Assembly (NCBI GenBank): GCA_918797485.1
Contig: CAKKNE010000002.1
Coordinates: forward strand, 5,360,501 to 5,424,500
DNA length: 64,000 nucleotides
Origin: Pelagomonas calceolata
Taxonomy: Eukaryota > Sar > Pelagophyceae > Pelagomonadales > Pelagomonadaceae
Direction: 5' to 3'
In this document: positions 1-64,000 of the stretch, in pieces
How positions within the stretch are numbered: position 1 is the stretch's first letter
How the letters are laid out: every line of letters begins with the position of its first letter
Made by a program: the position numbers and the translations under genes
Notes under the pieces: model-generated
The model's input: only the letters and a program-made list of their open reading frames with translations
What the model was told of the DNA's origin: nothing
Database searches by the model: none

Positions 1-2
1 CG

Positions 3-3000
3 CCCGGGCTCCAGATCGGCGCGCCGATCGAAGAGAGTCTAGAAAAGTTACCGACGGTCGGCGACGTCGTCGTCTCCACGCACGAAGACGTGGATCAGGT
101 GAGCTACGTCGTCACCTTCACGTCGCTCGGCAATCCTACAAATCTTGGAGATTTACCTCTGTTGCAAGCGACGCATTTGCAGATGGGCGACGCCGCTCGT
201 GTGAGTGTCCGCAAAATTAGTACAGGGTGCTGCGACGTCTCCCTATCGTTCAACGGCCAGGATTGGCACGCGAAGCAAGGCTTGGCCCACGGCCGCGATG
301 GCATGGGTCAAGTGGTCTCGTTGCATCCGGCGAGCGGTCCTACGAGAGGCGGCACGGTCGTGACCGTGACGATTGCTGGTGGTCTGCTCCCTCCCTCAGA
401 TCTGCTCTGGTGCGTCTTCGGCGGCGCCCGGTCGCGCGCGACGCGTATTGATACACAAAGATGCACCTGCCTCTCACCGGCCTTTGCGGCGGGTAGTGTA
501 GCTGTCGAAGTGTCAGCCCATTCGCTCGAGGCTAGTGCGACCATTGCACGAGCGGGCCCGGCGTCATTCAGGTACCATGCCGAGGAGGCCGTCTCGCACA
601 CGACTCCCACACTCATCGATTCGAGACAAGGCGGTCCGATCCACGTCTACGGGACGTTTACTGAAGAGAACGACAAGAGAAGCTGCCGCTTCGACGTCGA
701 GGCGCCGCCGGCGGTCCACAAGCTGCCCGAGCGCTTCGTTTCCAGAACGACAAAGGCCTACGCTCTCAATGCATCGACAGTGGCCTGTAAAGCGCCGCCC
801 CTGTCAGCTTTTGATGTTGAGGACGCGTCCGTCGTTAGAGCTCGAGTGTATGTATTAGAGAACGGCGTCGACCCGTCCCGGAGCTCCGCGACGCTCTGGT
901 ACGCGCGGGCACCGAGAGCGTTGACGGTCCATCCGTCGAGCGGTCCGCGATCCGGCGGCTCTTCTGTCAGAATAACGACGGACTGGAACGAGACGGAGTG
1001 GGCCGCGGCTAGAGCCGCCGGCGCGTTGGAGGATGCGGTCTGCGACTTTGGAGGGACACTGGTACCGGCGTCGTACGCGTCGCGGGACATTCTCGAGTGT
1101 ACTGCGCCGTCCCTCGAACCGAAGCGCGCGCTGCACACCGTCGAGGTGTCGTCGGCCGCCATTACCTCTTCCGTCCAAGAGGTTGAAGTTCGGTTGAACA
1201 GCGCGGGCGCGGCGTCCGGTTCGTTTACGTTGATGCTCGAGGGCCATGTTTCTGCATCTATTCCTATTAATGCTTCAAACATGGAAGTGCAACAAGCACT
1301 CAACGCGTTGCCGTCCGTCGGCTTCGTCACGGTCCTGTCGAACGCGAGTGTAGTGGTCGAAGGCGGGAGCAGCTGGTCCATTAAGACCTATCGCATCGCC
1401 TTCCGCACGCGCGAAGGGCCGACGCCGACTTTGGTCGTGGACGATTCAGAGTTAGTAGCTGGGAGCGTGGGCGACGCCGTCAGAGCCTACGTTGTACAGA
1501 GAGGCACGACCGGCGAATCGGTTGCTGATCAACAGACCATTCGCATCAGGCAGCCCGTGCCCTCTCCCGAGGTGCAGCGCATCTCCCTGGAAGCGAAGCG
1601 CAGCTTCGGCAACGAGCGCCAGCGGATTTACTTTGACGAAGACGCGCCAATTTCAGATACGTGGACAATCACTTATGCCAGTCAAACTACCGGTGATTTG
1701 ACTTGGGACGCGTCGGAAGATGAAGTGCGTCAACAACTCGAATTACTGAGAGGCGTCGGCCGCGTCGACGTTACAAGAATGCCGGCGGGCACGCGCGGCT
1801 TTGCTTGGACGGTCGAATTTTTGGACGAAGAGGCGTCGTACCACGCGGGTCTGGAGGAGGTGACGGACGCACCGACCTATGAAACGGCCGCGCCCGTGGC
1901 GACGCCGTCGCAGCAACCGACCATATCAGGGAGGACGGACTTTCGGAGGCCGTTATTAACTGTAGCCTCATCAGCTACGGTGGTGGTGAAGAGGGTAAGA
2001 CCTCGAGTGTCCGCGCCGGACGGCCAGTTCTGGCTCAGTCTAGCTGGATATCGTGGGAGAGCCGGTCCTCTCCATGCAGAAGCCTCATCAGATGATGTCG
2101 AGGCGGCGATTTACGACGCGTTCGGGATTACTGTCACTAGTAAAACGACGCAGGAGCCGAGAGGCTGGGCCTGGACCCTGGCGTTCCCCTCTGTTTTAGG
2201 TGACGTGCCTTTATTAACAGTTAATGAGAACTGGTACCATCTCGCGAACGTGACTGTTAGTGAAGTGAAGCCGGGCGTCAAGGCGCTGGACGGCGGACTA
2301 GTGCTGACAACGGGAACGAACACTTCTAGAACGTTACCATTAGCCGATTTGACGGCCTACAAGGTACGAAGAGCGCTCGAGGAGACACTATCTCTCACAA
2401 ACATGGTCGTCGTGCAACGGGACACGTATGAAGGGCCGTGCTCGAACTCTAGTGACACGTGTCGCGGCGTCGACTACCGCGTGACCTTCCCCGCGTCGCT
2501 AGGGGATGTCGACATTGTTAGAGCTTCTCTACAGGGCACTTCTCGAAGTTGCAGAGCGGACGCGTCGACAACACAAGTGGTCAACGGAACTTGGAGTTCA
2601 ATTGGGGGCACCTGGAACCTCACGGCGCCCGCTTCCCAATACCCGAGGCGGCACGTCGGCGGTCACGAAAGTCTGTCGGGGGAGACCGTCGACCTCCCGT
2701 GGAACGCCACCGCCGAAAGAGTCCGGAAAGCGTTAGTTGATATTGGCATAAGGGCGTCGGGCGTCGTGCGAGAAGCGCTAGATCCCCAGAAAGGCCGCGT
2801 CGGGTTTACGTGGCGGCTGTACTACGCCGATGCGGGAAAACGGTCGCTGTTGTCGTGTGGCGCACAATTGAGAGGAGCCGGGAGACGCTGCGTCGTGCAA
2901 GAATTAGTAAAGGGCGTCGGGCCCGACGTTATCATACGTGTGTCGCATAACGGCCGGGACTTTGTACAACCTGTCTCAGCTTTAGGCGATCCTAGGAATG

Positions 3001-6000
3001 TGACGTGCCCGCTCTTCCCCCCATACCTAGCGTGCGACTGCGCGTCGGACTGCGTCACTCCGCCGTCGCGTACATTTATCGTCAACGGGACTGTTTATGA
3101 GGTGAATCCGGAGACGCACCCCGCGGGCGAAGGCTTCGCGGATCTGGAGCGGGAAATACGACTGGGGGGACGGTGCGGCTGCCTGGAGGCGCAGGGCTGC
3201 TGTAATGATTATAAGGCGTCTGTCGTGAAACCGTTGACTTTTGCGTATCATGCTCCGATCGTCGTCGAGAAAGTGACACCTGGTCATGGCCCCGCGGCGG
3301 GCGGCACTTCCGTCGTTTTGAGGGTGGCGACGATGGCGCCGGTCTTCCGGAACTACTCCTTTGGGGACCGAGGCGTCATCGACCACGATCTGGGACCTGT
3401 GAGACTCGGTGGTAGTAATGGCATCTGGCGCGCGTATACCGATGATGCTTATGCGCATCTCGCCGATGACTTGGGTACGTACGGCGTGCCCGGTAGGGTA
3501 GAGGACCGCACGGACGTCTTCTGGTGGCCCGCGCTAACCGAAGGGCCACTGACGACTATCAATCAGGCAGCGTGCGTTTTTGGTGAGACTATATCTTCAG
3601 CATTAGACGTGCGCAGGAACGGCTCGGAGATTATTTGTCGGGCGCCGCCGGGTAAAGTCGGTAACGTGCCCGTTGCCGTATCTCTAAATGGAGGTGCGGA
3701 CAGATCGATCCCCTACGACGAGGCTTTCGTGTATGAAAAAGATTTGATGGAGCTCCTGAAGATCTCCCCGGCGGAAGGGCCAGAATCAGGTAATTCGAGG
3801 GTGACGCTCCAAACATCGCTACCCTTTGTGGTGAGAGGCGCGGCAAGAGACCAGTTCGCGTGTTTATTCGGTGATACACCTGTCAAAGCCGTCGACGCCA
3901 ACGCTACTCATATCACGTGTATATCACCGCCCGGTAAAGGCGCTGTTAGAGTAGCAGTATCCTCAAATAGCGGTGTAGATTTTGACAGCAAGACCGCAGC
4001 CCCATATGCGTATCGAGCGGACGCGTCCGTCCAGTCCCTGGAGCCGAGCTGGGGTCCGAGTGGCGGCGGCACGCGCGTTCGCGTGCGCGGTGCGTCTTTC
4101 GCGCGAGGGACTGATGTGAGGTGCCGCTTCGGTGATCAAGAATCTAGCGCAGAGTGGCACTCCGAGAACCTCGTGTCCTGCCCCGCGCCGCCACTGCCGC
4201 CGGAGATGGAGGTCCAAAGTGTCGCTGTGGTCTCGGCCGCACATATCCCGGAGGTGCAACAGGTTGAAACGAGTGCCGCGAATATGTCTAGAGAAGTGCA
4301 TACGATTGATATGTACTCTGTCGATGGTTTCGAACCAGTAGCCGAAGTTCAGAGAATAGAGTTGGAGTACAATAGAGCCGTGAAGGCGGAGATCCAGGAC
4401 GTAGAAATACGAGCGCATGCGGCCCAAGGACCCGCGTTAGTGGAAGTCAAGGTCGACACTCATAGTGAAGAGGGCCAGGTGCAACGATTGTCGGTGAGAG
4501 CGCCGTTTCGACGGGAGGTCCAACGGCTCATCATGGCGCCTCTACTAGGAGACAACCGTGATCCTTCATATGCTGCATTTTACGAGGTCCAGCAGCTCGA
4601 CGTGACGGGACGCGGCAATTTCACATTAACATTAAACGGGCGCACGACGCGACCTTTAAATGATGATATTAGTACAGTATTGTTATCCCGAGTGCTGCAC
4701 CAGGACCTGGGGCGGAACGTCCTCGTGGACGAACGCGCACCCAGAACAATGTGGCTCTCGTTCAACGAGACCGAGGGGAATACCGGCGAGATCCTAACGA
4801 CTGGATCAGCGACAATCACGACCATAGAACAGGGCGCCGTGCAAGAGGTCCAAGTGGTTACGGTGTCTGGTGCATCCGGAGGTACATTTAGGTTAGTGCA
4901 CGCCAACACGGCGTCGGAACCCATCCCGCACGATGCCTCTCCCACAGATTTGGAGGTGGCCATCGGCAAGTTACCGGGTCTAGGTCGGGTGAAGGTGCAA
5001 CGCGAGGAGACGAGCCAGTGGAGCGTGACCTTCGTGTCTCTGCCCGGCGACGTCGCGCCCTTGACGACGACGTCGTCACTCACCGGGGGCACGGTGTCCG
5101 TCGCGACGCGTCGAGATGGCACTAGTCGTGCTCTGGAGGGAAAAATAAAAGTAGCTTTTGGCGGGAGCGGCTGGGCGACGGTCCTCGCGAACGACACGGA
5201 GGCGGCCGTGAGTGCCACGCTGAACGGTCTGGGGATTGATGTTGATGTTGAGAGGGTGTTTTTGGTCGGAGGGGCGTCCTCTACCCTCATTACTTTTAGA
5301 GAACCGCGAGGCGACGTCCCGCCCATAAAAGTGAACGCTTCTGGTCTGGTGGGGACGGGCGCGATCGCGCGCGTCGACGAGGAGGTCAAAGGGAGCTGTT
5401 TATCCGGTTATTTCCGAGTATATAATGGGTCTCGTAGCACAGACCCGATCCCCTGGAACGCGTCTTCCGCTTATGTCCAGGCGGAGTTGATAAGAAGCGG
5501 AGTTGTCGATAATAGAACTGTGGTAGAAGATGCGCTTTATTCATATGAAGATCGCCAGCGGGGCCGGGTAGCTCCGATCGTCGGAGGCGAAGAGGTCTAC
5601 CAGAAGCTGGGCGTGGCCATTCATAATGGTGCGCACGAGACGTCGCTCGCAAATGAAGTGGAGGAGCGGGCCTGGGAGGTCTTCGTGCCCCACAGCACGG
5701 AACTGCTGGGAGTGAACGCCGAAGCTATTGGCGAGACCGACGAGCGGGCCGGCCATTCTCAACTCGTGAGAGCGGCGGCTTCATCGGAAGTCCAGGAGGT
5801 GTATACGCGGGCGAACTCGCCGCTCTACGGCTTTTTTAGGTTACGATTGTACGGCCAGTGGACTCGCGATCTAAGCCACGACGCGTCTCCATCTGCAGTG
5901 GAAGCTGCATTGGAAGCTCTAGGAGGTGTCGGCGACGTGTCCGTCCAGTCTGAACTCTTACCAGATGACCACTTCTCCCAGTACATACATAACTACGGCG

Positions 6001-9000
6001 AATTGTCAAGAGCCGTGAGTTGGGACGTCGCGTCTCGATACGCGACCACTACTCTAGGTGCTAGAACGTGGCGCATCACGTTTAACGACATCGTCGGAGA
6101 CGTCCCCCTGCTAGAGACGTGCTGCGACGCTTCTCAAGAGGGCGCCACGATCCAAGCGCGGGCGGGCCGCGACGCTATCGTAAGAGCCAGGGAAATACAT
6201 AAGGGCACCGGTCAGACAATGGAGGGCCATATCAGACTAGTAATAGATGGAAACGCGACGGCTTGGGCGTCGATCGGTGCGGACGCGTCGGAATTTGCGG
6301 CTAATCTCGAAGCTTCTATTTGGAATTTGACAAACACGACGGGCCCCTACGGCGCCGCCTCTGTCAGACCGATGCCTAACATGACCAACAAGGAGCGGCG
6401 CGTCGCCATTTCCTTCCACACGTGGAGAAAAGAGCCGTGGCGCCGACCCGATACCCTGATTGTGGAACGTAAATTAAGTGGTACGGCCGCGACGGCTTTC
6501 ATAAATGAAGGCTGGCCCGTGCCCGGCTTCGCTACGGAGCGGGGAGCGAAGTGGAACGCGACGGGCGGGTCGTTCCGGTTGCGGGTTCGGCTCACGGAGA
6601 ATTTACTCGGGGACCCGTCTCCTGTCAATGATGTGAAAATAAGAAACGCCTCTAGGTTTACACGCTTTATCGATGCCCACGCGCCTCCGTCGGAGGTCGA
6701 GGCGGCACTCAACGAAACGTTGTGGGACGTGAATATAAATGTATCAGTGTGGGAGCCGGACAACGCGACTCGAGTGAGACACGACTACCAGGACAATCGG
6801 ACGATCTACCGCGTCTCGTTACTGGGAGCCGGTCCGTTGCCCCTGTTACAGGCCGACGATAGCGACTGCTGGACCTTCGGGGACGACGAGCTTTTGAGGA
6901 GATACGACGCGGTCGAGCGAGCGGTGTGGCGCTCTGGCAGGGACGCCTACGCTACTCGTCAAGACATGAGGCGGCGTTCCATATGCCATGAAGGGTCCTT
7001 GACGGGGGTGAACCCCCGCGTCACCGTGACACGAATACAACCAGCGTCGGACGTCTCTGGACAGCTCCAACTCAAACTCCCTTCGTTTGGAGGGTTAACG
7101 GAAGGTGTGGCTACGGTAGCCATATCGCAGAACTCCACTGGTGCCGAAGTTGCGGAAGCTATACGATCAGCAGCGGTCATGAAAGATGAGATAAGCATGC
7201 GGCGTTTTATGTTAGATGCGTCAGAAGTGACGGCGGTCCTGCTGCCCCGCTACAAGGCGTCCTACGGCGCCGGTCGAGCCTGGGACGTGACCTTCCATCG
7301 ATTGAATTCGACGGGAGGCGTCGCTCGTACGGCAAGGGACGTTCCTGAATTAGTTATCGATCCGAGACTGGCCTCGAACTCGTCGACAAACGCGAAGTGG
7401 ACCGTATCTACAAGGCGCCAAGGGCAACAATCTTGTCAAGGTGATCAGGCCGGCGCCGCCTGGAATCTGGGGTATGGTGGCAATGTCGTGCGGTTGCTGC
7501 GGGCGACGTCGTCGGCAGACGACATTCTACGAGCGTTGCGCACGCTCAACGTGCCCGGTTCGACGCACCCCGACTTTTCGGTGACGAAGAGTCCGAGGTT
7601 AATACACGGCGGCGTCACCTGGACGATTACGCTCCCGTGGCAGTCGACGACCGCGGGACGACAATTGAGTGTGGAGCCCTGGAAGCCCCACTCCCTTTCA
7701 GATCTGCAGTGCGCCATGCGTTCAAGTCCAGTCGTGAACGCGACGTTTGGGTTGCGAGGCACGATTGGGTTGCAACTAGGAGACCACGCTTCGTCGGTAG
7801 CCTACGTCCCGGCGAACGCGACGGCCGCGGAGTTTGCCTCTGCTCTCCAAGAGGCGGGCAACATTAGTACGGTAAGGGTCTCCATGGACATCTTACAACC
7901 CAGTCCGCCGTTGGGTAATGATGCGAGGAGGTGGCGCGTCACGTTTACGTCCTTTGCGGACGCGGGCGACGTTCCCTTGTTAAACGTCGAGCACTTGCCG
8001 GACGGTACGCAAGCTCGTGTCAATGTGACGGAGGTCGTCAAGGGCCAGTCTGCTCCTGTCGCTAGGATAGACTTGGTGCGCGGTCCCTCTAAACAATTTA
8101 CGGCAACTTATAACACGGAGAGCGTCACGCTGTCTACAAACCTCACGGAAGACCAGTACAAGGTCGCGTTCCAGGACGCCTTCACGTCCCTTTCACCATT
8201 ACATCAATCTGTGAATGCACTGGGTACCACAAAAGCAAGGAATCCGGCTTACTTAGACGTGCAACGAGATAAAACGAAGCTCTACGTCTTGTTCGCCAAG
8301 GGCGACGCGTCTCTTTTAACGGTGACGGGCGATGCTTCCGTATCCGTGATAAGGCAAGCGTCTCAAATTCAAAACGAGCTCCGAGGCAATTTTACGTTAC
8401 AGTTCGGGCTTTCCTGTCAAACGGAGTCCGCCTCGACCATTTGCCAGCGGGCCATCACATCCCCATTAAGGATAGGAGCCAACGCGTCCGAGGTCGAGGC
8501 GGCGTTGGAGGCGTTACCTGAAGTTGTCGACGTCGAGGTCACGCGCGGATTAAGTAGAGGTTCGATCAATGGCGACGTCTACGCGGTCACATTTAGGGAG
8601 TTGAGATTGCATGCATCAAGGGATGCCGTGTCGGACGACCCGCGGACGTGGTCGCGCGAGTACTCTCGACTCTTATATGATCCTCAAGCATATACAAAAG
8701 ATGGCGGCTCGTCGCTACCGAAGCTTGTGGGTGCATTAAGAACGCCCTACGAAGGGGAGAGTGACATCATCACGCGCGTCGTGCGGGAAGGGAGAAGCCA
8801 CCGGAAGGGCGGCGTCGTCGCTGTCGAAGTCTCGACGAACGGCGCCGACTTTACGGCCAGTGGCAAGACCTACGCGTATGTAGCGTTGCCTACGGTATCT
8901 TCAATAAAGCCACCTCGGGGGCCCGCGAAGGGCCGCACGGAAGTACTTGTACAAGGTACGGGGTTCCTACGGAGTTCCTCGTTGACGTGTCGCTTCGGCG

Positions 9001-12000
9001 GTTTACACGACGGCGGGGAAGTCACCGCAGCCACGTGGTTCAACGACACGTGCATCATTTGCATCGCGCCACCATTACCGAAAGGGGCGCTGACGCGAGC
9101 GCATCGCAACGGCGACTCCGTGCGCGGTGCGGTGTCCGTACCGTTTTCGGTCTCGAATCATGGATTGCGCGGGAACTTTTCGACGTCCCTCGTCAATTTT
9201 GTGTACGACGCTCTTTTGGTAATTGAGGGGGCCTACCCTAGTTCAGGACCGGCGTCGGGCAACTTCTCGGTTGTTGTGAGGGTCTCGCCGCTACCTTCAA
9301 GTGATTTGTTGCGGTGCCGCTTCGGCGAGAGGATCGTCAATGCGACGCGGTTGGACGGAGGCACGGTGCGATGCATGGCTCCACGGAGCCCGCCGGGGCT
9401 CGTGCGACTCTCCGTTAGTACGAACGACCAGGACTACGTCCCGGAGCACCCCTTTGCGTTTTATGAAGATCCGGCCACGAATGACTTGCTACCGGTGAGC
9501 GGCCCGTCGGAGAGTGGCGGCACCGTCGTCACCGTGCGGGGCCGAGGCTTTAGGAACACGTCGCTACTCTCTTGTCGGTTTGGATACGAGGTCGTGCCCG
9601 CTACCTTCGTAGATAGGACGGAACTGAAGTGTAGGACTCCACCGTTAGAGAGGGCCGCGCCGGGCTTTGGCCTCGAGTGGTCCTCTTTGAGTAGCCAACA
9701 CCGGCGGCACCCGCACCCTGTCAGTGGTAGTACGAGACTGTTCCCGGGCGCGCACTGGTACCCGCACTACGCGCAGCGCTTGGTCAAGTTCGATATTTCC
9801 AATAATGGCCAGGACTTCTCCGATAGCGGACTGACCTTTTTATATCAAGCCCCCGCGACCGTCTCCACAGTAACACCGAAGCACTACGGCGTGTCTGTCG
9901 GCAACGATCAGATGCGACCGGGCCTCTTTATCACGGGCGCAAACTTCGTCAACAGTACGACGTTGCGCTGTCGGGTGGGCGAGGATGTCATAGAAGCGAC
10001 TTATTTACTACCTACGCTGGTTATGTGCTTTCCGCCGCCCGTCGAGGCCGGCACGGGGCCCAAACGGGTCGACGTCGCGAACAACGGCGTGGACTTCACG
10101 CTTTCTTCCCAAATGGTGTATCCGCATCCGATCTGCCCGCCCGGGTTTTATTGTCCCGGCGGCGATTACGCTCTGAGACATAAAGCGCCGCGCGGCGCCT
10201 ACGCGGTCATGGGGTCCCAGAACTGGACGGCGTGTCCTTCCGGGACCTACCAGCCTTTGTATGGGCAGCGGGAGTGCTTGCGGTGCCCCATCGGGTTCCA
10301 ATGTCCCGAGAGAGGTCTACCAGTACCTAGATTGTGCCCGGCGGGCTACGTCTGCGATGTGACGGGGACAGCTAGGGCGGACCAGCCCTGCCCGGCGGGC
10401 CACTTCTGCCTCGAGGGCACGGCGACGACCGCGACGACGTGCGGCCACGCGCGGCCGTCGTCGGCCCTGTTCCCGACGCGACTGCACGCCGAGCGGCACT
10501 CGACGGCGGGCACGGGCTTCGGAAGAGAAGATGAACGTCCTCAACTCAGCCTAGGCGCGCGAAACGCGGGCTGCTTCTCGAACAGAACAGATGATGTTGG
10601 ATTGCAACTCTCGTCGGTCCCGGGCCGCTTCTGGCAGGAGCGGCATTTGTTGCCTTTAGATGAAACGTCGCCGTTCAACCCCCATAGAGGAAGGTACTGT
10701 CTGGACGACGCGTGTCTGCGGCTCGAGGACGCCGACGACTTGTCGGTAGTCGACGCGCATTTCGACTACATCGCTTATGGCGCGAACCTACGACGGCCCG
10801 TGCCCTGCCCGCCGGGCCAGTACTGCCAGCCGGGCACGGCCGTATCCAGGGGCAACATGCGGAACTTCAGCGCGCCGCAGCCGTGCGCCGAGTCGATGTA
10901 CTGCCCGGAGGGGTCCGAAAGTCCGTCGGGCGTCGGGAGCTGCCCGCGCGGGCATTATTGCCCCTTCGGCGTGCGCCTGGCGTGTCCGGCTGGCGCCTTC
11001 TGCCCGCGAGATGGACTCAGTTCACCAATCGTCTGCGAGCCCGGCTTTTTTAATGGAATGGTCGGCCAAGTGAGGTGCACGGCGTGCCCGCGCGGCGCCA
11101 TCTGCCCGGGTTTTGGCAGGATCCAGCCGGCCATCTGCCCGCCGGGCTATGCTTGTTCTCGAGAGAGGTTAGCGGCTCCCAACATGCGCTGCCCGCGGGG
11201 CCACTACTGCCCGAACGGGACCGTGACGGCGGACCCGCAGCGCAATGATACCACTCTCAGACCCTACCCTTGTACCCCTGGTACGTACTGCCTCGCGGGA
11301 GTGGGCGACAAACGGGTCAAGAAAGGAGACTACGCCTACGCGCAGCCGTGCTTCCCCGGTTTTTATTGCGAGTCGGCCAGTGTCGACCCGAAGGGCAGCG
11401 GCGAGTGTCCTGCTGGGTTCTACTGCCCCGAAGGGACGGGGTTACCGATTCCCACGCCTCGAGGCTTCTACGCCGAAAGGAAGGGCACCGTGTCTCCCGC
11501 GAGGTGCCTCCCGGGCAAGTACGCCCCCACATTGCAGACCGAGGCCTGCAAGCCCTGCCCGCCGGGCACGGCCTGCGAGAATGATGGGATGGCCGTGGCC
11601 ACTATATGTAGTCCCGGATTCTATCGTAGTATCGAGTTCGACGACGACGGAAAAGAAGTGGATGGGTTGCCCTGCCGCGCCTGCCCGCAGGGGAGCTGGA
11701 GCAAGAACTGGGAGTTACGGGAAGTCGGGGAATGCAGCAAGTGTCCCACCGGAGTTGTGTGTAGTGTCGACGCGATGACCGTACCTTGTAATAGAGGCGA
11801 CCTGCCCACGCCGTACGAGCCCGTGGGCAATCTCGACGGCGCCCCAGTAACAGAATACCTCTACGCTTCATACAACTCGCCGACCAAAAAATTCACGGAG
11901 TTCGAGTGCCTCAACCAGAATCCGGGCTATCAACGCGGGACCATGCGACTAGAAGATCAAATATTTTTTTATGGCGAGCTCGTGCCGCCCTTTATTGATG

Positions 12001-15000
12001 TATTGGGCAGAGGGGCGAATTTCCGACCGTCGAAGGACGACCAGCTGAAGTACCACTCGTATCCCGCGGCGTCGCAGCAAAGCTTCGAGGGCCAGTGCTA
12101 CCGGAATTTGCAAAAGTACGGGAGCGCGGTCTACCAGCGGTTCAAGGATTATTTCGGCCCCGACTTCAACACGCAGACGGGCGCGCCGCACCAGGGCTAC
12201 GGGAGTTCCCAGTACTTGGGTTTTCACGGTGCTGGTTCCCTAGCCATTGATTTACCCCATTTCCGACGCTTCGAGCCGACGCAGAACTGCACGCGCGGGT
12301 TTTTGCTCATGAACGAGACGCTAAATCCGAGAGATGGCGTCATGGTCTACACGTCGCCGAGGTACGACACGCAGGAGGGCGACCGCTACATCCGGAGGGG
12401 CGACGACCAGTGGTATCCGGGCACTTGTGAAGCCGACTTCTTTTGTGATACGAGCGATGGGTTGCAGTCGGAGTCCTGCGCCGAGGGCTACGTGTGTGAA
12501 GAAACCTCCAATTCGTCAGAGGGCATGTGGTTCCCGTGCCGCGAGGGCTACGTCTGCGACTTCGCGACGACCCCAGACGTAGATTTGCTCGCGCCGGCGT
12601 CGCAGTTCACGCACATGTGCCCGCCGGGCTACCGGTGCCAGGACGGGACCGGTTTAGGGCAGGCGGAGCGGTTCGAGTGCGAGGAAGATTTTTTTTGCCC
12701 CTCGGGTACCGCGGATGAGTTATTCGGCGCGCTAGCGGATGATGCGATGGCTCGATCTTTGTCTGCTGAAGAAAGCGACCCGGACCTACGGCAGCGCCAC
12801 GTCCACTACCTGTCGGACGACGACGTGCGCGTCGTCTCGGACCACGACGACGCGTGCTTTAATGGTGTTGATAATGATCTAAAAATTCGATTCAGGGAGG
12901 ACGCGGCCTTCACGGCGGGCACACCGAACCAGGCTTTCGTGGTGGAACAGCCGAAGGCCGGTAATAAACCAGTGGAAAATATTTCCATCCCCTTCGACAA
13001 GCCGGCGCTGTTAAACGAGGCGAAGCGGCGCAATAAAAAGTGCGCGCGCGACCACAAGTGGGGGCATGCTCAACGAGCGATCGGGAGGCAGGACTGCCAG
13101 TGTTCGAGGCAGGTCGGCGTGTTTGTGGCCATTTATCGGCTGTGGAAATGTACCGGAGAGGGTATCGTCGAGAACCTGGGGTTAGGTGCGGTGTCCGATA
13201 GGAATCCTAATTTAGTGGAGAATGAAATGCGGTCGGGGCGGAACTACTGGTTTCCCCGTCGTGCTAATAGGACGAAGCGGCAATGCGTTTTTTACGACCA
13301 GGAAGCGGACCGAAGCGAAGATTTGAAAACGAAGGATGGCGCGACATTATATGATGGTGTTTCACCGTTAATTTATGATTTAGGACCAAATAACACTCAT
13401 GGACTAAACTTAACGCGGGGCGGCCTCTGGCTCGACTCGCGGCAGTTCAAGAACACGCGGGACGCCCTCGCTCCACCAAAACGGTTCGCGGTCTGGCCGG
13501 CGAACGACCTCACAAATGGTTTAACGATGGCTCTTGAATATAAACACACCTCTACAAGAATAGATACAGAGTATGAGGCCCAGTGGAACGACGCCGAGGA
13601 CCACGACGACTGGGTCGTCGAGCCGCCGGCCTATCCTCTTTTATATAGAACCTGGCCCGACTATAAGACCTTAAAGGAGGCCACTACCCAATTGTACTAT
13701 GCGCAGAAACAGGAGGTCCGAGATACGTACATAAGAAAGAAGGACCCGGACCTCAGCATTGCGGGCTATAGAACCAATGTGGACTGGATGGTCTACGATG
13801 CGTTCAGTGCCATTCGCTTGATCGAGGAGTTCGGCGAGCAGCTCGAGCACGATAGATCTCTAGGTTTAAGTGGTGACGCACAACCAATCAGGACGGACCT
13901 CTGCGAGTGCCACAACGTCATCAAGTGCCCGAATGGTACGAGTAGTCCAATAGGGGCGTCGTCCTTGAACGACTGCAAGCCGTGCTGTAGTGGTGTGGCC
14001 GGCGAGTCCCCGGAAATGTGTTATACCTCAGAAACGACGACGTGCCGCAAGACGGGCTCCGCCATGGTCTTGAGGCGATATGATTTGATTCCCTCGCACG
14101 CCGTCGACGACTACAATAAGACGAACTTCGTGATCAAGGCGCCGGTCGACGCCAGTGAGGAAATCAAAGTTCAAGCGCCCTTCAATTTCTGGTGTGTTGC
14201 GGTCGGAGCGAGGTGCGGCTCGCTCCAGTCGGTCGACTGTATCAGAGGGACGTCGTGTCCGAGTTTGGGCCGCTCCGAGGGCCGCGGCGCCGAGATAGCG
14301 AGACTCACTGGTTGATTTCCACACAGGGCACGATGGGCGCGCCGGTCGTCCACCCCCACTACTCCTTCGGCGAGGGCGGGACCTTCGGCGGCCTCCCGTG
14401 CAAGCTCGGGGAGACCTTCGAGGATAAAGGACAAAGAATAAAATGCAAGGCCGCGGACGAATTTGCTGATTTAACAGGTAAAAAAACGGGCGAACCTGGA
14501 GCTTCATTGGGCCACTTGCGGCTGTGGACCTTTGACATCGCGACGATCACGTCCGATTTAAGGAAACTAGAAAGGAATTTCACGTACGGCGCGCACTACC
14601 GCCTCGCGGTCTACGAGGACTGCAAGCCCTGCCCGACGGAGTACGCCTGCCAATTTACCGGAGAATATGACAAAGAAAGGGGCTACGACTGCTCGGAACC
14701 GAAGGGGCCGACCCAGATTCTTAGATATAGAAAGTGTCTGGAAGAAAACACGCAGCGGTACTGCGTCAATAGTTCGTATCCTTTTAAGAACGTGGTATTA
14801 CCGGGCGCCGACTGCGAGCGATTGGTCGACGGGCAAATTGTGTCGGGAAAGCCGGAGATGGAGGCGAGGCACCGCTGGGCCGCGGGCGAGCGGGCGTTCG
14901 TGCCGTCGTACGGGCCCGGTACCGTTTTGATGTGCGCGGGCCAGAACGACGAGCGATGTTTTGTGGCGCTAGATATGTGGGAGTACAACCGCGACGCGGC

Positions 15001-18000
15001 GGAGATCTACGTGTCGGCGTGGATTCTCGAGAGGGAGGACGCGCCGTCCGCGCAATCTGCGGCTGCGGAGCTGCGAGCTAAATTGGAGCTCGAGAAGCCG
15101 GAGTGCACCTTGTGGAGCTTACCGAACCGGCCGGCGACGACGCCGGGCTGCGGCGGAGGGCATCCACAAGCACATAATAGGGAATACGGCTGGGACCAAG
15201 TCGAGTGGGAACTACCAAGACTCGCGAACGGTCAGTTATCGACACCGTCACTGCGCGGCCCCGGCGACTACTACCTCGAGATGGTCATCCACGCGGGCTG
15301 GCGCTGGACGACGACGACTGGCGTTGAAAAAGTAATTCCGGAAAACGAAGTGGGCAACGAAGCTAGAATTTTGTCGGACGACGAGGTCGGGCCCGGCGTG
15401 AGACGGTTCTCGTTACCCGACAGAAGGTTGTGCGCGCGGACGCCGTTCTACTGCAAAACAAGGAGCCATTCGCCGTTCGAGTTTCTCACTTTACCAATCG
15501 TCACCGAGGCGTCGGACGCCGAGCGAGGAACGACGGGCTACCTCGCGGGCACGGGGCGCGAGATCCCGGCCGTGCTAGGAACGGCCGCGGACATCGAACA
15601 AGCAGCATTAGAGGAATTGATACGACTCGAGGAGGACGTCGGCGACGAGCTATTATGTAGCGCGACGGTGGAGCGCGACGAGTTCGCGGCGAAGCAGGCC
15701 GTCTTGCAGTACGAGAAGATGAAGACGCTGCCCGACGACCCGCCGGGCGTGCGCTGGTGCGCGCCGCGCGAGGTCACCTCGCGGCGTCCGAATCCACTCA
15801 AAATCGCAACAGAGACCACCCATCGCCTTCTCTGATGGACACGAGTCGCGTCGACGCCGCGAGAGAGCCAGAAAACCGCGGCAACACGCGAAACCGCCGC
15901 CACACGCAGGCCGTGAAGCCCCCCGAATTCGCGGAGGACGTCCTGCGCGAGGTGCGGGAACGGCCGGGGCGTAACGACAACCACCGCGACGAACTGATGG
16001 TCCAGGAGCGGCGCATGCTCGACGAGCACTTCTTCCTGTACAACGACGTGCCGGACACGGGCATGGGCCAGCGTCGAACTTCAACTTGTGCTTCAATTTG
16101 GGGTGTGTCGGGGTCCGAGTGTATCCCTCGGAGGTCGTGTCCGAGATCGCGAGACTCACCGGTCGACGTCCACGCAGGCATGTGGCGGCAGTCCGATTTT
16201 AGGAGAGCGATCCAGCAGCAGGGCTGCTGTCTCTGTGAAGATAAAAGAAAACGTTTACCAAGGTTCTTCCGCGAGACGACGAAGAATCCCGGCCTCGAGG
16301 ACAACAAGCACGCGCTCGTGCAGACTACTTACACGATGGTCGGCCGCCTCTACGTCGACTTGACGATCTGCTGGGAATTACTGAGTGGACTTTATTATCA
16401 AGAGTTCGAGGCCATGCTCGACGCGTCGGACGTCGCGATCCACCGGCCGAGTCGAACGAACGAAGGGACGGACTGGGCGTACACGACCGACGGCGAGCCC
16501 GCGACGCCGACGGCCTGCCGCGAGACCTACGACGGCGGCTCGACCTACAAGGGGCGGGGGAACTGCGGCGTGCCCCACTATGTGTATGGAGAGACGGGAA
16601 AAGTGTTAACCAAAAAAGATATTACGGGCGAGGAGACGGACGAGCGGTACGATCTCGGCGTCCCGTGCTACACTCCCGTCCGTCAGACGAGGTCGTGGGT
16701 CGTTTTATTTCCGATTTCGAGTCGCGATTCGGTCCGAAACGGCTCAAATTTGGACCAGGGACCACCCATCTTCATCATTGATGGACACGAGTCGCGTCGA
16801 CGGCGTGGAGGCGCCGCAACACTTCGAAACGCCGCGATCACATGTCGTTCTCGCAGGTACGCGGCCGCGGACCAGTTCCTGCTCGAGGAGGGTGCTAGAT
16901 CTTCGTTCCTGACGATTTTAGCGCATGATCTCATGGAGGAGAACAAGATCGAGATGCCCATGAACATGCCGTTCACGACGCTGCCGCCGTGCGATCTCCG
17001 CGTTTTGAAGTGTAGAGGCGCCTTCACGCCATCGACGCGGCTCGTGTCCATCAGACGAGGTCGTGGGTGGTTTCTTTTTCGAGTTTGAGCCGTTTCGGAT
17101 CACACGGTCGCCTCCCGAGAGAGAGAGCAATCTGTGCATGGGTCGCGGCGATAGCGTGAGGCTCATACGCCATCGACGCGACTCGTCAGAGGCGCGTGTC
17201 GCGTCGACGGCGTCGATGGCGTCTGGGGTCGACTTGAGGCCGTTGGGACCGCGTCGAGCGACCGCGATGCTCCGCGCAGGTCGAAGGGCGAGTTGTTATT
17301 AAGGTACCCGCGGATCCTGGAGACGCGCGTGATTATTAATAGGCCGTCGGACGTCGCGGTCGCCGATCCGCGGTGTCGCGCCGACTCCGCCGACAACTGT
17401 GTTCAAGCTCGAGGCAACCCGCTCATGGGCGTCTTTCGGAACGAGGTCAACCTGGGCATGAACGGGTATGTGGTGCGGAAGCGAACGCGACTAGGAGACA
17501 CGGAGAATGAACAAGAAGCGGCGACCGATAGAAGAGTCACGGAGAACCACTACCCCTCCGACGACAATCCCTACGACTCGCTCTACCCGGTGGATGATCG
17601 AGGAAAAACGAAGGAGCTCGACCCGGAGTCCCAGGAGGTCTCCGCGAAGGAGATGTTCGACTCCACCGTCTCCATATTGTTCCAGGCCATGCGCATGGAG
17701 GGGAGCACGGTGCCCGGGTCCCAATTCAGTACGACCGGTGTTAGATTCGATGAAGGAAGGAACCTGGGGGACATTGCGGGCCGGCCCGACGGCAAGGCTT
17801 ATAAGAACGTCCCGAACGAGCCGGACCGGGGCGGCCTGGGGAGCAGCTTCCAAACGAAGGTCGACGGAAATTCGATGGACGCCGACTACCTGGGCTACGC
17901 GGGTCTAACGAAGGAAAATACGTACTCCGAGACGACGGGGCCGCCCCAGGTGATGGCTTTTCCGTGGCTGCCCTTCTTTAGTAATTGTCGGGGCTTCGAT

Positions 18001-21000
18001 AGTCAGGTCGCTTATAGTAAACTCCTGGAAACGCACGAGGACTGTCGCCTGTCGAAGCACGAGGACACGCGGTTCATCTACGATTTTGACCCGTTAGAAC
18101 AGCTCTTAACGAAGGGCATGTGGGAGTCGGACGCCGTCGCCGACATCTGCGTGCACGACCGCGCGCTCGCGGCGTCTTGAGGTGTTTCCACTTCCTTGTC
18201 ATGATCTCACGAGGCCGTGGGTGGTTTCTTTGTCGATTTTGAGGCCGTTCGGACCGCGTCGAGCGACCGAGCCGCGACGCGGTCCGAAGCGGCTCAAATT
18301 CGGACCAGAGGCCACCCACGTCGTCGTGAGATGGACACGAGTCGCGTCGATGGCGTGAAAACACCACAACACTTCAAAACGCGATGCTCCGCGCAGGTAC
18401 GACCCGCACGATGAAGGCGAGAGGTAGTAAAGGGCGCTGGGACGAGTGGATGGGCATCCAGTTGGAATGTCAATATGAAGAGGATTTAACAAAACAACCG
18501 GAAGCGCGGGTCCGGTGGTACGAGGCGGCCGGCGGGACGACGCTCTGGGAGATGACGACGGACCCCGTCCCGCCGTCCATGTTCGCGGGCTACCACTACA
18601 CGGTCAACCCGAAGAAGCCCGGCTACGACGGGTTGTGGGGCACGCACCCGGAGTTCGGGCTCATGCGCGGCACGGAGAACATCATCGGGACGTCGGCGAC
18701 GCGGCGTGGAAAGGCGCTTCAATCTGAACCTTACGCCATCTTCATGAATCGTCTCCATCTTCTGATGGAGTGGGTGGTCTCTTTTTCGATTTTGAGCTGT
18801 TTCGGACCGCCGCGGGGCCGTCGCGATGGCGTCTTGATGAGACCGCGTCGCCGCGTGAGCGAGCTCTGACGGCATCGATCCGCGCAGGGTCGTCGACGAG
18901 TCGTGGCAGGGCCAGTTCTCGGGCCAGCTCGGCATGCTGCCGGCGCGCGTCACACTCAGCTTGTATTTCTTCCAAGAAACTAGAGACAAGAAGAAGCTCG
19001 TCGCGTCTCTGTTAAAGCTCCACAGTTACCACGACCCGCGGCCGGAAGGTGTTTATACCAAAGATGGAAAAACTTTAATCGAGCCCCGCGACCTCTCGCC
19101 TCCAGCGTGCTGCATCATTCAACGCCACCCGACGAAGTGCTCCGAGATTTACATCGACGACAACGGCAAGGAGAAGACGATGCAAATTCCCTTGTGTGCG
19201 AACGTCAGTGACTCAGCGTGATTTCCTTCAATTTCTCAACTTGAAGTTTGGGAAGATGGCGTCAACGCGATGCCACACCGCCTCTACACAATCGATGGGG
19301 CCGTCAGAGCGCCGACACGTCGCGTGAGTGCCCGGAGACGGTGTCGCGACGCGGTCGTTCGACGCAGGTCTGGAACTCGCCGAAGATTCTGAAAGCGAAA
19401 CATCGAAGCTACCAGCTCCAGGTCATCTACACTGCATTAAATTGGTGGGAATTGCTCAACTATTTCAGATTCGAGGACCCGCTGTATATTTTATTTTATA
19501 CGTTTCTCGGGGCGATTACCGTTTTCGAAGGTTTCATTCTCTGGGGCCTGAATCGCCTACTGACCAAATTAAGACACCCGCCCATCTTCCACGGCGCGAC
19601 GCTCTTCTATACGATCTCCGAGGCCCCACTTAAGGGGACATTTTACGCCTCGGTGCCTTATGTCTTAGCTCTCTCGTTGGTCTTCCACTGGTTCGCGACC
19701 CCCAACCAGCAGTACCCTAGATCGGAGGTGACGCCGCCCCAGCTCAACAGCATGGAGCAGACGACGACCTACGTTAGTTCAGGAACCGGGTGGACCCCGA
19801 ACCCGGACAATCCTGGTAAAAACGCGGCGTCTCGTAGCTCTTCATTTTGAGCGTCTGCGACGTCGTGGGTGGTTTCTTTGTTGATTTTGAGCCGTTTCGG
19901 ACACCACCGCGACGCCGTCGCCGCGACCGCACGAGCGAGCTCCGACGGCGTCGATCCGCACAGGCATGGAGTGGCTCGCCTTCGAGAGGTTCGCGGCGAC
20001 GTGGAAGGACTACGAGGCGGCCTACGGCTACCAGGAGATGTTCTACTGGAAGATGGGCCGCGCGGGGCTGTGCTTCGTGGTCACGGGCACGTGCCAGTGT
20101 CAAACTTCAAGCGCCCTTCAATTCGGGGTCTCTCGTGGCGTGGGCGTAGTGTTGCTCTCGCCACTCGTTCGAGTCCATCAGAGGGACCTTGTGTCCGAGT
20201 TTGGGCCTCTCAGATGACCGCGGTGCCGAGATAGCGACGCGACCGCTCGCGCTCCGCGAGAAGCGAGGAACGTCTTCATGAAGATGGCGTGGAGGGCTCG
20301 GCGACGCTCCCAGACGCCGTCTTCACAAAAATAACCTGACTCACGGGTTGATTTCCACGCAGGCATGTACGGCATCATTTTGAGTTCCAAGCTCATCATC
20401 CCGAACTGGACGGACCTCGTCAATGGCGACGAGGTCGAGGAGGATTTGGCGGAGGAGGAGGAGGAGCTGCCCGAGAGCCCGACGTGGGCCCCCAACACGT
20501 GGAAGCGCGCGCACTGGCTCTGGCGCCGACGCAGCGTCTGAACTTCAACTTTCGTGATCGCACGACCCCGCGCAGGACGGGCGTCATGTTCAACGCGTAC
20601 TACAACTTTTTGCTCGAGTTCTCGTACTGGCCCATCTTCTCGCAGCAGGTGTATTCTTTTATTGTCGGCATGTACTTCTTAGACATCTTCATCGCGATGG
20701 GTTTGGAAAGTATGTTGTGCGAAAGTTTACTCATCGCGCCGATCGACGTCTGCATCAACGTCATCGAGAACACGATGACCATGGGTGCGGCGTCGTTCGT
20801 CGACTTCATGGTCAGCTTCATGGTCGGTTTAAGTATTACGATGATCGATCGCCTGTATCTCGGGCCGGCGGTCGACACGGTGACGACGCTGATCCCGCGC
20901 TGGAAGATGATGTTCCGGCGCAAGTTCCAGGCGCGAAGGAGGATGACGCGGGAAGAGAAAGCTGCCGAGGAGTTGGAGTGGCGGAGGATTAATGAGGAAA

Positions 21001-24000
21001 TTGAATTGTCCGCGGAGGGCGTCGAGCCGTTGTTAGGCGCTTATTCGGGCTACAGCGTGGAAGTGACGGCCATGCTCATCTTCCCGTTCCTGAACATGTT
21101 CATGATGTGGTTTCCCATGGTCTGACGCAGCGTCTGAACTTCAAGTTGCGTCGACGGCGCCTTCTTCATGATCACACGAGCGTCGACGCGTCGCGTGACG
21201 GCGTCCGTGCCCCACGCAGGAGACGCAGATCACGATTAAATATGGCATTAGTACGTTCATGTCAGTGACTCGGCGTGATTTCCTTCCATTTCTCAACTTG
21301 AATTTTGGGAAGATGGCGTCTCCACGAGACCACACCGCCGCGACGCCGTCCCGTGTCGTGATGGCGTCGCTCCGCGCAGGTCCAAGTACTTCATCTTCGC
21401 GCTCTACTTGCCGCTCTTCCAACTCATATTAGATGTTTTTATTTTGAACACGCAGGAGCTCGTGTTCGGGTGGAAGGTCTACGACTACGTGTCGTACCAG
21501 CGCTACCGGTTCTCGGTGCGGGACCAGCGGTGCGTATCTCGGCGTCCCGCGGTGCTGCGGTGCCTTCACGCCATCGATGCGCGTCGTCTCCAGGAGAGGA
21601 GGTTTTTGAGGCCGTTCGGACCGACGTCGTGACTCCGGCTCGACGCGGTCCGAATCGGCCCAAATTTGGACCAGAGACCACCCATCGCCTCCTCTGATGG
21701 ACGCGAGTCGCGTCGACGCCGCGAGAGTGCCCAAACACCGCGGCAACACGCGAAACCGCCGCCACACGCAGGTGGATGATGAACAGCAAGGTCCTCGACG
21801 AGTCCATCGCCGAATCGTTGCAGACGTTGGATCTCATGTGCTTTAGTGAGCAGTACTACTTCCTGGTCGCGCTCATATCTTTCGGGATGCTGCTCGTGAC
21901 GATCTGTGCGGAAATCAAACTTTTACGCCGCGTTCGCGCTGCATCGCCGCGTCGACCTCCACGCCATCTTCATGATACCTGCTCGATGGCGTGGAGGCTC
22001 ACAAATCCACCTGGAGGGCCGGGGAGACCTCGACGCGGTCCGAATTCACTCAAATTCGACAAAGAAACCACGCTCATGGAAGTGAGATGGCCACGAGTCG
22101 CGTCGACGGCGTGAAGGCGCCGCAGCACTCACTGGTTGATTTCCACACAGGTCACGATGGGCGTGACGACGTTCATCAACACGAATTATAACTTCTTTGG
22201 CGATCCGGTCATGCCCGTGATTGTTGTGATCATGTTGCTCTATCTGGATTTCCTGCAGCACATGCTGTTTCGCGCGGCGGATATAAGGGTGAGGAAATTA
22301 AAATGGCGAGGCTTGTGGATGACGAAGCAAATCGAGGGCACGGTCGACGACGACGTGGCCGTGAAGTTGGCTATTGGCGAGGGGCGCCAGGCGGATCTGG
22401 AGCAGGAGCGGCTGGAGTTGCAGGCTTTGAATAGTGAGAGGTTTAGACATCGATTTTTGGAGCGAAATAGGCCGTGGATCCTCCAGCATCTCGTGGAGCT
22501 GTTGACACCTAGAAGCTTGGAGCAGCCGGGGCACGATGGCAGACCTGTGGTGGAGTACGTGCGGGACGTCTACGCCGAGCTCATGGTTTGTTTTGCGGCG
22601 TCTTTGTCTTCTTCGTTGTTACCGCGCCATCGCCACTACCGCCTACACGCCATCGACGTGACGCCTGCTCGATAGCGTGGCGGTGCCGGTTCCTCACTAT
22701 GGGACCCGACTCACCCCACAACGCCTTCGCCGCGACCAATCACCCAGGATCACGCCGGGCGCCTACACGCCGTCGCCGCGACGACGACACCTCACCGCGC
22801 GACGCAACGCAGGCCATGGGCGAAGGTACAAGAAAGCCGGGCGACCGCGACGATATCAGTTCGGACGACGAAGACGAAATGGAGCGCGCGCGGGCGTCGT
22901 GGCCGCGGGCGCCCTTGAAAGGTGCTGCTTTGGTCATTGCGAGATTATGGTTGGATAAAGCGCGGAAGCGTAGAGCGTTTACAAGACATATTCAGGGCCT
23001 CATGCTGGCGCAGAAGAAGGACGCCTGCGACCTGACGGGGCGGACGGAGGCCATGGGCGCGAAGCTCGTCTGTACATTAGCTACGAACGGCAAGCCGGTT
23101 CGTGTTCCGGCGTCTTTTTCGTTTGCGTCGTCGTTTCCTCGCCGGAGCCCCTGGTGCTGCCGCGTATACGAAGCAGACGCCATCGCCGCGGCGCCGTACG
23201 CCATCGCCGCGACCCTTCACCCCATCGCAGGACAAGAACGCGATCGACGACCTCATCGCGGGTTTTGAAGAGGCGTACGGCCCGAACGAGCGGGACGTGA
23301 ACCTCTGGAAGGCCTATTTCCGGGGCCACGCCGAGTTCATCACGGTGGACCAGGCCATTTTAGATGCGAATGAGCGGGAAAGGGTAGCGAGGCAGTCGCA
23401 GCGGCCGCCCGGCGCGGGTCGGGCTACTCGAGCGGATGACGTGTCTTCGGACAGCGAGGAGGAGGACTGCGCCTTCGATCCTCTCGTGGTGGTGCGGACG
23501 TCGTCGGAGGGTCGGATGCTGTCGAAGTGGCTCGACGCCGCGCGGAAGCGGCTGGGCGGCACCTTTCCGCGCGACGCGGCTCGGGCCGAGATGGAGGCCT
23601 ACGCCGAGAAGATGCGCCGGCGGAAGCTCAAGGGCGGCAAGCAGGCCGTGGCCGGCGTCGTCGAGGACGAAACCACCGAAGCGGCGCGGCTCGAGAAGCG
23701 CGTCGTGCGGCTGTCGCAGGTTCGTCTGGCGGCGTCTTTTTTTCCACCCCGTCGCCGCGGCGCCGTACGCCGTCGCCGCGGCCCCTCACCTTGTTACAAT
23801 CCCGCAGGCGTCGACCGCGTTGGCGAGGCGGTGGCTCCGCGCGGCGCAGGATTCGATCCAAGCGAGGTTCAGAGAACGGGGCAAGAAGCTCCGGGACGAC
23901 TGCGAGGAATGTTTAGGAGAGATGCCCGAGGAGGACGAGTGGTTCTACGGCGCCGATCTGCGGTTTGAAGGAAGGCAGGTGCTGACGCGCGGCGATGCGT

Positions 24001-24745
24001 TACGGGCCGATCAACTCACCCTAGAAGCCGAGGCCGCCGTGCGCGTGCGTCGCATCGAGGCGGACTTCCAGGTCTTCGAGCAGGAGAAGCAGGTTCGTTT
24101 GGCTGCGTCTTGTTTGTTCTGGTGCCTTCGCCTTCGCCGCGGCACGCCATCGCCGCGGCGCGTTACGCCGTCGCCGCACCGCCCTACGCCGTCGCCGCGG
24201 CCCTTCACCTTCTTACGATCCCGCAGGCGACGATCGACGAGGAGCGGGCCGTCTTCGAGGCCAAACTGCAGAAGCTCGCCGACGAGGCGAATCGGAAGCT
24301 GGAGTTGCGGACGCGGGAGCTCGAACGCACGAAAGATTTGAGGAGGGAGGAATGCGACGCCGCCGAGAAGAAGGAGCGCGACGAGGAAGGCGCCGCGTCA
24401 AGTGCTACCTTAGCGAAGCACCGCGACATCCTCGACTCTATTGATCAGGAGATCGAGGGCGCGCGGGAGGCCGTCGAGAAACAACGAAAAGCGTACGAGG
24501 GCGAGCAGCGCGGCTTCTTCGACCGGCACGAGAGCCTCCAGATCCAGGTGATTGCCGATCGGCGGATCTCGGCGATCACGAACATCCGCCAGATCAGGAA
24601 AGAAACCCAAGCCAAAATTCGGGGCGACGAGAACAAGTGGCAGAACGACGCCGCGCGCTGGTTGAGTACTGGTAGGAGGAAGGTCGAGCTCAAGAAGCGC
24701 GAGGACGCGGACATGGAAGCTGCTAAAAGGCGGCGGGGGCAGTAG
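3..24745 (+). CDS. Giant multi-exon membrane protein (TIG/beta repeats, Cys-rich block, multi-TM, coiled-coil tail), 5' partial
   Basis: Open from the first bases of the window, so the 5' end lies outside. Proposed exons: 3-14144, 14327-15772, 15910-16060, 16178-16664, 16857-16988, 17280-~18148, 18397-18691, 18888-~19197, 19368-19749, 19964-20086, 20363-~20522, 20576-21119, 21220-21254, 21380-21529, 21772-21895, 22151-22585, 22813-23097, 23231-23719, 23808-24092, 24227-24745. Together they exceed 7,000 codons. Domain order: IPT/TIG folds and beta-strand repeats, a cysteine-rich CPxGxYC block, a long Cys-containing extracellular part, about 9-10 hydrophobic helices, then an acidic and charged coiled-coil tail. 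The layout recalls the cysteine-repeat modular proteins of alveolates and other giant algal surface proteins, but I cannot assign a family with certainty. Phases match at every junction except 16988-18397, where the exon 6/7 boundary is unsettled. Likely a cell-surface or flagellar protein; function unknown. Confidence 0.8.
300..10120 (+). other. Ectodomain of the giant protein: IPT/TIG domains and a degenerate beta-strand repeat
   Basis: IPT/TIG-like domains with the usual G-P-x-x-G-G-T turn and a paired-cysteine CxFG motif start near 300, 930, 3285, 3772, 4050, 8913, 9240 and 9497. Between about 1160 and 8750 a different unit recurs: a strand with F-x-L, then I-x-x-x-A-S, a helix ending in A-L-x-x-L, a G-x-G-x-V-x-V strand, W-x-V-x-F, and G-D-V-P-x-L. 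N-glycosylation sequons are frequent, as expected for a secreted or surface part. TIG folds are known from plexins, fibrocystin-like proteins and many protist surface proteins. The second repeat type I recognise only by its pattern. Confidence 0.7.
10127..12720 (+). other. Cysteine-rich GCC2/GCC3-like repeat block of the giant protein
   Basis: More than ten short units of the form C-P-x-G-x-Y/F-C-P and C-x-x-C-P-x-G follow each other, with six to eight cysteines per unit. This matches the GCC2/GCC3 (ephrin-receptor-like or TNFR-like) cysteine pattern. Similar but sparser cysteine motifs recur at 13900-14030 and 14620-14700. The block sits directly after the TIG region and before the membrane part, as in the cysteine-repeat modular proteins of apicomplexans and ciliates. 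Confidence 0.65.
14145..14326 (+). mobile_element. Introner-type intron A
   Basis: Phase-0 intron GTCGACGC...CACACAG. The 3' end carries the introner terminal sequence TGATTTCCACACAG. The 5' splice site is the start of the octamer just before CAGTGAGGAAATC. The flanking octamers (GTCGACGC and GGCACGAT) no longer match well, so this is an older copy. Confidence 0.65.
15773..15909 (+). mobile_element. Intron B, introner of the long-hairpin family
   Basis: Phase 0 on both sides (GTCACC...CACGCAG). Its 3' 120 bases match the 3' part of the intron at 21530-21771, including the GACACGAGTCGCGTCGACG segment and the GCCGCCACACGCAG end. No clear target duplication remains. Confidence 0.65.
16061..16177 (+). 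mobile_element. Introner C, GC-AG intron with target duplication
   Basis: The octamer GCATGGGC (16061-16068) precedes the element and GCATGTGG (16178-16185) follows its terminal CAG: 6 of 8 bases agree. The intron starts with the GC of the first octamer. Phase 1 matches on both sides and splicing restores a continuous G-M-W-R-Q reading. The alternative GT at 16073 also keeps frame but would leave an extra four codons. Confidence 0.7.
16665..16856 (+). mobile_element. Intron D, long-hairpin introner
   Basis: Phase-2 intron GTGCTACA...TCTCGCAG. Two arms form an imperfect hairpin: one around 16690-16742 (GTCGTGGGTCGTTT... to GGTCCGAAAC) and its reverse complement to about 16775. The rest (GACACGAGTCGCGTCGACG and CAACACTTC) is shared with the introns at 16989, 18149 and 21896. 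Confidence 0.7.
16989..17279 (+). mobile_element. Intron E, long-hairpin introner, longest of the set
   Basis: Phase-2 intron GTGCGATC...CGCGCAG, 291 nt. It starts with TTTTGAAGTGT and the reverse complement of the GACACGAGTCGCGTCGATGGCG segment, then GGTCGTGGGTGGTTTC, so it carries the outer arm that other copies show only at their 3' end. That defines terminal arms of about 90-100 bp for the complete element. Confidence 0.65.
18149..18396 (+). mobile_element. Intron F, long-hairpin introner; 5' splice site not settled
   Basis: Contains the clearest hairpin of the family. One arm is about 18206-18269 (GCCGTGGGTGGTTTC to CGGACCGCGTCG), and its complement is about 18275-18330 (GACGCGGTCCGAAG to GCCACCCACG). 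The 3' end is CTCCGCGCAG. The following exon reads only in phase 1, which needs a GC 5' splice site at 18149 or 18161. A near-duplicate octamer pair (GCACGACC and GTACGACC) would put it in phase 2, which runs into a stop. Confidence 0.5.
18692..18887 (+). mobile_element. Intron G, long-hairpin introner
   Basis: Phase-2 intron GTCGGCGA...CCGCGCAG. The inner segment GAGTGGGTGGTCTC...GAGCTGTTTCGGACC matches one hairpin arm of introns D-F. GTCGGCGA at the 5' site resembles GTCGTCGA just after the 3' site (7 of 8), offset by one base. Confidence 0.6.
19198..19367 (+). mobile_element. Intron H, introner sharing its start with intron M
   Basis: Phase-0 intron ending GACGCAG. Its body begins CAGTGACTCAGCGTGATTTCC and is nearly identical over about 60 bases to the intron at 21255. 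The 5' site is either the octamer GCGAACGT at 19198 (GC) or GTCAGTGA at 19204 (GT); both are in phase. Confidence 0.6.
19750..19963 (+). mobile_element. Introner I, GC-AG intron with exact 8-bp target duplication
   Basis: The octamer GCATGGAG occurs at 19750-19757 and again at 19964-19971 directly after the terminal CACAG. Starting the intron at the GC of the first copy gives phase 1 on both sides and restores N-S-M-E-W across the joint. A GT-AG alternative at 19816 also keeps frame but inserts about 22 unrelated codons. The body contains the GTGGGTGGTTTC and GAGCCGTTTCGGAC hairpin-arm sequences. Confidence 0.75.
20087..20362 (+). mobile_element. Introner J, GC-AG intron inside a transmembrane helix
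   Basis: Octamers GCACGTGC (20087-20094) and GCATGTAC (20363-20370) flank the element and agree at 6 of 8 positions. The element starts CAGTGTCAAACTTCAAG and ends GTTGATTTCCACGCAG. Phase 1 on both sides; the joined exons give one continuous hydrophobic helix. At 276 nt it also contains an inner region rich in short inverted segments. Confidence 0.7.
20523..20575 (+). mobile_element. Short introner-like intron K
   Basis: The 3' site CGCGCAG at 20575 and phase 2 of the next exon are clear. The element body starts CAGCGTCTGAACTTCAAC as in intron L. The 5' site is uncertain: GC at 20523 or GT at 20498 both give phase 2. If the first is right the intron is only 53 nt. Confidence 0.45.
21120..21219 (+). 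mobile_element. Introner L
   Basis: Phase-0 intron GTCTGACG then CAGCGTCTGAACTTCAAG, ending CCCACGCAG. The 8-nt spacing between the 5' splice site and the CAG start of the element follows the same rule as the copies with clear target duplications, although the 3' octamer GAGACGCA no longer matches. Confidence 0.6.
21255..21379 (+). mobile_element. Introner M with target duplication
   Basis: Octamers GTTCATGT (21255-21262) and GTCCAAGT (21380-21387) agree at 6 of 8 positions. The element starts CAGTGACTCGGCGTG and ends CTCCGCGCAG. Phase 2 on both sides. The spliced product continues a hydrophobic helix. A GT at 21261 is an in-phase alternative. Confidence 0.65.
21530..21771 (+). mobile_element. 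Intron N, long-hairpin introner
   Basis: Phase-2 intron GTGCGTAT...CCACACGCAG. It contains both hairpin arms: TTTGAGGCCGTTCGGACCG, and CGACGCGGTCCGAATCGG with CCAGAGACCACCCATCG. Its outer arm carries CACGCCATCGATGCGCGTCG on one side and GACGCGAGTCGCGTCGACG on the other. Splicing restores the R-W-M-M-N reading. Confidence 0.7.
21896..22150 (+). mobile_element. Introner O, target duplication 7/8, apparently composite
   Basis: Octamers GTGACGAT (21896-21903) and GTCACGAT (22151-22158) flank CTGTGCGGAAATC...GATTTCCACACAG. Phase 0 on both sides; splicing restores L-L-V-T-M-G. Inside the TIR-bearing ends lies a segment of the other family (GACGCGGTCCGAATTC, AAGAAACCACGCTCATGG, CACGAGTCGCGTCGACGG), as if one introner had inserted into another. 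Confidence 0.75.
22586..22812 (+). mobile_element. Intron P, third intron family, largest member
   Basis: Phase-0 intron GTTTGTTTTGCGGCGTC...GCAACGCAG. The 5' end resembles the three introns downstream and the body repeats CTACACGCCATCGACG and CTACACGCCGTCGCCGCG units. No target duplication seen. Confidence 0.6.
23098..23230 (+). mobile_element. Intron Q, third intron family
   Basis: Phase-0 intron starting GTTCGTGTTCCGGCGTC and ending CACCCCATCGCAG. The body has tandem units of the CCATCGCCGCGGCGCCGTACG type. Confidence 0.65.
23720..23807 (+). mobile_element. Intron R, third intron family
   Basis: Phase-0 intron, 88 nt, starting CAG|GTTCGTCTGGCGGCG and ending ACAATCCCGCAG. It is a shorter version of introns Q and S with fewer CGCCGTCGCCGCGG units, which suggests that size differences come from unit number. 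Confidence 0.7.
24093..24226 (+). mobile_element. Intron S, third intron family
   Basis: Phase-0 intron starting CAG|GTTCGTTTGGCTGCG and ending ACGATCCCGCAG. About four imperfect units around CGCCGTCGCCGC lie in its middle. It shares both ends with intron R. Confidence 0.7.
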
Positions 24746-24926
24746 GCTTGCTGCTATTCATTGTGTAAGAATTATAGATATTATTAACATGGCTGTTCGT
24801 TCGTCCGTAGTCCGTTGTGGGGGCGCCGGCGCGCACGCGCGTCGGGGACGGCTGTTCGCTCACGCACCGACTCTCGGCTCGCACGAATCGTCCGTGAACC
24901 CGTGCGGTCGCGGTCTTCAGCGTGGT
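24746..24926. other. Spacer after the giant gene
   Basis: About 180 bases with an AT-rich start (24760-24792) that may hold the 3' processing signals of the giant gene. No gene seen. The last bases contain TCTTCAGCGTGGT, a 13-base copy of a sequence inside the adjacent NSUN5 fragment (near 25087), at the outer break of the inverted repeat. Confidence 0.5.
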
Positions 24927-25156
24927 ACGGCGTCGTAGACCGCGACGAGCAGCAGCTGCGCGTCGCCGCCGGCCTTCTCCCGCAGGCCCGTCGCCGCGAT
25001 GGCTGTTTCCAACGCTTTGCGGTGCCGCCGCACCTCGGAGACGAGCGCCACGGTCCTCGGCGGGTTCTGTGTCTTGTAGGCTGCCGTCTTCAGCGTGGTG
25101 CGGCCGCCGTCGACCGCTTTGAGGCATTTTGCCGCGTCGCGGTAGTGGGACGCCAT
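24927..25156 (-). pseudogene. Truncated copy of the NSUN5 first exon
   Basis: Starts with the same M-A-S-H-Y-R-D-A-A reading as the intact gene at 29192 and stays parallel to it for about 76 codons to A-V-Y-D-A-V, then runs into unrelated sequence. The methyltransferase domain is absent, so it cannot encode an enzyme. It differs from the intact copy by a handful of substitutions, so the duplication is recent. Confidence 0.8.
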
Positions 25157-25378
25157 CTGTTCGCTCCGAGGGCCCTAATTGGCGCCGGCCATCGCCGCCC
25201 TGCCGGCGCCTCGGGTTTTCCTGTAACCCGGTACTAGAGGCAAAAAACAAACAAAAAATCAAGAGTCGCATTGATCGACCCACTGGTAGGTAAAGCTACC
25301 GGGTACAGGTCGTAGGATCGAAACCTACAGTTGCAATACAAGCTTCTTGATGCATTCGTAGATGTCTGCTACGAAGTC

Positions 25379-25446
25379 ACAAACTTGGCGCAGCGGTAAA
25401 AGCTCTAACAGGATTTTCTGTCAGCGCGGTGTTCCATTCACGTGGA
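25379..25446 (+). other. tRNA-like internal-promoter motif pair in left arm
   Basis: TGGCGCAGCGG at 25386-25396 fits a Pol III A box exactly, and GTTCCATTC at 25431-25439 is one base from a B box, at tRNA-like spacing. I could not close an acceptor stem, so this is at best a tRNA-derived relic. A separate perfect 5-bp stem with 7-nt loop (GTAGG-ATCGAAA-CCTAC) lies just upstream near 25310. The same signals occur mirrored in the right arm at about 28914-28983. Confidence 0.2.
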
Positions 25447-25858
25447 AACGTTCGGCCCATACTCGCTAGCGGCTCTTCTTTTTTTGCTCCCTGGGTGCTC
25501 GGACCCTCGGACCGCGCTTTGACGCTGGCTTGGGGCGAGGTAGGACCCCTATGGTGGCTGTACGACCCCACTCCGTCCACGCGCCCCAATTTCATCAAAG
25601 GCAGGATTCCGCGGACGAAACGCACACGGTCAACCGAGGGTCCTATCTTGGGACGCAGAGTGACGTGGGAGGCGTCTAGATCACCCGCCAACGCGAGGAC
25701 AAGCCATGGGGCTAGGCGCACAAGACGAAGGGCCCACCGGCGCGATCGTAAGAAGCAACAACAGTTATATATCTAAGAGCCCGCAGATTCAGCAGCGTCG
25801 AACCGGACCCACAGCCGCCGAGGCACGGCGACCACCGGCGCCGACGCGGGCGACAGAG

Positions 25859-26236
25859 TCACGACGAGCCCGAGGGGGGCGCCGCCGGCTTCCGCGCGCG
25901 CGAGAATTTTTTGCACTGCCGCAGCGCGCGGCCCAGCGGGCTCGGGGAGCCCTGCTCGGCGCCCGCGCCGTCGTCGCCCCCGGCCGCCGGCGTCGTCGTC
26001 GCGCCCGCGCTGTTCGCGCGGGTGGCGTCGACGCCGCCGGATGTTGAAGACGACGACGACGAGCCGCTCCGCTCACAGGCCTCGTCGGCGACGCCCGTCG
26101 GCGACGACGATGACGTCTCGGCAGCCTTCGGTTGTCGCACGACGCGCGATTGCTGCTCTCCGCTTGGCTGCTCCGCCTTGTCCGTCACACGAGGCGCATT
26201 GCTGGCAGCTTTTTTCGCCTTGCGGAAGAATGACAT
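25859..26236 (-). CDS. Hypothetical Ser/Ala-rich small protein
   Basis: A 125-codon frame starting M-S-F-F-R-K-A-K-K with a basic amphipathic N-terminus, a long serine-rich and acidic middle, and a basic C-terminus. The last 17-18 codons and the stop lie inside the inverted-repeat arm, and the same C-terminal codons survive alone at the inner edge of the right arm (28449-28500). That implies this gene once stood directly upstream of NSUN5. No family recognised. Confidence 0.4.
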   Translation of the reverse strand: MSFFRKAKKAASNAPRVTDKAEQPSGEQQSRVVRQPKAAETSSSSPTGVADEACERSGSSSSSSTSGGVDATRANSAGATTTPAAGGDDGAGAEQGSPSPLGRALRQCKKFSRARKPAAPPSGSS

Positions 26237-26620
26237 ATGTCAGTAGCGTGTCCTGCACCGCAGTGCTCGCGACTCAACTGCTGCTGCTCGTGAGCGCAGT
26301 GAGAGCACAATTCGAGTCGTGAGGCTGGCAAACTTGAACGGGCATGGCCCGCCCCAGGATGGATCCTCTCGCCGGGCGATCTTTCGCGGGAGATCATCGA
26401 AGCGTCGAAAAGACACAGACACGTCTTCTTGGGGCGCGGGTTTTGGTCAGGTCATTGTGGACTCATTTGCCGACAGCGCCTTCAGGCGACCAGCGAACAA
26501 CTCACGCGAGTTGCATACGGTAGCCCAAGGTCGCGGCGCGTGATCTGGACCGCGGCGCGCACTCGCGCATCTCGATTCTCGACCTAGAAATTTGACATAG
26601 AAGGCTTTCTGGCTCCCATC
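26237..26620. other. Intergenic region without recognised gene
   Basis: About 380 bases between the divergent small genes at 26236 and 26621. No convincing frame. Probably the shared promoter region, but it lacks the GCTAGCG motif seen at other promoters. Confidence 0.4.
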
Positions 26621-27115
26621 ATGCAGGACGGCGACGCGACGGACACGGCACGCTCGCAGAAGCGCGAGACGCCCGAGGACACGGACACGGCCCAGGAACC
26701 GGAGCGTCGTGTCCGGCCGCGCGAGACGCCCGTGGGCGCGGCCTCGGCCGCGGCGCCGGAGACCGAAGAAGAGGTCGAGAACGCGCCCGCCAAGGCCGAG
26801 TCCAACAACGGCGACGCGGTCGAAGACAAGGACGGCGAGGACGGCGACACGGTCGCCACAGCGCCTCCAGCGCAGCCGCGCACCAGGGTGTGGTACTCGC
26901 GTGTTCGGGGACTCACCGACGCTGAGCGGGCCGTCCAAAGCAGGGTGAACAATCCTTTCGATGGACCGATGCGCGGACAACTGCCCCCCGTCACTCCCTT
27001 CGACGACGCGCCCCGGATCGGGCGCCCGGCCCGCTGGGTCCGGGAGGAAGTCGAAGTGGAGACCGGACGCGTGGTGAGCCAGGAGCCGATCGAGGGCGAG
27101 CCCCCCCGACATTGA
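26621..27115 (+). CDS. Hypothetical acidic protein
   Basis: 164 codons. The N-terminal 85 residues are low complexity and rich in Glu, Asp, Thr, Pro and Ala. The C-terminal 75 residues look more ordered, with R-V-W-Y-S-R-V-R-G-L-T-D-A-E-R and a proline-rich end. Strand choice rests on composition; the opposite strand is also open. No family recognised. Confidence 0.45.
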   Translation: MQDGDATDTARSQKRETPEDTDTAQEPERRVRPRETPVGAASAAAPETEEEVENAPAKAESNNGDAVEDKDGEDGDTVATAPPAQPRTRVWYSRVRGLTDAERAVQSRVNNPFDGPMRGQLPPVTPFDDAPRIGRPARWVREEVEVETGRVVSQEPIEGEPPRH

Positions 27116-27159
27116 ATCCCGTGCCCTTCCCTCCGTACTAAAGAAGCACTATATAGCCC

Positions 27160-27179
27160 CTAGCGTAGTGAGACACTAG
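27160..27179 (+). promoter_or_regulatory. GCTAGCG...GACACTAG promoter motif
   Basis: CTAGCGTAGTGAGACACTAG, about 190 bp upstream of the ankyrin gene start at 27367. Confidence 0.6.
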
Positions 27180-27366
27180 AATCCGCAGTGCTGAGAGCAC
27201 CGTGCCCAAACGCAATATACGTGTGCCACTGGCAAGGCAGGCTTCGTGCCGCTCTCACAGCCGTCTGCGCCGATAGAGCGAAACGCTGGCGCGCGGGATG
27301 CCGGAGGTCTAGCTGAGACCCGAGGCTGATCAGCTGACGCTGGGCGGCGCTGTCCACGACAGAATC

Positions 27367-28059
27367 ATGGAGTCGGAGGATGACGGCGAGCGGCCGGGCC
27401 CAATACACGACGCTGCCATCGAATGCGACGTTGAAGCGTTACGAAGCGAGCTCGCGCGGGGCGTGTCGGCGAATCAACGCATCCCAGGCAATGACAACAC
27501 GCCCCTCCATTGGCTCTGCTATAGCGACAAGGCCGACTGGGCGATAGGCGGAGCAGAGTGCTTCCACGTGCTCCTGGCCGCAGGAGCCGATATCAACGCA
27601 GCTTGCGACATCTTTGGTGACACGCCGCTATCCGTGGCAGCTTGTAGAGTGCACCCCAGCTTACAACTGCTCCTCGAGGCAGGGGCTGACGTGAACTTGA
27701 GGCCCCCCGATCAACTTGAGGGCGGCCCCTGGAATTTAACGGCCCTGGAGAAGGTAATTATGTGCCGCGGGTACGGAGCTCGCCGTCGCCGCGCCTACCC
27801 AATTCTTCTCCGTGCGGGCTCTGAACTCCCCACGGCTCAATTCATGCAAGGCGAGCGCGACCGCCTCGGCAATGGGAATGGACAGGGCGTCTTCAGTGAG
27901 CCTTACATTGAGAAGGTGATAACCGCCGGCAGCCTCGCGAACTACGAACGCCTTCACCTTACGAAGCTCACTAGCATGTTCCAGCCGAAGTTCCCGTTTC
28001 TGCCGAAGGAAGTCATCCAGCGCGTCGTCGAATTCTGGTCTCACGCGGGTGATTACTAG
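27367..28059 (+). CDS. Ankyrin-repeat protein
   Basis: 230 codons. At least three ankyrin repeats are visible (residues about 12-45, 46-85 and 88-125), with T-P-L-H-W-L-C, A-G-A-D-I-N-A and G-D-T-P-L-S-V-A-A motifs. The C-terminal 35 residues (F-P-F-L-P-K-E-V-I-Q-R-V-V-E-F-W) form a conserved-looking helical end. Ankyrin repeats mediate protein binding; no catalytic domain is present. The gene sits in the spacer of the inverted repeat and has its own upstream promoter motif. Confidence 0.8.
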   Translation: MESEDDGERPGPIHDAAIECDVEALRSELARGVSANQRIPGNDNTPLHWLCYSDKADWAIGGAECFHVLLAAGADINAACDIFGDTPLSVAACRVHPSLQLLLEAGADVNLRPPDQLEGGPWNLTALEKVIMCRGYGARRRRAYPILLRAGSELPTAQFMQGERDRLGNGNGQGVFSEPYIEKVITAGSLANYERLHLTKLTSMFQPKFPFLPKEVIQRVVEFWSHAGDY

Positions 28060-28104
28060 TCACGGTACCTAGGGGCGCGCGCGTAACGTGTTGTTCTTGT
28101 ATTC

Positions 28105-28440
28105 GATATCTGAGTGCTGAGGACTAACTAGCTCGCGAATCGCGCGCGTCGCCGGAGTGCTGAGGACTAGCTGCCAACCGAAAACGCCAAAACTGTCACA
28201 TGCGCGGAAGCCGCCTCGGGCTCGTCGTGACTTTGTATTGCGCTATCTGAGTGCTGAGGACTAGCTAGCCCGCGGGACGCGTGTCACCAGAGTGCTGAGG
28301 ACTAGCTAGCAACCGAACAGAAGATCGAACAAAAACCGTAGAAAACCCGCACGATAGAATTCATTGCTCTATCTGAGTGCTGAGGACTAGCTAGCGAGCT
28401 GGACACGGCGTCGCTGGAGTGCTGAGGACTTGCTAGCCAA
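28105..28440. repeat. Tandem repeat block of GAGTGCTGAGGACTAGCTAGC
   Basis: Six copies of the 21-mer occur at 28112, 28155, 28249, 28290, 28373 and 28416. They pair up into three larger units of about 130 bases, each beginning CTATCTGAGTGCTGAGG and ending CTAGC-AACCGAA or similar. Fragments of the inverted-repeat inner edge (CCTCGGGCTCGTCGTGACTTTG) are also repeated here. The block abuts the inner end of the right arm. Confidence 0.85.
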
Positions 28441-28448
28441 CCCAAAAC

Positions 28449-29421
28449 GCAAAAAATTCTCGCGCGCGCGGAAGCCGGCGGCGCCCCCCTCGGGCTCGTC
28501 GTGACTTTGTCGCCCGCTCCGGCGCTGGTGGTTGCCGCGCCTCGGCGGCCTTGGGTTCGGCTCGACGCTGCTGATTCTGCGGCTCTTAGATATATAACTG
28601 TTGTTGCTTTTACGATCGCGCCGGTGGGCCCTTCGTCTTGTGCGCCTAGCCCCATGGCTTGTCCTCGCGTTGGCGGGTGATCTAGACGCCTCCCACGTCA
28701 CTCTGCGTCCCAAGATAGGACCCTCGGTTGACCGTGTGCGTTTCGTCCGCGGAATCCTGCCTTTGATGAAATTGGGGCGCGTGGACGGAGTGGGGTCGTA
28801 CAGCCACCATAGGGGTCCTACCTCGCCCCAAGCCAGCGTCAAAGCGCGGTCCGAGGGTCCGAGCACCCAGGGAGCAAAAAAAGAAGAGCCGCTAGCGAGT
28901 ATGGGCCGAACGTTTCCACGTGAATGGAACACCGCGCTGACAGAAAATCCTGTTAGAGCTTTTACCGCTGCGCCAAGTTTGTGACTTCGTAGCGCACACA
29001 TTCCATAAAAGCTTGTATTGCAACTGTAGGTTTCGATCCTACGACCTGTACCCGGTAGCTTTACCTACCAGTGGGTCGATCAATGCGACTCTTGATTTTT
29101 TGTTTGTTTTTTGCCTCTAGTACCGGGTTACAGGAAAACCCGAGGCGCGGCGGCGATGGCCGGCGCCAATTAGGGCCCTCGGAGCGAACAGATGGCGTCC
29201 CACTACCGCGACGCGGCAAAATGCCTCAAAGCGGTCGACGGCGGCCGCACCACGCTGAAGACGGCAGCCTACAAGACGCAGAACCCGCCGAGGACCGTGG
29301 CGCTCGTCTCCGAGGTGCGCCGGCATCGCAAGGCGTTGGAAACGGCCATCGCGGCGACGGGCCTGCGGGAGAAGGCCGGCGGCGACGCGCAGCTGCTGCT
29401 CGTGGCGGTCTACGACGCCGT
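28449..29421. repeat. Right arm of the ~1 kb inverted duplication
   Basis: Reverse complement of 24927-25914. From the inner edge it holds the last codons and stop of the small gene seen at 25859, a spacer with the mirrored tRNA-like boxes, and the first 230 bases of the intact NSUN5 gene. Confidence 0.85.
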
Positions 29422-30500
29422 CGCCGGCCGCGGCGCGCCGAAGCGCTGCGGCGGCAAGCTGCTGCGCGCGATCCGGGAGGTGTTGTGCGGCGCGCAAATC
29501 AACCAATCGTCGCGGCGATGGCGTGCTGGTGGCGGATTCGAGAGGTGGTGAGAGTCAGCGCGGTGATACGAGACGCGCGCAGGCGCTGCCCGCGCTCAAG
29601 AGCACCTTCGAGGCCGCGCGCACGGAGTCGCCTTCAAGAACCGAAAACAAACCGCGCTACCTGCGCTGCAACCTGTTGACGACGACACGAAAAGAAGTGA
29701 GGGAGAAGCTCGCGGCCGAGGGCGTCGCCGCGGAGGACGACGTGCATGTCGACGACCTCCTCGTCACGACCGCCAAGGTCCACGGCGGCCACGCCCTGGT
29801 CAAGGCCGGCGAGGTCATCCTGCAGGACAAGTCGAGCTGCTTCCCCGCGCACGCGCTCTTAGACGGCCTGCCGCCGGACTGGCGTGGCGATGTTGTGGAT
29901 GCGTGCGCCGCGCCGGGCAACAAGTCGACGCACGCCGCGGCATTACTACGGGGCCGCGGCAAGGTGTTGGCCGTCGACCGCGACGCGGCGCGGCTGAAGA
30001 TCCTCGAGGAGCGCGTGCGCGAGGCGAAGGCCGATAATGTGGTCCAAGCGGTCCGGGGCGACTTTTTAAAGTTGCGCCACGGCGGCGCGCGGGCGATCCT
30101 CGTGGACCCGTCGTGCTCGGGCGGGTTCGAGGGCGAGGCGGCGTCGGACGAGCGCGTGGCGCGGCTCGCCGAGTTCCAGAGCAAAGCATTACGAGCTGCG
30201 CTGATGCGGTTCCCGCGCGCCGAGCGCGTGTCCTACTCGACGTGCTCGCTGCGCGCCGAAGAGGACGAGGCCGTCGTGGCCGGCGCGCTCGCGGACGCGG
30301 ACATAAGGAAGGGCGGCTGGCGCCTCGCGCCGGCGCTGCCGGCGTGGCCGCGGCGCGGCCGGCCCCACGCGGGCCTGGATCGGGCGCAGAGCGACTGCCT
30401 CGCGCGCGCCGATCCATCAAAGGACGCGACGGGCGCGTTCTTCGTCGCGCTCTTCGAGCGGTCCGCCGGTGCGGCGCGGAAGCGGCGGCGGCGGGGGTAA
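29192..30500 (+). CDS. NSUN5: NSUN5-type rRNA cytosine-C5 methyltransferase
   Basis: Two exons, 29192-29479 and 29583-30500, give 401 codons. Exon 1 encodes the NSUN5-type N-terminal helical region (Y-R-D-A-A-K-C-L then T-T-L-K-T-A-A-Y-K-T-Q). Exon 2 carries the SAM-binding motif D-A-C-A-A-P-G-N-K, the D-P-S-C-S-G motif with one catalytic cysteine, and Y-S-T-C-S-L with the second. NSUN5 methylates a cytosine of large-subunit rRNA in the nucleolus or cytosol. The basic R-K-R-R-R-R tail fits RNA binding or nuclear targeting. The first 230 bases lie inside the inverted-repeat arm; the gene itself looks intact. Confidence 0.85.
29480..29582 (+). mobile_element. Intron of NSUN5, degenerate introner-like
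   Basis: Phase-0 GT-AG intron of 103 nt. GTGTTGTGCGGCGCGCAAATC at its start resembles the CTGTGCGGAAATC introner end, but the 3' end (GAGACGCGCGCAG) is not the usual TIR. Splicing joins A-I-R-E to A-L-P-A-L-K as expected for the family. Confidence 0.5.
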
Positions 30501-30563
30501 TGTGCTTGTGTTGTAGCCTTCGTTCCGGGCCGCGGCGGCGGCGTAGAGCGAAATAAAACCCGC

Positions 30564-30585
30564 GCTAGTATGTTACTGACGCTAG
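30564..30585 (-). promoter_or_regulatory. GCTAGCG promoter motif (reverse orientation)
   Basis: CTAGCGTCAGTAACATACTAGC read on the - strand, about 310 bp upstream of the Ran start codon. Confidence 0.5.
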
Positions 30586-30896
30586 TTACAAAATTGAGCG
30601 CGAGTCGAAAAAGAGGACAGCGCAGCGCTCGGCGAGGCGCGAGCTGCAAGCGAGAAGCACAGGCAAGTCCCAGCGTCGAAGCCACGGAATCCTGCGCCGC
30701 AAGCGCCGCAGCGCGCGAGGCGGAGACAGCGAAGATAAAAAAGAGAGGCCCAAAACTCGCCTTTCACCTACAGCCCGCCGCGCCGCGCCGCGCGCACCAC
30801 GAGAGAACCCCAAGAACGCCACGCAACCCATCACGCCCGAAACGCCGTAGGTCATCGAGCAAGGAAAGCCGGCGGGCGTCGACGCTTTCAGCAACC

Positions 30897-31532
30897 ATGG
30901 AGATGCCCGAGTTTAAGTTGATCCTCGTCGGCGACGGCGGCGTCGGCAAGACGACCTTCGTCAAAAGACATCTCACTGGAGAATTTGAAAAGAAGTACGT
31001 GGCCACGCTGGGCGTGGAAGTTCACCCTTTGGTCTTTCACACGAACCGCGGCCCCATCAAATTCAATGTCTGGGACACGGCGGGCCAGGAGCGCTTCGGC
31101 GGTCTTCGGGACGGCTACTACATCCAGGGGCAATGTGCTATTGTGATGTTCGACGTCACGTCGCGCATCACCTACAAGAACGTGCCGAACTGGCACCGCG
31201 ACCTGACGCGCGTCTGCGAGAACATTCCTATTGTTTTGACGGGCAACAAAGTAGAAATCAAAGACCGCAAGGTCAAGGCCAAGCAGATCACGTTCCACCG
31301 CAAAAAAAATCTCCAGTACTACGACATCAGTGCCAAGTCGAACTATAACTTCGAGAAGCCCTTCCTCTGGCTCGCGCGCAAATTGTGCGGCGACAACAAC
31401 CTCCACTTCGTCGAGGCGCCGGCCCTCGCGCCGCCCGAGTTCAACATCGACGCCGCGGACGCGGCGCGCTATGAAGCTGAATTGCGCGAAGCCGCCAACA
31501 TCCCGCTGCCGGAAGACGACGACGACCTATAG
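30897..31532 (+). CDS. RAN: Ran small GTPase
   Basis: 211 residues, the usual Ran length. P-loop G-D-G-G-V-G-K-T-T at residues about 13-21, switch I with T-L-G-V-E-V-H, switch [25 protein letters not shown] (G4, Ran-specific) and S-A-K-S-N-Y-N-F (G5). It ends in the acidic D-D-D-D-L tail typical of Ran, which lacks prenylation cysteines. Ran drives nuclear transport and spindle assembly. I chose the ATG at 30897 (context ACCATGG); the frame is open further upstream, but that part is not conserved. Confidence 0.95.
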
Positions 31533-32132
31533 AGGGACGTGTCGCGGGTCTAAGGTGCTTCTTCGTTGCTCTTTCTTTGGGGGGGTGCTGCCGTCGCGCG
31601 TCGCAGCACTGTCGCCGTGGGTCGCGGCGACGGCGTAGGGGCGGCGTCGATGGCGTCGGGGTGCTAGGACTAGTGGGCGGAGCCCCTGGGCTGGGGTTGG
31701 AGACACCGCGCGTCGCCGATTCAGCGGCGGCGGGCGCGTGCCGCGTTTTTCATAATAGCATACCTCCTTCTAAGCAGAACCGCCTCGGCAAACCCCTCCG
31801 AACAATGTGCAAGGGGGGGCACGTCTGGGCGCGGCCGCGGGCTCCGAGGGAGGCCCGGCGCCGCGCGCGACCTACGCCGTACCCCGGGGTAGCGGCGACG
31901 CGTGGGGGGCTCCGCCCACTATTCTCGGGATACGCCCGGGCGCCGCGCTTGCTTGCGGCTCGCCGCCGCCTCGCGATTAACGAGGGAGAGGCAGTGCCGC
32001 CGCGCGGGCCGTACATACGCTAGAATCAACGCCGATGGCCCCGGGCAGCCCCCCCAGGCCTTTGGTGTAAGCGCCGAGGCAGCCCCGGCGCGAGGGGCCC
32101 GCCCCCCGCCCCCAGAGCAACCACAAGCAACC
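31533..32132. other. Ran / IQ-protein intergenic region
   Basis: About 600 GC-rich bases without a convincing gene. AGTGGGCGGAGCCCC at 31672-31686 and its exact reverse complement at 31906-31920 form a 15-bp inverted pair 220 bases apart. Part of it (GGACTAGTGGGCGG) reappears at 47288-47301 on the other strand. Confidence 0.5.
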
Positions 32133-35100
32133 ATGACGGAGGGAGGCGAACCCATGATCGGCTTTTTGCGGGGCGACGAGCTCCAGAATTTATTTGGCAA
32201 GGTGCCCAAGGGCCAGAAGACGGAGAAGCACGACGCCGAGCAGAGACGCAAACTATTGGCGAGGAAGGCGAAGAAAAAGACCATGCCGCCCAAACCCAAG
32301 TACCGGGTCCTTGAGCGGTTAGAGACCCAGCTCAAGCGCGAGGGCGTCATCCAGGAGCGCGCCGAGCGGCGAGGGAGGAGTCTGTACGCGCAACTCGAGC
32401 TCGAACAGCGCCGCATCAAGCAGCAGCAAAAGGCGGACGCGCGGGCACCCTTGGAGCGCCACAAGGCCGCGCGCATGCGGGAGCTCGGTCCTGATCATCA
32501 TTTACTGGAATTGCGGGAGATTTCACAAACACTGAATTTGGATCTGGAAAGATGTCGGGAACTGGAGGACGCGACGAAAGCCACCGTGGCCTTCTCGACG
32601 CAGCACGACGCCTTGTGTCGCGACGTCGCGAAACGGGCCTCCCGAAAAGGTGTGAAAGACCATGATCTGTACGACGTCGACGACATCGAAAGGGACGAGG
32701 CGGCCGCGATTCTGGAGGAGAGCACCGCGGCCCTGGTGTTCGACCACCGCTGCGCGCTCGAGGACGATGGTTTGGATCCGGACGAGATTGACCGGCGCTG
32801 CGTCGAGTTTCGAGCGCAACTCGACGACGAGTCCCTCGCAGACGTCGATCAGGCCCGCAAGGTTCGGGGCAAAAAAGAGGCGTGGAAAAGGGACAACGTG
32901 CGCCGCGTCGAGGCCCTGTGGCGGCGCAAGGCCTGGGCCCGCGCGCTGCCGCGCCACAAGCTCGCCGACGCGCCGTACCTGGCGAAAGCCGCGGCCCGCC
33001 GACCGTCTGTGGGAGACGGCGCGCAGGACCTCACGGCGCCGGCGCATCGCCGAGAGCAGCGACGGAAGAAGACGCAGAAGCTCATGTCGCGGACGGCGCC
33101 GTCGAACCCGGCGGAACGAGCGGCGCAGCTGCGGCAGGAATTAGAAAAATGTGATAGATTCATGCGCGCCACGGACGCGGTCGTACGACGCACGCAGGAG
33201 CGGACGCTGGCGATCTCCACTCGATTGGTGGCCGCGGACCACGCCACAGCCTTCGCTGTTCCAATAGCCGAGCCCCTGCCCAAGGACGCCGTGAGAAGAA
33301 GGGAAGGCGCCGTGGACGAGGAGGTCGCGCCCGAGTTACGACGAAGATGCGCCGAGTGGGGCGCGCGGCGGCTGGCTCGAGTGTTCCGCGCGGGCGCGTT
33401 TAGATTGCAGCTCAAGGGCCTCACGGTGTGGTCCTGCCACGCGCAATATCAACGTAATTTGGTTGAGGCGAATCTGTTTACGCGGCTGGCGGCGGGTAGA
33501 AGGTTGTGTCGGGTCACTTCGGCAGCGAAAGTGCGAATGAAGAAATTTGACGCCGTCGAGATCTGGCGCAACGTGGCGCTGGGTTGCCGGGACGTGGTTA
33601 GAAATGTCGCGGCCGTCGAGATCGAGAGGTACGCTCGTTCATATAGAGCGCGGCGGCTGACGGAGTGGCGACGCCGTCGAAGGGCCGCGACACTCATCCA
33701 GACGCGGCAGCGGCAGATCCCGGCTAGGATTGAGCTAGCGAAACGCGTCGAAGCGAAACGACGTAGATTGGCGGCGACGTTGATCCAGAAAGTAAGGAGG
33801 GACGTCGTCGCGTGCCGGAAAGCTCGGAAGATCCTGAATAGGAGACGGCGCTACGTTCGGGCGAGAACCATACAACGCCGCGTCCGGGCGAACCAAGCCC
33901 GGAGGCGCGTCGCCCGCGCGAGACGGCGACGACGGCGGAACCTGGCTGCGCTCGCGATCCAGTGCCTCCAACGCGGCGGGCGGATCCGAGTGCGAGCGGA
34001 TCGCCTGCGACGGCGACGGCGACGTAGGAAGGCCGCCGTCGTGCTCCAAACGAGAGGTCGAGGGTATTTGGTGAGACTGCGCATCAAGGGCACGAAGGCG
34101 GAGCACTCGGCCGCCGAGCGCGTCCAGCACGTGATCCGGCGCTTCCTGAAGGCGTGCAAGGCCTGGCACGAGGCGAACGCGCGAGCTACTAGAGTTTTGG
34201 AGAACTGCATGAGGATCGTGATCGCTCGGAGGAGGATGGCTAAAAGAGCGGAAGCGCGGCGCGTCGAGGCGCGACTCCGAGCTTTGTGCGGCAAGGGCAA
34301 GGACCCGCAAACGACGTCGGCGTCATTCTTACAGTTGTGGTACCGGCGATTAGTTACGAGATGGCAGCGGGAGGGTAGTGCTTTTACCATCCAATGTCAA
34401 GCTCGGGCGTACATCGCGCGAAGGGCGATGAGCAACCTGCTGAAGAGGAGGAAGGCGGGCGCCGCGCTCATAAACAGATGGTTCCGCGGCGAGCTCGCGC
34501 GCCTCAACTGCGCGGCGCAGATGTGGCAGCTCGAGCTCCAGAAGGCGGCGCGGAGAATACAAAAGCCGTGGCGCGGCGCGCTAGCACGCAGACGCTGGCT
34601 CGCCCTCACCCAAGACAAAGAAGCTCTACAGGAGGCCGCGGAACGGATCAAGGAGGACGAGGCCTGGTACGCCGACCCGGCGAACCAGCAGTACACACAA
34701 GAGGGCTCGCAGAGTTATTATGATGAGTCGACCGGCGAATGGGTGACGTATGATCAAGGTGACCAGACGAGCTGGGAGCAGTACCCTCCCCCCATTGTGT
34801 TCGAGAACTACTGGGAGGCGCGGGACCACTACATGAAGCAGCAGGAGGAGCTTGTGGGTAGTGCTGTTAGGGTGCTGCAGCGGTTCGGCGTGTTTTGGAC
34901 GTGGCGGCTGAACCGCTACAATGCGATATGTGTCATCCAGAAACTCTATAGGACGCAAATCGAAAATATAAGGCTACGGGCGATGCAGGAGGCCGTGCGG
35001 CTGGAGCAGCTGCGAGCGGCCGCCGCCGACAAGTTCGCGGCGCTGTGGAAGGGCCGGCAGTCGCGGAACTTCGTCGCGAATAAGCTGCGGGAGAAGCGGC

Positions 35101-35981
35101 GGGCCCTCGCATTTAGGAAAAAGCGGTTACTGGCTGCTCTACTCATCCAGGCTCGAGCTCGGGGCATGATCTGTCGCGAAGGGATTCGAAGACGTTTGAT
35201 GGAGGAGGCGTGGAAGCGGCAGCAGGGCATGGCTCAGGTGCGCGAGGACGCGTCGCTGGTCATCGAATGCGCGCAACGGTGCCGCATGGCGCGCTGGTGG
35301 ATGCGGAAGCGCCGTGCTGAAAGAATAGCGGAGGAGGAAGAACGCGAAAAAGATAGGTTGTTGGAATTGGCCCTCGATCGCCTGAAGAAGGAGCAGGAGA
35401 TCAACTTGTTGGCGATGCGCGTGCAGTGCCTGTGGCGGCGGCGCAAGGCGTCTCGTTCCCTCGAGGACCAGATGCGTCGCTTGGTGGAAGAAGAACGCGA
35501 GGCGGCGGCGCGCGCCAAGTTCCTCAACGCGGCCTGCATCCAGGCCTTGGCGCGCGGTGTACGTAAGCGCGCCTGGTTCGCGCGGAATCATGCTTCTCTG
35601 GTCGACTCGAAGACGATCCGCGGGGCCTTGCTCCGCATGCGCGCGCGGCAGGCGGCGGAGGTCGAGAAGGTCACGGCGCGCATGCGCCATCTGGACAAGT
35701 TCGGGCCCTCCGAGTATTTGTGGAGCGGTGTGAGGGATGAGTTGGAAGGCGTCACGCGGGAGAACGAGGCCCCGAGTGAAGCGGGTCCCGCGAACGAGCC
35801 CTGGCAGGAGCAGCACTGGTCCGAGCGGTTGCCCCAGTCCCCGGAGAAGGGCGCGCCGGGCGAGTGGGAGGAGCAGTGGGACGACAGTGCCCAGGCGACG
35901 TACTGGTACAACCGGAAGACGGGCGAGGCGTCCTGGGTCGACCCGACGCAGCAGCATTTGTTGGGGACGCCGGAGCGCTAG
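32133..35981 (+). CDS. IQ-motif and WW-domain protein
   Basis: 1,282 residues from the ATG at 32133. The N-terminal third is helical and charged. From about residue 500 to 1150 some fifteen IQ-like motifs of the A-A-x-x-I-Q-x-x-x-R-x-x-x-x-R type follow each other, so it should bind calmodulin, centrins or myosin-type light chains. Two WW-like segments are visible: Y-Y-D-E-S-T-G-E-W-V near residue 870, and a good WW domain at the C-terminus (W-E-E-Q-W ... T-Y-W-Y-N-R-K-T-G-E-A-S-W). There is no motor head. Similar IQ-rich proteins are often centriolar or flagellar. No introns are seen. Confidence 0.8.
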   Translation: MTEGGEPMIGFLRGDELQNLFGKVPKGQKTEKHDAEQRRKLLARKAKKKTMPPKPKYRVLERLETQLKREGVIQERAERRGRSLYAQLELEQRRIKQQQKADARAPLERHKAARMRELGPDHHLLELREISQTLNLDLERCRELEDATKATVAFSTQHDALCRDVAKRASRKGVKDHDLYDVDDIERDEAAAILEESTAALVFDHRCALEDDGLDPDEIDRRCVEFRAQLDDESLADVDQARKVRGKKEAWKRDNVRRVEALWRRKAWARALPRHKLADAPYLAKAAARRPSVGDGAQDLTAPAHRREQRRKKTQKLMSRTAPSNPAERAAQLRQELEKCDRFMRATDAVVRRTQERTLAISTRLVAADHATAFAVPIAEPLPKDAVRRREGAVDEEVAPELRRRCAEWGARRLARVFRAGAFRLQLKGLTVWSCHAQYQRNLVEANLFTRLAAGRRLCRVTSAAKVRMKKFDAVEIWRNVALGCRDVVRNVAAVEIERYARSYRARRLTEWRRRRRAATLIQTRQRQIPARIELAKRVEAKRRRLAATLIQKVRRDVVACRKARKILNRRRRYVRARTIQRRVRANQARRRVARARRRRRRNLAALAIQCLQRGGRIRVRADRLRRRRRRRKAAVVLQTRGRGYLVRLRIKGTKAEHSAAERVQHVIRRFLKACKAWHEANARATRVLENCMRIVIARRRMAKRAEARRVEARLRALCGKGKDPQTTSASFLQLWYRRLVTRWQREGSAFTIQCQARAYIARRAMSNLLKRRKAGAALINRWFRGELARLNCAAQMWQLELQKAARRIQKPWRGALARRRWLALTQDKEALQEAAERIKEDEAWYADPANQQYTQEGSQSYYDESTGEWVTYDQGDQTSWEQYPPPIVFENYWEARDHYMKQQEELVGSAVRVLQRFGVFWTWRLNRYNAICVIQKLYRTQIENIRLRAMQEAVRLEQLRAAAADKFAALWKGRQSRNFVANKLREKRRALAFRKKRLLAALLIQARARGMICREGIRRRLMEEAWKRQQGMAQVREDASLVIECAQRCRMARWWMRKRRAERIAEEEEREKDRLLELALDRLKKEQEINLLAMRVQCLWRRRKASRSLEDQMRRLVEEEREAAARAKFLNAACIQALARGVRKRAWFARNHASLVDSKTIRGALLRMRARQAAEVEKVTARMRHLDKFGPSEYLWSGVRDELEGVTRENEAPSEAGPANEPWQEQHWSERLPQSPEKGAPGEWEEQWDDSAQATYWYNRKTGEASWVDPTQQHLLGTPER

Positions 35982-36182
35982 TAAGGTCATTGATGTGTTT
36001 TCATTCGGGCGGTACGTGTCGCCGATTCGTCGTCGACTGGCATGGGCCGCGCCCTCCGACGTTCGGACTGGCCCTAGCGTAACGCTGTCCTCGAAAGCGC
36101 TCCTGGAAGTCGCGGGACCGCTCCGCGCGCTGGCGTGCTCGAGACGCTGGGCTCTAGGAGCTCTCGCCGCGCGCGAACTTTG

Positions 36183-36208
36183 GCTAGTGTCTTACATGTG
36201 CGCTAGCG
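36183..36208 (-). promoter_or_regulatory. GCTAGCG promoter motif (reverse orientation)
   Basis: CTAGTGTCTTAC and GCGCTAGCG at 36183-36208, about 190 bp upstream of the GMD start. Confidence 0.65.
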
Positions 36209-36393
36209 TCCACGTATTATGTGTACAAAAAATTATCGGAGGTCGATCGGCAGGCTATATCGCTCGCCCGTTTCCAGCTCAGCCGGATATCTTGCCAAGC
36301 GCATCGTAGTGCTTGCAGAGAACAAGTGCCGACTGCAAAAGACCACAAAACACCTCGTGTTTGCCGCATCGGCATCATCGGCAAAAGATAAAG

Positions 36394-37485
36394 ATGGCTG
36401 CACCAGTCGCCGCCAACGCGAAAGTAGCCCTGATCACGGGCATCACGGGCCAGGACGGCAGCTACCTCGCCGAGCTTTTATTGGACAAGGGCTACACGGT
36501 CCACGGCATCATCCGCCGCAGTTCGTCGTTCAACACGGGCCGCATCGAGCACCTCTACAAGGACCAGCACGAGAAGCAGGTGAAGCTCTTCCTGCACTAC
36601 GGCGACCTCACCGATAGCTCGAACCTCTTCCACATCATCTCGACGGTGCGGCCGGCGGAAGTGTATAACTTAGGAGCCATGTCGCACGTCAAGGTCTCGT
36701 TCGAGATGTCCGAGTACACGGCCGAGGCCGACGGCGTGGGTACCTTGCGTCTGTTGAACGCCATCCGCAGCGCGGGCCTCGAGAAGTCGACGCGCCTCTA
36801 CCAGGCGTCGACGTCCGAGCTCTACGGCAAGGTCCAGGAGATCCCGCAGAAAGAAACGACGCCCTTCTACCCGCGGTCGCCCTACGGCGTCGCCAAGCAG
36901 TACGCCTACTGGATGCTCATTAACTATAGAGAGGCCTACGGCATGCACCTCACGAACGGCATCCTCTTCAACCACGAGTCGCCGCGCCGCGGCCCGACGT
37001 TCGTGACCCGCAAGATCACGCGCGCCGTGGCGCGCATCTCGCAGGGCAAGATGAAGACCTTGTATCTGGGCAACCTCGACGCCAAGCGCGACTGGGGCCA
37101 CGCGCGCGACTACGTCGAGGGCATGTGGCTCATGGTGCAGCGCGACGAGCCCGACGACTTCGTGCTCTCGACGGGCGAGTGCCACTCGGTCAAAGAGTTC
37201 TGCGAGGTCGCCTTCGCGCGCGTCGGCATCACGGTGCAGTGGAAGGGCGAGGCCGGCTCGGTCGACGAGATCGGCGTCGACGCCAAGGACCCGAACCGCG
37301 TCCTCGTCAAGGTCGACCCCAAGTACTTCCGCCCGACGGAGGTCGACCTGCTCGTCGGCGACTGCTCAAAGGCCAAGAAGCTGCTGGGCTGGACGCCCAA
37401 GGTCACCTTCAAGGCGCTCGCCGAGGAGATGGTCGACGCCGACCTCGCCGAGCTCCGCCGCGAGATCGCCCAGGAGGGCCAGTGA
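36394..37485 (+). CDS. GMD: GDP-mannose 4,6-dehydratase
   Basis: 363 residues, full length for the family. N-terminal Rossmann motif G-I-T-G-Q-D-G-S-Y, followed by [11 protein letters not shown]. The catalytic set is visible: T/S within S-T-S-E-L-Y-G-K and Y-x-x-x-K in [24 protein letters not shown] and Y-F-R-P-T-E-V are all standard for GMD. It converts GDP-mannose to the 4-keto-6-deoxy intermediate on the way to GDP-fucose, in the cytosol. The last 38 coding bases and the 3' flank are tandemly duplicated just downstream. Confidence 0.97.
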
Positions 37486-37665
37486 ATGTGTCCGCCGTCG
37501 CATAACTCCCCTTGTGTCCGCAATTACTTAGCGCCGGGGGTACTAGCGGCGGACCTCGAGAGCCGAGCTCCGCCGCGAGATCGCCCAGGAGGGCCAGTGA
37601 GTGTGTCCGCCGTCGCATAACTTCTCCCTTGTGTCCGCAAATTTATGACTTAGAGGTACTAGTGG
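37448..37665 (+). repeat. Tandem duplication of the GMD 3' end
   Basis: The stretch starting CCGAGCTCCGCCGCGAGATC at 37448 (last codons, stop and 3' flank of GMD) is repeated from 37563, 115 bases later. Both copies keep the stop context GGCCAGTGA, then TGTGTCCGCCGTCGCATAACT, then GTACTAG. The second copy is downstream of the true stop, so it duplicates the 3' UTR and probably the polyadenylation region. Confidence 0.85.
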
Positions 37666-38809
37666 CGAGCTGTCCGCAGGCGGCCATCTCGTCGTCGCCG
37701 CGCGCGTTGCGCACGCCGACGAAGAGCGTCGGGTCGCGCCGTTTCAACTCCTGCTGGAACGCCGAGATCGCCGCGCGGCCCGGCCGCTCAAAAACGTCCC
37801 CGGGCACGGGGTTGTAGGGGATCAGGTCCACGACGAGGCGCGGCACGCGTTTCCGTAGAGGCTCCACGAAGGCCGCTAATTCTTTCGCGTGGTGCGGCTG
37901 GTCGTTGACGCCAGCTAATAGAGTCACGGCGACCATGACTGCCCTATCCTTGCTCGACTCGCAACGGTGCGCCTCGACGGCCTCGGCGAGCCCGTCGCGC
38001 AAAACTTCGGGCTCGTAGCAAGCCGTCGGCACGAGTCGTTTCCGTAAATCGGCGTCGGCGGCGTGGAGCGACCAGGCCAGTTGGCCGGGCGCCGCGGCGA
38101 GTGCGTGGAAGGCCGCCGGCGTCGGCCCGACCGTCGACAGCGTCAGCCGGTGCCGCGAGAAGCCGAACCGTTGGGGGTCGGTAAGGCAGCGCGCTGCTTC
38201 CGTAGCATGTTTTGGATTGCAGCCGGCGTCGCCCATGCCCATGAAGACGATGGACCGCAGGGGCGGCAATTTATTAGATTGTACCATCCTCAGCCCCAAC
38301 CACAACTGCTGGCAGATCTCGCTCGACGACAGCGACCGGATCAAACCCATTCTGCCCGTCGCGCAGAAGGCGCAGCCCATGGCGCAGCCGACCTGGGAGG
38401 AGACGCAGAGCGTCGTCGTGGGCTTGCCGCGCGTCGTCTGCGGGATGAGCACGGCCTCGACGCGCTGCTGCTTGCCGACGTCGACGAGCAATTTGGTCGT
38501 GCCGTCGGCCGCTTTGAACGTTTCGACGAGGCTTACGGCATCGCCGCCGAAGGTCTGCACTAAGTCGGCTCGCGCTTGTCTTGACAGCGCCGCGTCCGCG
38601 CACGGGTCGCGGCCCTCGCGCAGCGCCTTCCAGGCGAGCCGCGCGCGTGACGCGCCGACGACGGCCTCGAGGTCCTCGTTTGATGCTGCGACGAGGCCCG
38701 GCGCGCTTAATGCTGTTTGTTGTTTGGGTTGTGTGGTGACTGCTGCTGGTTTCGTCGCGACCGGCGCGATCATCCCGGCGGCGCACGGCAGCAGCAGTAG
38801 CAGCAGCAT
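37643..38809 (-). CDS. RlmN-type radical SAM RNA methyltransferase, likely organellar
   Basis: 388 residues. Radical SAM cluster motif C-A-M-G-C-A-F-C (C-x3-C-x2-C) near residue 145, preceded by S-S-Q-V-G. It also has F-M-G-M-G-D/E, S-T-V-G, W-S-L-H-A-A, and P-Y-N-P-V near the C-terminus, as in RlmN/Cfr enzymes. The family makes 2-methyladenosine in 23S rRNA and some tRNAs. The N-terminus is a hydrophobic leucine run followed by A-A-G-M-I-A-P, resembling a heterokont plastid signal; mitochondrial targeting is the alternative. The 3' end overlaps the GMD tail duplication. Confidence 0.9.
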   Translation of the reverse strand: MLLLLLLPCAAGMIAPVATKPAAVTTQPKQQTALSAPGLVAASNEDLEAVVGASRARLAWKALREGRDPCADAALSRQARADLVQTFGGDAVSLVETFKAADGTTKLLVDVGKQQRVEAVLIPQTTRGKPTTTLCVSSQVGCAMGCAFCATGRMGLIRSLSSSEICQQLWLGLRMVQSNKLPPLRSIVFMGMGDAGCNPKHATEAARCLTDPQRFGFSRHRLTLSTVGPTPAAFHALAAAPGQLAWSLHAADADLRKRLVPTACYEPEVLRDGLAEAVEAHRCESSKDRAVMVAVTLLAGVNDQPHHAKELAAFVEPLRKRVPRLVVDLIPYNPVPGDVFERPGRAAISAFQQELKRRDPTLFVGVRNARGDDEMAACGQLATSTSKS

Positions 38810-38956
38810 AGTGCAGTGGCAGTGCCTCGTGCTTTCAGCCTGAGGGTGTCGGCACTTACAGTGTCTGATAATTGATGATCTATTCTGAATCTACAGCATC
38901 CGAGGTGTCTGTCACGGCTACAACTCAGCAAAGTCAACCACGATAATCCAGCTTGG

Positions 38957-38980
38957 GCTAGCGTCCTGTAAGGCACTAGC
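38957..38980 (+). promoter_or_regulatory. GCTAGCG promoter motif
   Basis: GCTAGCG and GTAAGGCACTAGC separated by four bases, about 150 bp upstream of the RlmN-like start. Confidence 0.65.
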
Positions 38981-39017
38981 TGGTTCTCGAGGGCTGTACC
39001 AACGGCTTCCATCGCTA

Positions 39018-39752
39018 TTATTGTATGCTTACCTTCCGCGCCCGCTCGAACCAGCGTTTCTTCGGCTCCTCGGGGGACGGCGGCGCCTCGGGGGGAGCCT
39101 CAGCGGGCGCGGGCGGCGGCGCCGGCGGCGCCCCGCGCGCGACCGTCGCCCTAATACCAGGCGGTAGACGCAGCTCGCGGATCGAAGACCTCTTGCCGTC
39201 CGCTTTAAAAACGACGACGGCGTCGCGCGCGAGGCCGACGGCGCGTCTTTTTGATATGGCCCTGCCGCGTTTTGGAGTGATGCTGACCTTCGCGTCAAGT
39301 TCCAAATGGGCGAAGCGCCACTCGCGAGCGCCCGCGGCGTGGCGCTGCGGCGTCTGGAGGCTGCCCGCGAACGACGTCGGACTCGCGCCGCCGCGGACGA
39401 GCCGGAACGAGCTCGCGTCGAGGCGCAACACTCCAGACTCGTCCGCGGCGGCCCACCGGAGCTCGCCGCCTTCACAAGTAACGCGCACCGGCTGCGAGCG
39501 CGCCGCGAAGAAGCCGCGGCTTGTGATCGAGTTGTCGAAGATTGCTAGTGTTGCGTCGACGGCCTCGACCGCTCCGTCAGGGTCCACCGCCGGCGCGGGC
39601 GGCTCCACACCCGCCGACGTCGACGCCGTCGGCGCCGGCGCCGGGCCGTCCGGTCGCGGCACGAAGTGCTTCGGGGATTCGGCGTCGGCCGCGCCGTCGG
39701 GCACGGTGACCTGGGCCGTGCCCCGGAATCTGCTCTCGCGCAGCGCGCTCAT
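39018..39752 (-). CDS. Hypothetical protein
   Basis: 244 residues. The N-terminal 75 are Pro/Ala-rich. Residues about 75-200 look folded, with beta-strand character (R-V-T-C-E-G-G-E-L-R-W, W-R-F-A-H-L-E-L-D-A-K-V-S-I). The tail is proline/alanine-rich and ends with a basic K-K-R-W-F-E-R-A-R-K-V. The opposite strand is also open but its product is not credible. No family recognised. Confidence 0.5.
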   Translation of the reverse strand: MSALRESRFRGTAQVTVPDGAADAESPKHFVPRPDGPAPAPTASTSAGVEPPAPAVDPDGAVEAVDATLAIFDNSITSRGFFAARSQPVRVTCEGGELRWAAADESGVLRLDASSFRLVRGGASPTSFAGSLQTPQRHAAGAREWRFAHLELDAKVSITPKRGRAISKRRAVGLARDAVVVFKADGKRSSIRELRLPPGIRATVARGAPPAPPPAPAEAPPEAPPSPEEPKKRWFERARKVSIQ

Positions 39753-40080
39753 CTCGGGGCAGCCTCACTTCTTCTTCCTCGTGGTCCTCGTTGCGTGCTG
39801 CCCACAGCAGGGATTTGGCCTCAGCACCGCGCGCGCCGTTTTTGACCCGGACTTCTGGGCCGTACGTCGAGAGTGGACCCCAATGCGCGCCGTGACGAGA
39901 GCTGCTGTTGTTTAGGCTGGCTGGCGCCGATTTAGGCCGCCGGCAAGCTTAATTTGGGGCGTGCAGGTTTTGTGGGGCTGCCCAAAAAAAGCTCGAAACA
40001 GCTCGCAATTCGCGTAGCCCGGCGACATAAGTCGCTTTGTGGAGCTGCCTTACGAGCCCACTCGGCATGGCGACTCAGTG

Positions 40081-41490
40081 ATGCGCTTGCGCGCGGCCGT
40101 CGCGCTCGGCTGCCTCCTGACTGCCCGGGGGCAGCTCCCGCAAGTGCTCGAGGAGGCTATGGACCACGTGCACCCGCGCGCGCGCGCCGAGCTCGAGACC
40201 TTCTTCGCGCCGGGCGGCCCGCACGCGTCGTTTAAAGTAAGGGTCGAGGAGGGCTGCATCGGCGGCGCGTTCCCGGTCTACGACTGGAAGAAACTTGTTC
40301 CGGTCGACGCCAAGTGGGGCCTCGAATCATTAATAGCGGCGCGCCTGCACCAGTCGAAGTGGTTCGCGGCCGATGCAGACAATGCACTCGTCGCGTTCCG
40401 GCCCCACACCGGCGAGCGGTCCCTGCTGACGAAGTGTAGATTAAAGCTCGAGCGCGACTTTCCTGGAAAACAGTTCTGGTTCGCGGCGGCGACGGATCGA
40501 GGGCGGTGCTGCGACGGCGGCCAGCTCCGGGACCCCGGCCTCTTAAATCACCACTTCCTCGTCACCAGCGGCGAACGGCGGCGGGGCGCGTGGCTCTTCC
40601 GGGAGCACAACACGAAACACGCGTGGCGCGCGCCGGCGACGCGGGACACGGCGCCGCGGCTCCGGTGCTTTGATCCTTCAATGGACGTCGCGCTGCCGCC
40701 GCCGGCGTTCGTGCGGGGGCTCTACCGCAAGCGTGATATTACAAGGGACCTGCGCGCGGCGAACGCGACGCGGCGCTTCCTCGCGGTGCACGCCGAGGGC
40801 GGCGTCGCGCCGCCCGAGTACGACCTGCGGCGCGCGCTGACGGAGCGCTGGGCGCCGGACTGGTGGGCGAACGCGCGCAACCGCAGCTGGGCGGGGCACC
40901 CCGATCTACTGATACGGAAGGCCCTGGGCCGCGCGGAGCACGGCGAGGCGCTCTTCGCTTCAAAATATTGTTTAGTTGTGGAGGGCTACGCGCCGTGGAC
41001 GCCGCGACTGTCCGAGGCGGTCGGCGCGGGCTGCGTGCCCGCAATCCTGTCGCCGGCGCTGCTGCCTCCATTCGCCGGGGTCCTGCGTTGGCGCGACTTC
41101 GCCGTGTTGCTGCGCCCGGCGGATATTGGAAATTTACCGGCAGTGCTCGCTTCCCACGACCACGCGCGGCTCCACGCGAACTTACTGAAGGTGCGGCGGC
41201 TCCTCTCGTTCATCGCAACTGGACCAGTAAACGACGACGACGCGCTGCCTTTGATCGTCTTCGAGATGTGGCGGCGCTCGCGGCGGCGGCGGGAGTTTTT
41301 AGAGGGGACGGCGACGGCGCTCGCCGCGCCGGCAGCCGCGCCAGCCGGCGTACACTCCACCGCGACGGAGCCGCTCAAGGTGGCGTTCGCCTGTGAGGCC
41401 GACGGCACGTCGTGCGCCTACGCGGTGCGCGGCGCGCGCTGGAACTGCTCCCGCCGGACGAAGATGGCGTGCGGCTGTGCCAAGGAGTAA
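40081..41490 (+). CDS. Exostosin-type (GT47-like) glycosyltransferase
   Basis: 469 residues. I chose the ATG at 40081 because M-R-L-R-A-A-V-A-L-G-C-L-L-T-A-R-G gives a clean signal peptide; an in-frame upstream ATG at 40039 does not. The conserved exostosin signature is present near residues 290-345: S-K-Y-C-L-V-V-E-G, W-T-P-R-L-S-E-A-V, G-A-G-C-V-P, L-P-P-F, W-R-D-F-A-V. The C-terminus has clustered cysteines. Members add sugars to polysaccharides in the Golgi. The 3' end converges on the next gene with an 18-base gap. Confidence 0.8.
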   Translation: MRLRAAVALGCLLTARGQLPQVLEEAMDHVHPRARAELETFFAPGGPHASFKVRVEEGCIGGAFPVYDWKKLVPVDAKWGLESLIAARLHQSKWFAADADNALVAFRPHTGERSLLTKCRLKLERDFPGKQFWFAAATDRGRCCDGGQLRDPGLLNHHFLVTSGERRRGAWLFREHNTKHAWRAPATRDTAPRLRCFDPSMDVALPPPAFVRGLYRKRDITRDLRAANATRRFLAVHAEGGVAPPEYDLRRALTERWAPDWWANARNRSWAGHPDLLIRKALGRAEHGEALFASKYCLVVEGYAPWTPRLSEAVGAGCVPAILSPALLPPFAGVLRWRDFAVLLRPADIGNLPAVLASHDHARLHANLLKVRRLLSFIATGPVNDDDALPLIVFEMWRRSRRRREFLEGTATALAAPAAAPAGVHSTATEPLKVAFACEADGTSCAYAVRGARWNCSRRTKMACGCAKE

Positions 41491-41508
41491 CCATGTGACT
41501 TGGATTAT

Positions 41509-43188
41509 TTATGAAGCGACTACCCCACCAGGATCAACATCAGTCGTCGGCCGCTCGCGCGCGTCGTCGAGGAAGACGAGGTCGCGGGCCTCCCACGTCG
41601 TGGGCGGGACCTCGACACCGTGGTCCGCGCCCCTTTCCGGCTCCAGCGGCCGGCGCTTCACCAGGCGCGCGCGGTACGCGTCGTCGAGGAGCGCGCGGAC
41701 GCCGTCGAAAAATAGGGCGCCATCGTCCTCGCGCGGAGGCGGTATCGTGACGGGCGGGGGCGGCGGGTCGGGCCGCATCGTGTCGGACCGCGGCGGCCGG
41801 TAGACGTCGTAGATCCCGTCGGCCCAGAACCGCGCCTCGTCCTTGGAAATCGTGGCGATGCGCGCCGGCTTGAAGGCAGGGTCCGGCGCGAAGAGCTTTT
41901 TGGCGAGGCGGGCCGCGCGCTCGGCCTCGGCGCCGCGCGTCGGCTGGAGCGGCCGCCGCGTCGCGAAGCCGAGCCCTTCGCTGCCGAAGTCACGGCCGCT
42001 TGCCCTGGCCTTGATGGATTCGCTATCGTACGCCCTTGCCGAGTCGCGGCACGCGCGGAACGACGCGAGGTAGCGCCTCCGGTACTCGCGCCGCGTCGCC
42101 CGCCCGGCCGTCGGCGCGACGCGGAACCGCGTCCCAGACGGAGCATTCGGCAACGCGGGCGGCTTGAAGGCCGGCGGTGGTCGCGCGGTGATCGCCTTCG
42201 GCGACGCGAAGCGCGGCGAAGGGTGTTTCTTGCGGTCGAGGGGCGTCGCCACGAGGTGCTGGGGTCGCATTGATATTCCGCCCGGCGCTTTATGCGTCGC
42301 GTTATACGCATGCGCGGTGTCGTAGGCGGGCCCAGGGCTCTCGCCGACCGCCTGCCGTGCTGCTAGCACCGCGGCGGCGCCAGGCAGCGGTGTCTCGTGG
42401 GACGCACCGGGCAAAGAAACGCTATGCGTCTCGGCGACGCTGGCGAGGAAGCTCGGCATGGCGTCCACGCCCGGGCCCGGCCCGTCAGACTCTCCGGCGA
42501 AGGCGCCGCCCCTCTTCTCGCGGCCGAGGGCCCCGCCCACTTGTGACAGCGGCGTCGTTGTGTCGTAGGCGCCCGCGCCGGGCGTCCACTTCTGCTCCTC
42601 GATCTTGGCCTCGCTGAAGCTTTTCAGGCCCTCTCGTCCAACCAGAGTTGCCTTCGGCGCCAACGACGGGACGTAGGTGTCGTATGCTGCCGGCCCCGGA
42701 CCCACAGCATCTCTTTGCGCCTCGATTTCGTCCGCATGGAATCTCGAGGCGGTCGATGCCAGCTTGTTTTGCCGCCAGACGGCCCGCTGGCTCGCGTCCG
42801 CGGCACGGACGTCGTGGGCGCCGGGGCCCGGGCCGTCTTTTATGGAGAAGAGGTCCGCGCCGCGGCCGCCGAAGGTGGCCCCGCTCGGTTTAGGCGGGTT
42901 CAGAATGCGCGAACCCTTGCCCTCGACGAGGTCGAGCGCGTCAGCCGCCCGGTACGCGTCGGCGGTGCGGCCGGGCGACGTGCCGTCGTTCGGCGCCGGC
43001 CGCGGCGCCTTCCCGGTAAACCGGCCGCCGGGGGGCGATCTCGGTTGCTCTTTGTACGACTGCGGCGAGGGCTCCGCCGACCCCTTCTGGAGGCGCCGCG
43101 CCAGTTCCTTGTCGCGCCCGAGGCTCTTGGCATCGTGGAGCTGAGAGAGCCGCCGCAGCGCGCGCGGCTTTGTGGGGGCCGCCGTCAT
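41509..43188 (-). CDS. Sperm-tail PG-rich repeat (SHIPPO-type) flagellar protein
   Basis: 559 residues with at least five P-G-P/A-G-x-Y/H-D repeats (G-P-G-P-G-A-H-D, G-P-G-P-A-A-Y-D-T, P-G-A-G-A-Y-D-T, G-P-G-P-G-V-D, S-P-G-P-A-Y-D-T) in the first 300 residues, spaced 45-60 residues apart. Such proteins bind axonemal microtubules, often as inner-lumen proteins. The C-terminal half is basic and proline-rich without a known domain. This is evidence that the organism has a flagellated stage or retains flagellar genes. Confidence 0.8.
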   Translation of the reverse strand: MTAAPTKPRALRRLSQLHDAKSLGRDKELARRLQKGSAEPSPQSYKEQPRSPPGGRFTGKAPRPAPNDGTSPGRTADAYRAADALDLVEGKGSRILNPPKPSGATFGGRGADLFSIKDGPGPGAHDVRAADASQRAVWRQNKLASTASRFHADEIEAQRDAVGPGPAAYDTYVPSLAPKATLVGREGLKSFSEAKIEEQKWTPGAGAYDTTTPLSQVGGALGREKRGGAFAGESDGPGPGVDAMPSFLASVAETHSVSLPGASHETPLPGAAAVLAARQAVGESPGPAYDTAHAYNATHKAPGGISMRPQHLVATPLDRKKHPSPRFASPKAITARPPPAFKPPALPNAPSGTRFRVAPTAGRATRREYRRRYLASFRACRDSARAYDSESIKARASGRDFGSEGLGFATRRPLQPTRGAEAERAARLAKKLFAPDPAFKPARIATISKDEARFWADGIYDVYRPPRSDTMRPDPPPPPVTIPPPREDDGALFFDGVRALLDDAYRARLVKRRPLEPERGADHGVEVPPTTWEARDLVFLDDARERPTTDVDPGGVVAS

Positions 43189-43366
43189 ATCGTGGTGGTG
43201 GGCAGCCCCCTCTGTCCAGGCAGCCCCTGTCCTGCCCTGCCCGGTCGGGAGGAGCGGAAGCTGTGGCGCTGCGAAGCAAGCGAGCAGGGAAGCAAACGAG
43301 AGTGTAGTGGGCAGAACCTGTCTGGCCCTTACTGCTCTCCGGCAGCCCGACGCTTCGAGGCGTTGC

Positions 43367-43388
43367 GCTAGTACCTCACGCCGCTAGC
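43367..43388 (-). promoter_or_regulatory. GCTAGCG motif in a divergent promoter
   Basis: GCTAGCGGCGTGAGGTACTAGC read on the - strand at 43367-43388 (22 bases as GCTAGCG, 2-3 nt, GTGAGGTACTAGC). It lies between the divergent starts at 43188 (179 bp) and 43561 (173 bp), almost exactly central. Confidence 0.65.
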
Positions 43389-43560
43389 AAGCGCTCGGAT
43401 AATCGCGTGTCCAGGCTAATACGAGGGGCTTAGCGAGTCGTGCGTAGTTTTGCAGGCTACCGGCAGCGTACACAGTGCATCAGCTGCTGGTCGGGCCGGC
43501 GGCGGCGCCAAACCTCGGCAAAAAACCGACTCAGCATCGAAAAGCTTTCCAAGAGCCGAC

Positions 43561-44952
43561 ATGCGCGCAGCGCTCGCCCTAGCGCTCTGCGCGATCCACG
43601 CTGTCAGCGAGAGAGATGAACACGGGATGCGCCAAGCCCTTCGCCTGGCGCGGATGAGAGCGCCGCGCGAGAGGCGCAGCCCGGGCGCGGGCCGGGCGCA
43701 AGGCCGGACAGGAGGAATGAGGGACTTCTACGGCGGCGCGAACCGCACGCGGCTCTGGCCCCGCACAAAGCACCTCCAACCGCTCCTGCCAACAGTCCCG
43801 ACGGAGCACCTCTGGGCCGGCGGCTGCTGCGGTTTGGGCCATCGCACGTCGCGATTGATGCGCTTGTATGTGTACGCCGTGTCGCGCGGGCGCCATGTCG
43901 TCGCGGACTGGGGCGCTTGTGTGGGTACGCCCGTGGCGAACCTCTTCTCAGCGCTGTTCGGCGACTGGAACGAGCTAAGAGCTGTCAAACCGCGCGAGAA
44001 TCAATTAAGGAACCCGGGCTGCCCCTCGGGTGTTTGTCCCACTGGAAACGCGTTCAAGGAGGCCGCCAAGGCGAGAAGGTCGTTCTTCCCGAACGAGCCG
44101 CCCGAAGACTGGCAGCCGCCCGGCACGCGCGTCGAGAGCAAGCACCCCTCGAAAACGCTGTGGCAGGGCGAGTGGGGCCTCTTCAACCTCCATTCTGATA
44201 TATTTAAGTACGCGGAGCATTTTGCTGCATCTATGGTGAAGGCGCTGCGGCCGGAGATCAAGGAACGACTGGATGAATTTATACAAAAAGAGTTCAGTCC
44301 GCGGGGTAGAAGAAGAACGCGCATCATCGGCGTGCATTTTCGCTTCGGGAACGGCGAGAAATTTGGTAGAAGACCGGCCAATTCGACACATGTGGTGCTG
44401 AGGACGGCGGCGGCCGTCGAAAGGGTGGCCGCAGCATTGGGCTACGAGAACGTGCGAGTGCTCGTCGCGACGGACGACGCGAGCGCGCTCGATACGCTAA
44501 GAAAGCATACGAAGCTCGACGTCTTCGCGCGGCCGCAGTGGCGGCCACCGCCCGGCGCCGGCATCGTCTTTTCGAGTTGGCGCACGAAGGACCATTTGGA
44601 TGACAAGATCAAGGAGGCGACGGAGGCCGCGCATAGGTCTGTGGTCAAAGACGCCAATACCTGTGTGGGCGCGGCCGCCGACATGCTCATCGACTCGCTG
44701 CTGCTGGGCTACGCCGACGCGCTGGTCTTGCCCGTGCCCTCGACGTTCACGATCCTCCCGAAGGTCATGGCGCACTCGCGCGGCGCGCCGTCCTGCATGT
44801 TTATTGGAGAGACGTGGCGGGACCTGAACATCAAGAAGCGGGATCTGGAGCTGACGTGCGTCCGCCGCGACCGCGCGGGCCGCGCGTCAACCTCCCGTTT
44901 GACGGTGCCGCCGCAGGGCCGGGCGGACTGGCTCGGCGCGCGCTTCTGGTGA
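43561..44952 (+). CDS. Putative secretory fucosyltransferase-like protein
   Basis: 463 residues starting with a signal peptide (M-R-A-A-L-A-L-A-L-C-A-I-H-A-V-S). G-V-H-F-R-F-G-N-G-E near residue 265 resembles the nucleotide-sugar-binding H-x-R-x-G/T-D motif of NodZ/O-fucosyltransferase-like enzymes. It is followed by V-R-V-L-V-A-T-D-D-A-S, D-V-F, and a late D-x-L-L-L-G-Y-A-D-A-L-V ... S-T-F-T, the usual order in that fold. Assignment to the fucosyltransferase superfamily is by motif order only. The nearby GMD gene supplies the GDP-fucose precursor, which supports but does not prove it. Confidence 0.6.
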   Translation: MRAALALALCAIHAVSERDEHGMRQALRLARMRAPRERRSPGAGRAQGRTGGMRDFYGGANRTRLWPRTKHLQPLLPTVPTEHLWAGGCCGLGHRTSRLMRLYVYAVSRGRHVVADWGACVGTPVANLFSALFGDWNELRAVKPRENQLRNPGCPSGVCPTGNAFKEAAKARRSFFPNEPPEDWQPPGTRVESKHPSKTLWQGEWGLFNLHSDIFKYAEHFAASMVKALRPEIKERLDEFIQKEFSPRGRRRTRIIGVHFRFGNGEKFGRRPANSTHVVLRTAAAVERVAAALGYENVRVLVATDDASALDTLRKHTKLDVFARPQWRPPPGAGIVFSSWRTKDHLDDKIKEATEAAHRSVVKDANTCVGAAADMLIDSLLLGYADALVLPVPSTFTILPKVMAHSRGAPSCMFIGETWRDLNIKKRDLELTCVRRDRAGRASTSRLTVPPQGRADWLGARFW

Positions 44953-45146
44953 GCCGTGCGACCTTGTGTTGTGATCCCTCCCCCCTAGTCCCCTCTCCCC
45001 CGTCTGGCGTAACCGGATTGTGTCGCATACGTCGCGTCGATGGCGTATCCGCACGAGGCGTCCGGGTGGCACCGTTTCTCGCGGCCATGGCCATGTAACC
45101 ATGAATAGATTGTATATATACACTGACATATTTCTATGGCATATTC

Positions 45147-46721
45147 TTAATCTCCCCGCTCCTCATCCGGCGTCTCGGCCGAAAAGCGGCGGACAGGGAC
45201 GCTGCGGCGTCGCGGGTGTAGCGGAGCCTCCCTTAGGCCTGCTCCGTTGTGGCCGTCTAGCGCGCCGCGCCGCTTTTTGGCCGGAGCCGGTGCGGCGCGC
45301 GCCAACTCCCTCCATTCCCGCTCGGCCTTGCGCATTCTGTGCCGTTTCGATTGTTCTGGCCGTTCTGACGCTTTGAAACGGCCAGGCGCCGCTCGCTTAC
45401 GACGGAGCAAGCTCCCCCTTATTTGAGGGCCCTTGGGCTGATGGGGGCTGATCCACGCGCGTGGCTTCGGGACCGGCGCGCCGTTGACAACTGGATTAGT
45501 CTTGTGAGTCGACTCAAGTCCATAGCGGTGAATAGCCGCGTTGTAGGCAAGTGCAGCCTCCTCATCGGTTCTGAAGTAACCAATGACTACGGTCGCTTTG
45601 CCCGGGTGATACTCCATACTTGTGAAAATAGTGAATCTGGCCGTCCAGCGTGGCGGTTCGGCGTTCCATGAAACACCCACGTACTGTGAGCTGGCACGAG
45701 GGATCAAGGAGGGCGATCTAGTTGGAGGTACGACTTCGGAGCCATCGAAGTTCGGTTCCTCGGGAGGCAGGGGTATCAATACGCCGTTTAGCTCCCTGTT
45801 CAGCTTGATACCCTTTCTGTCGCGGCAGCACCGAGCGGCACCGCTGCGCCTGGCCTCCTCGCGCGGGATCGGCACGCCATCATATAGCGGATTTAGTTCA
45901 CGCGTCGATGACAATCCCTCCCGACGGATAGTCGCATTATACGCTTCAGCTGCCTTTACCGCATCGTCGAAGTCGCCTATGTGCTGCGAATCGCCGTTCG
46001 CGTCTTCGTACTCTGCCTTGTACTTTTTGGAATCCCTATCCCACACAACGCCAATATATGGGTTCGTCCCACCTCTTCTTAAGTTACGTAAGTGACCACG
46101 AAAGGTATAAGAAAAGGATGTCCCCAGTCCCGCGGCGCGGACCGCCGCGTCGTGCGCGCGTGCGGCCTCGATATCATCGCTATAATAGCCGACGATAACG
46201 CGCTCGCCAGTTTTCGGATTTTTGTATCGAGCCATCCACTTGTGTTGTCCGGAATCCCACTGGATGCCATGGTACCTCGGGGCTTGCCATTCCACGTATA
46301 CGACCGTCTCCTCGCCGTCGCTCTCAGGAGAGTTCTCATCGCTGTCAGGCGCTGGCGTGACGGGGTCGCGACGGCGGCGGCAGTGCTTCGCAGTGACTTC
46401 CGCGTGGTCACCGTCGTCGTACGCGATCTCATACGCGCGGCCACCGTGTATCACCGCGTCGACGACGCCCGGGAACCAGCGATGCCCCCACAGCCCGAGG
46501 ACGGCGTCACCGACGGAAAACTCCGCGGTGGGCGGTGCGCAAATCGCGACCCGCGACTCCCGGCGACAGGTAGGACACGTTAGCTTCGTGCCCCGTCGCG
46601 TCGGCGTCGATCCGAGTGCGTGAGCAAGCTGCCCTAGGCAGTGGGCATGACAGCGGTGCCCGCAACCCAGCGCGGGCGACGATTCGTCGAGGTCATCGAG
46701 GCATATCGGGCATTCATCCAT
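45147..46721 (-). CDS. RING - Tudor-like - three AP2 domain protein
   Basis: 524 residues from M-D-E-C-P-I-C-L (an upstream in-frame ATG at 46778 adds 19). Residues 3-50 are a RING finger (C-P-I-C, C-G-H-x-C-H-x-x-C, C-P-T-C). Residues about 65-110 look like a Tudor/agenet module (S-V-G-D-A-V-L-G, W-F-P-G-V-V, Y-D-D-G-D). Three AP2-like domains follow (about 145-195, 225-270 and 350-410): Y-H-G-I-Q-W-D, Y-I-G-V-V-W-D and Y-V-G-V-S-W-N, each ending in A-A-x-A-Y/H-x-A-A. The C-terminus is basic. RING suggests E3 ligase activity, Tudor chromatin reading, and AP2 DNA binding. Confidence 0.85.
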   Translation of the reverse strand: MDECPICLDDLDESSPALGCGHRCHAHCLGQLAHALGSTPTRRGTKLTCPTCRRESRVAICAPPTAEFSVGDAVLGLWGHRWFPGVVDAVIHGGRAYEIAYDDGDHAEVTAKHCRRRRDPVTPAPDSDENSPESDGEETVVYVEWQAPRYHGIQWDSGQHKWMARYKNPKTGERVIVGYYSDDIEAARAHDAAVRAAGLGTSFSYTFRGHLRNLRRGGTNPYIGVVWDRDSKKYKAEYEDANGDSQHIGDFDDAVKAAEAYNATIRREGLSSTRELNPLYDGVPIPREEARRSGAARCCRDRKGIKLNRELNGVLIPLPPEEPNFDGSEVVPPTRSPSLIPRASSQYVGVSWNAEPPRWTARFTIFTSMEYHPGKATVVIGYFRTDEEAALAYNAAIHRYGLESTHKTNPVVNGAPVPKPRAWISPHQPKGPQIRGSLLRRKRAAPGRFKASERPEQSKRHRMRKAEREWRELARAAPAPAKKRRGALDGHNGAGLREAPLHPRRRSVPVRRFSAETPDEERGD

Positions 46722-46781
46722 GGCCGTGAGGCTGGCCGGGCTGCCTCCACGGCGCACGAGGGCCAAAGAGAAGGCCAAAGA

Positions 46782-46803
46782 GCTAGTGGTGTCGACACAC
46801 TAG
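46782..46803. promoter_or_regulatory. Degenerate GCTAGCG-type palindrome in a divergent promoter
   Basis: GCTAGTGGTGTCGACA then CACTAG, almost perfectly palindromic around GTCGAC. It lies 60 bp upstream of the AP2 protein start and 160 bp upstream of the small protein at 46962. Confidence 0.45.
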
Positions 46804-46961
46804 AGGTGCAAAGCAGCAAGCGCAACAAAGGCAAAAAGCAGCACCGCTGGGGGCTTGGGCGCGTAACTGAGGTCATCCGTTAACACATTGTGACCGTCCC
46901 GCCGAATACTGGGCAAGCGGGACCGCGCTGCGCCATCTGCCGACCGGACGCGCCGCACCTC

Positions 46962-47258
46962 ATGTCCGCCGCCGCCGCCGTCCGCGTTGCCCTACGGCGC
47001 GCGCCGCGCGCCGCGCCGCCGCGACGAAAAATGGGCGGCCTCACGAACGTGAAGAAGAATGGCCCCGTCGAAGAATGGAACGGCCGCCGCGAGATCACCG
47101 AGAAGACGTTCGACGTCGGCCGGCCGCGGACCGTCGCGACGCTCCTCGCGACCATCGTCGCCTTCCCGTTCGTCGTGCACCACGTCGTCAAGTCGGAGCT
47201 CGACACCTCGAAGAACAACTGCATCAACCCGAAGACCAAGGCCATCGGGACCGCGTAG
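46962..47258 (+). CDS. Small single-pass, probably mitochondrial protein
   Basis: 98 residues from the ATG at 46962. The first 30 residues are Ala/Arg-rich without acids, typical of a mitochondrial presequence. A segment T-V-A-T-L-L-A-T-I-V-A-F-P-F-V-V is a membrane helix, followed by a short hydrophilic tail with one cysteine. The size and layout recall small respiratory-complex subunits, but I recognise no specific family. Confidence 0.6.
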   Translation: MSAAAAVRVALRRAPRAAPPRRKMGGLTNVKKNGPVEEWNGRREITEKTFDVGRPRTVATLLATIVAFPFVVHHVVKSELDTSKNNCINPKTKAIGTA

Positions 47259-47271
47259 AACTGTAATTAAT

Positions 47272-48627
47272 CTATCTTATTCTCTCCTTCGATGGAACCC
47301 CGCCCACTAGTCCTATGAGTAGCACCAGTAAACAACAACTTCCGCTAACACATCCAGGGCCGTCCTCGTGGTCAACCGAGTAGAAATCAGCAGAGCCCCC
47401 GCGCCTCGAGCATCTCCAGGACGCGGAACGCCGCGTCGGGGTCCTCGGGCGCGGCCGGCGGCGGCGGCGGCGCCTGCGCCCGGGAAGCGTCAACGACGCG
47501 GTACGACGGGAGGGACGCGGCATACAAACAGGGGCGGCCGGCGGCGGCGGGCGGATCGGGGCGAGGACCGGCGGCGGCGGCGGCGGCGCGAAGGCGTTGC
47601 GCCGCGCGAGCGCGCCGCCCAGCAGGTCTGCGAGCGAGGCCCCCGCCGCGGGCGGCGGCGGCGGCGGCGGCGCGACGGGCGGCGCGACGGGCGGCGCCGG
47701 CACGTAGCCGTACAGGGGCGCGGGGGCGCCCCCGCCGTAGAACGGCGCGGGCGGGCCCCGGGGCGATCCTCGCTGCCCGCCGCCGCGGCCGCGCCGGCGG
47801 CGGCGGCCACCGCCGCGCGGCGGCATCTGCTGCATCGGCATCGGCATCATCGGCATCGGCATCATTCCGGGTGGGCCGAAGCCGTGCGGCGGCATCATCG
47901 GCATCGGCATGGGCATCGGCGCCGGGGCGGGCGGCGACGGCGCGCGGCGCCGCTTCCGCGGCAGGCGCGCGGCGGCCGGCGGCGCGACGGCGACGGCGCC
48001 CTCCTCCGAGAAGCCCGACTGCCGAGAAGCCGCGAGGTCCGCGCGCGCCGAGTCCCCGGGAGCCTCGTCGTCGGACGAGAACTCCGCGCCGGCGAACTCG
48101 TCTCCACCAGCAAAGTCGTCGACCACAACAGCGGCGCCGCGCAGCCCGCGCCGCCGCCGCCGTATCATGCCGACGTCGAACGGCGCGCGGACCTCGCGGA
48201 CGTGCGCCACGCAGCGGAACGCGTTCGTGGAAACGGGCGCCGCCGACGCCGGGCGGCAGCCTCTACAAAAACCCCGCGGGCAGCGCACGCAGCGCACGGC
48301 GTCGCCGTCCCGGTCGTCGAGCACGCGCCCGCACGCGCCGCACGCGTGCGCGCCGCACGTCCAGTCTTCATTACTTGGTTTGCATTTTGTGCAGAGGACG
48401 CGCGCGCAGCCCGGCGCGGCGCACTTTATGGTCTCCTCGACGGGCTGGTAGACCTGGCAGGACGCGCATCTAGCTGCATTGACGGCGCACGGGGCGCACG
48501 TCCATCTTATTTGATCGGCGGCCGCGCCGACGCAGGCCGCGTGGAAGTCATTATGGCACCTTGTACAGCGGACGCTTGCCTCGCCGACGCAGGAGACCTC
48601 GCACTCGGGGCAGATGCCGGCGACCAT
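47272..48627 (-). CDS. PHD-type zinc finger protein
   Basis: 451 codons. Residues 5-48 form a PHD finger (C-x2-C ... C-x2-C ... H-x2-C ... C-x2-C). Two more cysteine-rich modules follow at about 52-90 and 92-140 (C-x2-C, C-x2-C pairs and C-x2-H), like an extended PHD. An acidic patch, then Pro/Met-rich and Arg/Gly-rich low-complexity segments fill the rest. PHD fingers read histone tails. The last 60 codons look non-conserved and the true C-terminus may differ. The opposite strand is open for 489 codons, but only as a mirror of this biased sequence. Confidence 0.8.
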   Translation of the reverse strand: MVAGICPECEVSCVGEASVRCTRCHNDFHAACVGAAADQIRWTCAPCAVNAARCASCQVYQPVEETIKCAAPGCARVLCTKCKPSNEDWTCGAHACGACGRVLDDRDGDAVRCVRCPRGFCRGCRPASAAPVSTNAFRCVAHVREVRAPFDVGMIRRRRRGLRGAAVVVDDFAGGDEFAGAEFSSDDEAPGDSARADLAASRQSGFSEEGAVAVAPPAAARLPRKRRRAPSPPAPAPMPMPMPMMPPHGFGPPGMMPMPMMPMPMQQMPPRGGGRRRRRGRGGGQRGSPRGPPAPFYGGGAPAPLYGYVPAPPVAPPVAPPPPPPPAAGASLADLLGGALARRNAFAPPPPPPVLAPIRPPPPAAPVCMPRPSRRTASLTLPGRRRRRRRRPRPRTPTRRSASWRCSRRGGSADFYSVDHEDGPGCVSGSCCLLVLLIGLVGGVPSKERIR

Positions 48628-48832
48628 GACGCGGCGATTTGCGCGCGGCGGCGACGCGCTACGGCTGTCTGCCCCCTGTTAGAGGGTGCTTGCAAATTCC
48701 TGCGGCTGGCGTCTGCGAGCGCAAGGAATGGCCTCTGTAGACAAGTTGTGGCGTTGCGCTTCGTCTGCGCTCGCTCACGCGAGCGATCTGGCTTGACGCG
48801 CGGCGCGGCGCGGAGATGCCCCGGCTGGGATG

Positions 48833-48857
48833 CCTAGTGTCTTACTGGACGCTAGCG
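48833..48857 (-). promoter_or_regulatory. GCTAGCG promoter motif (reverse orientation)
   Basis: CTAGTGTCTTAC then CGCTAGCG across 48833-48857, about 206 bp upstream of the PHD protein start. Confidence 0.65.
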
Positions 48858-49005
48858 GATTTCCTGAAGGCGGGAGCCCTTGAAGCCGTCGGAGGCGAAA
48901 TAGACCCGTGTTGAATGATAAGAACCCGTGCGGTTTTTCTTATTAAAGATTAGACACTACACAGCCCCGGGCTGCCGCCGCGCGCGCGGGCCGACTCACA
49001 ATGAG

Positions 49006-50130
49006 TCACATAACGACGCCGCCGCGCGCAAACCCCTCGCGCGCCGCGGCACGCGTGCGCGGGCCGGCCGGGTGCGCGACGGGCGTCGGCCGTGGGACCC
49101 CGCTCGGCCACGCGCGCGCGTCGAGGTCGAGCATCCAGGCGTAGGGCGTCGGCCGCAGCGCCGCCGCGATGGCGGCGGCCGCGGCGGGCCCGACGCGGCC
49201 GGCGAGGTCCGCGTGCCGCCGCGACGCCGCGCGGTGGCTGTGGCGCGCCTCGCAGGGCGGCGGCGGCGCGGAAGGCGCGGCCGCGGCCCACGCGCGGGCC
49301 ACGGCGCCGCAGGGGTGGGCGATGACGTCCTCGTCAAAGTCGAGCTCGAGGACGGTCATCCCGTTTGCACGCATGGCGTCCACGCCCGCTTTAAGTGTTG
49401 CCGCCTCCCACTCGATCGTGCGGAGCGGGTCCGCGAAGAAGGCCGCCGCCCGCCGCGCGACGCGCGGCCGTGCCCTTCCCGCGAACTCGTCGTCCGTCGC
49501 CGCGCGCCACTCGCGCACGCCTGTGTGGAAATCAAATTTCGGGCGCCCCAATAGGTTCACGAAGGTCCACGATAGCCTAACTCACTGGTGATTTCCACAC
49601 AGGCGCACGCGGTTCTCGAAGCTGGACACGAGGCGCGCGAGGTGGTTCTGGCGCTCAATAACTATAACTGTGTTGAAGCCCGCCGCCGCCAGCGCGTCCG
49701 CGAGCGCGGCCGGAGTGGAGAGGCTCGCGAGCGGCCCGCCGAGGTGCTGCGGCTTGATGTGCGTCAGCGCCGCCTTGCTCCTCCGTTTGGCTTTGCCGAC
49801 GCACGCGCGCAGCGCGGCCGCCGAGAGGCCGCCGAGCGCGAAGCCCTCCTTGCGGCCGCGGCAATAACTGAAGTTGCCGGCGGCTTTCAACGAGTCCGCG
49901 AACGTGCCCGTCGCGCATCGTCCCAAAGCCCAGAGCGCCACGGAGCCCGTGTTGCCATTCCTACGGCTCGCCTGCTCCGTGGCGAGGGCCGCGGCGAGGT
50001 CGCCGTAGCCCGGGCGCATGCGGGCCTTCTCGGCGCGCCGGGCGAGCTCGGCGTCGTCGAGCCCGCGGAACGTCTGCGCCACGGCCGGCGCGAGGGCGCA
50101 CCAGCACGCGACGAGCCTTGCTGTTCGCAT
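49006..50130 (-). CDS. Sulfotransferase-like secretory protein with an introner
   Basis: Exons 50130-49611 and 49520-49006 join to 344 residues. I chose the start at 50130 because M-R-T-A-R-L-V-A-C-W-C-A-L-A-P-A-V-A-Q is a good signal peptide and the promoter motif lies 177 bp upstream. C-A-T-G-T-F-A-D-S-L-K resembles a 5'-phosphosulfate loop. V-I-V-I-E-R-Q-N-H-L-A-R-L-V-S-S resembles the 3'-phosphate-binding R...S motif of sulfotransferases of the Stf0-like type. The family call is moderate: motifs fit, overall similarity is not checked. Confidence 0.55.
49521..49610 (-). mobile_element. Best-preserved introner: exact TIRs and exact 8-bp target duplication
   Basis: On the + strand the element runs 49521-49602, CTGTGTGGAAATC...GATTTCCACACAG, a perfect 13-bp terminal inverted repeat. 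It is flanked by GCGCACGC on both sides (49513-49520 and 49603-49610). On the coding (-) strand the intron begins with GC of the duplicated GCGTGCGC and ends with the element's CAG. Phase 1 matches, and splicing restores N-R-V-R-E-W exactly. The element is only 82 bp. Confidence 0.85.
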
Positions 50131-50306
50131 GCGGCAGCTTTTTGCACGGCTGGTGGCACCTGATGATGGCAGCAAGCCACACGAGTGCTCCAGGCGAGCG
50201 TTGACGTCGTCAGCCTTAAACGCGGCTCTGACGCCTCTATTTGCCGAGCGCTGCCGTGCAGTAAATCGCCGGCACGCGTCTAGCATTATATTTTGTGAAA
50301 ACCTCA

Positions 50307-50330
50307 GCTAGCGGCAAGTAAGACACTAGC
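50307..50330 (+). promoter_or_regulatory. GCTAGCG promoter motif
   Basis: GCTAGCG, four bases, GTAAGACACTAGC. It lies 177 bp upstream of the chosen start of the sulfotransferase-like gene on the - strand. Confidence 0.7.
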
Positions 50331-51920
50331 AAGCAAACTCGGAACGCGCATGCCGTCGTTCGAGTATCCTTCAGTTCGCTAATAGTCCAAAGAGATCAAT
50401 GGGACACGTATTGGCGCTCGAAAAAGGAAATTTTTTAATTCGCGGTGCGGAGGCGACGAGGCCACATGCCAGCCACGCCGGTTTAATCCTGTCAATCCCT
50501 GCCAAACAGGTCTCCCTGGGGTCGCCTAGGGTCGGTATTATACACGTGCAAGCGCCTACGCCGCATACGCCACCGCTTCAAGCATTTTTGGCCGATTTCT
50601 CTCAGCCAGACATCGGGCCAGAGCACAAGTCCCCAAGGTTTGCTTCCAGAGCTCTCCGAGAGCACTAGGCCGCCGCATCGATGGCGTATGCGGTACAGGC
50701 GACTACCCACTACCAGACCTACCCCGAGAGACCGCCAGGAGCCGATCTACATCCGAAAAAAGTGTGCAAGTTGGACCCGATGGCGCCCCGTTCCCGTCAA
50801 AAACGTCAATTACCCGAGGCCCCCCAGTAGTCGCCGTAGCGGTCTCGTCGGACCCCATACTACCCCAGCGATAGTCAATTACAAATATATGACATCTACA
50901 CCGCGAGAAGGGTACTTTTGGCTGCCCACGCTCGGGACGTGAACATCTTGATCTGGAGCTCGCGCAAGTCGGTCGGTCATGAAACAAATGATCGCTTCAT
51001 GGTCCATGGTGAAGGTACACGGGCTGATAGTGGCAGGTTCATGTATTAAGTCCAAATTGGCGAGATAATGGAGTCCCGCGGTGGACGAGCCGCCGGGAGC
51101 TTCCGGAACGAAATATGTAATGTAGTACACGCTCAGGCCAGTTAGCTGGCCCGTCCCATAACCGAAGCGCCTGAAACGAAATTTTATTTTATAACTTACC
51201 GATCTGGGGCCTTTCTGGTGCTCCGTCTCCGCACCGTCGTCCGCGGAGAACGGGCAAGTCGGTCGATTGTGAATAGAACAACGGCGTTATGGTCCATCTG
51301 GGTAGTGACGTCGCTGATACTCGCAGATCTGGAGTCTGTGCCAGAATAGGGGAAACGTGGGGTCGCGAAGACGACGAATCGCGAGGCTCTAACGGAGCAT
51401 CTTAAATAGATGAGTGCGCGTTCAGGCGGCCTAAATGGAATCTACCACTAACAAACGGATAAAAACGAACATAAACTCGGGAGTTGTCTAGTAGAATTCT
51501 TTTCCCGCCCTCCGAGCGCGCGCAGTCGGCTCCGGTTCCGTCTATCATGTATGAAAACTGGGCTGGAGTTGATATGATGTACCATTTAGACGGTAGATGG
51601 CGGCGTCAATCGCTGGTCTACTTTGGAAACTCGTAAGACTCATCCGCGAATGTCGCGGGCGGTGCCTTCCGGGAGGCGCGAGGGTATGTTCCCGGGCCGC
51701 TACTCTGAAGTATTTGGGCGCGGCGAACGACAAGGATATATTCTGAATTTGGGTCATTCTTTTGACGCTATCGCAGCGTATCTTTGAATTTGCTAGTATG
51801 TCGATATACGCTAGCTCGGTTTGGCTCTTCTTTGTATAACGTGGGGGCCCGGAGCAGAATAATCTCGCACCTTGGTACATGAGATATCTTAGGTCTATCA
51901 CAAGGAAACACACCACAACT
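50331..51920. other. Gene-poor, AT-richer region
   Basis: About 1.6 kb without a convincing intact gene and with lower GC than its neighbours. It contains a decayed duplicated coding module at 50960-51360 (separate entry), short frames that end quickly on both strands, and a copy of the dispersed CATCGATGGCGTATGCGG word near 50677. Confidence 0.5.
50930..51365 (-). pseudogene. Two decayed copies of an unknown coding module
   Basis: On the - strand two segments about 285 bases apart (near 50965-51040 and 51250-51330) read as related peptides: one with T-M-D-H-E-A-I-I-C-F-M-T-D-R-L-A-R-A-P, the other with Q-M-D-H-N-A-V-V-L-F-T-I-D-R-L-A-R-S-P. The shared M-D-H-x-A and D-R-L-A-R-x-P positions at different DNA bases suggest past selection on protein. 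Neither copy sits in a long frame. Family unknown. Confidence 0.35.
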
Positions 51921-53075
51921 TCAGCGCCCTGGCCGCCGGTACACCGGCGAGCGGCCGCGCAATGGCGACGGACTGCGGCGGCGTGGCGGCGGCGATCGCG
52001 CGGAGCGATACTCGCGGCTCCGGTCGCGGCTCGGGGGCCGGAAGCGGCGCGGCGACCGCGAGCGGGGCGGCGGCGGGCGCCGGCGGTCGTCGTCGTCGCG
52101 GCGCCACGGGCGGCGCCGGTCCGGCGAGGGGCTCCGCCGCCGCGCGGGCGACGCGCGGCGGCGGAAGTGGACGAAAGCGCAGGCGTCGCCGGCGCGGCAG
52201 CCGCCGGGCGCGTTGTAAAAGCGGCACGGAATGCCATTGTCCCCGCGGTGACCGACGCGCCGTGGGGGCGAGCGCGAGCGCGAGGCGTCGTCGTCGTCGC
52301 CCGGCGACCGGCGGCGGCGCGTGCCCCACGTGGCGGCCGCGACCGGCCGCGGCGCCGCGGCGGCCGGCGCGTCGAGCGCGGCGAGCACGGCGGGCGACGT
52401 GACCGCCGCGAGCGCGGCGAGCTGCCGCGGGCCGGCGACGCCGCCGACCGCGGCGGCGCGCTCCCGCGGCACGAGCGGCGCAACCACTCGTGCCGTCGCG
52501 CGGACGGCGGCGCCGCGCGCGACGCTCTGCTCGGTGGCGTCGGACCGGCGCGGGTCGGCGCGCCGCACCGCGAGGCGCGCCGCGCCGAGCCGCGCGCCGT
52601 CCAATTGTCGCGCGGCCGCGGCATCTTCAGCCTTCTCATACTCGACGAAGGCGATGTTGCCGTTCTGCGCCAACCTCAAATCGCGGATGGTACCGATGCA
52701 GCCGAAGACGGCGCGCAGCTGCTCGACCCTGACATCGGACGGCAGGTTGCCCACCCAGAGCGTCTTGTTGAAATCGCCGTGGCCCGCGGCGATGGCGACC
52801 GGTGCAGGCCCGCCCGCCAGCGCGGCCGGCGTCTCGCGCCGCAGCCTTGCAATAATTCCGACGAGAAAGCCCGTCTTGTTGCCCACATCTGTCAAATCGG
52901 CGGCGAGGAAGCGCTTGACACAAATCAACGCGGCGGCCTCGGGCAGCGCGGCGAGCGCGCCTATTACTGAAGGATCGAGGTCCGCCGGGCCCAGCGCGCC
53001 GGCCTCCACCGATGCCCGCATGGCCTGCTGGACAGCTTCTGGCAGCCTGCCGAGGTGGCCGGGCAAGGGCGTCAT
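51921..53075 (-). CDS. RRM - CCCH zinc finger - RS-domain splicing protein
   Basis: 384 residues. Residues about 105-175 are an RRM with RNP2 (L-W-V-G-N-L) and RNP1-like (G-N-I-A-F-V-E-Y). Residues about 288-310 are a CCCH finger (C-R-F-Y-x4-C-x5-C-x3-H). The C-terminal 75 residues are rich in R-S, S-P-R and R-R-S-P dipeptides, as in SR proteins. The N-terminal 100 residues are helical and carry no known domain. Likely a nuclear pre-mRNA splicing or 3'-processing factor. Confidence 0.85.
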   Translation of the reverse strand: MTPLPGHLGRLPEAVQQAMRASVEAGALGPADLDPSVIGALAALPEAAALICVKRFLAADLTDVGNKTGFLVGIIARLRRETPAALAGGPAPVAIAAGHGDFNKTLWVGNLPSDVRVEQLRAVFGCIGTIRDLRLAQNGNIAFVEYEKAEDAAAARQLDGARLGAARLAVRRADPRRSDATEQSVARGAAVRATARVVAPLVPRERAAAVGGVAGPRQLAALAAVTSPAVLAALDAPAAAAPRPVAAATWGTRRRRSPGDDDDASRSRSPPRRVGHRGDNGIPCRFYNAPGGCRAGDACAFVHFRRRASPARRRSPSPDRRRPWRRDDDDRRRPPPPRSRSPRRFRPPSRDRSREYRSARSPPPRRRSPSPLRGRSPVYRRPGR

Positions 53076-53184
53076 GCGAGCGCCGCACTGGTGATCTCTC
53101 GTGGTCGCTGCAGCCTGTGCGTCGTATATATATGATGCGCTTTGCTCGCTTTTAGGCTGTGCAACGGATTAACTCAAAATCGTT

Positions 53185-53207
53185 GCTAGCGACCAGTAAG
53201 ACACTAG
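53185..53207 (+). promoter_or_regulatory. GCTAGCG motif in a divergent promoter
   Basis: GCTAGCG, four bases, GTAAGACACTAG. It lies between divergent starts at 53075 (110 bp) and 53347 (140 bp). Confidence 0.7.
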
Positions 53208-53346
53208 AAATCGACGTCGACGTCCACGCGACTCTCCAGGCCTGGCTCATCGTGATAAGGCATCGCTCGGGCACAGAACGAGTTGTGAGAACTCGCAGCA
53301 GCCTCGTGCAGGGACACACCCACACAAGGCATCCCTACGACAAAAT

Positions 53347-54897
53347 ATGGAGGTGGACGCCCCTGTGGCGCCAGCCGACGACGCAGCAGCGACGCCGGAA
53401 GCCACCGACGCGACGAGGCAATTGGACGCACCCGCGGCCGACGACGCAGCCGTGCCGCCGGATGCAGACGCGGCGATGCAAGAGGCCGACGACGCGGCCG
53501 CGGAGGACACGGCGCTCATCGCAGCAACGGCCGAAGCAGCCGCGAAGAAAGCAGAGGGCAACGCGGCCTTCGGCGCGGGAAAGCACGAAGAAGCAGAAAG
53601 CGCCTACGCGGCGGGCCTCGCGTCGTTAGAAGGACACGACACGTCCGGCGCGGAGCCGTCTCCCACACAAGTCGAGGCGCGCGACTTGGTGGTGTCGCTG
53701 CACGTGAACCGCGCGGCGGCCTTATTACGGTTAGAAAGACGCGCGGACGCTGAACAAGCCTGCGACGCGGCGTTAGTGCTGCAGCCCGAGAACGTCAAAG
53801 CTTTATATAGAAGAGGAGTAGCGAGAGCAGAGAACCCCCTCAAGGCGATTGATGACCTGAAGCGGGCTTTGAAGCTGGAGCCGGGCAACACGGCCGCCAA
53901 ACGCGAGCTCGCGAAAGCCGAAAGGCGCCGCGCCGAGCGTGAAAGGGAAGAGCAGCGCAAGATGAAGCAGGGCCTGCGCAAGGCGGCTTCATTAAGTTTG
54001 TACGGGGACAAGGAGGCGGAAAAACGAGAAAAAGCCCAACGGAAGAAGCGGCGCGAGGCGGCGCAGCGCGAGCGCCATCAAGCGTGCAACGCTGAGCGAA
54101 AAGCGGAGGGCAAGGAGGAACTGAGCTTTAGTGAATGGGAAAAGGACGAGAAGGCTAAGCGTGAAAAATTGGCGAAGGATCGGGAGCGCGCGAGCGAGGC
54201 GGCGGCGGCGGCGCGGCGCGACGAGCGGCGGCGGCGGTCTGGTGGTGACGACGTCGTAGTGGTGGACGACGAGGGCGATTTGGCACGAGGCTACAAGACG
54301 ACGGACGACGGGCGGCGGACGTCGTATTTTTCGAGGACGCCGGACGCCGAGGCCGCGAAACTCTTGGCCGCGAACCAGGCGCCGCGGCGCCTCGCCGGCG
54401 ACGCCATTGAGGTGACGGATTCCGACGGCAGCGCCTGGAACGCGGCGGGCACGACCTTCGAGGAGCGCGACATGAAGACGTGGTGCGAAGAGACGCTGCG
54501 CCGGCGGTTGCGGGCGGCCGCGGCCGAGGCTTCTGGTGTTACCATCCGCGCGACATCCATCACAAAATGTAGTGGAGAGGCGTCGCTCGTCGTCTCGCGC
54601 GGCCGCGCGCGGCGCATCTTCGAGTTCGCGGCCGACGTCGCGTGGGAGGCCAAGCTCCCCGCCGAGGCGCCGCCGGGCCCCGGCGCCTGTACGATCACGG
54701 GGACGCTGCGCATGCCGGAGATCAGCTCATCTATCAATGACGGCGCCTACGCCGCGCACGCGCGCAAGGACGCGCATTCTCAGCTCTCTCCATCAAGGGC
54801 CGCGGCGCTCGACGCCGCGATTAATGAATTCGCGGCGGCGGCGCGGACTGCCGTCGTCGCGTTCGTCGGCGACTACGCCGAGAAGAAGATCCGATGA
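53347..54897 (+). CDS. TPR co-chaperone fused to an Aha1 N-terminal domain
   Basis: 516 residues. An acidic Ala-rich leader is followed by three TPR motifs at about 65-190 (K-A-E-G-N-A-A-F-G-A-G-K-H-E-E-A, L-H-V-N-R-A-A-A-L-L-R-L, A-L-Y-R-R-G-V-A-R-A). Then come a long charged helix (190-300) and a region from about 365 to 510 that matches the Hsp90-ATPase activator Aha1 N-terminal fold: a W, then E-E-R-D-M-K-T-W-C-E-E-T-L, G-E-A-S-L-V-V-S-R-G-R, F-E-F-A-A-D-V-A-W-E, G-T-L-R-M-P-E-I-S. TPR domains bind the Hsp90/Hsp70 C-terminus and Aha1_N binds the Hsp90 middle domain, so the fusion suggests an Hsp90 co-chaperone. Confidence 0.8.
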   Translation: MEVDAPVAPADDAAATPEATDATRQLDAPAADDAAVPPDADAAMQEADDAAAEDTALIAATAEAAAKKAEGNAAFGAGKHEEAESAYAAGLASLEGHDTSGAEPSPTQVEARDLVVSLHVNRAAALLRLERRADAEQACDAALVLQPENVKALYRRGVARAENPLKAIDDLKRALKLEPGNTAAKRELAKAERRRAEREREEQRKMKQGLRKAASLSLYGDKEAEKREKAQRKKRREAAQRERHQACNAERKAEGKEELSFSEWEKDEKAKREKLAKDRERASEAAAAARRDERRRRSGGDDVVVVDDEGDLARGYKTTDDGRRTSYFSRTPDAEAAKLLAANQAPRRLAGDAIEVTDSDGSAWNAAGTTFEERDMKTWCEETLRRRLRAAAAEASGVTIRATSITKCSGEASLVVSRGRARRIFEFAADVAWEAKLPAEAPPGPGACTITGTLRMPEISSSINDGAYAAHARKDAHSQLSPSRAAALDAAINEFAAAARTAVVAFVGDYAEKKIR

Positions 54898-55251
54898 TGA
54901 TAATGGGGAGCCTTAATTAACAATCTATACTATCACTTATTCACACACCCGGCGGCGGCAGCGCGCGTCCTACACAGTACGTCTACGCCAGCCGCGGCAA
55001 CTTCGCATCGCACTTGTCCTGACTGACCTGTGACAGGTTCCCCTGTCCCGGGCAGGGCTCTTTGCGCGGGCGAGCCACGTCGCGACCCCATCGAGGCCTC
55101 CATCGCAGGCCATTTCGGCTGCTTCGCAAGCTTGTCATCTCCGCGAAGGCAAGCGAAACACGTCGCCGTTGCGACGCGCGCTTGCAGCCTACGCGCCCCA
55201 GCTACCGAACCGGCCGCCCGGCAACCGCGGGCTGCCGCAGGTAGCACAAAT
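54898..55251. other. Upstream region of the flavoenzyme gene
   Basis: About 350 bases. The frame of the next gene stays open from 55030, so part of this may be coding (possible transit peptide with A-V-A-T-R-A-C-S-L-R-A-P). No promoter motif of the GCTAGCG type is seen. Confidence 0.4.
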
Positions 55252-56988
55252 ATGGCCGCATTGGAAGCAGAGGCAGCCAAGCTCCTGGCGGCCCTCGACG
55301 CCGGCACGCAATCGATCGACGACGTCCTGGGGCGGTTGTATGGCAAGGCGGCGAGCCCCGATGTTCAGATCCCCAAAGCTGCGCCTGGAAGCACGATGGC
55401 TGTCGCACCGGAGTACGCGCTCGGGCCTTCGACTGATCCCATCGTCCAAGAAACAATCGACTACGTCGGTCCGAAGAACCACTTCCCGTCCCTAGACAAG
55501 AAGTACGACCTCGTGGTCATCGGCGCGGGCGTCGCCGGCCTGCTGAGCGTCATTACGGCAAAGGCGTTGGGGAAGCGAGCTTTATTGATAGAAAAGCACT
55601 ACATGGGCGGCGACTGTTTGAACGTGGGCTGCGTGCCGTCCAAATGTTTAGTTGCGGCGGCGAAGGCGCTGCAGAGCTGCCGGAAAGCGGCGAAACTTGG
55701 AGTCATGGGCGCGGACAACGTGTCGATCGACTTCCCGCGCGTGATGAAAAGGATGCGCGACATTAGAGGTGGAATAGCGCCGCACGACGGCGTCGCGAGG
55801 TATGGGAGGGACTTCTGCGCGGCCGTCATTATAGGAGAGGCGGCGTTCGCGAGTGAGACCGAGGTCGTCATCACGGCGCGCGACGGGTCTGGTAGAAAGC
55901 AGACCGTGGCATTTGACCGGTGTATGGTCGCGACGGGCGCGTCGGCGGCCGTGCCGCCGGCGCCCGGTTTACTGGAGACGCCGCACCTGACCAATGGCAA
56001 CTTTTTCAATCTCGAGGCGCTGCCGCCTACACTAGGCTTGATCGGCGCGGGGCCCATTGGGTTGGAGATGGCCCAGTCGTTGCAACGCTTTGGTTGTCAA
56101 GTGACGGTCTTCGAGATGGCACCGCGATTGCTCCCGCGCGAGGACGCCGACGCGGCATCGGTTGTGGGCGAGTGTTTAGAGGAGGACGGCGTTTCCATTC
56201 ATACTGGTTGTAGAGTGCTTTCTGTACAAGGCGGGCCGTTGGCGTACAAGGCGCCGTGGTCCGAGTACAAAGTGACGGCGCGGCTACAAGATGGTTCGGA
56301 GAAAACGTTTACGTTCTCAGCTTTGTTAAATGCGACGGGCCGCGCGCCGAACGTCACTGGATTAGGTCTGGACAAGGCCAACGTGTCGTATGATGCGCGG
56401 AGCGGCGTGCACACGGACGACTTCTATCGGACGTCGAATCCAAAAATCTATGCGGCCGGCGACGTCGCAAGTGTCTACAAGTTCACGCACGCGGCCGACT
56501 GGCAGGCGCGGTGTGCGGTCCGGAACGCGTTTCTCGACGCCAAATGTCAAAAATCAAGACTACTGGTGCCGTGGTGCACGTACGTCGAGCCTGAAGTCGC
56601 CGCGGTCGGCGCCAGCGACATGGACCTGGAGCAGGCGGGGATTGCCTTCGATACGTATATGCGCCACCTGAAGGATGTCGACCGGTGCAAGTGCGACGGA
56701 ATTGATAGAGGATTCGTGAAGATCCGCACTCAGAAGGGCGGCGATAAGATACTGGGCGCCTCAATTGTTGCGCCGCACGCCGGCGACTTGATTTCCGAGC
56801 TGACCGTGTGCATGCAGAATGGAGTGGGGTTGGCGGACCTGGCGGGGGTCATGCACCCCTACCCGACGGCGGCCGAGAGCATTCGGCAGTGCGCGGCGCA
56901 GTTCTGGTTCTCGCCCCATTTCAAGACGGACGCGAAGGCGCTGGCGATCACACGGCGCGGCGAGGCCGTCGCGAAGCGGGGGGCGTGA
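55252..56988 (+). CDS. Pyridine nucleotide-disulfide oxidoreductase (mercuric-reductase/LPD-like)
   Basis: 578 residues from the ATG at 55252; the frame is open back to 55030, so a transit peptide of up to 74 residues is possible. FAD motif G-A-G-V-A-G near residue 90, redox-active G-G-D-C-L-N-V-G-C-V-P-S-K, NAD(P) motif G-A-G-P-I-G-L-E near 265, second FAD motif I-Y-A-A-G-D-V, and the C-terminal H-P-Y-P-T-A-A-E. The His-x-x-x-x-Glu pair of lipoamide dehydrogenases reads as H-P-Y-P-T-A-A-E here. No HMA domain or C-terminal vicinal cysteines of true MerA are present, so the substrate is open. Confidence 0.85.
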   Translation: MAALEAEAAKLLAALDAGTQSIDDVLGRLYGKAASPDVQIPKAAPGSTMAVAPEYALGPSTDPIVQETIDYVGPKNHFPSLDKKYDLVVIGAGVAGLLSVITAKALGKRALLIEKHYMGGDCLNVGCVPSKCLVAAAKALQSCRKAAKLGVMGADNVSIDFPRVMKRMRDIRGGIAPHDGVARYGRDFCAAVIIGEAAFASETEVVITARDGSGRKQTVAFDRCMVATGASAAVPPAPGLLETPHLTNGNFFNLEALPPTLGLIGAGPIGLEMAQSLQRFGCQVTVFEMAPRLLPREDADAASVVGECLEEDGVSIHTGCRVLSVQGGPLAYKAPWSEYKVTARLQDGSEKTFTFSALLNATGRAPNVTGLGLDKANVSYDARSGVHTDDFYRTSNPKIYAAGDVASVYKFTHAADWQARCAVRNAFLDAKCQKSRLLVPWCTYVEPEVAAVGASDMDLEQAGIAFDTYMRHLKDVDRCKCDGIDRGFVKIRTQKGGDKILGASIVAPHAGDLISELTVCMQNGVGLADLAGVMHPYPTAAESIRQCAAQFWFSPHFKTDAKALAITRRGEAVAKRGA

Positions 56989-57029
56989 TCCGGCCTAAGA
57001 AGAGTTTTCCGTCGATCCGTGGAAATCGA

Positions 57030-57052
57030 GCTAGCGGCTGTAAGACACTAGC
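57030..57052 (+). promoter_or_regulatory. GCTAGCG promoter motif
   Basis: GCTAGCG, three bases, GTAAGACACTAGC, about 195 bp upstream of the uS17 start. Confidence 0.7.
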
Positions 57053-57246
57053 AAACACCGCGTCTCCAACCGAGTCGCAGCGCTTCAGGCTCGGGTTCTC
57101 AGACCTGGATAAAAGGTAGCACGACTCATTACGCAGCGCTAAGGGCTACCTGGCAATATTGAGATCGCTGCTGCAGTCCACGCCCTCTGGCAGAGGTTAC
57201 TACAGCGCGCTGCTCGACGCCATCGCTGCACAAGCTAGACAAAAAA

Positions 57247-57600
57247 ATGCTCGCGCTGCGCCGCGCGGCTTGCATAAGGCCGCAGGTCCGCTGCCTGGCC
57301 ACAACACCAACAAATCAAAAACGATGGGGCCCGCCAACACCACCTACGACGACAAACCTGCCGCGCGGCTGCCTCGTCGGTTCGGTAGTCTCGACGGCCA
57401 TGGCCAAGACCGTGAATGTGGATGTGACGCGGACGAAAATCGTGCCCAAGTACCGCAAAGCTAGAAGGTATTCGCGGCGCTTCCTCGCGCACGACGAAGA
57501 CCAAGAGTGCTCATTGGGAGACGTCGTGAGGATTGCGCCCTGCCGGCCGCTTAGTAGGAGGAAGCACTTCGTCGTCCAGGAAATACTAAAGAAGAACTAA
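57247..57600 (+). CDS. Organellar ribosomal protein uS17
   Basis: 117 residues. The first ~45 form an Arg/Ala/Pro-rich leader without acids (mitochondrial presequence more likely than plastid). The rest is bacterial-type S17: G-x-V-V-S-x-A-M-A-K-T-V-x-V, K-Y-x-K-x-x-x-Y-S-R-R-F-x-A-H-D-E, G-D-V-V-R-I-x-x-C-R-P-L-S-x-x-K-H-F-V-V. uS17 binds 16S-type rRNA in the small subunit. The stop is one base from the end of the convergent DVR gene. Confidence 0.9.
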   Translation: MLALRRAACIRPQVRCLATTPTNQKRWGPPTPPTTTNLPRGCLVGSVVSTAMAKTVNVDVTRTKIVPKYRKARRYSRRFLAHDEDQECSLGDVVRIAPCRPLSRRKHFVVQEILKKN

Positions 57601-57601
57601 G

Positions 57602-58726
57602 TTACTTGATCAGCGGGTTCTTCGCAAATACCGTGGTATAGGGGTCGTACTCCTGGCCGTTCTTCGCGACGTTCTCGTAGTGCTCCCTGAGTGACATCGC
57701 GCCGTAGCGCTCCGCGTCAGCCGTCGTGAGCATGTCCTCGACGGCGTAATAGCGCCCGATCTTCCCGAGCTCCCAAGCATCTCTAACAGAGTCGGCCCCG
57801 GTCAAATCATAGACCCACTTGATGGCACCCACAATCCCGTCGAACACCCCGATGGGCACCGGTAATAACCAGGGTTCCTTGCGCTCGCCGCCATCTACGG
57901 CCGCGATCGCGTCCGCGATGAGCTCGCCCTGGCGCTTCATGGACACGCCCGCATCCGGCCCGCCCACGTTCCAGATGGGCTCGCCTCCGTTTGAGCTTCT
58001 AGACGGGTCCGCGACGCAGTCGACGATCGCCATAGCTAAGTCCGCTTCAGAAATGGGGTTGCACGTCGCACTTCTACCTCCACCCAGATCGAAGTAGACG
58101 AAGGGCCCGCCGCCTCGGACAATCTCGACCTGGCCGCTCAGCGACTTGAAGAACGCGGTCGGTCTCACGGACGTCCACGTCACTTGATCCTGGTTCTTGA
58201 GCGCGGCTTCCGTTTTTAATTTAGCTACTTGAAAGCCCAGGTCGGGCTTCGCGACGCAAAAGGCCGACAGGAGGACAAAATGTCTCGCGCCACAGGCTTG
58301 CGCTGCTTTAAGGCAATTAACAGACGCTTCGTAATCGACCTTCAGACTATCGGCCTCCGTGCCGCTGCGCGACGCCAAGCAGCAGATGACGACCTGGGTC
58401 TGGGCGTCCTTGAAGCACTGCGTGATGTCATTTAAGTTTTCGCTCTCGGCCCGCGCGGTGGTCGCGCCGTCGAACGTCAACGAGCTTTGAGGCCTCGTGA
58501 CGGCCGTCGTATCATAGCCCCTTCGGACACATTCCCGGACCACGGCCTTGCCGATGTAACCAGACGCTCCCACGATAGTTACTTTTTCATCAGTCTTGTC
58601 TACGCCTGGGGTGAAGGCCATGCGCAGCGGGGCGGGGCGCTGCCGTGAGGCCATGCGCGGCACGGCGGGGCGCAGCGCCGTGGCCGAGCGCGCCAGTGCG
58701 GCGGCGAGGAGGATTACGCGCGCCAT
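57602..58726 (-). CDS. DVR: 3,8-divinyl (proto)chlorophyllide 8-vinyl reductase, plastid
   Basis: 374 residues from the ATG at 58726, chosen because M-A-R-V-I-L-L-A-A-A-L-A-R-S-A-T-A-L-R-P forms the signal-peptide plus A-x-A cleavage pattern of heterokont plastid proteins. A frame start at 58765 would put 13 charged residues in front. NAD(P) motif G-A-S-G-Y-I-G-K near residue 55, then V-R-P-T-A-F-F-K-S-L. The C-terminal I-G-R-Y-Y-A-V-E-D-M-L ... Y-G-x-x-S-L-x-x-H-Y is typical of N-type DVR. It reduces the 8-vinyl group in chlorophyll synthesis. Confidence 0.9.
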   Translation of the reverse strand: MARVILLAAALARSATALRPAVPRMASRQRPAPLRMAFTPGVDKTDEKVTIVGASGYIGKAVVRECVRRGYDTTAVTRPQSSLTFDGATTARAESENLNDITQCFKDAQTQVVICCLASRSGTEADSLKVDYEASVNCLKAAQACGARHFVLLSAFCVAKPDLGFQVAKLKTEAALKNQDQVTWTSVRPTAFFKSLSGQVEIVRGGGPFVYFDLGGGRSATCNPISEADLAMAIVDCVADPSRSSNGGEPIWNVGGPDAGVSMKRQGELIADAIAAVDGGERKEPWLLPVPIGVFDGIVGAIKWVYDLTGADSVRDAWELGKIGRYYAVEDMLTTADAERYGAMSLREHYENVAKNGQEYDPYTTVFAKNPLIK

Positions 58727-58801
58727 CTCACAAATGACTGCCTTGCGGAGCAATGGCGTGGTCAATCCAGCCTGCGATCCACTTGCTAAAAAAGTAAATT
58801 A

Positions 58802-58823
58802 GCTAGCGTAAAGAAGCACTTAA
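58802..58823 (+). promoter_or_regulatory. Degenerate GCTAGCG motif in a divergent promoter
   Basis: GCTAGCG, four bases, AGAAGCACTTA: half the motif is intact. It lies between divergent starts at 58726 (76 bp) and 59057 (234 bp). Confidence 0.4.
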
Positions 58824-59056
58824 CTTCCTTTTTGCTTTGCTGCACTCTGCAATTGGGCTAGCACTGCCAGTAGACGTTTATTGCGAGCGCAACGTGAACG
58901 CTGCGACCCGCATCGCATCGCTGCGAGCTGCAACGCTGCGAGCTGCATACAGCGCATCACTGGACTGCCCAGTCCTGTGCAGGGCGCATCGCCGTGAGCA
59001 GGCAACGCGCATCATAGCGGTGCGTCGCGGCCTCAGGACCCAACTCACAGAGACAC

Positions 59057-60496
59057 ATGGCCGCAAAACTCGGCGCCCTCGACTTCTTCGGCGACGGCGA
59101 CGCGCCAGCGCCAGCACCAGCACCAGCACCTGTACCGGACAGACCACCCACAGCAACACCCGTAACAAGTGAAAGCGCCACACGAACGAGAAAACGCCTC
59201 GGCATCACGGTCGAGGCCGCGGGCGCCGCGCCGCCGCCGCCGTGGCATAATTGGAGCGACGGCGACCTCGACGCGCGTATTACAGAAGCGCTGCCGCGCG
59301 GCGGCTGGCCCCGGCCCACGCCCGTGCAGGCCCAGGCCGCGCCCGTGCTGTTGGAAGGCAGAGACGCGCTGGTGGTCGCGCCGACGGGCGGTGGCAAAAC
59401 CGGCGCGTTCCTCGTGCCCGCGCTGCACCTCGTCATCGCGTCGCGCGGTTCTCGAAAGACGCTCGTCGCCGCGCCGACGCGCGAGCTCGTCGCGCAGCTC
59501 GCGCGCGAGGCGCGGCGCTGGCTCGGCCTCTGCGGCTCTGACTTGGTCGTGGCGACGCCGCCCTTCACTGACTCAAAGGCGGCCCTGTGCGTGGCGACGC
59601 CCCAGGCGCTGCTTCAATCCAAAATCACTCCGTCGCTCCTCGTCCTCGACGAGGCCGACCGCCTCCTCGACACCGAGGGCGGTTTGCTAAAGGCGGTCGA
59701 CGCGCTCCTGGCAAAGGGGGCGACAACGCGCGCGCTCGTGTCGGCGACGGCGCCGGGCCCGTTCATGGAGGCCGCGGTGGCCGCGCTCGCGCCGACGCGG
59801 TGCGTCGTGCGTGTCGGGACCGAGTCCGACGGTCCACGGGCCACCGTGGCGCAGCGCTTCGTGTACACGGGCGACGACGACCGCAGCAAGGCGCCCGCGC
59901 TGCGCGAGCTGATCCGGGATGGGGCTTGCGCGCCGCCGTGCCTTACTGTGCGGAAATCAACCAGTGCGTCGGGCTCACCAGGCGCCGTGAAAACCTGATT
60001 CCTACACAGGTGCCTGATCTTCGCGAACTCGGCGGCGCGCGCGGCGCGCGTCGCGGCGCGGCTCGCCGAGGCGGGACTGAGGGCAGACGTCCTCGCGGCG
60101 GCGGCCGGGCCGCCGGCGGAGCGCGCGCGCGCGCTGCGCAAGTTTAGGGGCGGAGAAACGTGGTTCCTCGTCGCGACGGACGTCGCGAGCCGCGGCCTCG
60201 ACCTCCCGGCGCTCGCCTGCGTCGTGAGCTACGACGCGCCGACGTCCGCGCAGGACTACGTCCACCGCGTCGGCCGCGCGGGCCGCCGCGGCCGCCCGGG
60301 CGCCGCGCTGACGCTCTACACGTCCGACGACGCGCCGCGGCTCCGCGCCGTCGCGAAGGCCGCGCGCCGCGCGGGCTGCGCCGACGTGCCCTCGTTCCTC
60401 GCCGCGGACGTCCCGCGCCGCGCCTGGGACGCCGCGGCGGGCGAGGGCCGCGATGGCTCCCGGCGGAAGCGGCGGAAGGGGTCGGATAATAAGTAA
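59057..60496 (+). CDS. DEAD-box RNA helicase with an introner
   Basis: Exons 59057-59937 and 60010-60496 join to 455 residues. Walker A A-P-T-G-G-G-K-T, P-T-R-E-L (Ia), T-P-Q-A-L-L (Ib-like), D-E-A-D (II), S-A-T (III), L-I-F-A-N-S (IV), D-V-A-S-R-G-L-D (V) and H-R-V-G-R-A-G-R-R-G (VI) are all present. W-P-R-P-T-P-V-Q provides the Q-motif glutamine. The C-terminus is basic (R-R-K-R-R-K). The short length fits a nucleolar or organellar ribosome-assembly helicase; the exact subfamily is not clear. The introner sits between motifs III and IV. Confidence 0.9.
59938..60009 (+). mobile_element. Introner with 7/8 target duplication in the helicase gene
   Basis: GTGCCTTA at 59938-59945 and GTGCCTGA at 60010-60017 flank CTGTGCGGAAATC...GATTCCTACACAG (degenerate TIRs). 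The intron starts with the GT of the first octamer, phase 2. Splicing restores P-P-C-L-I-F-A, the expected helicase motif IV, which confirms the boundaries. At 72 nt it is among the smallest here. Confidence 0.85.
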
Positions 60497-60507
60497 AGAA
60501 AGAATTT

Positions 60508-60530
60508 GCTAGCGTTATGTAACACACTAC
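60508..60530 (+). promoter_or_regulatory. GCTAGCG promoter motif
   Basis: GCTAGCG, three bases, TGTAACACACTAC, about 200 bp upstream of the Mpv17-family start. Confidence 0.6.
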
Positions 60531-60726
60531 CGAACCCTGTCAGACATTGTTGCCATTGCAGACCTGACTGGCTGATCCCTGAAGCACATACAGTTCGTTT
60601 AGCAAACGCCCAGCAAGTCTTCGTCAATCACTTGTGCCTGCTGGTGCCCCGCTGCAGCTCTGAAGTCGTCACTGCTGCTTGACCACCTGTGCCAGCTGCA
60701 GCTCCGCAGCCACAGACGTTGCAGCC

Positions 60727-61395
60727 ATGCCGCGAGCAACAACAACCGCGCTGCTGGCCTTTACATTGGCGCCGGGCGTCGAGCCCTTCGTCGTTCCTAC
60801 AGGGAGACGAAGGCCGCCGCTGCGTATGGAAGCCGGCCCGGCCGAGCTCTGGAGCGGCTACCTCGCGGCGTTGGAAGCGGACCCGCTCCCCGTGAAGATG
60901 GCCACGGCGGCGTGCGTCATCGGCGCGGGCGACGCGACGGCGCAGCTCATCGAGAACGAAAGAAAAAAGTTGCCGGACGCGGCGCGCGTCGCGCGCTGGG
61001 CCTTTTTTGGGTTGGTGCTCCAGGCGCCGTGGAACCACGTCTGGCAGAACGTGCTGGAAGGCGCGCTGCCGGCGACGGCCTCGCCCTGGACCGCCGTAAC
61101 TTTCGAGAAGGTCGCGCTCGACCAGGGCCTCCAGGCGCCGGCCTTCACTGCATTGGTATTCTTCTTCTTCGCGGCGCTCGAGGGTGCGGGTTTACGGGGA
61201 GGCGTCGCCGCGTGCGAGCGGGACCTCGCGCCGACGATTCTCAAAAATTGGCTCGTATTCGTCCCGGCGACGTTCATCAATCTAGGCTTCGTGCCGCTGG
61301 AACTGCGGGTCCTCTTCATCAACGTGGTCTTCTTCTTCTGGGTCATCTTCCTCTCGCTGCTCATCAACAACGACGAGGCGAGTAAACAAGTCTAA
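60727..61395 (+). CDS. Mpv17/PMP22-family membrane protein
   Basis: 222 residues from the ATG at 60727. After a 35-residue leader the family pattern follows: W-x-x-Y-L-x-A-L-E-A-D-P-L-x-x-K, G-A-G-D-A-T-A-Q, D-Q-G-L-Q-A-P, then N-W-L-V-F-V-P-A-T-F-I-N-L-G-F-V-P-L-E-L-R-V and a final hydrophobic helix. About four membrane segments. Members sit in peroxisomal, mitochondrial or plastid membranes. The leader (T-L-A-P-G-V-E-P-F) could be a plastid or mitochondrial signal. Confidence 0.85.
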   Translation: MPRATTTALLAFTLAPGVEPFVVPTGRRRPPLRMEAGPAELWSGYLAALEADPLPVKMATAACVIGAGDATAQLIENERKKLPDAARVARWAFFGLVLQAPWNHVWQNVLEGALPATASPWTAVTFEKVALDQGLQAPAFTALVFFFFAALEGAGLRGGVAACERDLAPTILKNWLVFVPATFINLGFVPLELRVLFINVVFFFWVIFLSLLINNDEASKQV

Positions 61396-61401
61396 AAAAC
61401 A

Positions 61402-62962
61402 TTAACACACGACGCACTCCTCCTTGGGCCCGGCTACAGGCCGCAGGAGCGGCGCCGGCGGCGGCCGGCCCGCGTCCAGCGCCGCGTAGGCGGCTCCGGA
61501 GGCGTCGTCGCGCGCGGCTGGTCGCGGCGCCGCGGCGGCGGCCCGGGTGCCCAGGCCGTGCGTGAGCACCTTCTCGAGGAGCTCGCCCGTCTGCCAGTTT
61601 TCCTCGTCGACCTGTGTGGAAATCAACCAGTGAGTTAGGTTGCGAAACTCCGTGTCGGTGGCGTGGAAACTCCACGCCATCGCGCAGATGCAGTGACAGG
61701 AACAGGCGGGGCGCCTGAAATTCGATTTCCACACAGGCTGGGACGGCGGGCACCTCGAGGGGGCGCGACCGTAATGATGGAGGGGACTCCCGGAGCTCAC
61801 CTGCGTCGCGTTGAGATCATGATTCTGCCGTATGCGAGAAGCGCCGCGAAATTTGATCGTGCGCTGAAGCTCGCCGTCGACGGCGCACACACAAGACACG
61901 GCGAAGCGGTACGTCGTCGCGGGCGCGAGGCCGTGGACAAGCGTCGACGGGCGCGGCGGCGGCGGCAGGTTGAGGTGCCGGCGCAGCGCCACGCCGCGGT
62001 CGACGGCCTCGTTCGCGCAGAAGTCGCGCCGCGGCGGCCGGCGGCCGGCGCCGGGCGCGCGCGCGGCCTGCGTCGATGCGTGTTGTGCGGGAGTCCTCGG
62101 ACAAACAGCACGCCAGACCAGTGGGCTCAGCCACTGCGACAGAAGGACGAAGACAAAAACTAACAGGACGCAGGAAACAGACCCCGACGGCGAACTCGAC
62201 GGTCGCGTCAGCATTTGTGCTGCCGCCGGCGACGGCGCGCCCGCGGACGACGTACCGCTCGACCGGCCCGACGCCCGGCGCGGGCGGCGGCGGCCGCCAG
62301 CGGACCTCCACCACCCTCTCGCGCGCGTCGCCCTCGACGTACTCGGACAGCTTCGCCTCCACCCTCAACGGCGACCGCGGCAACAATTTGGGCGGCGCGG
62401 CGAGGAGCTCGCGCATGGCCTCGCGCTCGGCGGCCGTGTGCCGGCCCGGCGGCGCCTCGACCTCCGTTGGGGCGGCGGCCCCCGCGCGCAGCAGCAGGCG
62501 CGCGCTCGCGGCGTCTCCACACAACACCGCGCCGGCGAGCGGCGCCGGCCTTTCGTCGCCCGTCGCCGGCTCGGCCCCGGCCGCGAGCAGCAGCTCGACG
62601 CACCGCGCGAAGCCACCGGGCGCGTCGGGCTCGGGCCGCCTTCTATACGCCTGCGCCGCGCCCGGCCCACCCGCCAAAGCGCAGCCCGCGGCGAGATGAA
62701 GTAAACTCCAGCCCATGTGATGCAGCCGCGACGTCGCCGCCGGGTCGCCTCCATTTTCAAGGTAGGCCGCGAGCGCGCGCGCGTCGCCGTGCTCCGCCGC
62801 CTCGAGCGCGTCCTGCGTCGACGGCGCGATCCGCCGCGGCGGCGCGGTTGGTGGAGGCTCCTCCGTCGTCGCGGACGCGCGCATGCGTTGCGCGTCGGGC
62901 GACGCGTTGTCGCGGAGCCGGTCCGGTGGGGTTTCGTCGATGAGCTCGCTGAGGGATTGCAT
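61402..62962 (-). CDS. Ankyrin-repeat and fibronectin III protein
   Basis: Three exons, 62962-62183, 62067-61801 and 61611-61402, all phase 0, give 418 residues. Residues about 50-165 carry ankyrin repeats (A-L-E-A-A-E-H-G-D-A-R-A-L, W-S-L-L-H-L-A-A, C-V-E-L-L-L-A-A-G-A-E, A-S-A-R-L-L-L-R-A-G-A). Residues about 205-320 form an FN3 domain (E-V-R-W-R-P-P, V-E-R-Y-V-V-R-G, L-A-P-A-T-T-Y-R-F-A-V) split by the first intron. The protein ends E-E-C-V-V-C, two cysteines near the C-terminus that could be lipidated. The last intron is introner-derived. It converges on the Mpv17 gene with a 6-base gap. Confidence 0.7.
61612..61800 (-). mobile_element. Intron with an introner at its 3' end
   Basis: On the coding strand the intron starts with a textbook CAG|GTGAGC at 61800. 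It ends with the CACACAG of an introner whose TIRs (CTGTGTGGAAATC and GATTTCCACACAG, perfect 13 bp) span 61612-61736. The flanking octamers differ. This looks like an introner inserted in or next to a pre-existing intron, which then took over its 3' splice site. Confidence 0.7.
62068..62182 (-). other. Ordinary GT-AG intron of the ankyrin-FN3 gene
   Basis: Phase-0 intron GTCTGTTTCC...ATCGACGCAG, 115 nt, with a CTGTTTGTCC pyrimidine-rich inner part. It interrupts the FN3 domain. No introner termini are seen. Confidence 0.6.
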
Positions 62963-63178
62963 GGCTGCTTATTTTTGACGATGTCGAGCTAGAGTATCAC
63001 CGCCCGACGGCTTATTATTTGATAGCCCTGGACCAGGGCAGCAGTGAGTGGGCAGTAGAGCTATTTCGACCGCGTAAAAATTGCCGTAGGGCTCGTGTCG
63101 CGTTGTGAAGAGCTCCAGAACGCACGCGTATCAACCCTTATGGCTGGGGGCCGACAAAAGCTGTTGGCGCAGGCACTA

Positions 63179-63201
63179 GCTAGCGGCAGTAAGATACTAG
63201 C
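63179..63201 (+). promoter_or_regulatory. GCTAGCG motif in a divergent promoter
   Basis: GCTAGCG, three bases, GTAAGATACTAGC. It lies between divergent starts at 62962 (217 bp) and 63298 (97 bp). Confidence 0.7.
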
Positions 63202-63297
63202 CAGCAAAGTGCACTGACTTTTGCTGAAATACAGCGCTAACTGGCCCCCTACAGACCTATATTTGTTGCTCAGACCTAGAACTGCGCCCAGGAAGTA

Positions 63298-64000
63298 ATG
63301 GACCGCGACGGCGCCCTGCTGGGGACGCTCCGAGAGCTGCTTGAGCAGCTCTTGCCCCCGAACGAACCGGACGCACCGACAGCGGACGAGCCGCGGGAGG
63401 AGGAAGACACCCCGCCGCCGGCTGAGGAAGACGCGGCCTCGGACACGGACAGCGTGCCGGACCTGGCCTCGGCCTCGTCGTCGTCGGACTCCGACGAAGG
63501 GCTGCCCCCTGCGCGTCGCCGGCCGCGCATGCCGGCGCTCGCGCCCGCGTCGTCGTCGGATTCGGAATCGGACGGCGACGCGCCGGAACTCGCCTCGGCG
63601 TCGTCGTCGGACGACGAGGCGGAGGCGCCGCCGCCTGCTGCGCAGCGCGCGGGCCCGCGCGTCGTACGCGTCGGCCGCCACGTGCTCGTCGTGGGCGGCG
63701 GCCCGGGCGAGGGTCGCCCGGATTTGGGGGACCGACCGGCCCGCGTGCGTACCGCGTTGGCGCTGATCCGCCACGTGATGCTCGCGAGCCGCGGCAGCGA
63801 CAGCCACGTGGACATGGCGGACACGCTGGCGCGGGATGGCGCCGCTAGATCACAGCACGTCGTCGCCGCGTTCCGCGCCATCGACCGTGCGCAGTTCCTG
63901 CCCGCGGACGCGCGCGCCGACGCGTACATCGACTCGCCCGCGAGAAGTGGCGTGTTTCACCAGTCTTCGCCGTCGATCTATGCTGCAGCGCTTGAAGCGC
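63298..64000 (+). CDS. Protein-L-isoaspartate O-methyltransferase-like protein, 3' partial
   Basis: Open from the ATG at 63298 to the window end (234 codons). The first 130 residues are acidic low complexity (D-E, S-S-S-D-S-D runs). From about residue 175 the PCMT N-terminal pattern appears: V-V-A-A-F-R-A-I-D-R-A-Q-F-L-P, A-Y-I-D-S-P, G-V-F-H-Q-S-S-P-S-I-Y-A-A-A-L-E. The family repairs isoaspartyl residues using SAM; the SAM-binding motifs would lie beyond the window. Open frames on the other strand mirror the biased composition. Confidence 0.65.
   Translation, partial: MDRDGALLGTLRELLEQLLPPNEPDAPTADEPREEEDTPPPAEEDAASDTDSVPDLASASSSSDSDEGLPPARRRPRMPALAPASSSDSESDGDAPELASASSSDDEAEAPPPAAQRAGPRVVRVGRHVLVVGGGPGEGRPDLGDRPARVRTALALIRHVMLASRGSDSHVDMADTLARDGAARSQHVVAAFRAIDRAQFLPADARADAYIDSPARSGVFHQSSPSIYAAALEA

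Follow-up and report, generated by a model that had tools for sequence, protein, structure and literature searches.

A bipartite inverted repeat marks about half of the gene starts sampled in Pelagomonas calceolata: putative site of an abundant promoter factor

What is the nearly palindromic sequence that recurs between genes in a 64,000-nucleotide stretch (hereafter the window; GC content 63%) of the pelagophyte Pelagomonas calceolata, a marine alga of high abundance? The first-pass annotation listed thirteen places and left several readings side by side: the main core-promoter element of this genome, a nucleosome-phasing element, or a sequence bound by an abundant factor. The form of the motif, its position and direction relative to genes, its surroundings, and its presence in a diverged relative bear on the choice between them.

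Form and abundance of the motif

The motif is a bipartite inverted repeat, GCTAGCG followed by a spacer of 2–5 nt and GTAAGACACTAGC, with an overall length of 22–25 bp. The arms of the repeat read GCTAGYG, and one of them is flanked by a GTAAGA box, which makes this half asymmetric; a symmetric version with a spacer of 0–3 has no matches. Sites were scored with a gapped weight matrix, those of at least 25 bits being called strong, and a cut of 18 bits was used for counts at gene starts. The spacer is 4 nt long in 36 of 59 sites, 3 nt in 12, 2 nt in 8, and 5 nt in 3. Conservation extends slightly beyond the ends of the motif (0.7–0.8 bit each at two bases on the right and one on the left), and farther out it is at most 0.3 bit over 25 bases on each side of the 59 sites.

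A genome-wide count, proposed in the first-pass annotation, gives 1,292 exact and 2,998 relaxed matches in the 32.4 Mb (8 contigs) of the Pelagomonas genome, and backward controls give none for either form. The genome total is estimated at 4,000–5,900 sites. With a matrix trained on these same sites, 53 of at least 18 bits are found in 264 kb and none in the reversed control. Within the window, the exact two-part form occurs three times (0.00 expected) and the right half, with at most two mismatches, ten times (0.58 expected). A scan of IMG/VR for the exact motif gave no match. Our literature search found no published description of pelagophyte promoter signals and no paper holding an 11-letter piece of the motif; for four pieces of 11–12 letters, the papers among the matches listed are unrelated, judging by title.

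Placement and orientation relative to genes

Gene calls are the mechanical hexamer calls of this analysis, distinct from the published annotation. Eleven of the thirteen places in the window score at least 25 bits, the one at 46782 is weak, and the one at 58802 was dropped (<10 bits). Three of the strong sites are in divergent gaps: 43367..43388 (−, spacer 2, 25.1 bits) between genes 41509–43188 (−) and 43450–44952 (+), 53185..53208 (+, spacer 4, 40.7 bits) between an RRM/hnRNP-Q-type gene (−) and a TPR/Aha1 gene (+), and 63179..63201 (+, spacer 3, 39.1 bits) between 62183–62965 (−) and 63298–63936 (+). The weak motif-like sequence at 46782..46804 (+, spacer 3, 13.6 bits, under the 18-bit cut) is also in a divergent gap, with a RING/AP2-domain gene (−) downstream. 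Tandem gaps hold 30564..30586 (−, spacer 3, 28.4 bits), before a segment called from 30894 (+); 36183..36207 (−, spacer 5, 33.9 bits), before a GDP-mannose 4,6-dehydratase gene (+); 38957..38980 (+, spacer 4, 29.5 bits), upstream of a gene on the minus strand; 57030..57052 (+, spacer 3, 43.3 bits), an exact consensus after a pyridine nucleotide-disulphide oxidoreductase gene; and 60508..60531 (+, spacer 4, 33.0 bits), before a segment called from 60829 (+). The long open frame near the 30564 site has an ATG of its own at 30570, and the gene downstream of the 38957 site has a radical-SAM match slightly under the Pfam cut-off.

The other strong sites of the window are in intron-like gaps: 27159..27180 (+, spacer 2, 28.1 bits) before segment 27319–27540 (+), 48833..48856 (−, spacer 4, 36.2 bits) on the 5′ side of gene 47272–48627 (−), and 50307..50330 (+, spacer 4, 44.5 bits), an exact consensus upstream of frame 49582–50286 (−), whose gap is shared with 51792..51815 (−, spacer 4, 27.8 bits), a site with a variant right half that was absent from the first list. 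A weak site of 11.5 bits is found at 50360. The 27159 site is within the loop of an inverted duplication (25000–29348).

Across 324 kb, the 59 strong sites divide into 34 divergent, 19 tandem, 1 convergent, 4 intron-like, and 1 at the edge of a stretch. All four intron-like cases fall in the window, and this placement is perhaps due to gene-call errors. None of the 59 is in the ~238 kb called coding, which bears out the earlier remark that the motif avoids coding regions; one hit of 18.2 bits, outside the strong set, does lie there. When sites of at least 18 bits are considered, they occur in 33 of 61 divergent gaps, 21 of 65 tandem gaps, and 1 of 49 convergent gaps, and the odds ratio for motif presence in gaps that hold a gene start relative to convergent ones is 36 (p = 1e-8). 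The motif is enriched at gene starts and depleted in coding sequence and convergent gaps, as expected of the site of a general regulatory factor. At this cut, 87 of the 187 called gene starts have a copy. Genes with and without the motif show no difference in coding score (p = 0.84). The motif is as a rule single in a promoter or intergenic gap, and divergent pairs do share one copy, as had been noted (34 sites across 33 divergent gaps). Its distance to the ATG has a median of 183 bp and a 5–95% range of 80–327 bp; the interval of 75–240 bp first described as usual covers 68% of the 84 measurable starts.

Divergent sites are balanced by construction (34 to 34), and orientation was thus judged from tandem gaps alone. 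There, the motif runs with the gene in 10 cases and against it in 9 (n = 19, a small sample), in agreement with the earlier observation that orientation varies. The strand bias toward the transcribed direction that characterizes elements of the INR, FPR, DPEP, and TATA type is not found at these 19 sites, and the lack of a preferred orientation, another property of general regulatory factor sites, is seen here in position, function aside.

A CpG-poor band and a diverged relative

On the sides that face a gene, a CpG-poor band, also rich in CA/TG, lies 130–160 bp from the motif. Its CpG ratio to the flanks is 0.54 (bootstrap 0.45–0.64), a depth greater than that of 500 out of 500 random-shift controls, and in 8 loci held out from its discovery there are 37 CG in the band against 58 before and 64 after it. 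The position of the band is fixed to the motif and not anchored on the ATG, and the band is absent from the 25 sides facing away from genes. Apart from this single band, CpG and AT show no clear periodicity around the motif of the kind that phased nucleosomes would leave. Linker methylation is reportedly the subject of a study by Huff and Zilberman. The Pelagomonas genome has an open frame with DNA_methylase and SNF2 domains, and the available text of PMC9998398 describes linker methylation by way of DNMT5 in another pelagophyte, Aureococcus; by analogy, the band may be tied to linker methylation of the DNMT5 type.

Seven stretches in bacterial genome records match the motif. By synteny, three of these (L036, L038, and L039) are mis-binned algal contigs from a diverged relative, a fourth (L037) is partly so, and the matches in L040, L041, and L042 may be due to chance; by a rough estimate, 18 fixed bases should be matched by chance ~30 times in this bacterial collection, so that misses and stray hits in it carry little information. 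The relative is 82–94% identical to Pelagomonas in most aligned blocks. The orthologous promoter of Pelagomonas has the motif in all four cases read, in the same orientation in three and the opposite in one; the loci of the relative were picked by exact match, which makes this a one-way test, from relative to Pelagomonas, on four promoters. The motif is more conserved than its surroundings in L038 and its ortholog L046 (23 of 24 bases, with 58 and 35 identities in the adjoining 100-column flanks) and in L039 and L045 (22 of 24, with 67 identities in the right-hand 100 columns). In L036 and L044 both genomes have a site, but the two are not aligned opposite each other, and they are at different distances from the shared gene end (74 and 17 bp). 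The flanks of the pair in opposite orientation align poorly (52/86 and 47/94 aligned bases identical), so that site loss with a nearby gain is as possible as inversion. The genome also carries dispersed elements of ~150 bp; one of them directly adjoins the motif in L039, and the Pelagomonas ortholog lacks most of it, retaining a short end word.

A putative direction-neutral promoter site and its alternatives

The most probable reading, to which we give a probability of about 0.73, is that the motif is bound by a single abundant factor, which would open promoters in both directions. The first-pass annotation's suggestion of an abundant-factor site thus fares well, given placement at promoters, usual single copy, neutrality of orientation, and presence at orthologous places. 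Judging from sequence, one abundant and probably dimeric or multi-domain sequence-specific protein would bind the motif, occupy one site per promoter, and keep it accessible regardless of the direction of the site. Polymerase II would then initiate on one or both sides, with transcription starts predicted within about 150 bp either side of the motif.

The sites of the yeast general regulatory factors Reb1, Abf1, and Rap1 are long, sharp, sometimes bipartite, present about once per promoter, and neutral in orientation. The Pelagomonas motif resembles them, also in being placed in shared divergent promoters, but it has another sequence in another lineage, its factor is putative, and chromatin opening is presumed. 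Two further systems invite comparison. The available text of PMC6192621 describes the vertebrate CGCG element TCTCGCGAGA as a palindromic, CpG-based sequence of 10 bp that drives divergent transcription, mostly <50 bp from starts, with 7% of copies in annotated bidirectional promoters; 34 of the 59 strong Pelagomonas sites are in divergent gaps, as known from position. Identity of the two was ruled out by their differing base counts. The oomycete elements INR, FPR, and DPEP are likewise stramenopile promoter motifs, found by de novo search, but in the available part of PMC3599244 they measure 7 nt each (16 nt combined), are biased to the forward strand, and are near the start, unlike the unbiased Pelagomonas motif of 22–25 bp. 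The nearer class in that text is the over-represented, unbiased motifs 75–300 nt upstream, interpreted there as enhancers or proximal elements.

A directional core-promoter element akin to TATA, INR, or DPE would itself determine where transcription of the downstream gene begins. In favour of this reading are the placement at gene starts and the presence, on sides facing a gene, of a sequence signal whose distance is fixed; TATA is also present in 17 of 93 arms, at distances of 15–92 bp, against 9.5 ± 2.8 under a first-order null (300 runs, maximum 17). Yet tandem motifs face either way, divergent genes have a single motif in common, one of the four orthologous pairs is in opposite orientation, and the distance to the ATG is broad. 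The TATA enrichment is weak, 3 of the 25 sides that face away from a gene also have a TATA, and the TA-rich zone extends to such sides as well; a link to a TATA box was rejected on these grounds. Such an element is therefore unlikely, and the claim of a main core-promoter element, in its classical directional sense, is disfavoured by the tandem orientations and by the 100 of 187 called starts at which no copy reaches 18 bits. A replication origin or an insulator/boundary site that coincides with promoters would also explain the usual single motif per intergenic region and its lack of orientation bias, but a pure boundary need not avoid convergent gaps, which are nearly empty, the CpG-poor band is linked to gene-facing sides, and the estimated number of sites seems, in our judgement, large for origins in 32 Mb. 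We regard this as quite improbable.

The last two alternatives are both very improbable. The dispersed ~150-bp elements, and the one beside the motif in L039, might suggest that the motif derives from a mobile element (MITE or introner element), as its end or what is left of it, that has spread into promoters. Against this, similarity stops 1–2 bases past the site, there is typically one copy per gap without paired ends, and the motif is at orthologous places in the relative; neither a homologous body nor paired terminal repeats was found in the 25 bases on each side of the 59 sites, and identification as a MITE or introner was rejected. The motif might instead act in RNA, as a 5′ leader element (hairpin, splice, or trans-splice signal), since its arms could pair and the GTAAGA half is similar to a splice donor. 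Such an element should not be almost equally sense and antisense in tandem gaps nor serve two divergent genes at once, and Rfam has no match in the window. A link to tRNA genes was likewise dropped: with bacterial settings, a single call of unassigned type was made in 26 stretches, and none in the window.

Returning to the putative site of an abundant factor, its presence at about half of the starts examined offers a direct handle on how promoters are built in this alga and predicts an abundant DNA-binding protein. The motif is useful to mark gene starts in annotation and is a compact two-way promoter part for engineering this alga, and the band at fixed distance makes the relation between factor, start site, and CpG methylation testable. 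More tentatively, and with less than even odds, a single factor would through a 24-bp site set a direction-blind architecture for about half of the promoters, with a ~145-bp ruler to a CpG-poor boundary on the gene side that may be the initiation zone, the edge of the first nucleosome, or a methylated linker. If true, this would amount to a one-protein promoter code in pelagophytes.

Anatomy and frequency of the motif

The motif is a bipartite element of about 24 bp that is strongly overrepresented. The exact two-part form has three copies in the window (0.00 in shuffled sequences); allowing at most two mismatches, the right half has 10 (0.58). The training set of a gapped weight matrix comprised the window, 200 kb of contig 1, and eight loci of 3 kb. 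In the window and the 200 kb stretch, 53 sites reach 18 bits and 61 reach 10 bits, against 0 and 2 in the reversed control. Scarcely any sites score between 10 and 18 bits; the motif is thus a distinct entity and does not merely reflect biased composition. The first-pass annotation had listed 13 places in the window; 11 of these score at least 25 bits, the one at 46782 is weak (13.6 bits), the one at 58802 fails, and a site at 51792 (27.8 bits) had been overlooked.

The genome scanned has 32,445,274 bases in eight contigs (the window is positions 5360501–5424500 of contig 2). It contains 1,292 copies of the exact form (659 and 633 on the two strands) and 2,998 of a relaxed form, with none of either in the backward control, and scaling gives a whole-genome total of 4,000–5,900 sites. 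P. calceolata RCC100 is described as having six nuclear contigs (32.4 Mb together), a single contig each for plastid and mitochondrion, a GC content of 63%, 16,667 genes, and 0.45 intron per gene (PMC9481584). The GC content of the window is also 63%, and its Pfam matches include the typically eukaryotic domains RRM, RING, AP2, and WW.

Among the 59 sites that reach 25 bits (28 plus, 31 minus), the left CTAGCG and the right ACTAG are nearly invariant, each base being kept in 56–59 sites. Variation concerns the GTAAGA element at its third (A 51, G 8), fifth (G 46, C 12, A 1), and sixth bases (A 52, G 7), as well as the base after it (C 52, T 7). The spacer measures 4, 3, 2, or 5 nt in 36, 12, 8, and 3 sites. 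Because the arms are an inverted repeat of GCTAGYG and GTAAGA lies on one side only, the motif is a near-palindrome with polarity; a symmetric version with a spacer of 0–3 nt has no match. Beyond the motif ends, one left base and two right bases retain 0.7–0.8 bit, and every position farther out, up to 25 bases, has at most 0.3 bit.

Placement relative to genes

Coding segments were called by hexamer scoring, with long frames as the training set, and the calls were then extended to 324 kb from contigs 1–6. In this sample none of the 59 sites scoring 25 bits or more lies inside called coding sequence: 34 are in divergent gaps, 19 in tandem gaps (where the upstream segment ends in a stop), four in intron-like gaps, all in the window, and one in a convergent gap; the last is at a stretch edge and precedes a plus-strand segment. 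With the cut-off lowered to 18 bits, a site is present in 33 of 61 divergent, 21 of 65 tandem, 4 of 43 intron-like, and 1 of 49 convergent gaps. Gene-start gaps differ sharply from convergent ones (odds ratio 36, p = 1e-8), a contrast partly helped by the shortness of site-free convergent gaps (median 168 bp); tandem gaps without and with a site are of similar length (350 and 336 bp). At this threshold 87 of 187 gene starts have a site, and the distance from motif to ATG has a median of 183 bp (10–90% range 97–297, 84 starts). Since divergent sites face one gene each way by construction, orientation was assessed in the 19 tandem gaps, where 10 sites run with the gene and nine against it.

A second promoter-linked word, GGGCAGCC, has 81 copies in the 324 kb sample (34 divergent, 29 coding, 10 tandem, six intron-like, one convergent, one other). 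Motif arms have 14 copies within 400 bp on their sense side, and 13 of these fall 25–200 bp from the motif.

Other features of the window include a 4,741 aa open frame (90–14315) that is open towards the window's start and has repeated IPT/TIG domains; it may encode a giant protein that is secreted or displayed at the surface. It is followed by shorter coding segments and intron-like gaps to about 24.7 kb. A large inverted duplication spans 25000–29348, with arms (25000–25914 and 28449–29348) that are mostly 97–100% alike except for one 92% stretch; as the search started at 25000, it may extend further. Its loop of about 2.5 kb holds the motif at 27159, and a 45-nt repeat family at 28100–28449 holds words similar to CTAGCTAGC. 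A GDP-mannose 4,6-dehydratase gene has its 3′ end, stop codon included, duplicated over 61 nt (37447–37507 and 37562–37622, 98% identical).

Orthologous promoters in a diverged relative

The exact motif is also present in contigs filed as bacterial genomes. In the MAG "Spirochaeta sp. MED672", four contigs (L036, L038, L039, and L047) have syntenic blocks mostly 80–94% identical to P. calceolata: 82% over 7.8 kb in L036, 83–94% in L039, and 82–88% in L038, with 70% around the motif. Judging from these alignments, they are a diverged Pelagomonas-like alga inside a public "bacterial" record. An 8 kb Tara MAG contig has strong matches to P. calceolata only at 2043–3615 (96% and 90%) and hence may be chimeric.

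All four orthologous promoters that were read in P. calceolata (L043–L046) have a site (42.9, 37.4, 15.4, and 38.8 bits, respectively), in a sample where the relative's loci were chosen by the presence of the motif itself. Between L038 and L046 the motif is identical at 23 of 24 positions, and the adjoining 100 columns on the two sides have 58 and 35 identities. Between L039 and L045 it has 22 of 24 identical positions plus one inserted base, and the right 100 columns have 67 identities; on the left the relative is about 120 bp longer, the excess matching a dispersed element. In L036 and L044 the sites share orientation and come after one shared gene end, 74 and 17 bp away from it, and were not placed opposite each other by the aligner. 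In L039 and L043 orientation is opposite, with similar distances to the next shared block (213 and 191 bp) and poorly aligned flanks. This difference could reflect either in-place inversion or turnover, and in both cases the motif has retained its position but not its direction. The relative has three more strong sites (two in L047, one at L039:4290) and a weak one at L039:461.

The dispersed element, of about 150 bp (window 31661–31807; L039:299–455 and 2050–2172), has many copies in contigs 1–6, mostly 80–88% alike, and may be of the introner type. The word CGCCATCGACG recurs in similar gaps.

A CpG-poor band and the possible role of the motif

For 61 sites scoring 20 bits or more, 93 gene-facing arms (intron-like ones counted as tandem) were aligned on the motif edge. 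The CpG observed/expected ratio falls to 0.77, 0.70, and 0.85 in the three 10 bp bins at 130–160 bp, against 1.06–1.25 nearer the motif and 1.1–1.55 farther, to 480 bp. CA+TG rises to 0.16–0.18 in the band (0.13–0.16 nearer, at most 0.14 farther, to 480 bp). The CpG ratio of band to flanks is 0.54 (bootstrap 0.45–0.64). Counted in 30 bp windows, CpG reaches a minimum of 196, whereas none of 500 random-shift controls goes lower than 252. Eight loci outside the discovery of the band, which had served in matrix training, have 37 CpG in the band, 58 before it, and 64 after it (summed over 16 sides, gene direction ignored). The band is similar whichever way the motif faces with respect to the gene (0.79 and 0.76). 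It is weak in the 15 genes whose ATG lies less than 130 bp from the motif (0.109, against 0.118 and 0.136) and absent from 25 away-facing sides (1.29), part of which are the 3′ end of the neighboring gene. Genes aligned on their ATG have no comparable CpG drop, and the CpG profile has no additional band beyond 130–160 bp.

The band may be the zone of initiation, the first nucleosome's edge, or a methylated linker. Certain band words are biased to the sense strand (e.g., CACTG, 18 versus 5), which counts against pure deamination. This bias, the weakness of the band where the ATG is close, and the lack of additional bands all speak against a simple reading. An open frame of P. calceolata (L035:2177–7000) has DNA_methylase and SNF2 domains, a pair that makes it DNMT5-like; in the pelagophyte Aureococcus, DNMT5 is described as correlating with methylation of linkers (PMC9998398).

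Placement, the usual single copy, lack of orientation bias, orthologous presence, and the band at fixed distance are supported directly. A directional core element is a less likely explanation; oomycete core elements are described as forward-biased (PMC3599244), unlike the motif. Readings as an origin or insulator, as a mobile element, or as an RNA element are less likely too. In 5.39 million open-access papers, searched for the motif letters and for pelagophyte promoter motifs, we found no description of it. In its presumed working the motif resembles the site of a general regulatory factor, and also the vertebrate CGCG element as described (PMC6192621), from which it differs in sequence.

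Most likely, an abundant DNA-binding protein occupies these promoters. It would contact the motif twice, once at each CTAG arm, and would tolerate some variation in the distance between them; the spacer of 2–5 nt suggests two flexible DNA-binding units. The bound protein would keep nucleosomes off, and transcription would then be free to start on either side of the motif.
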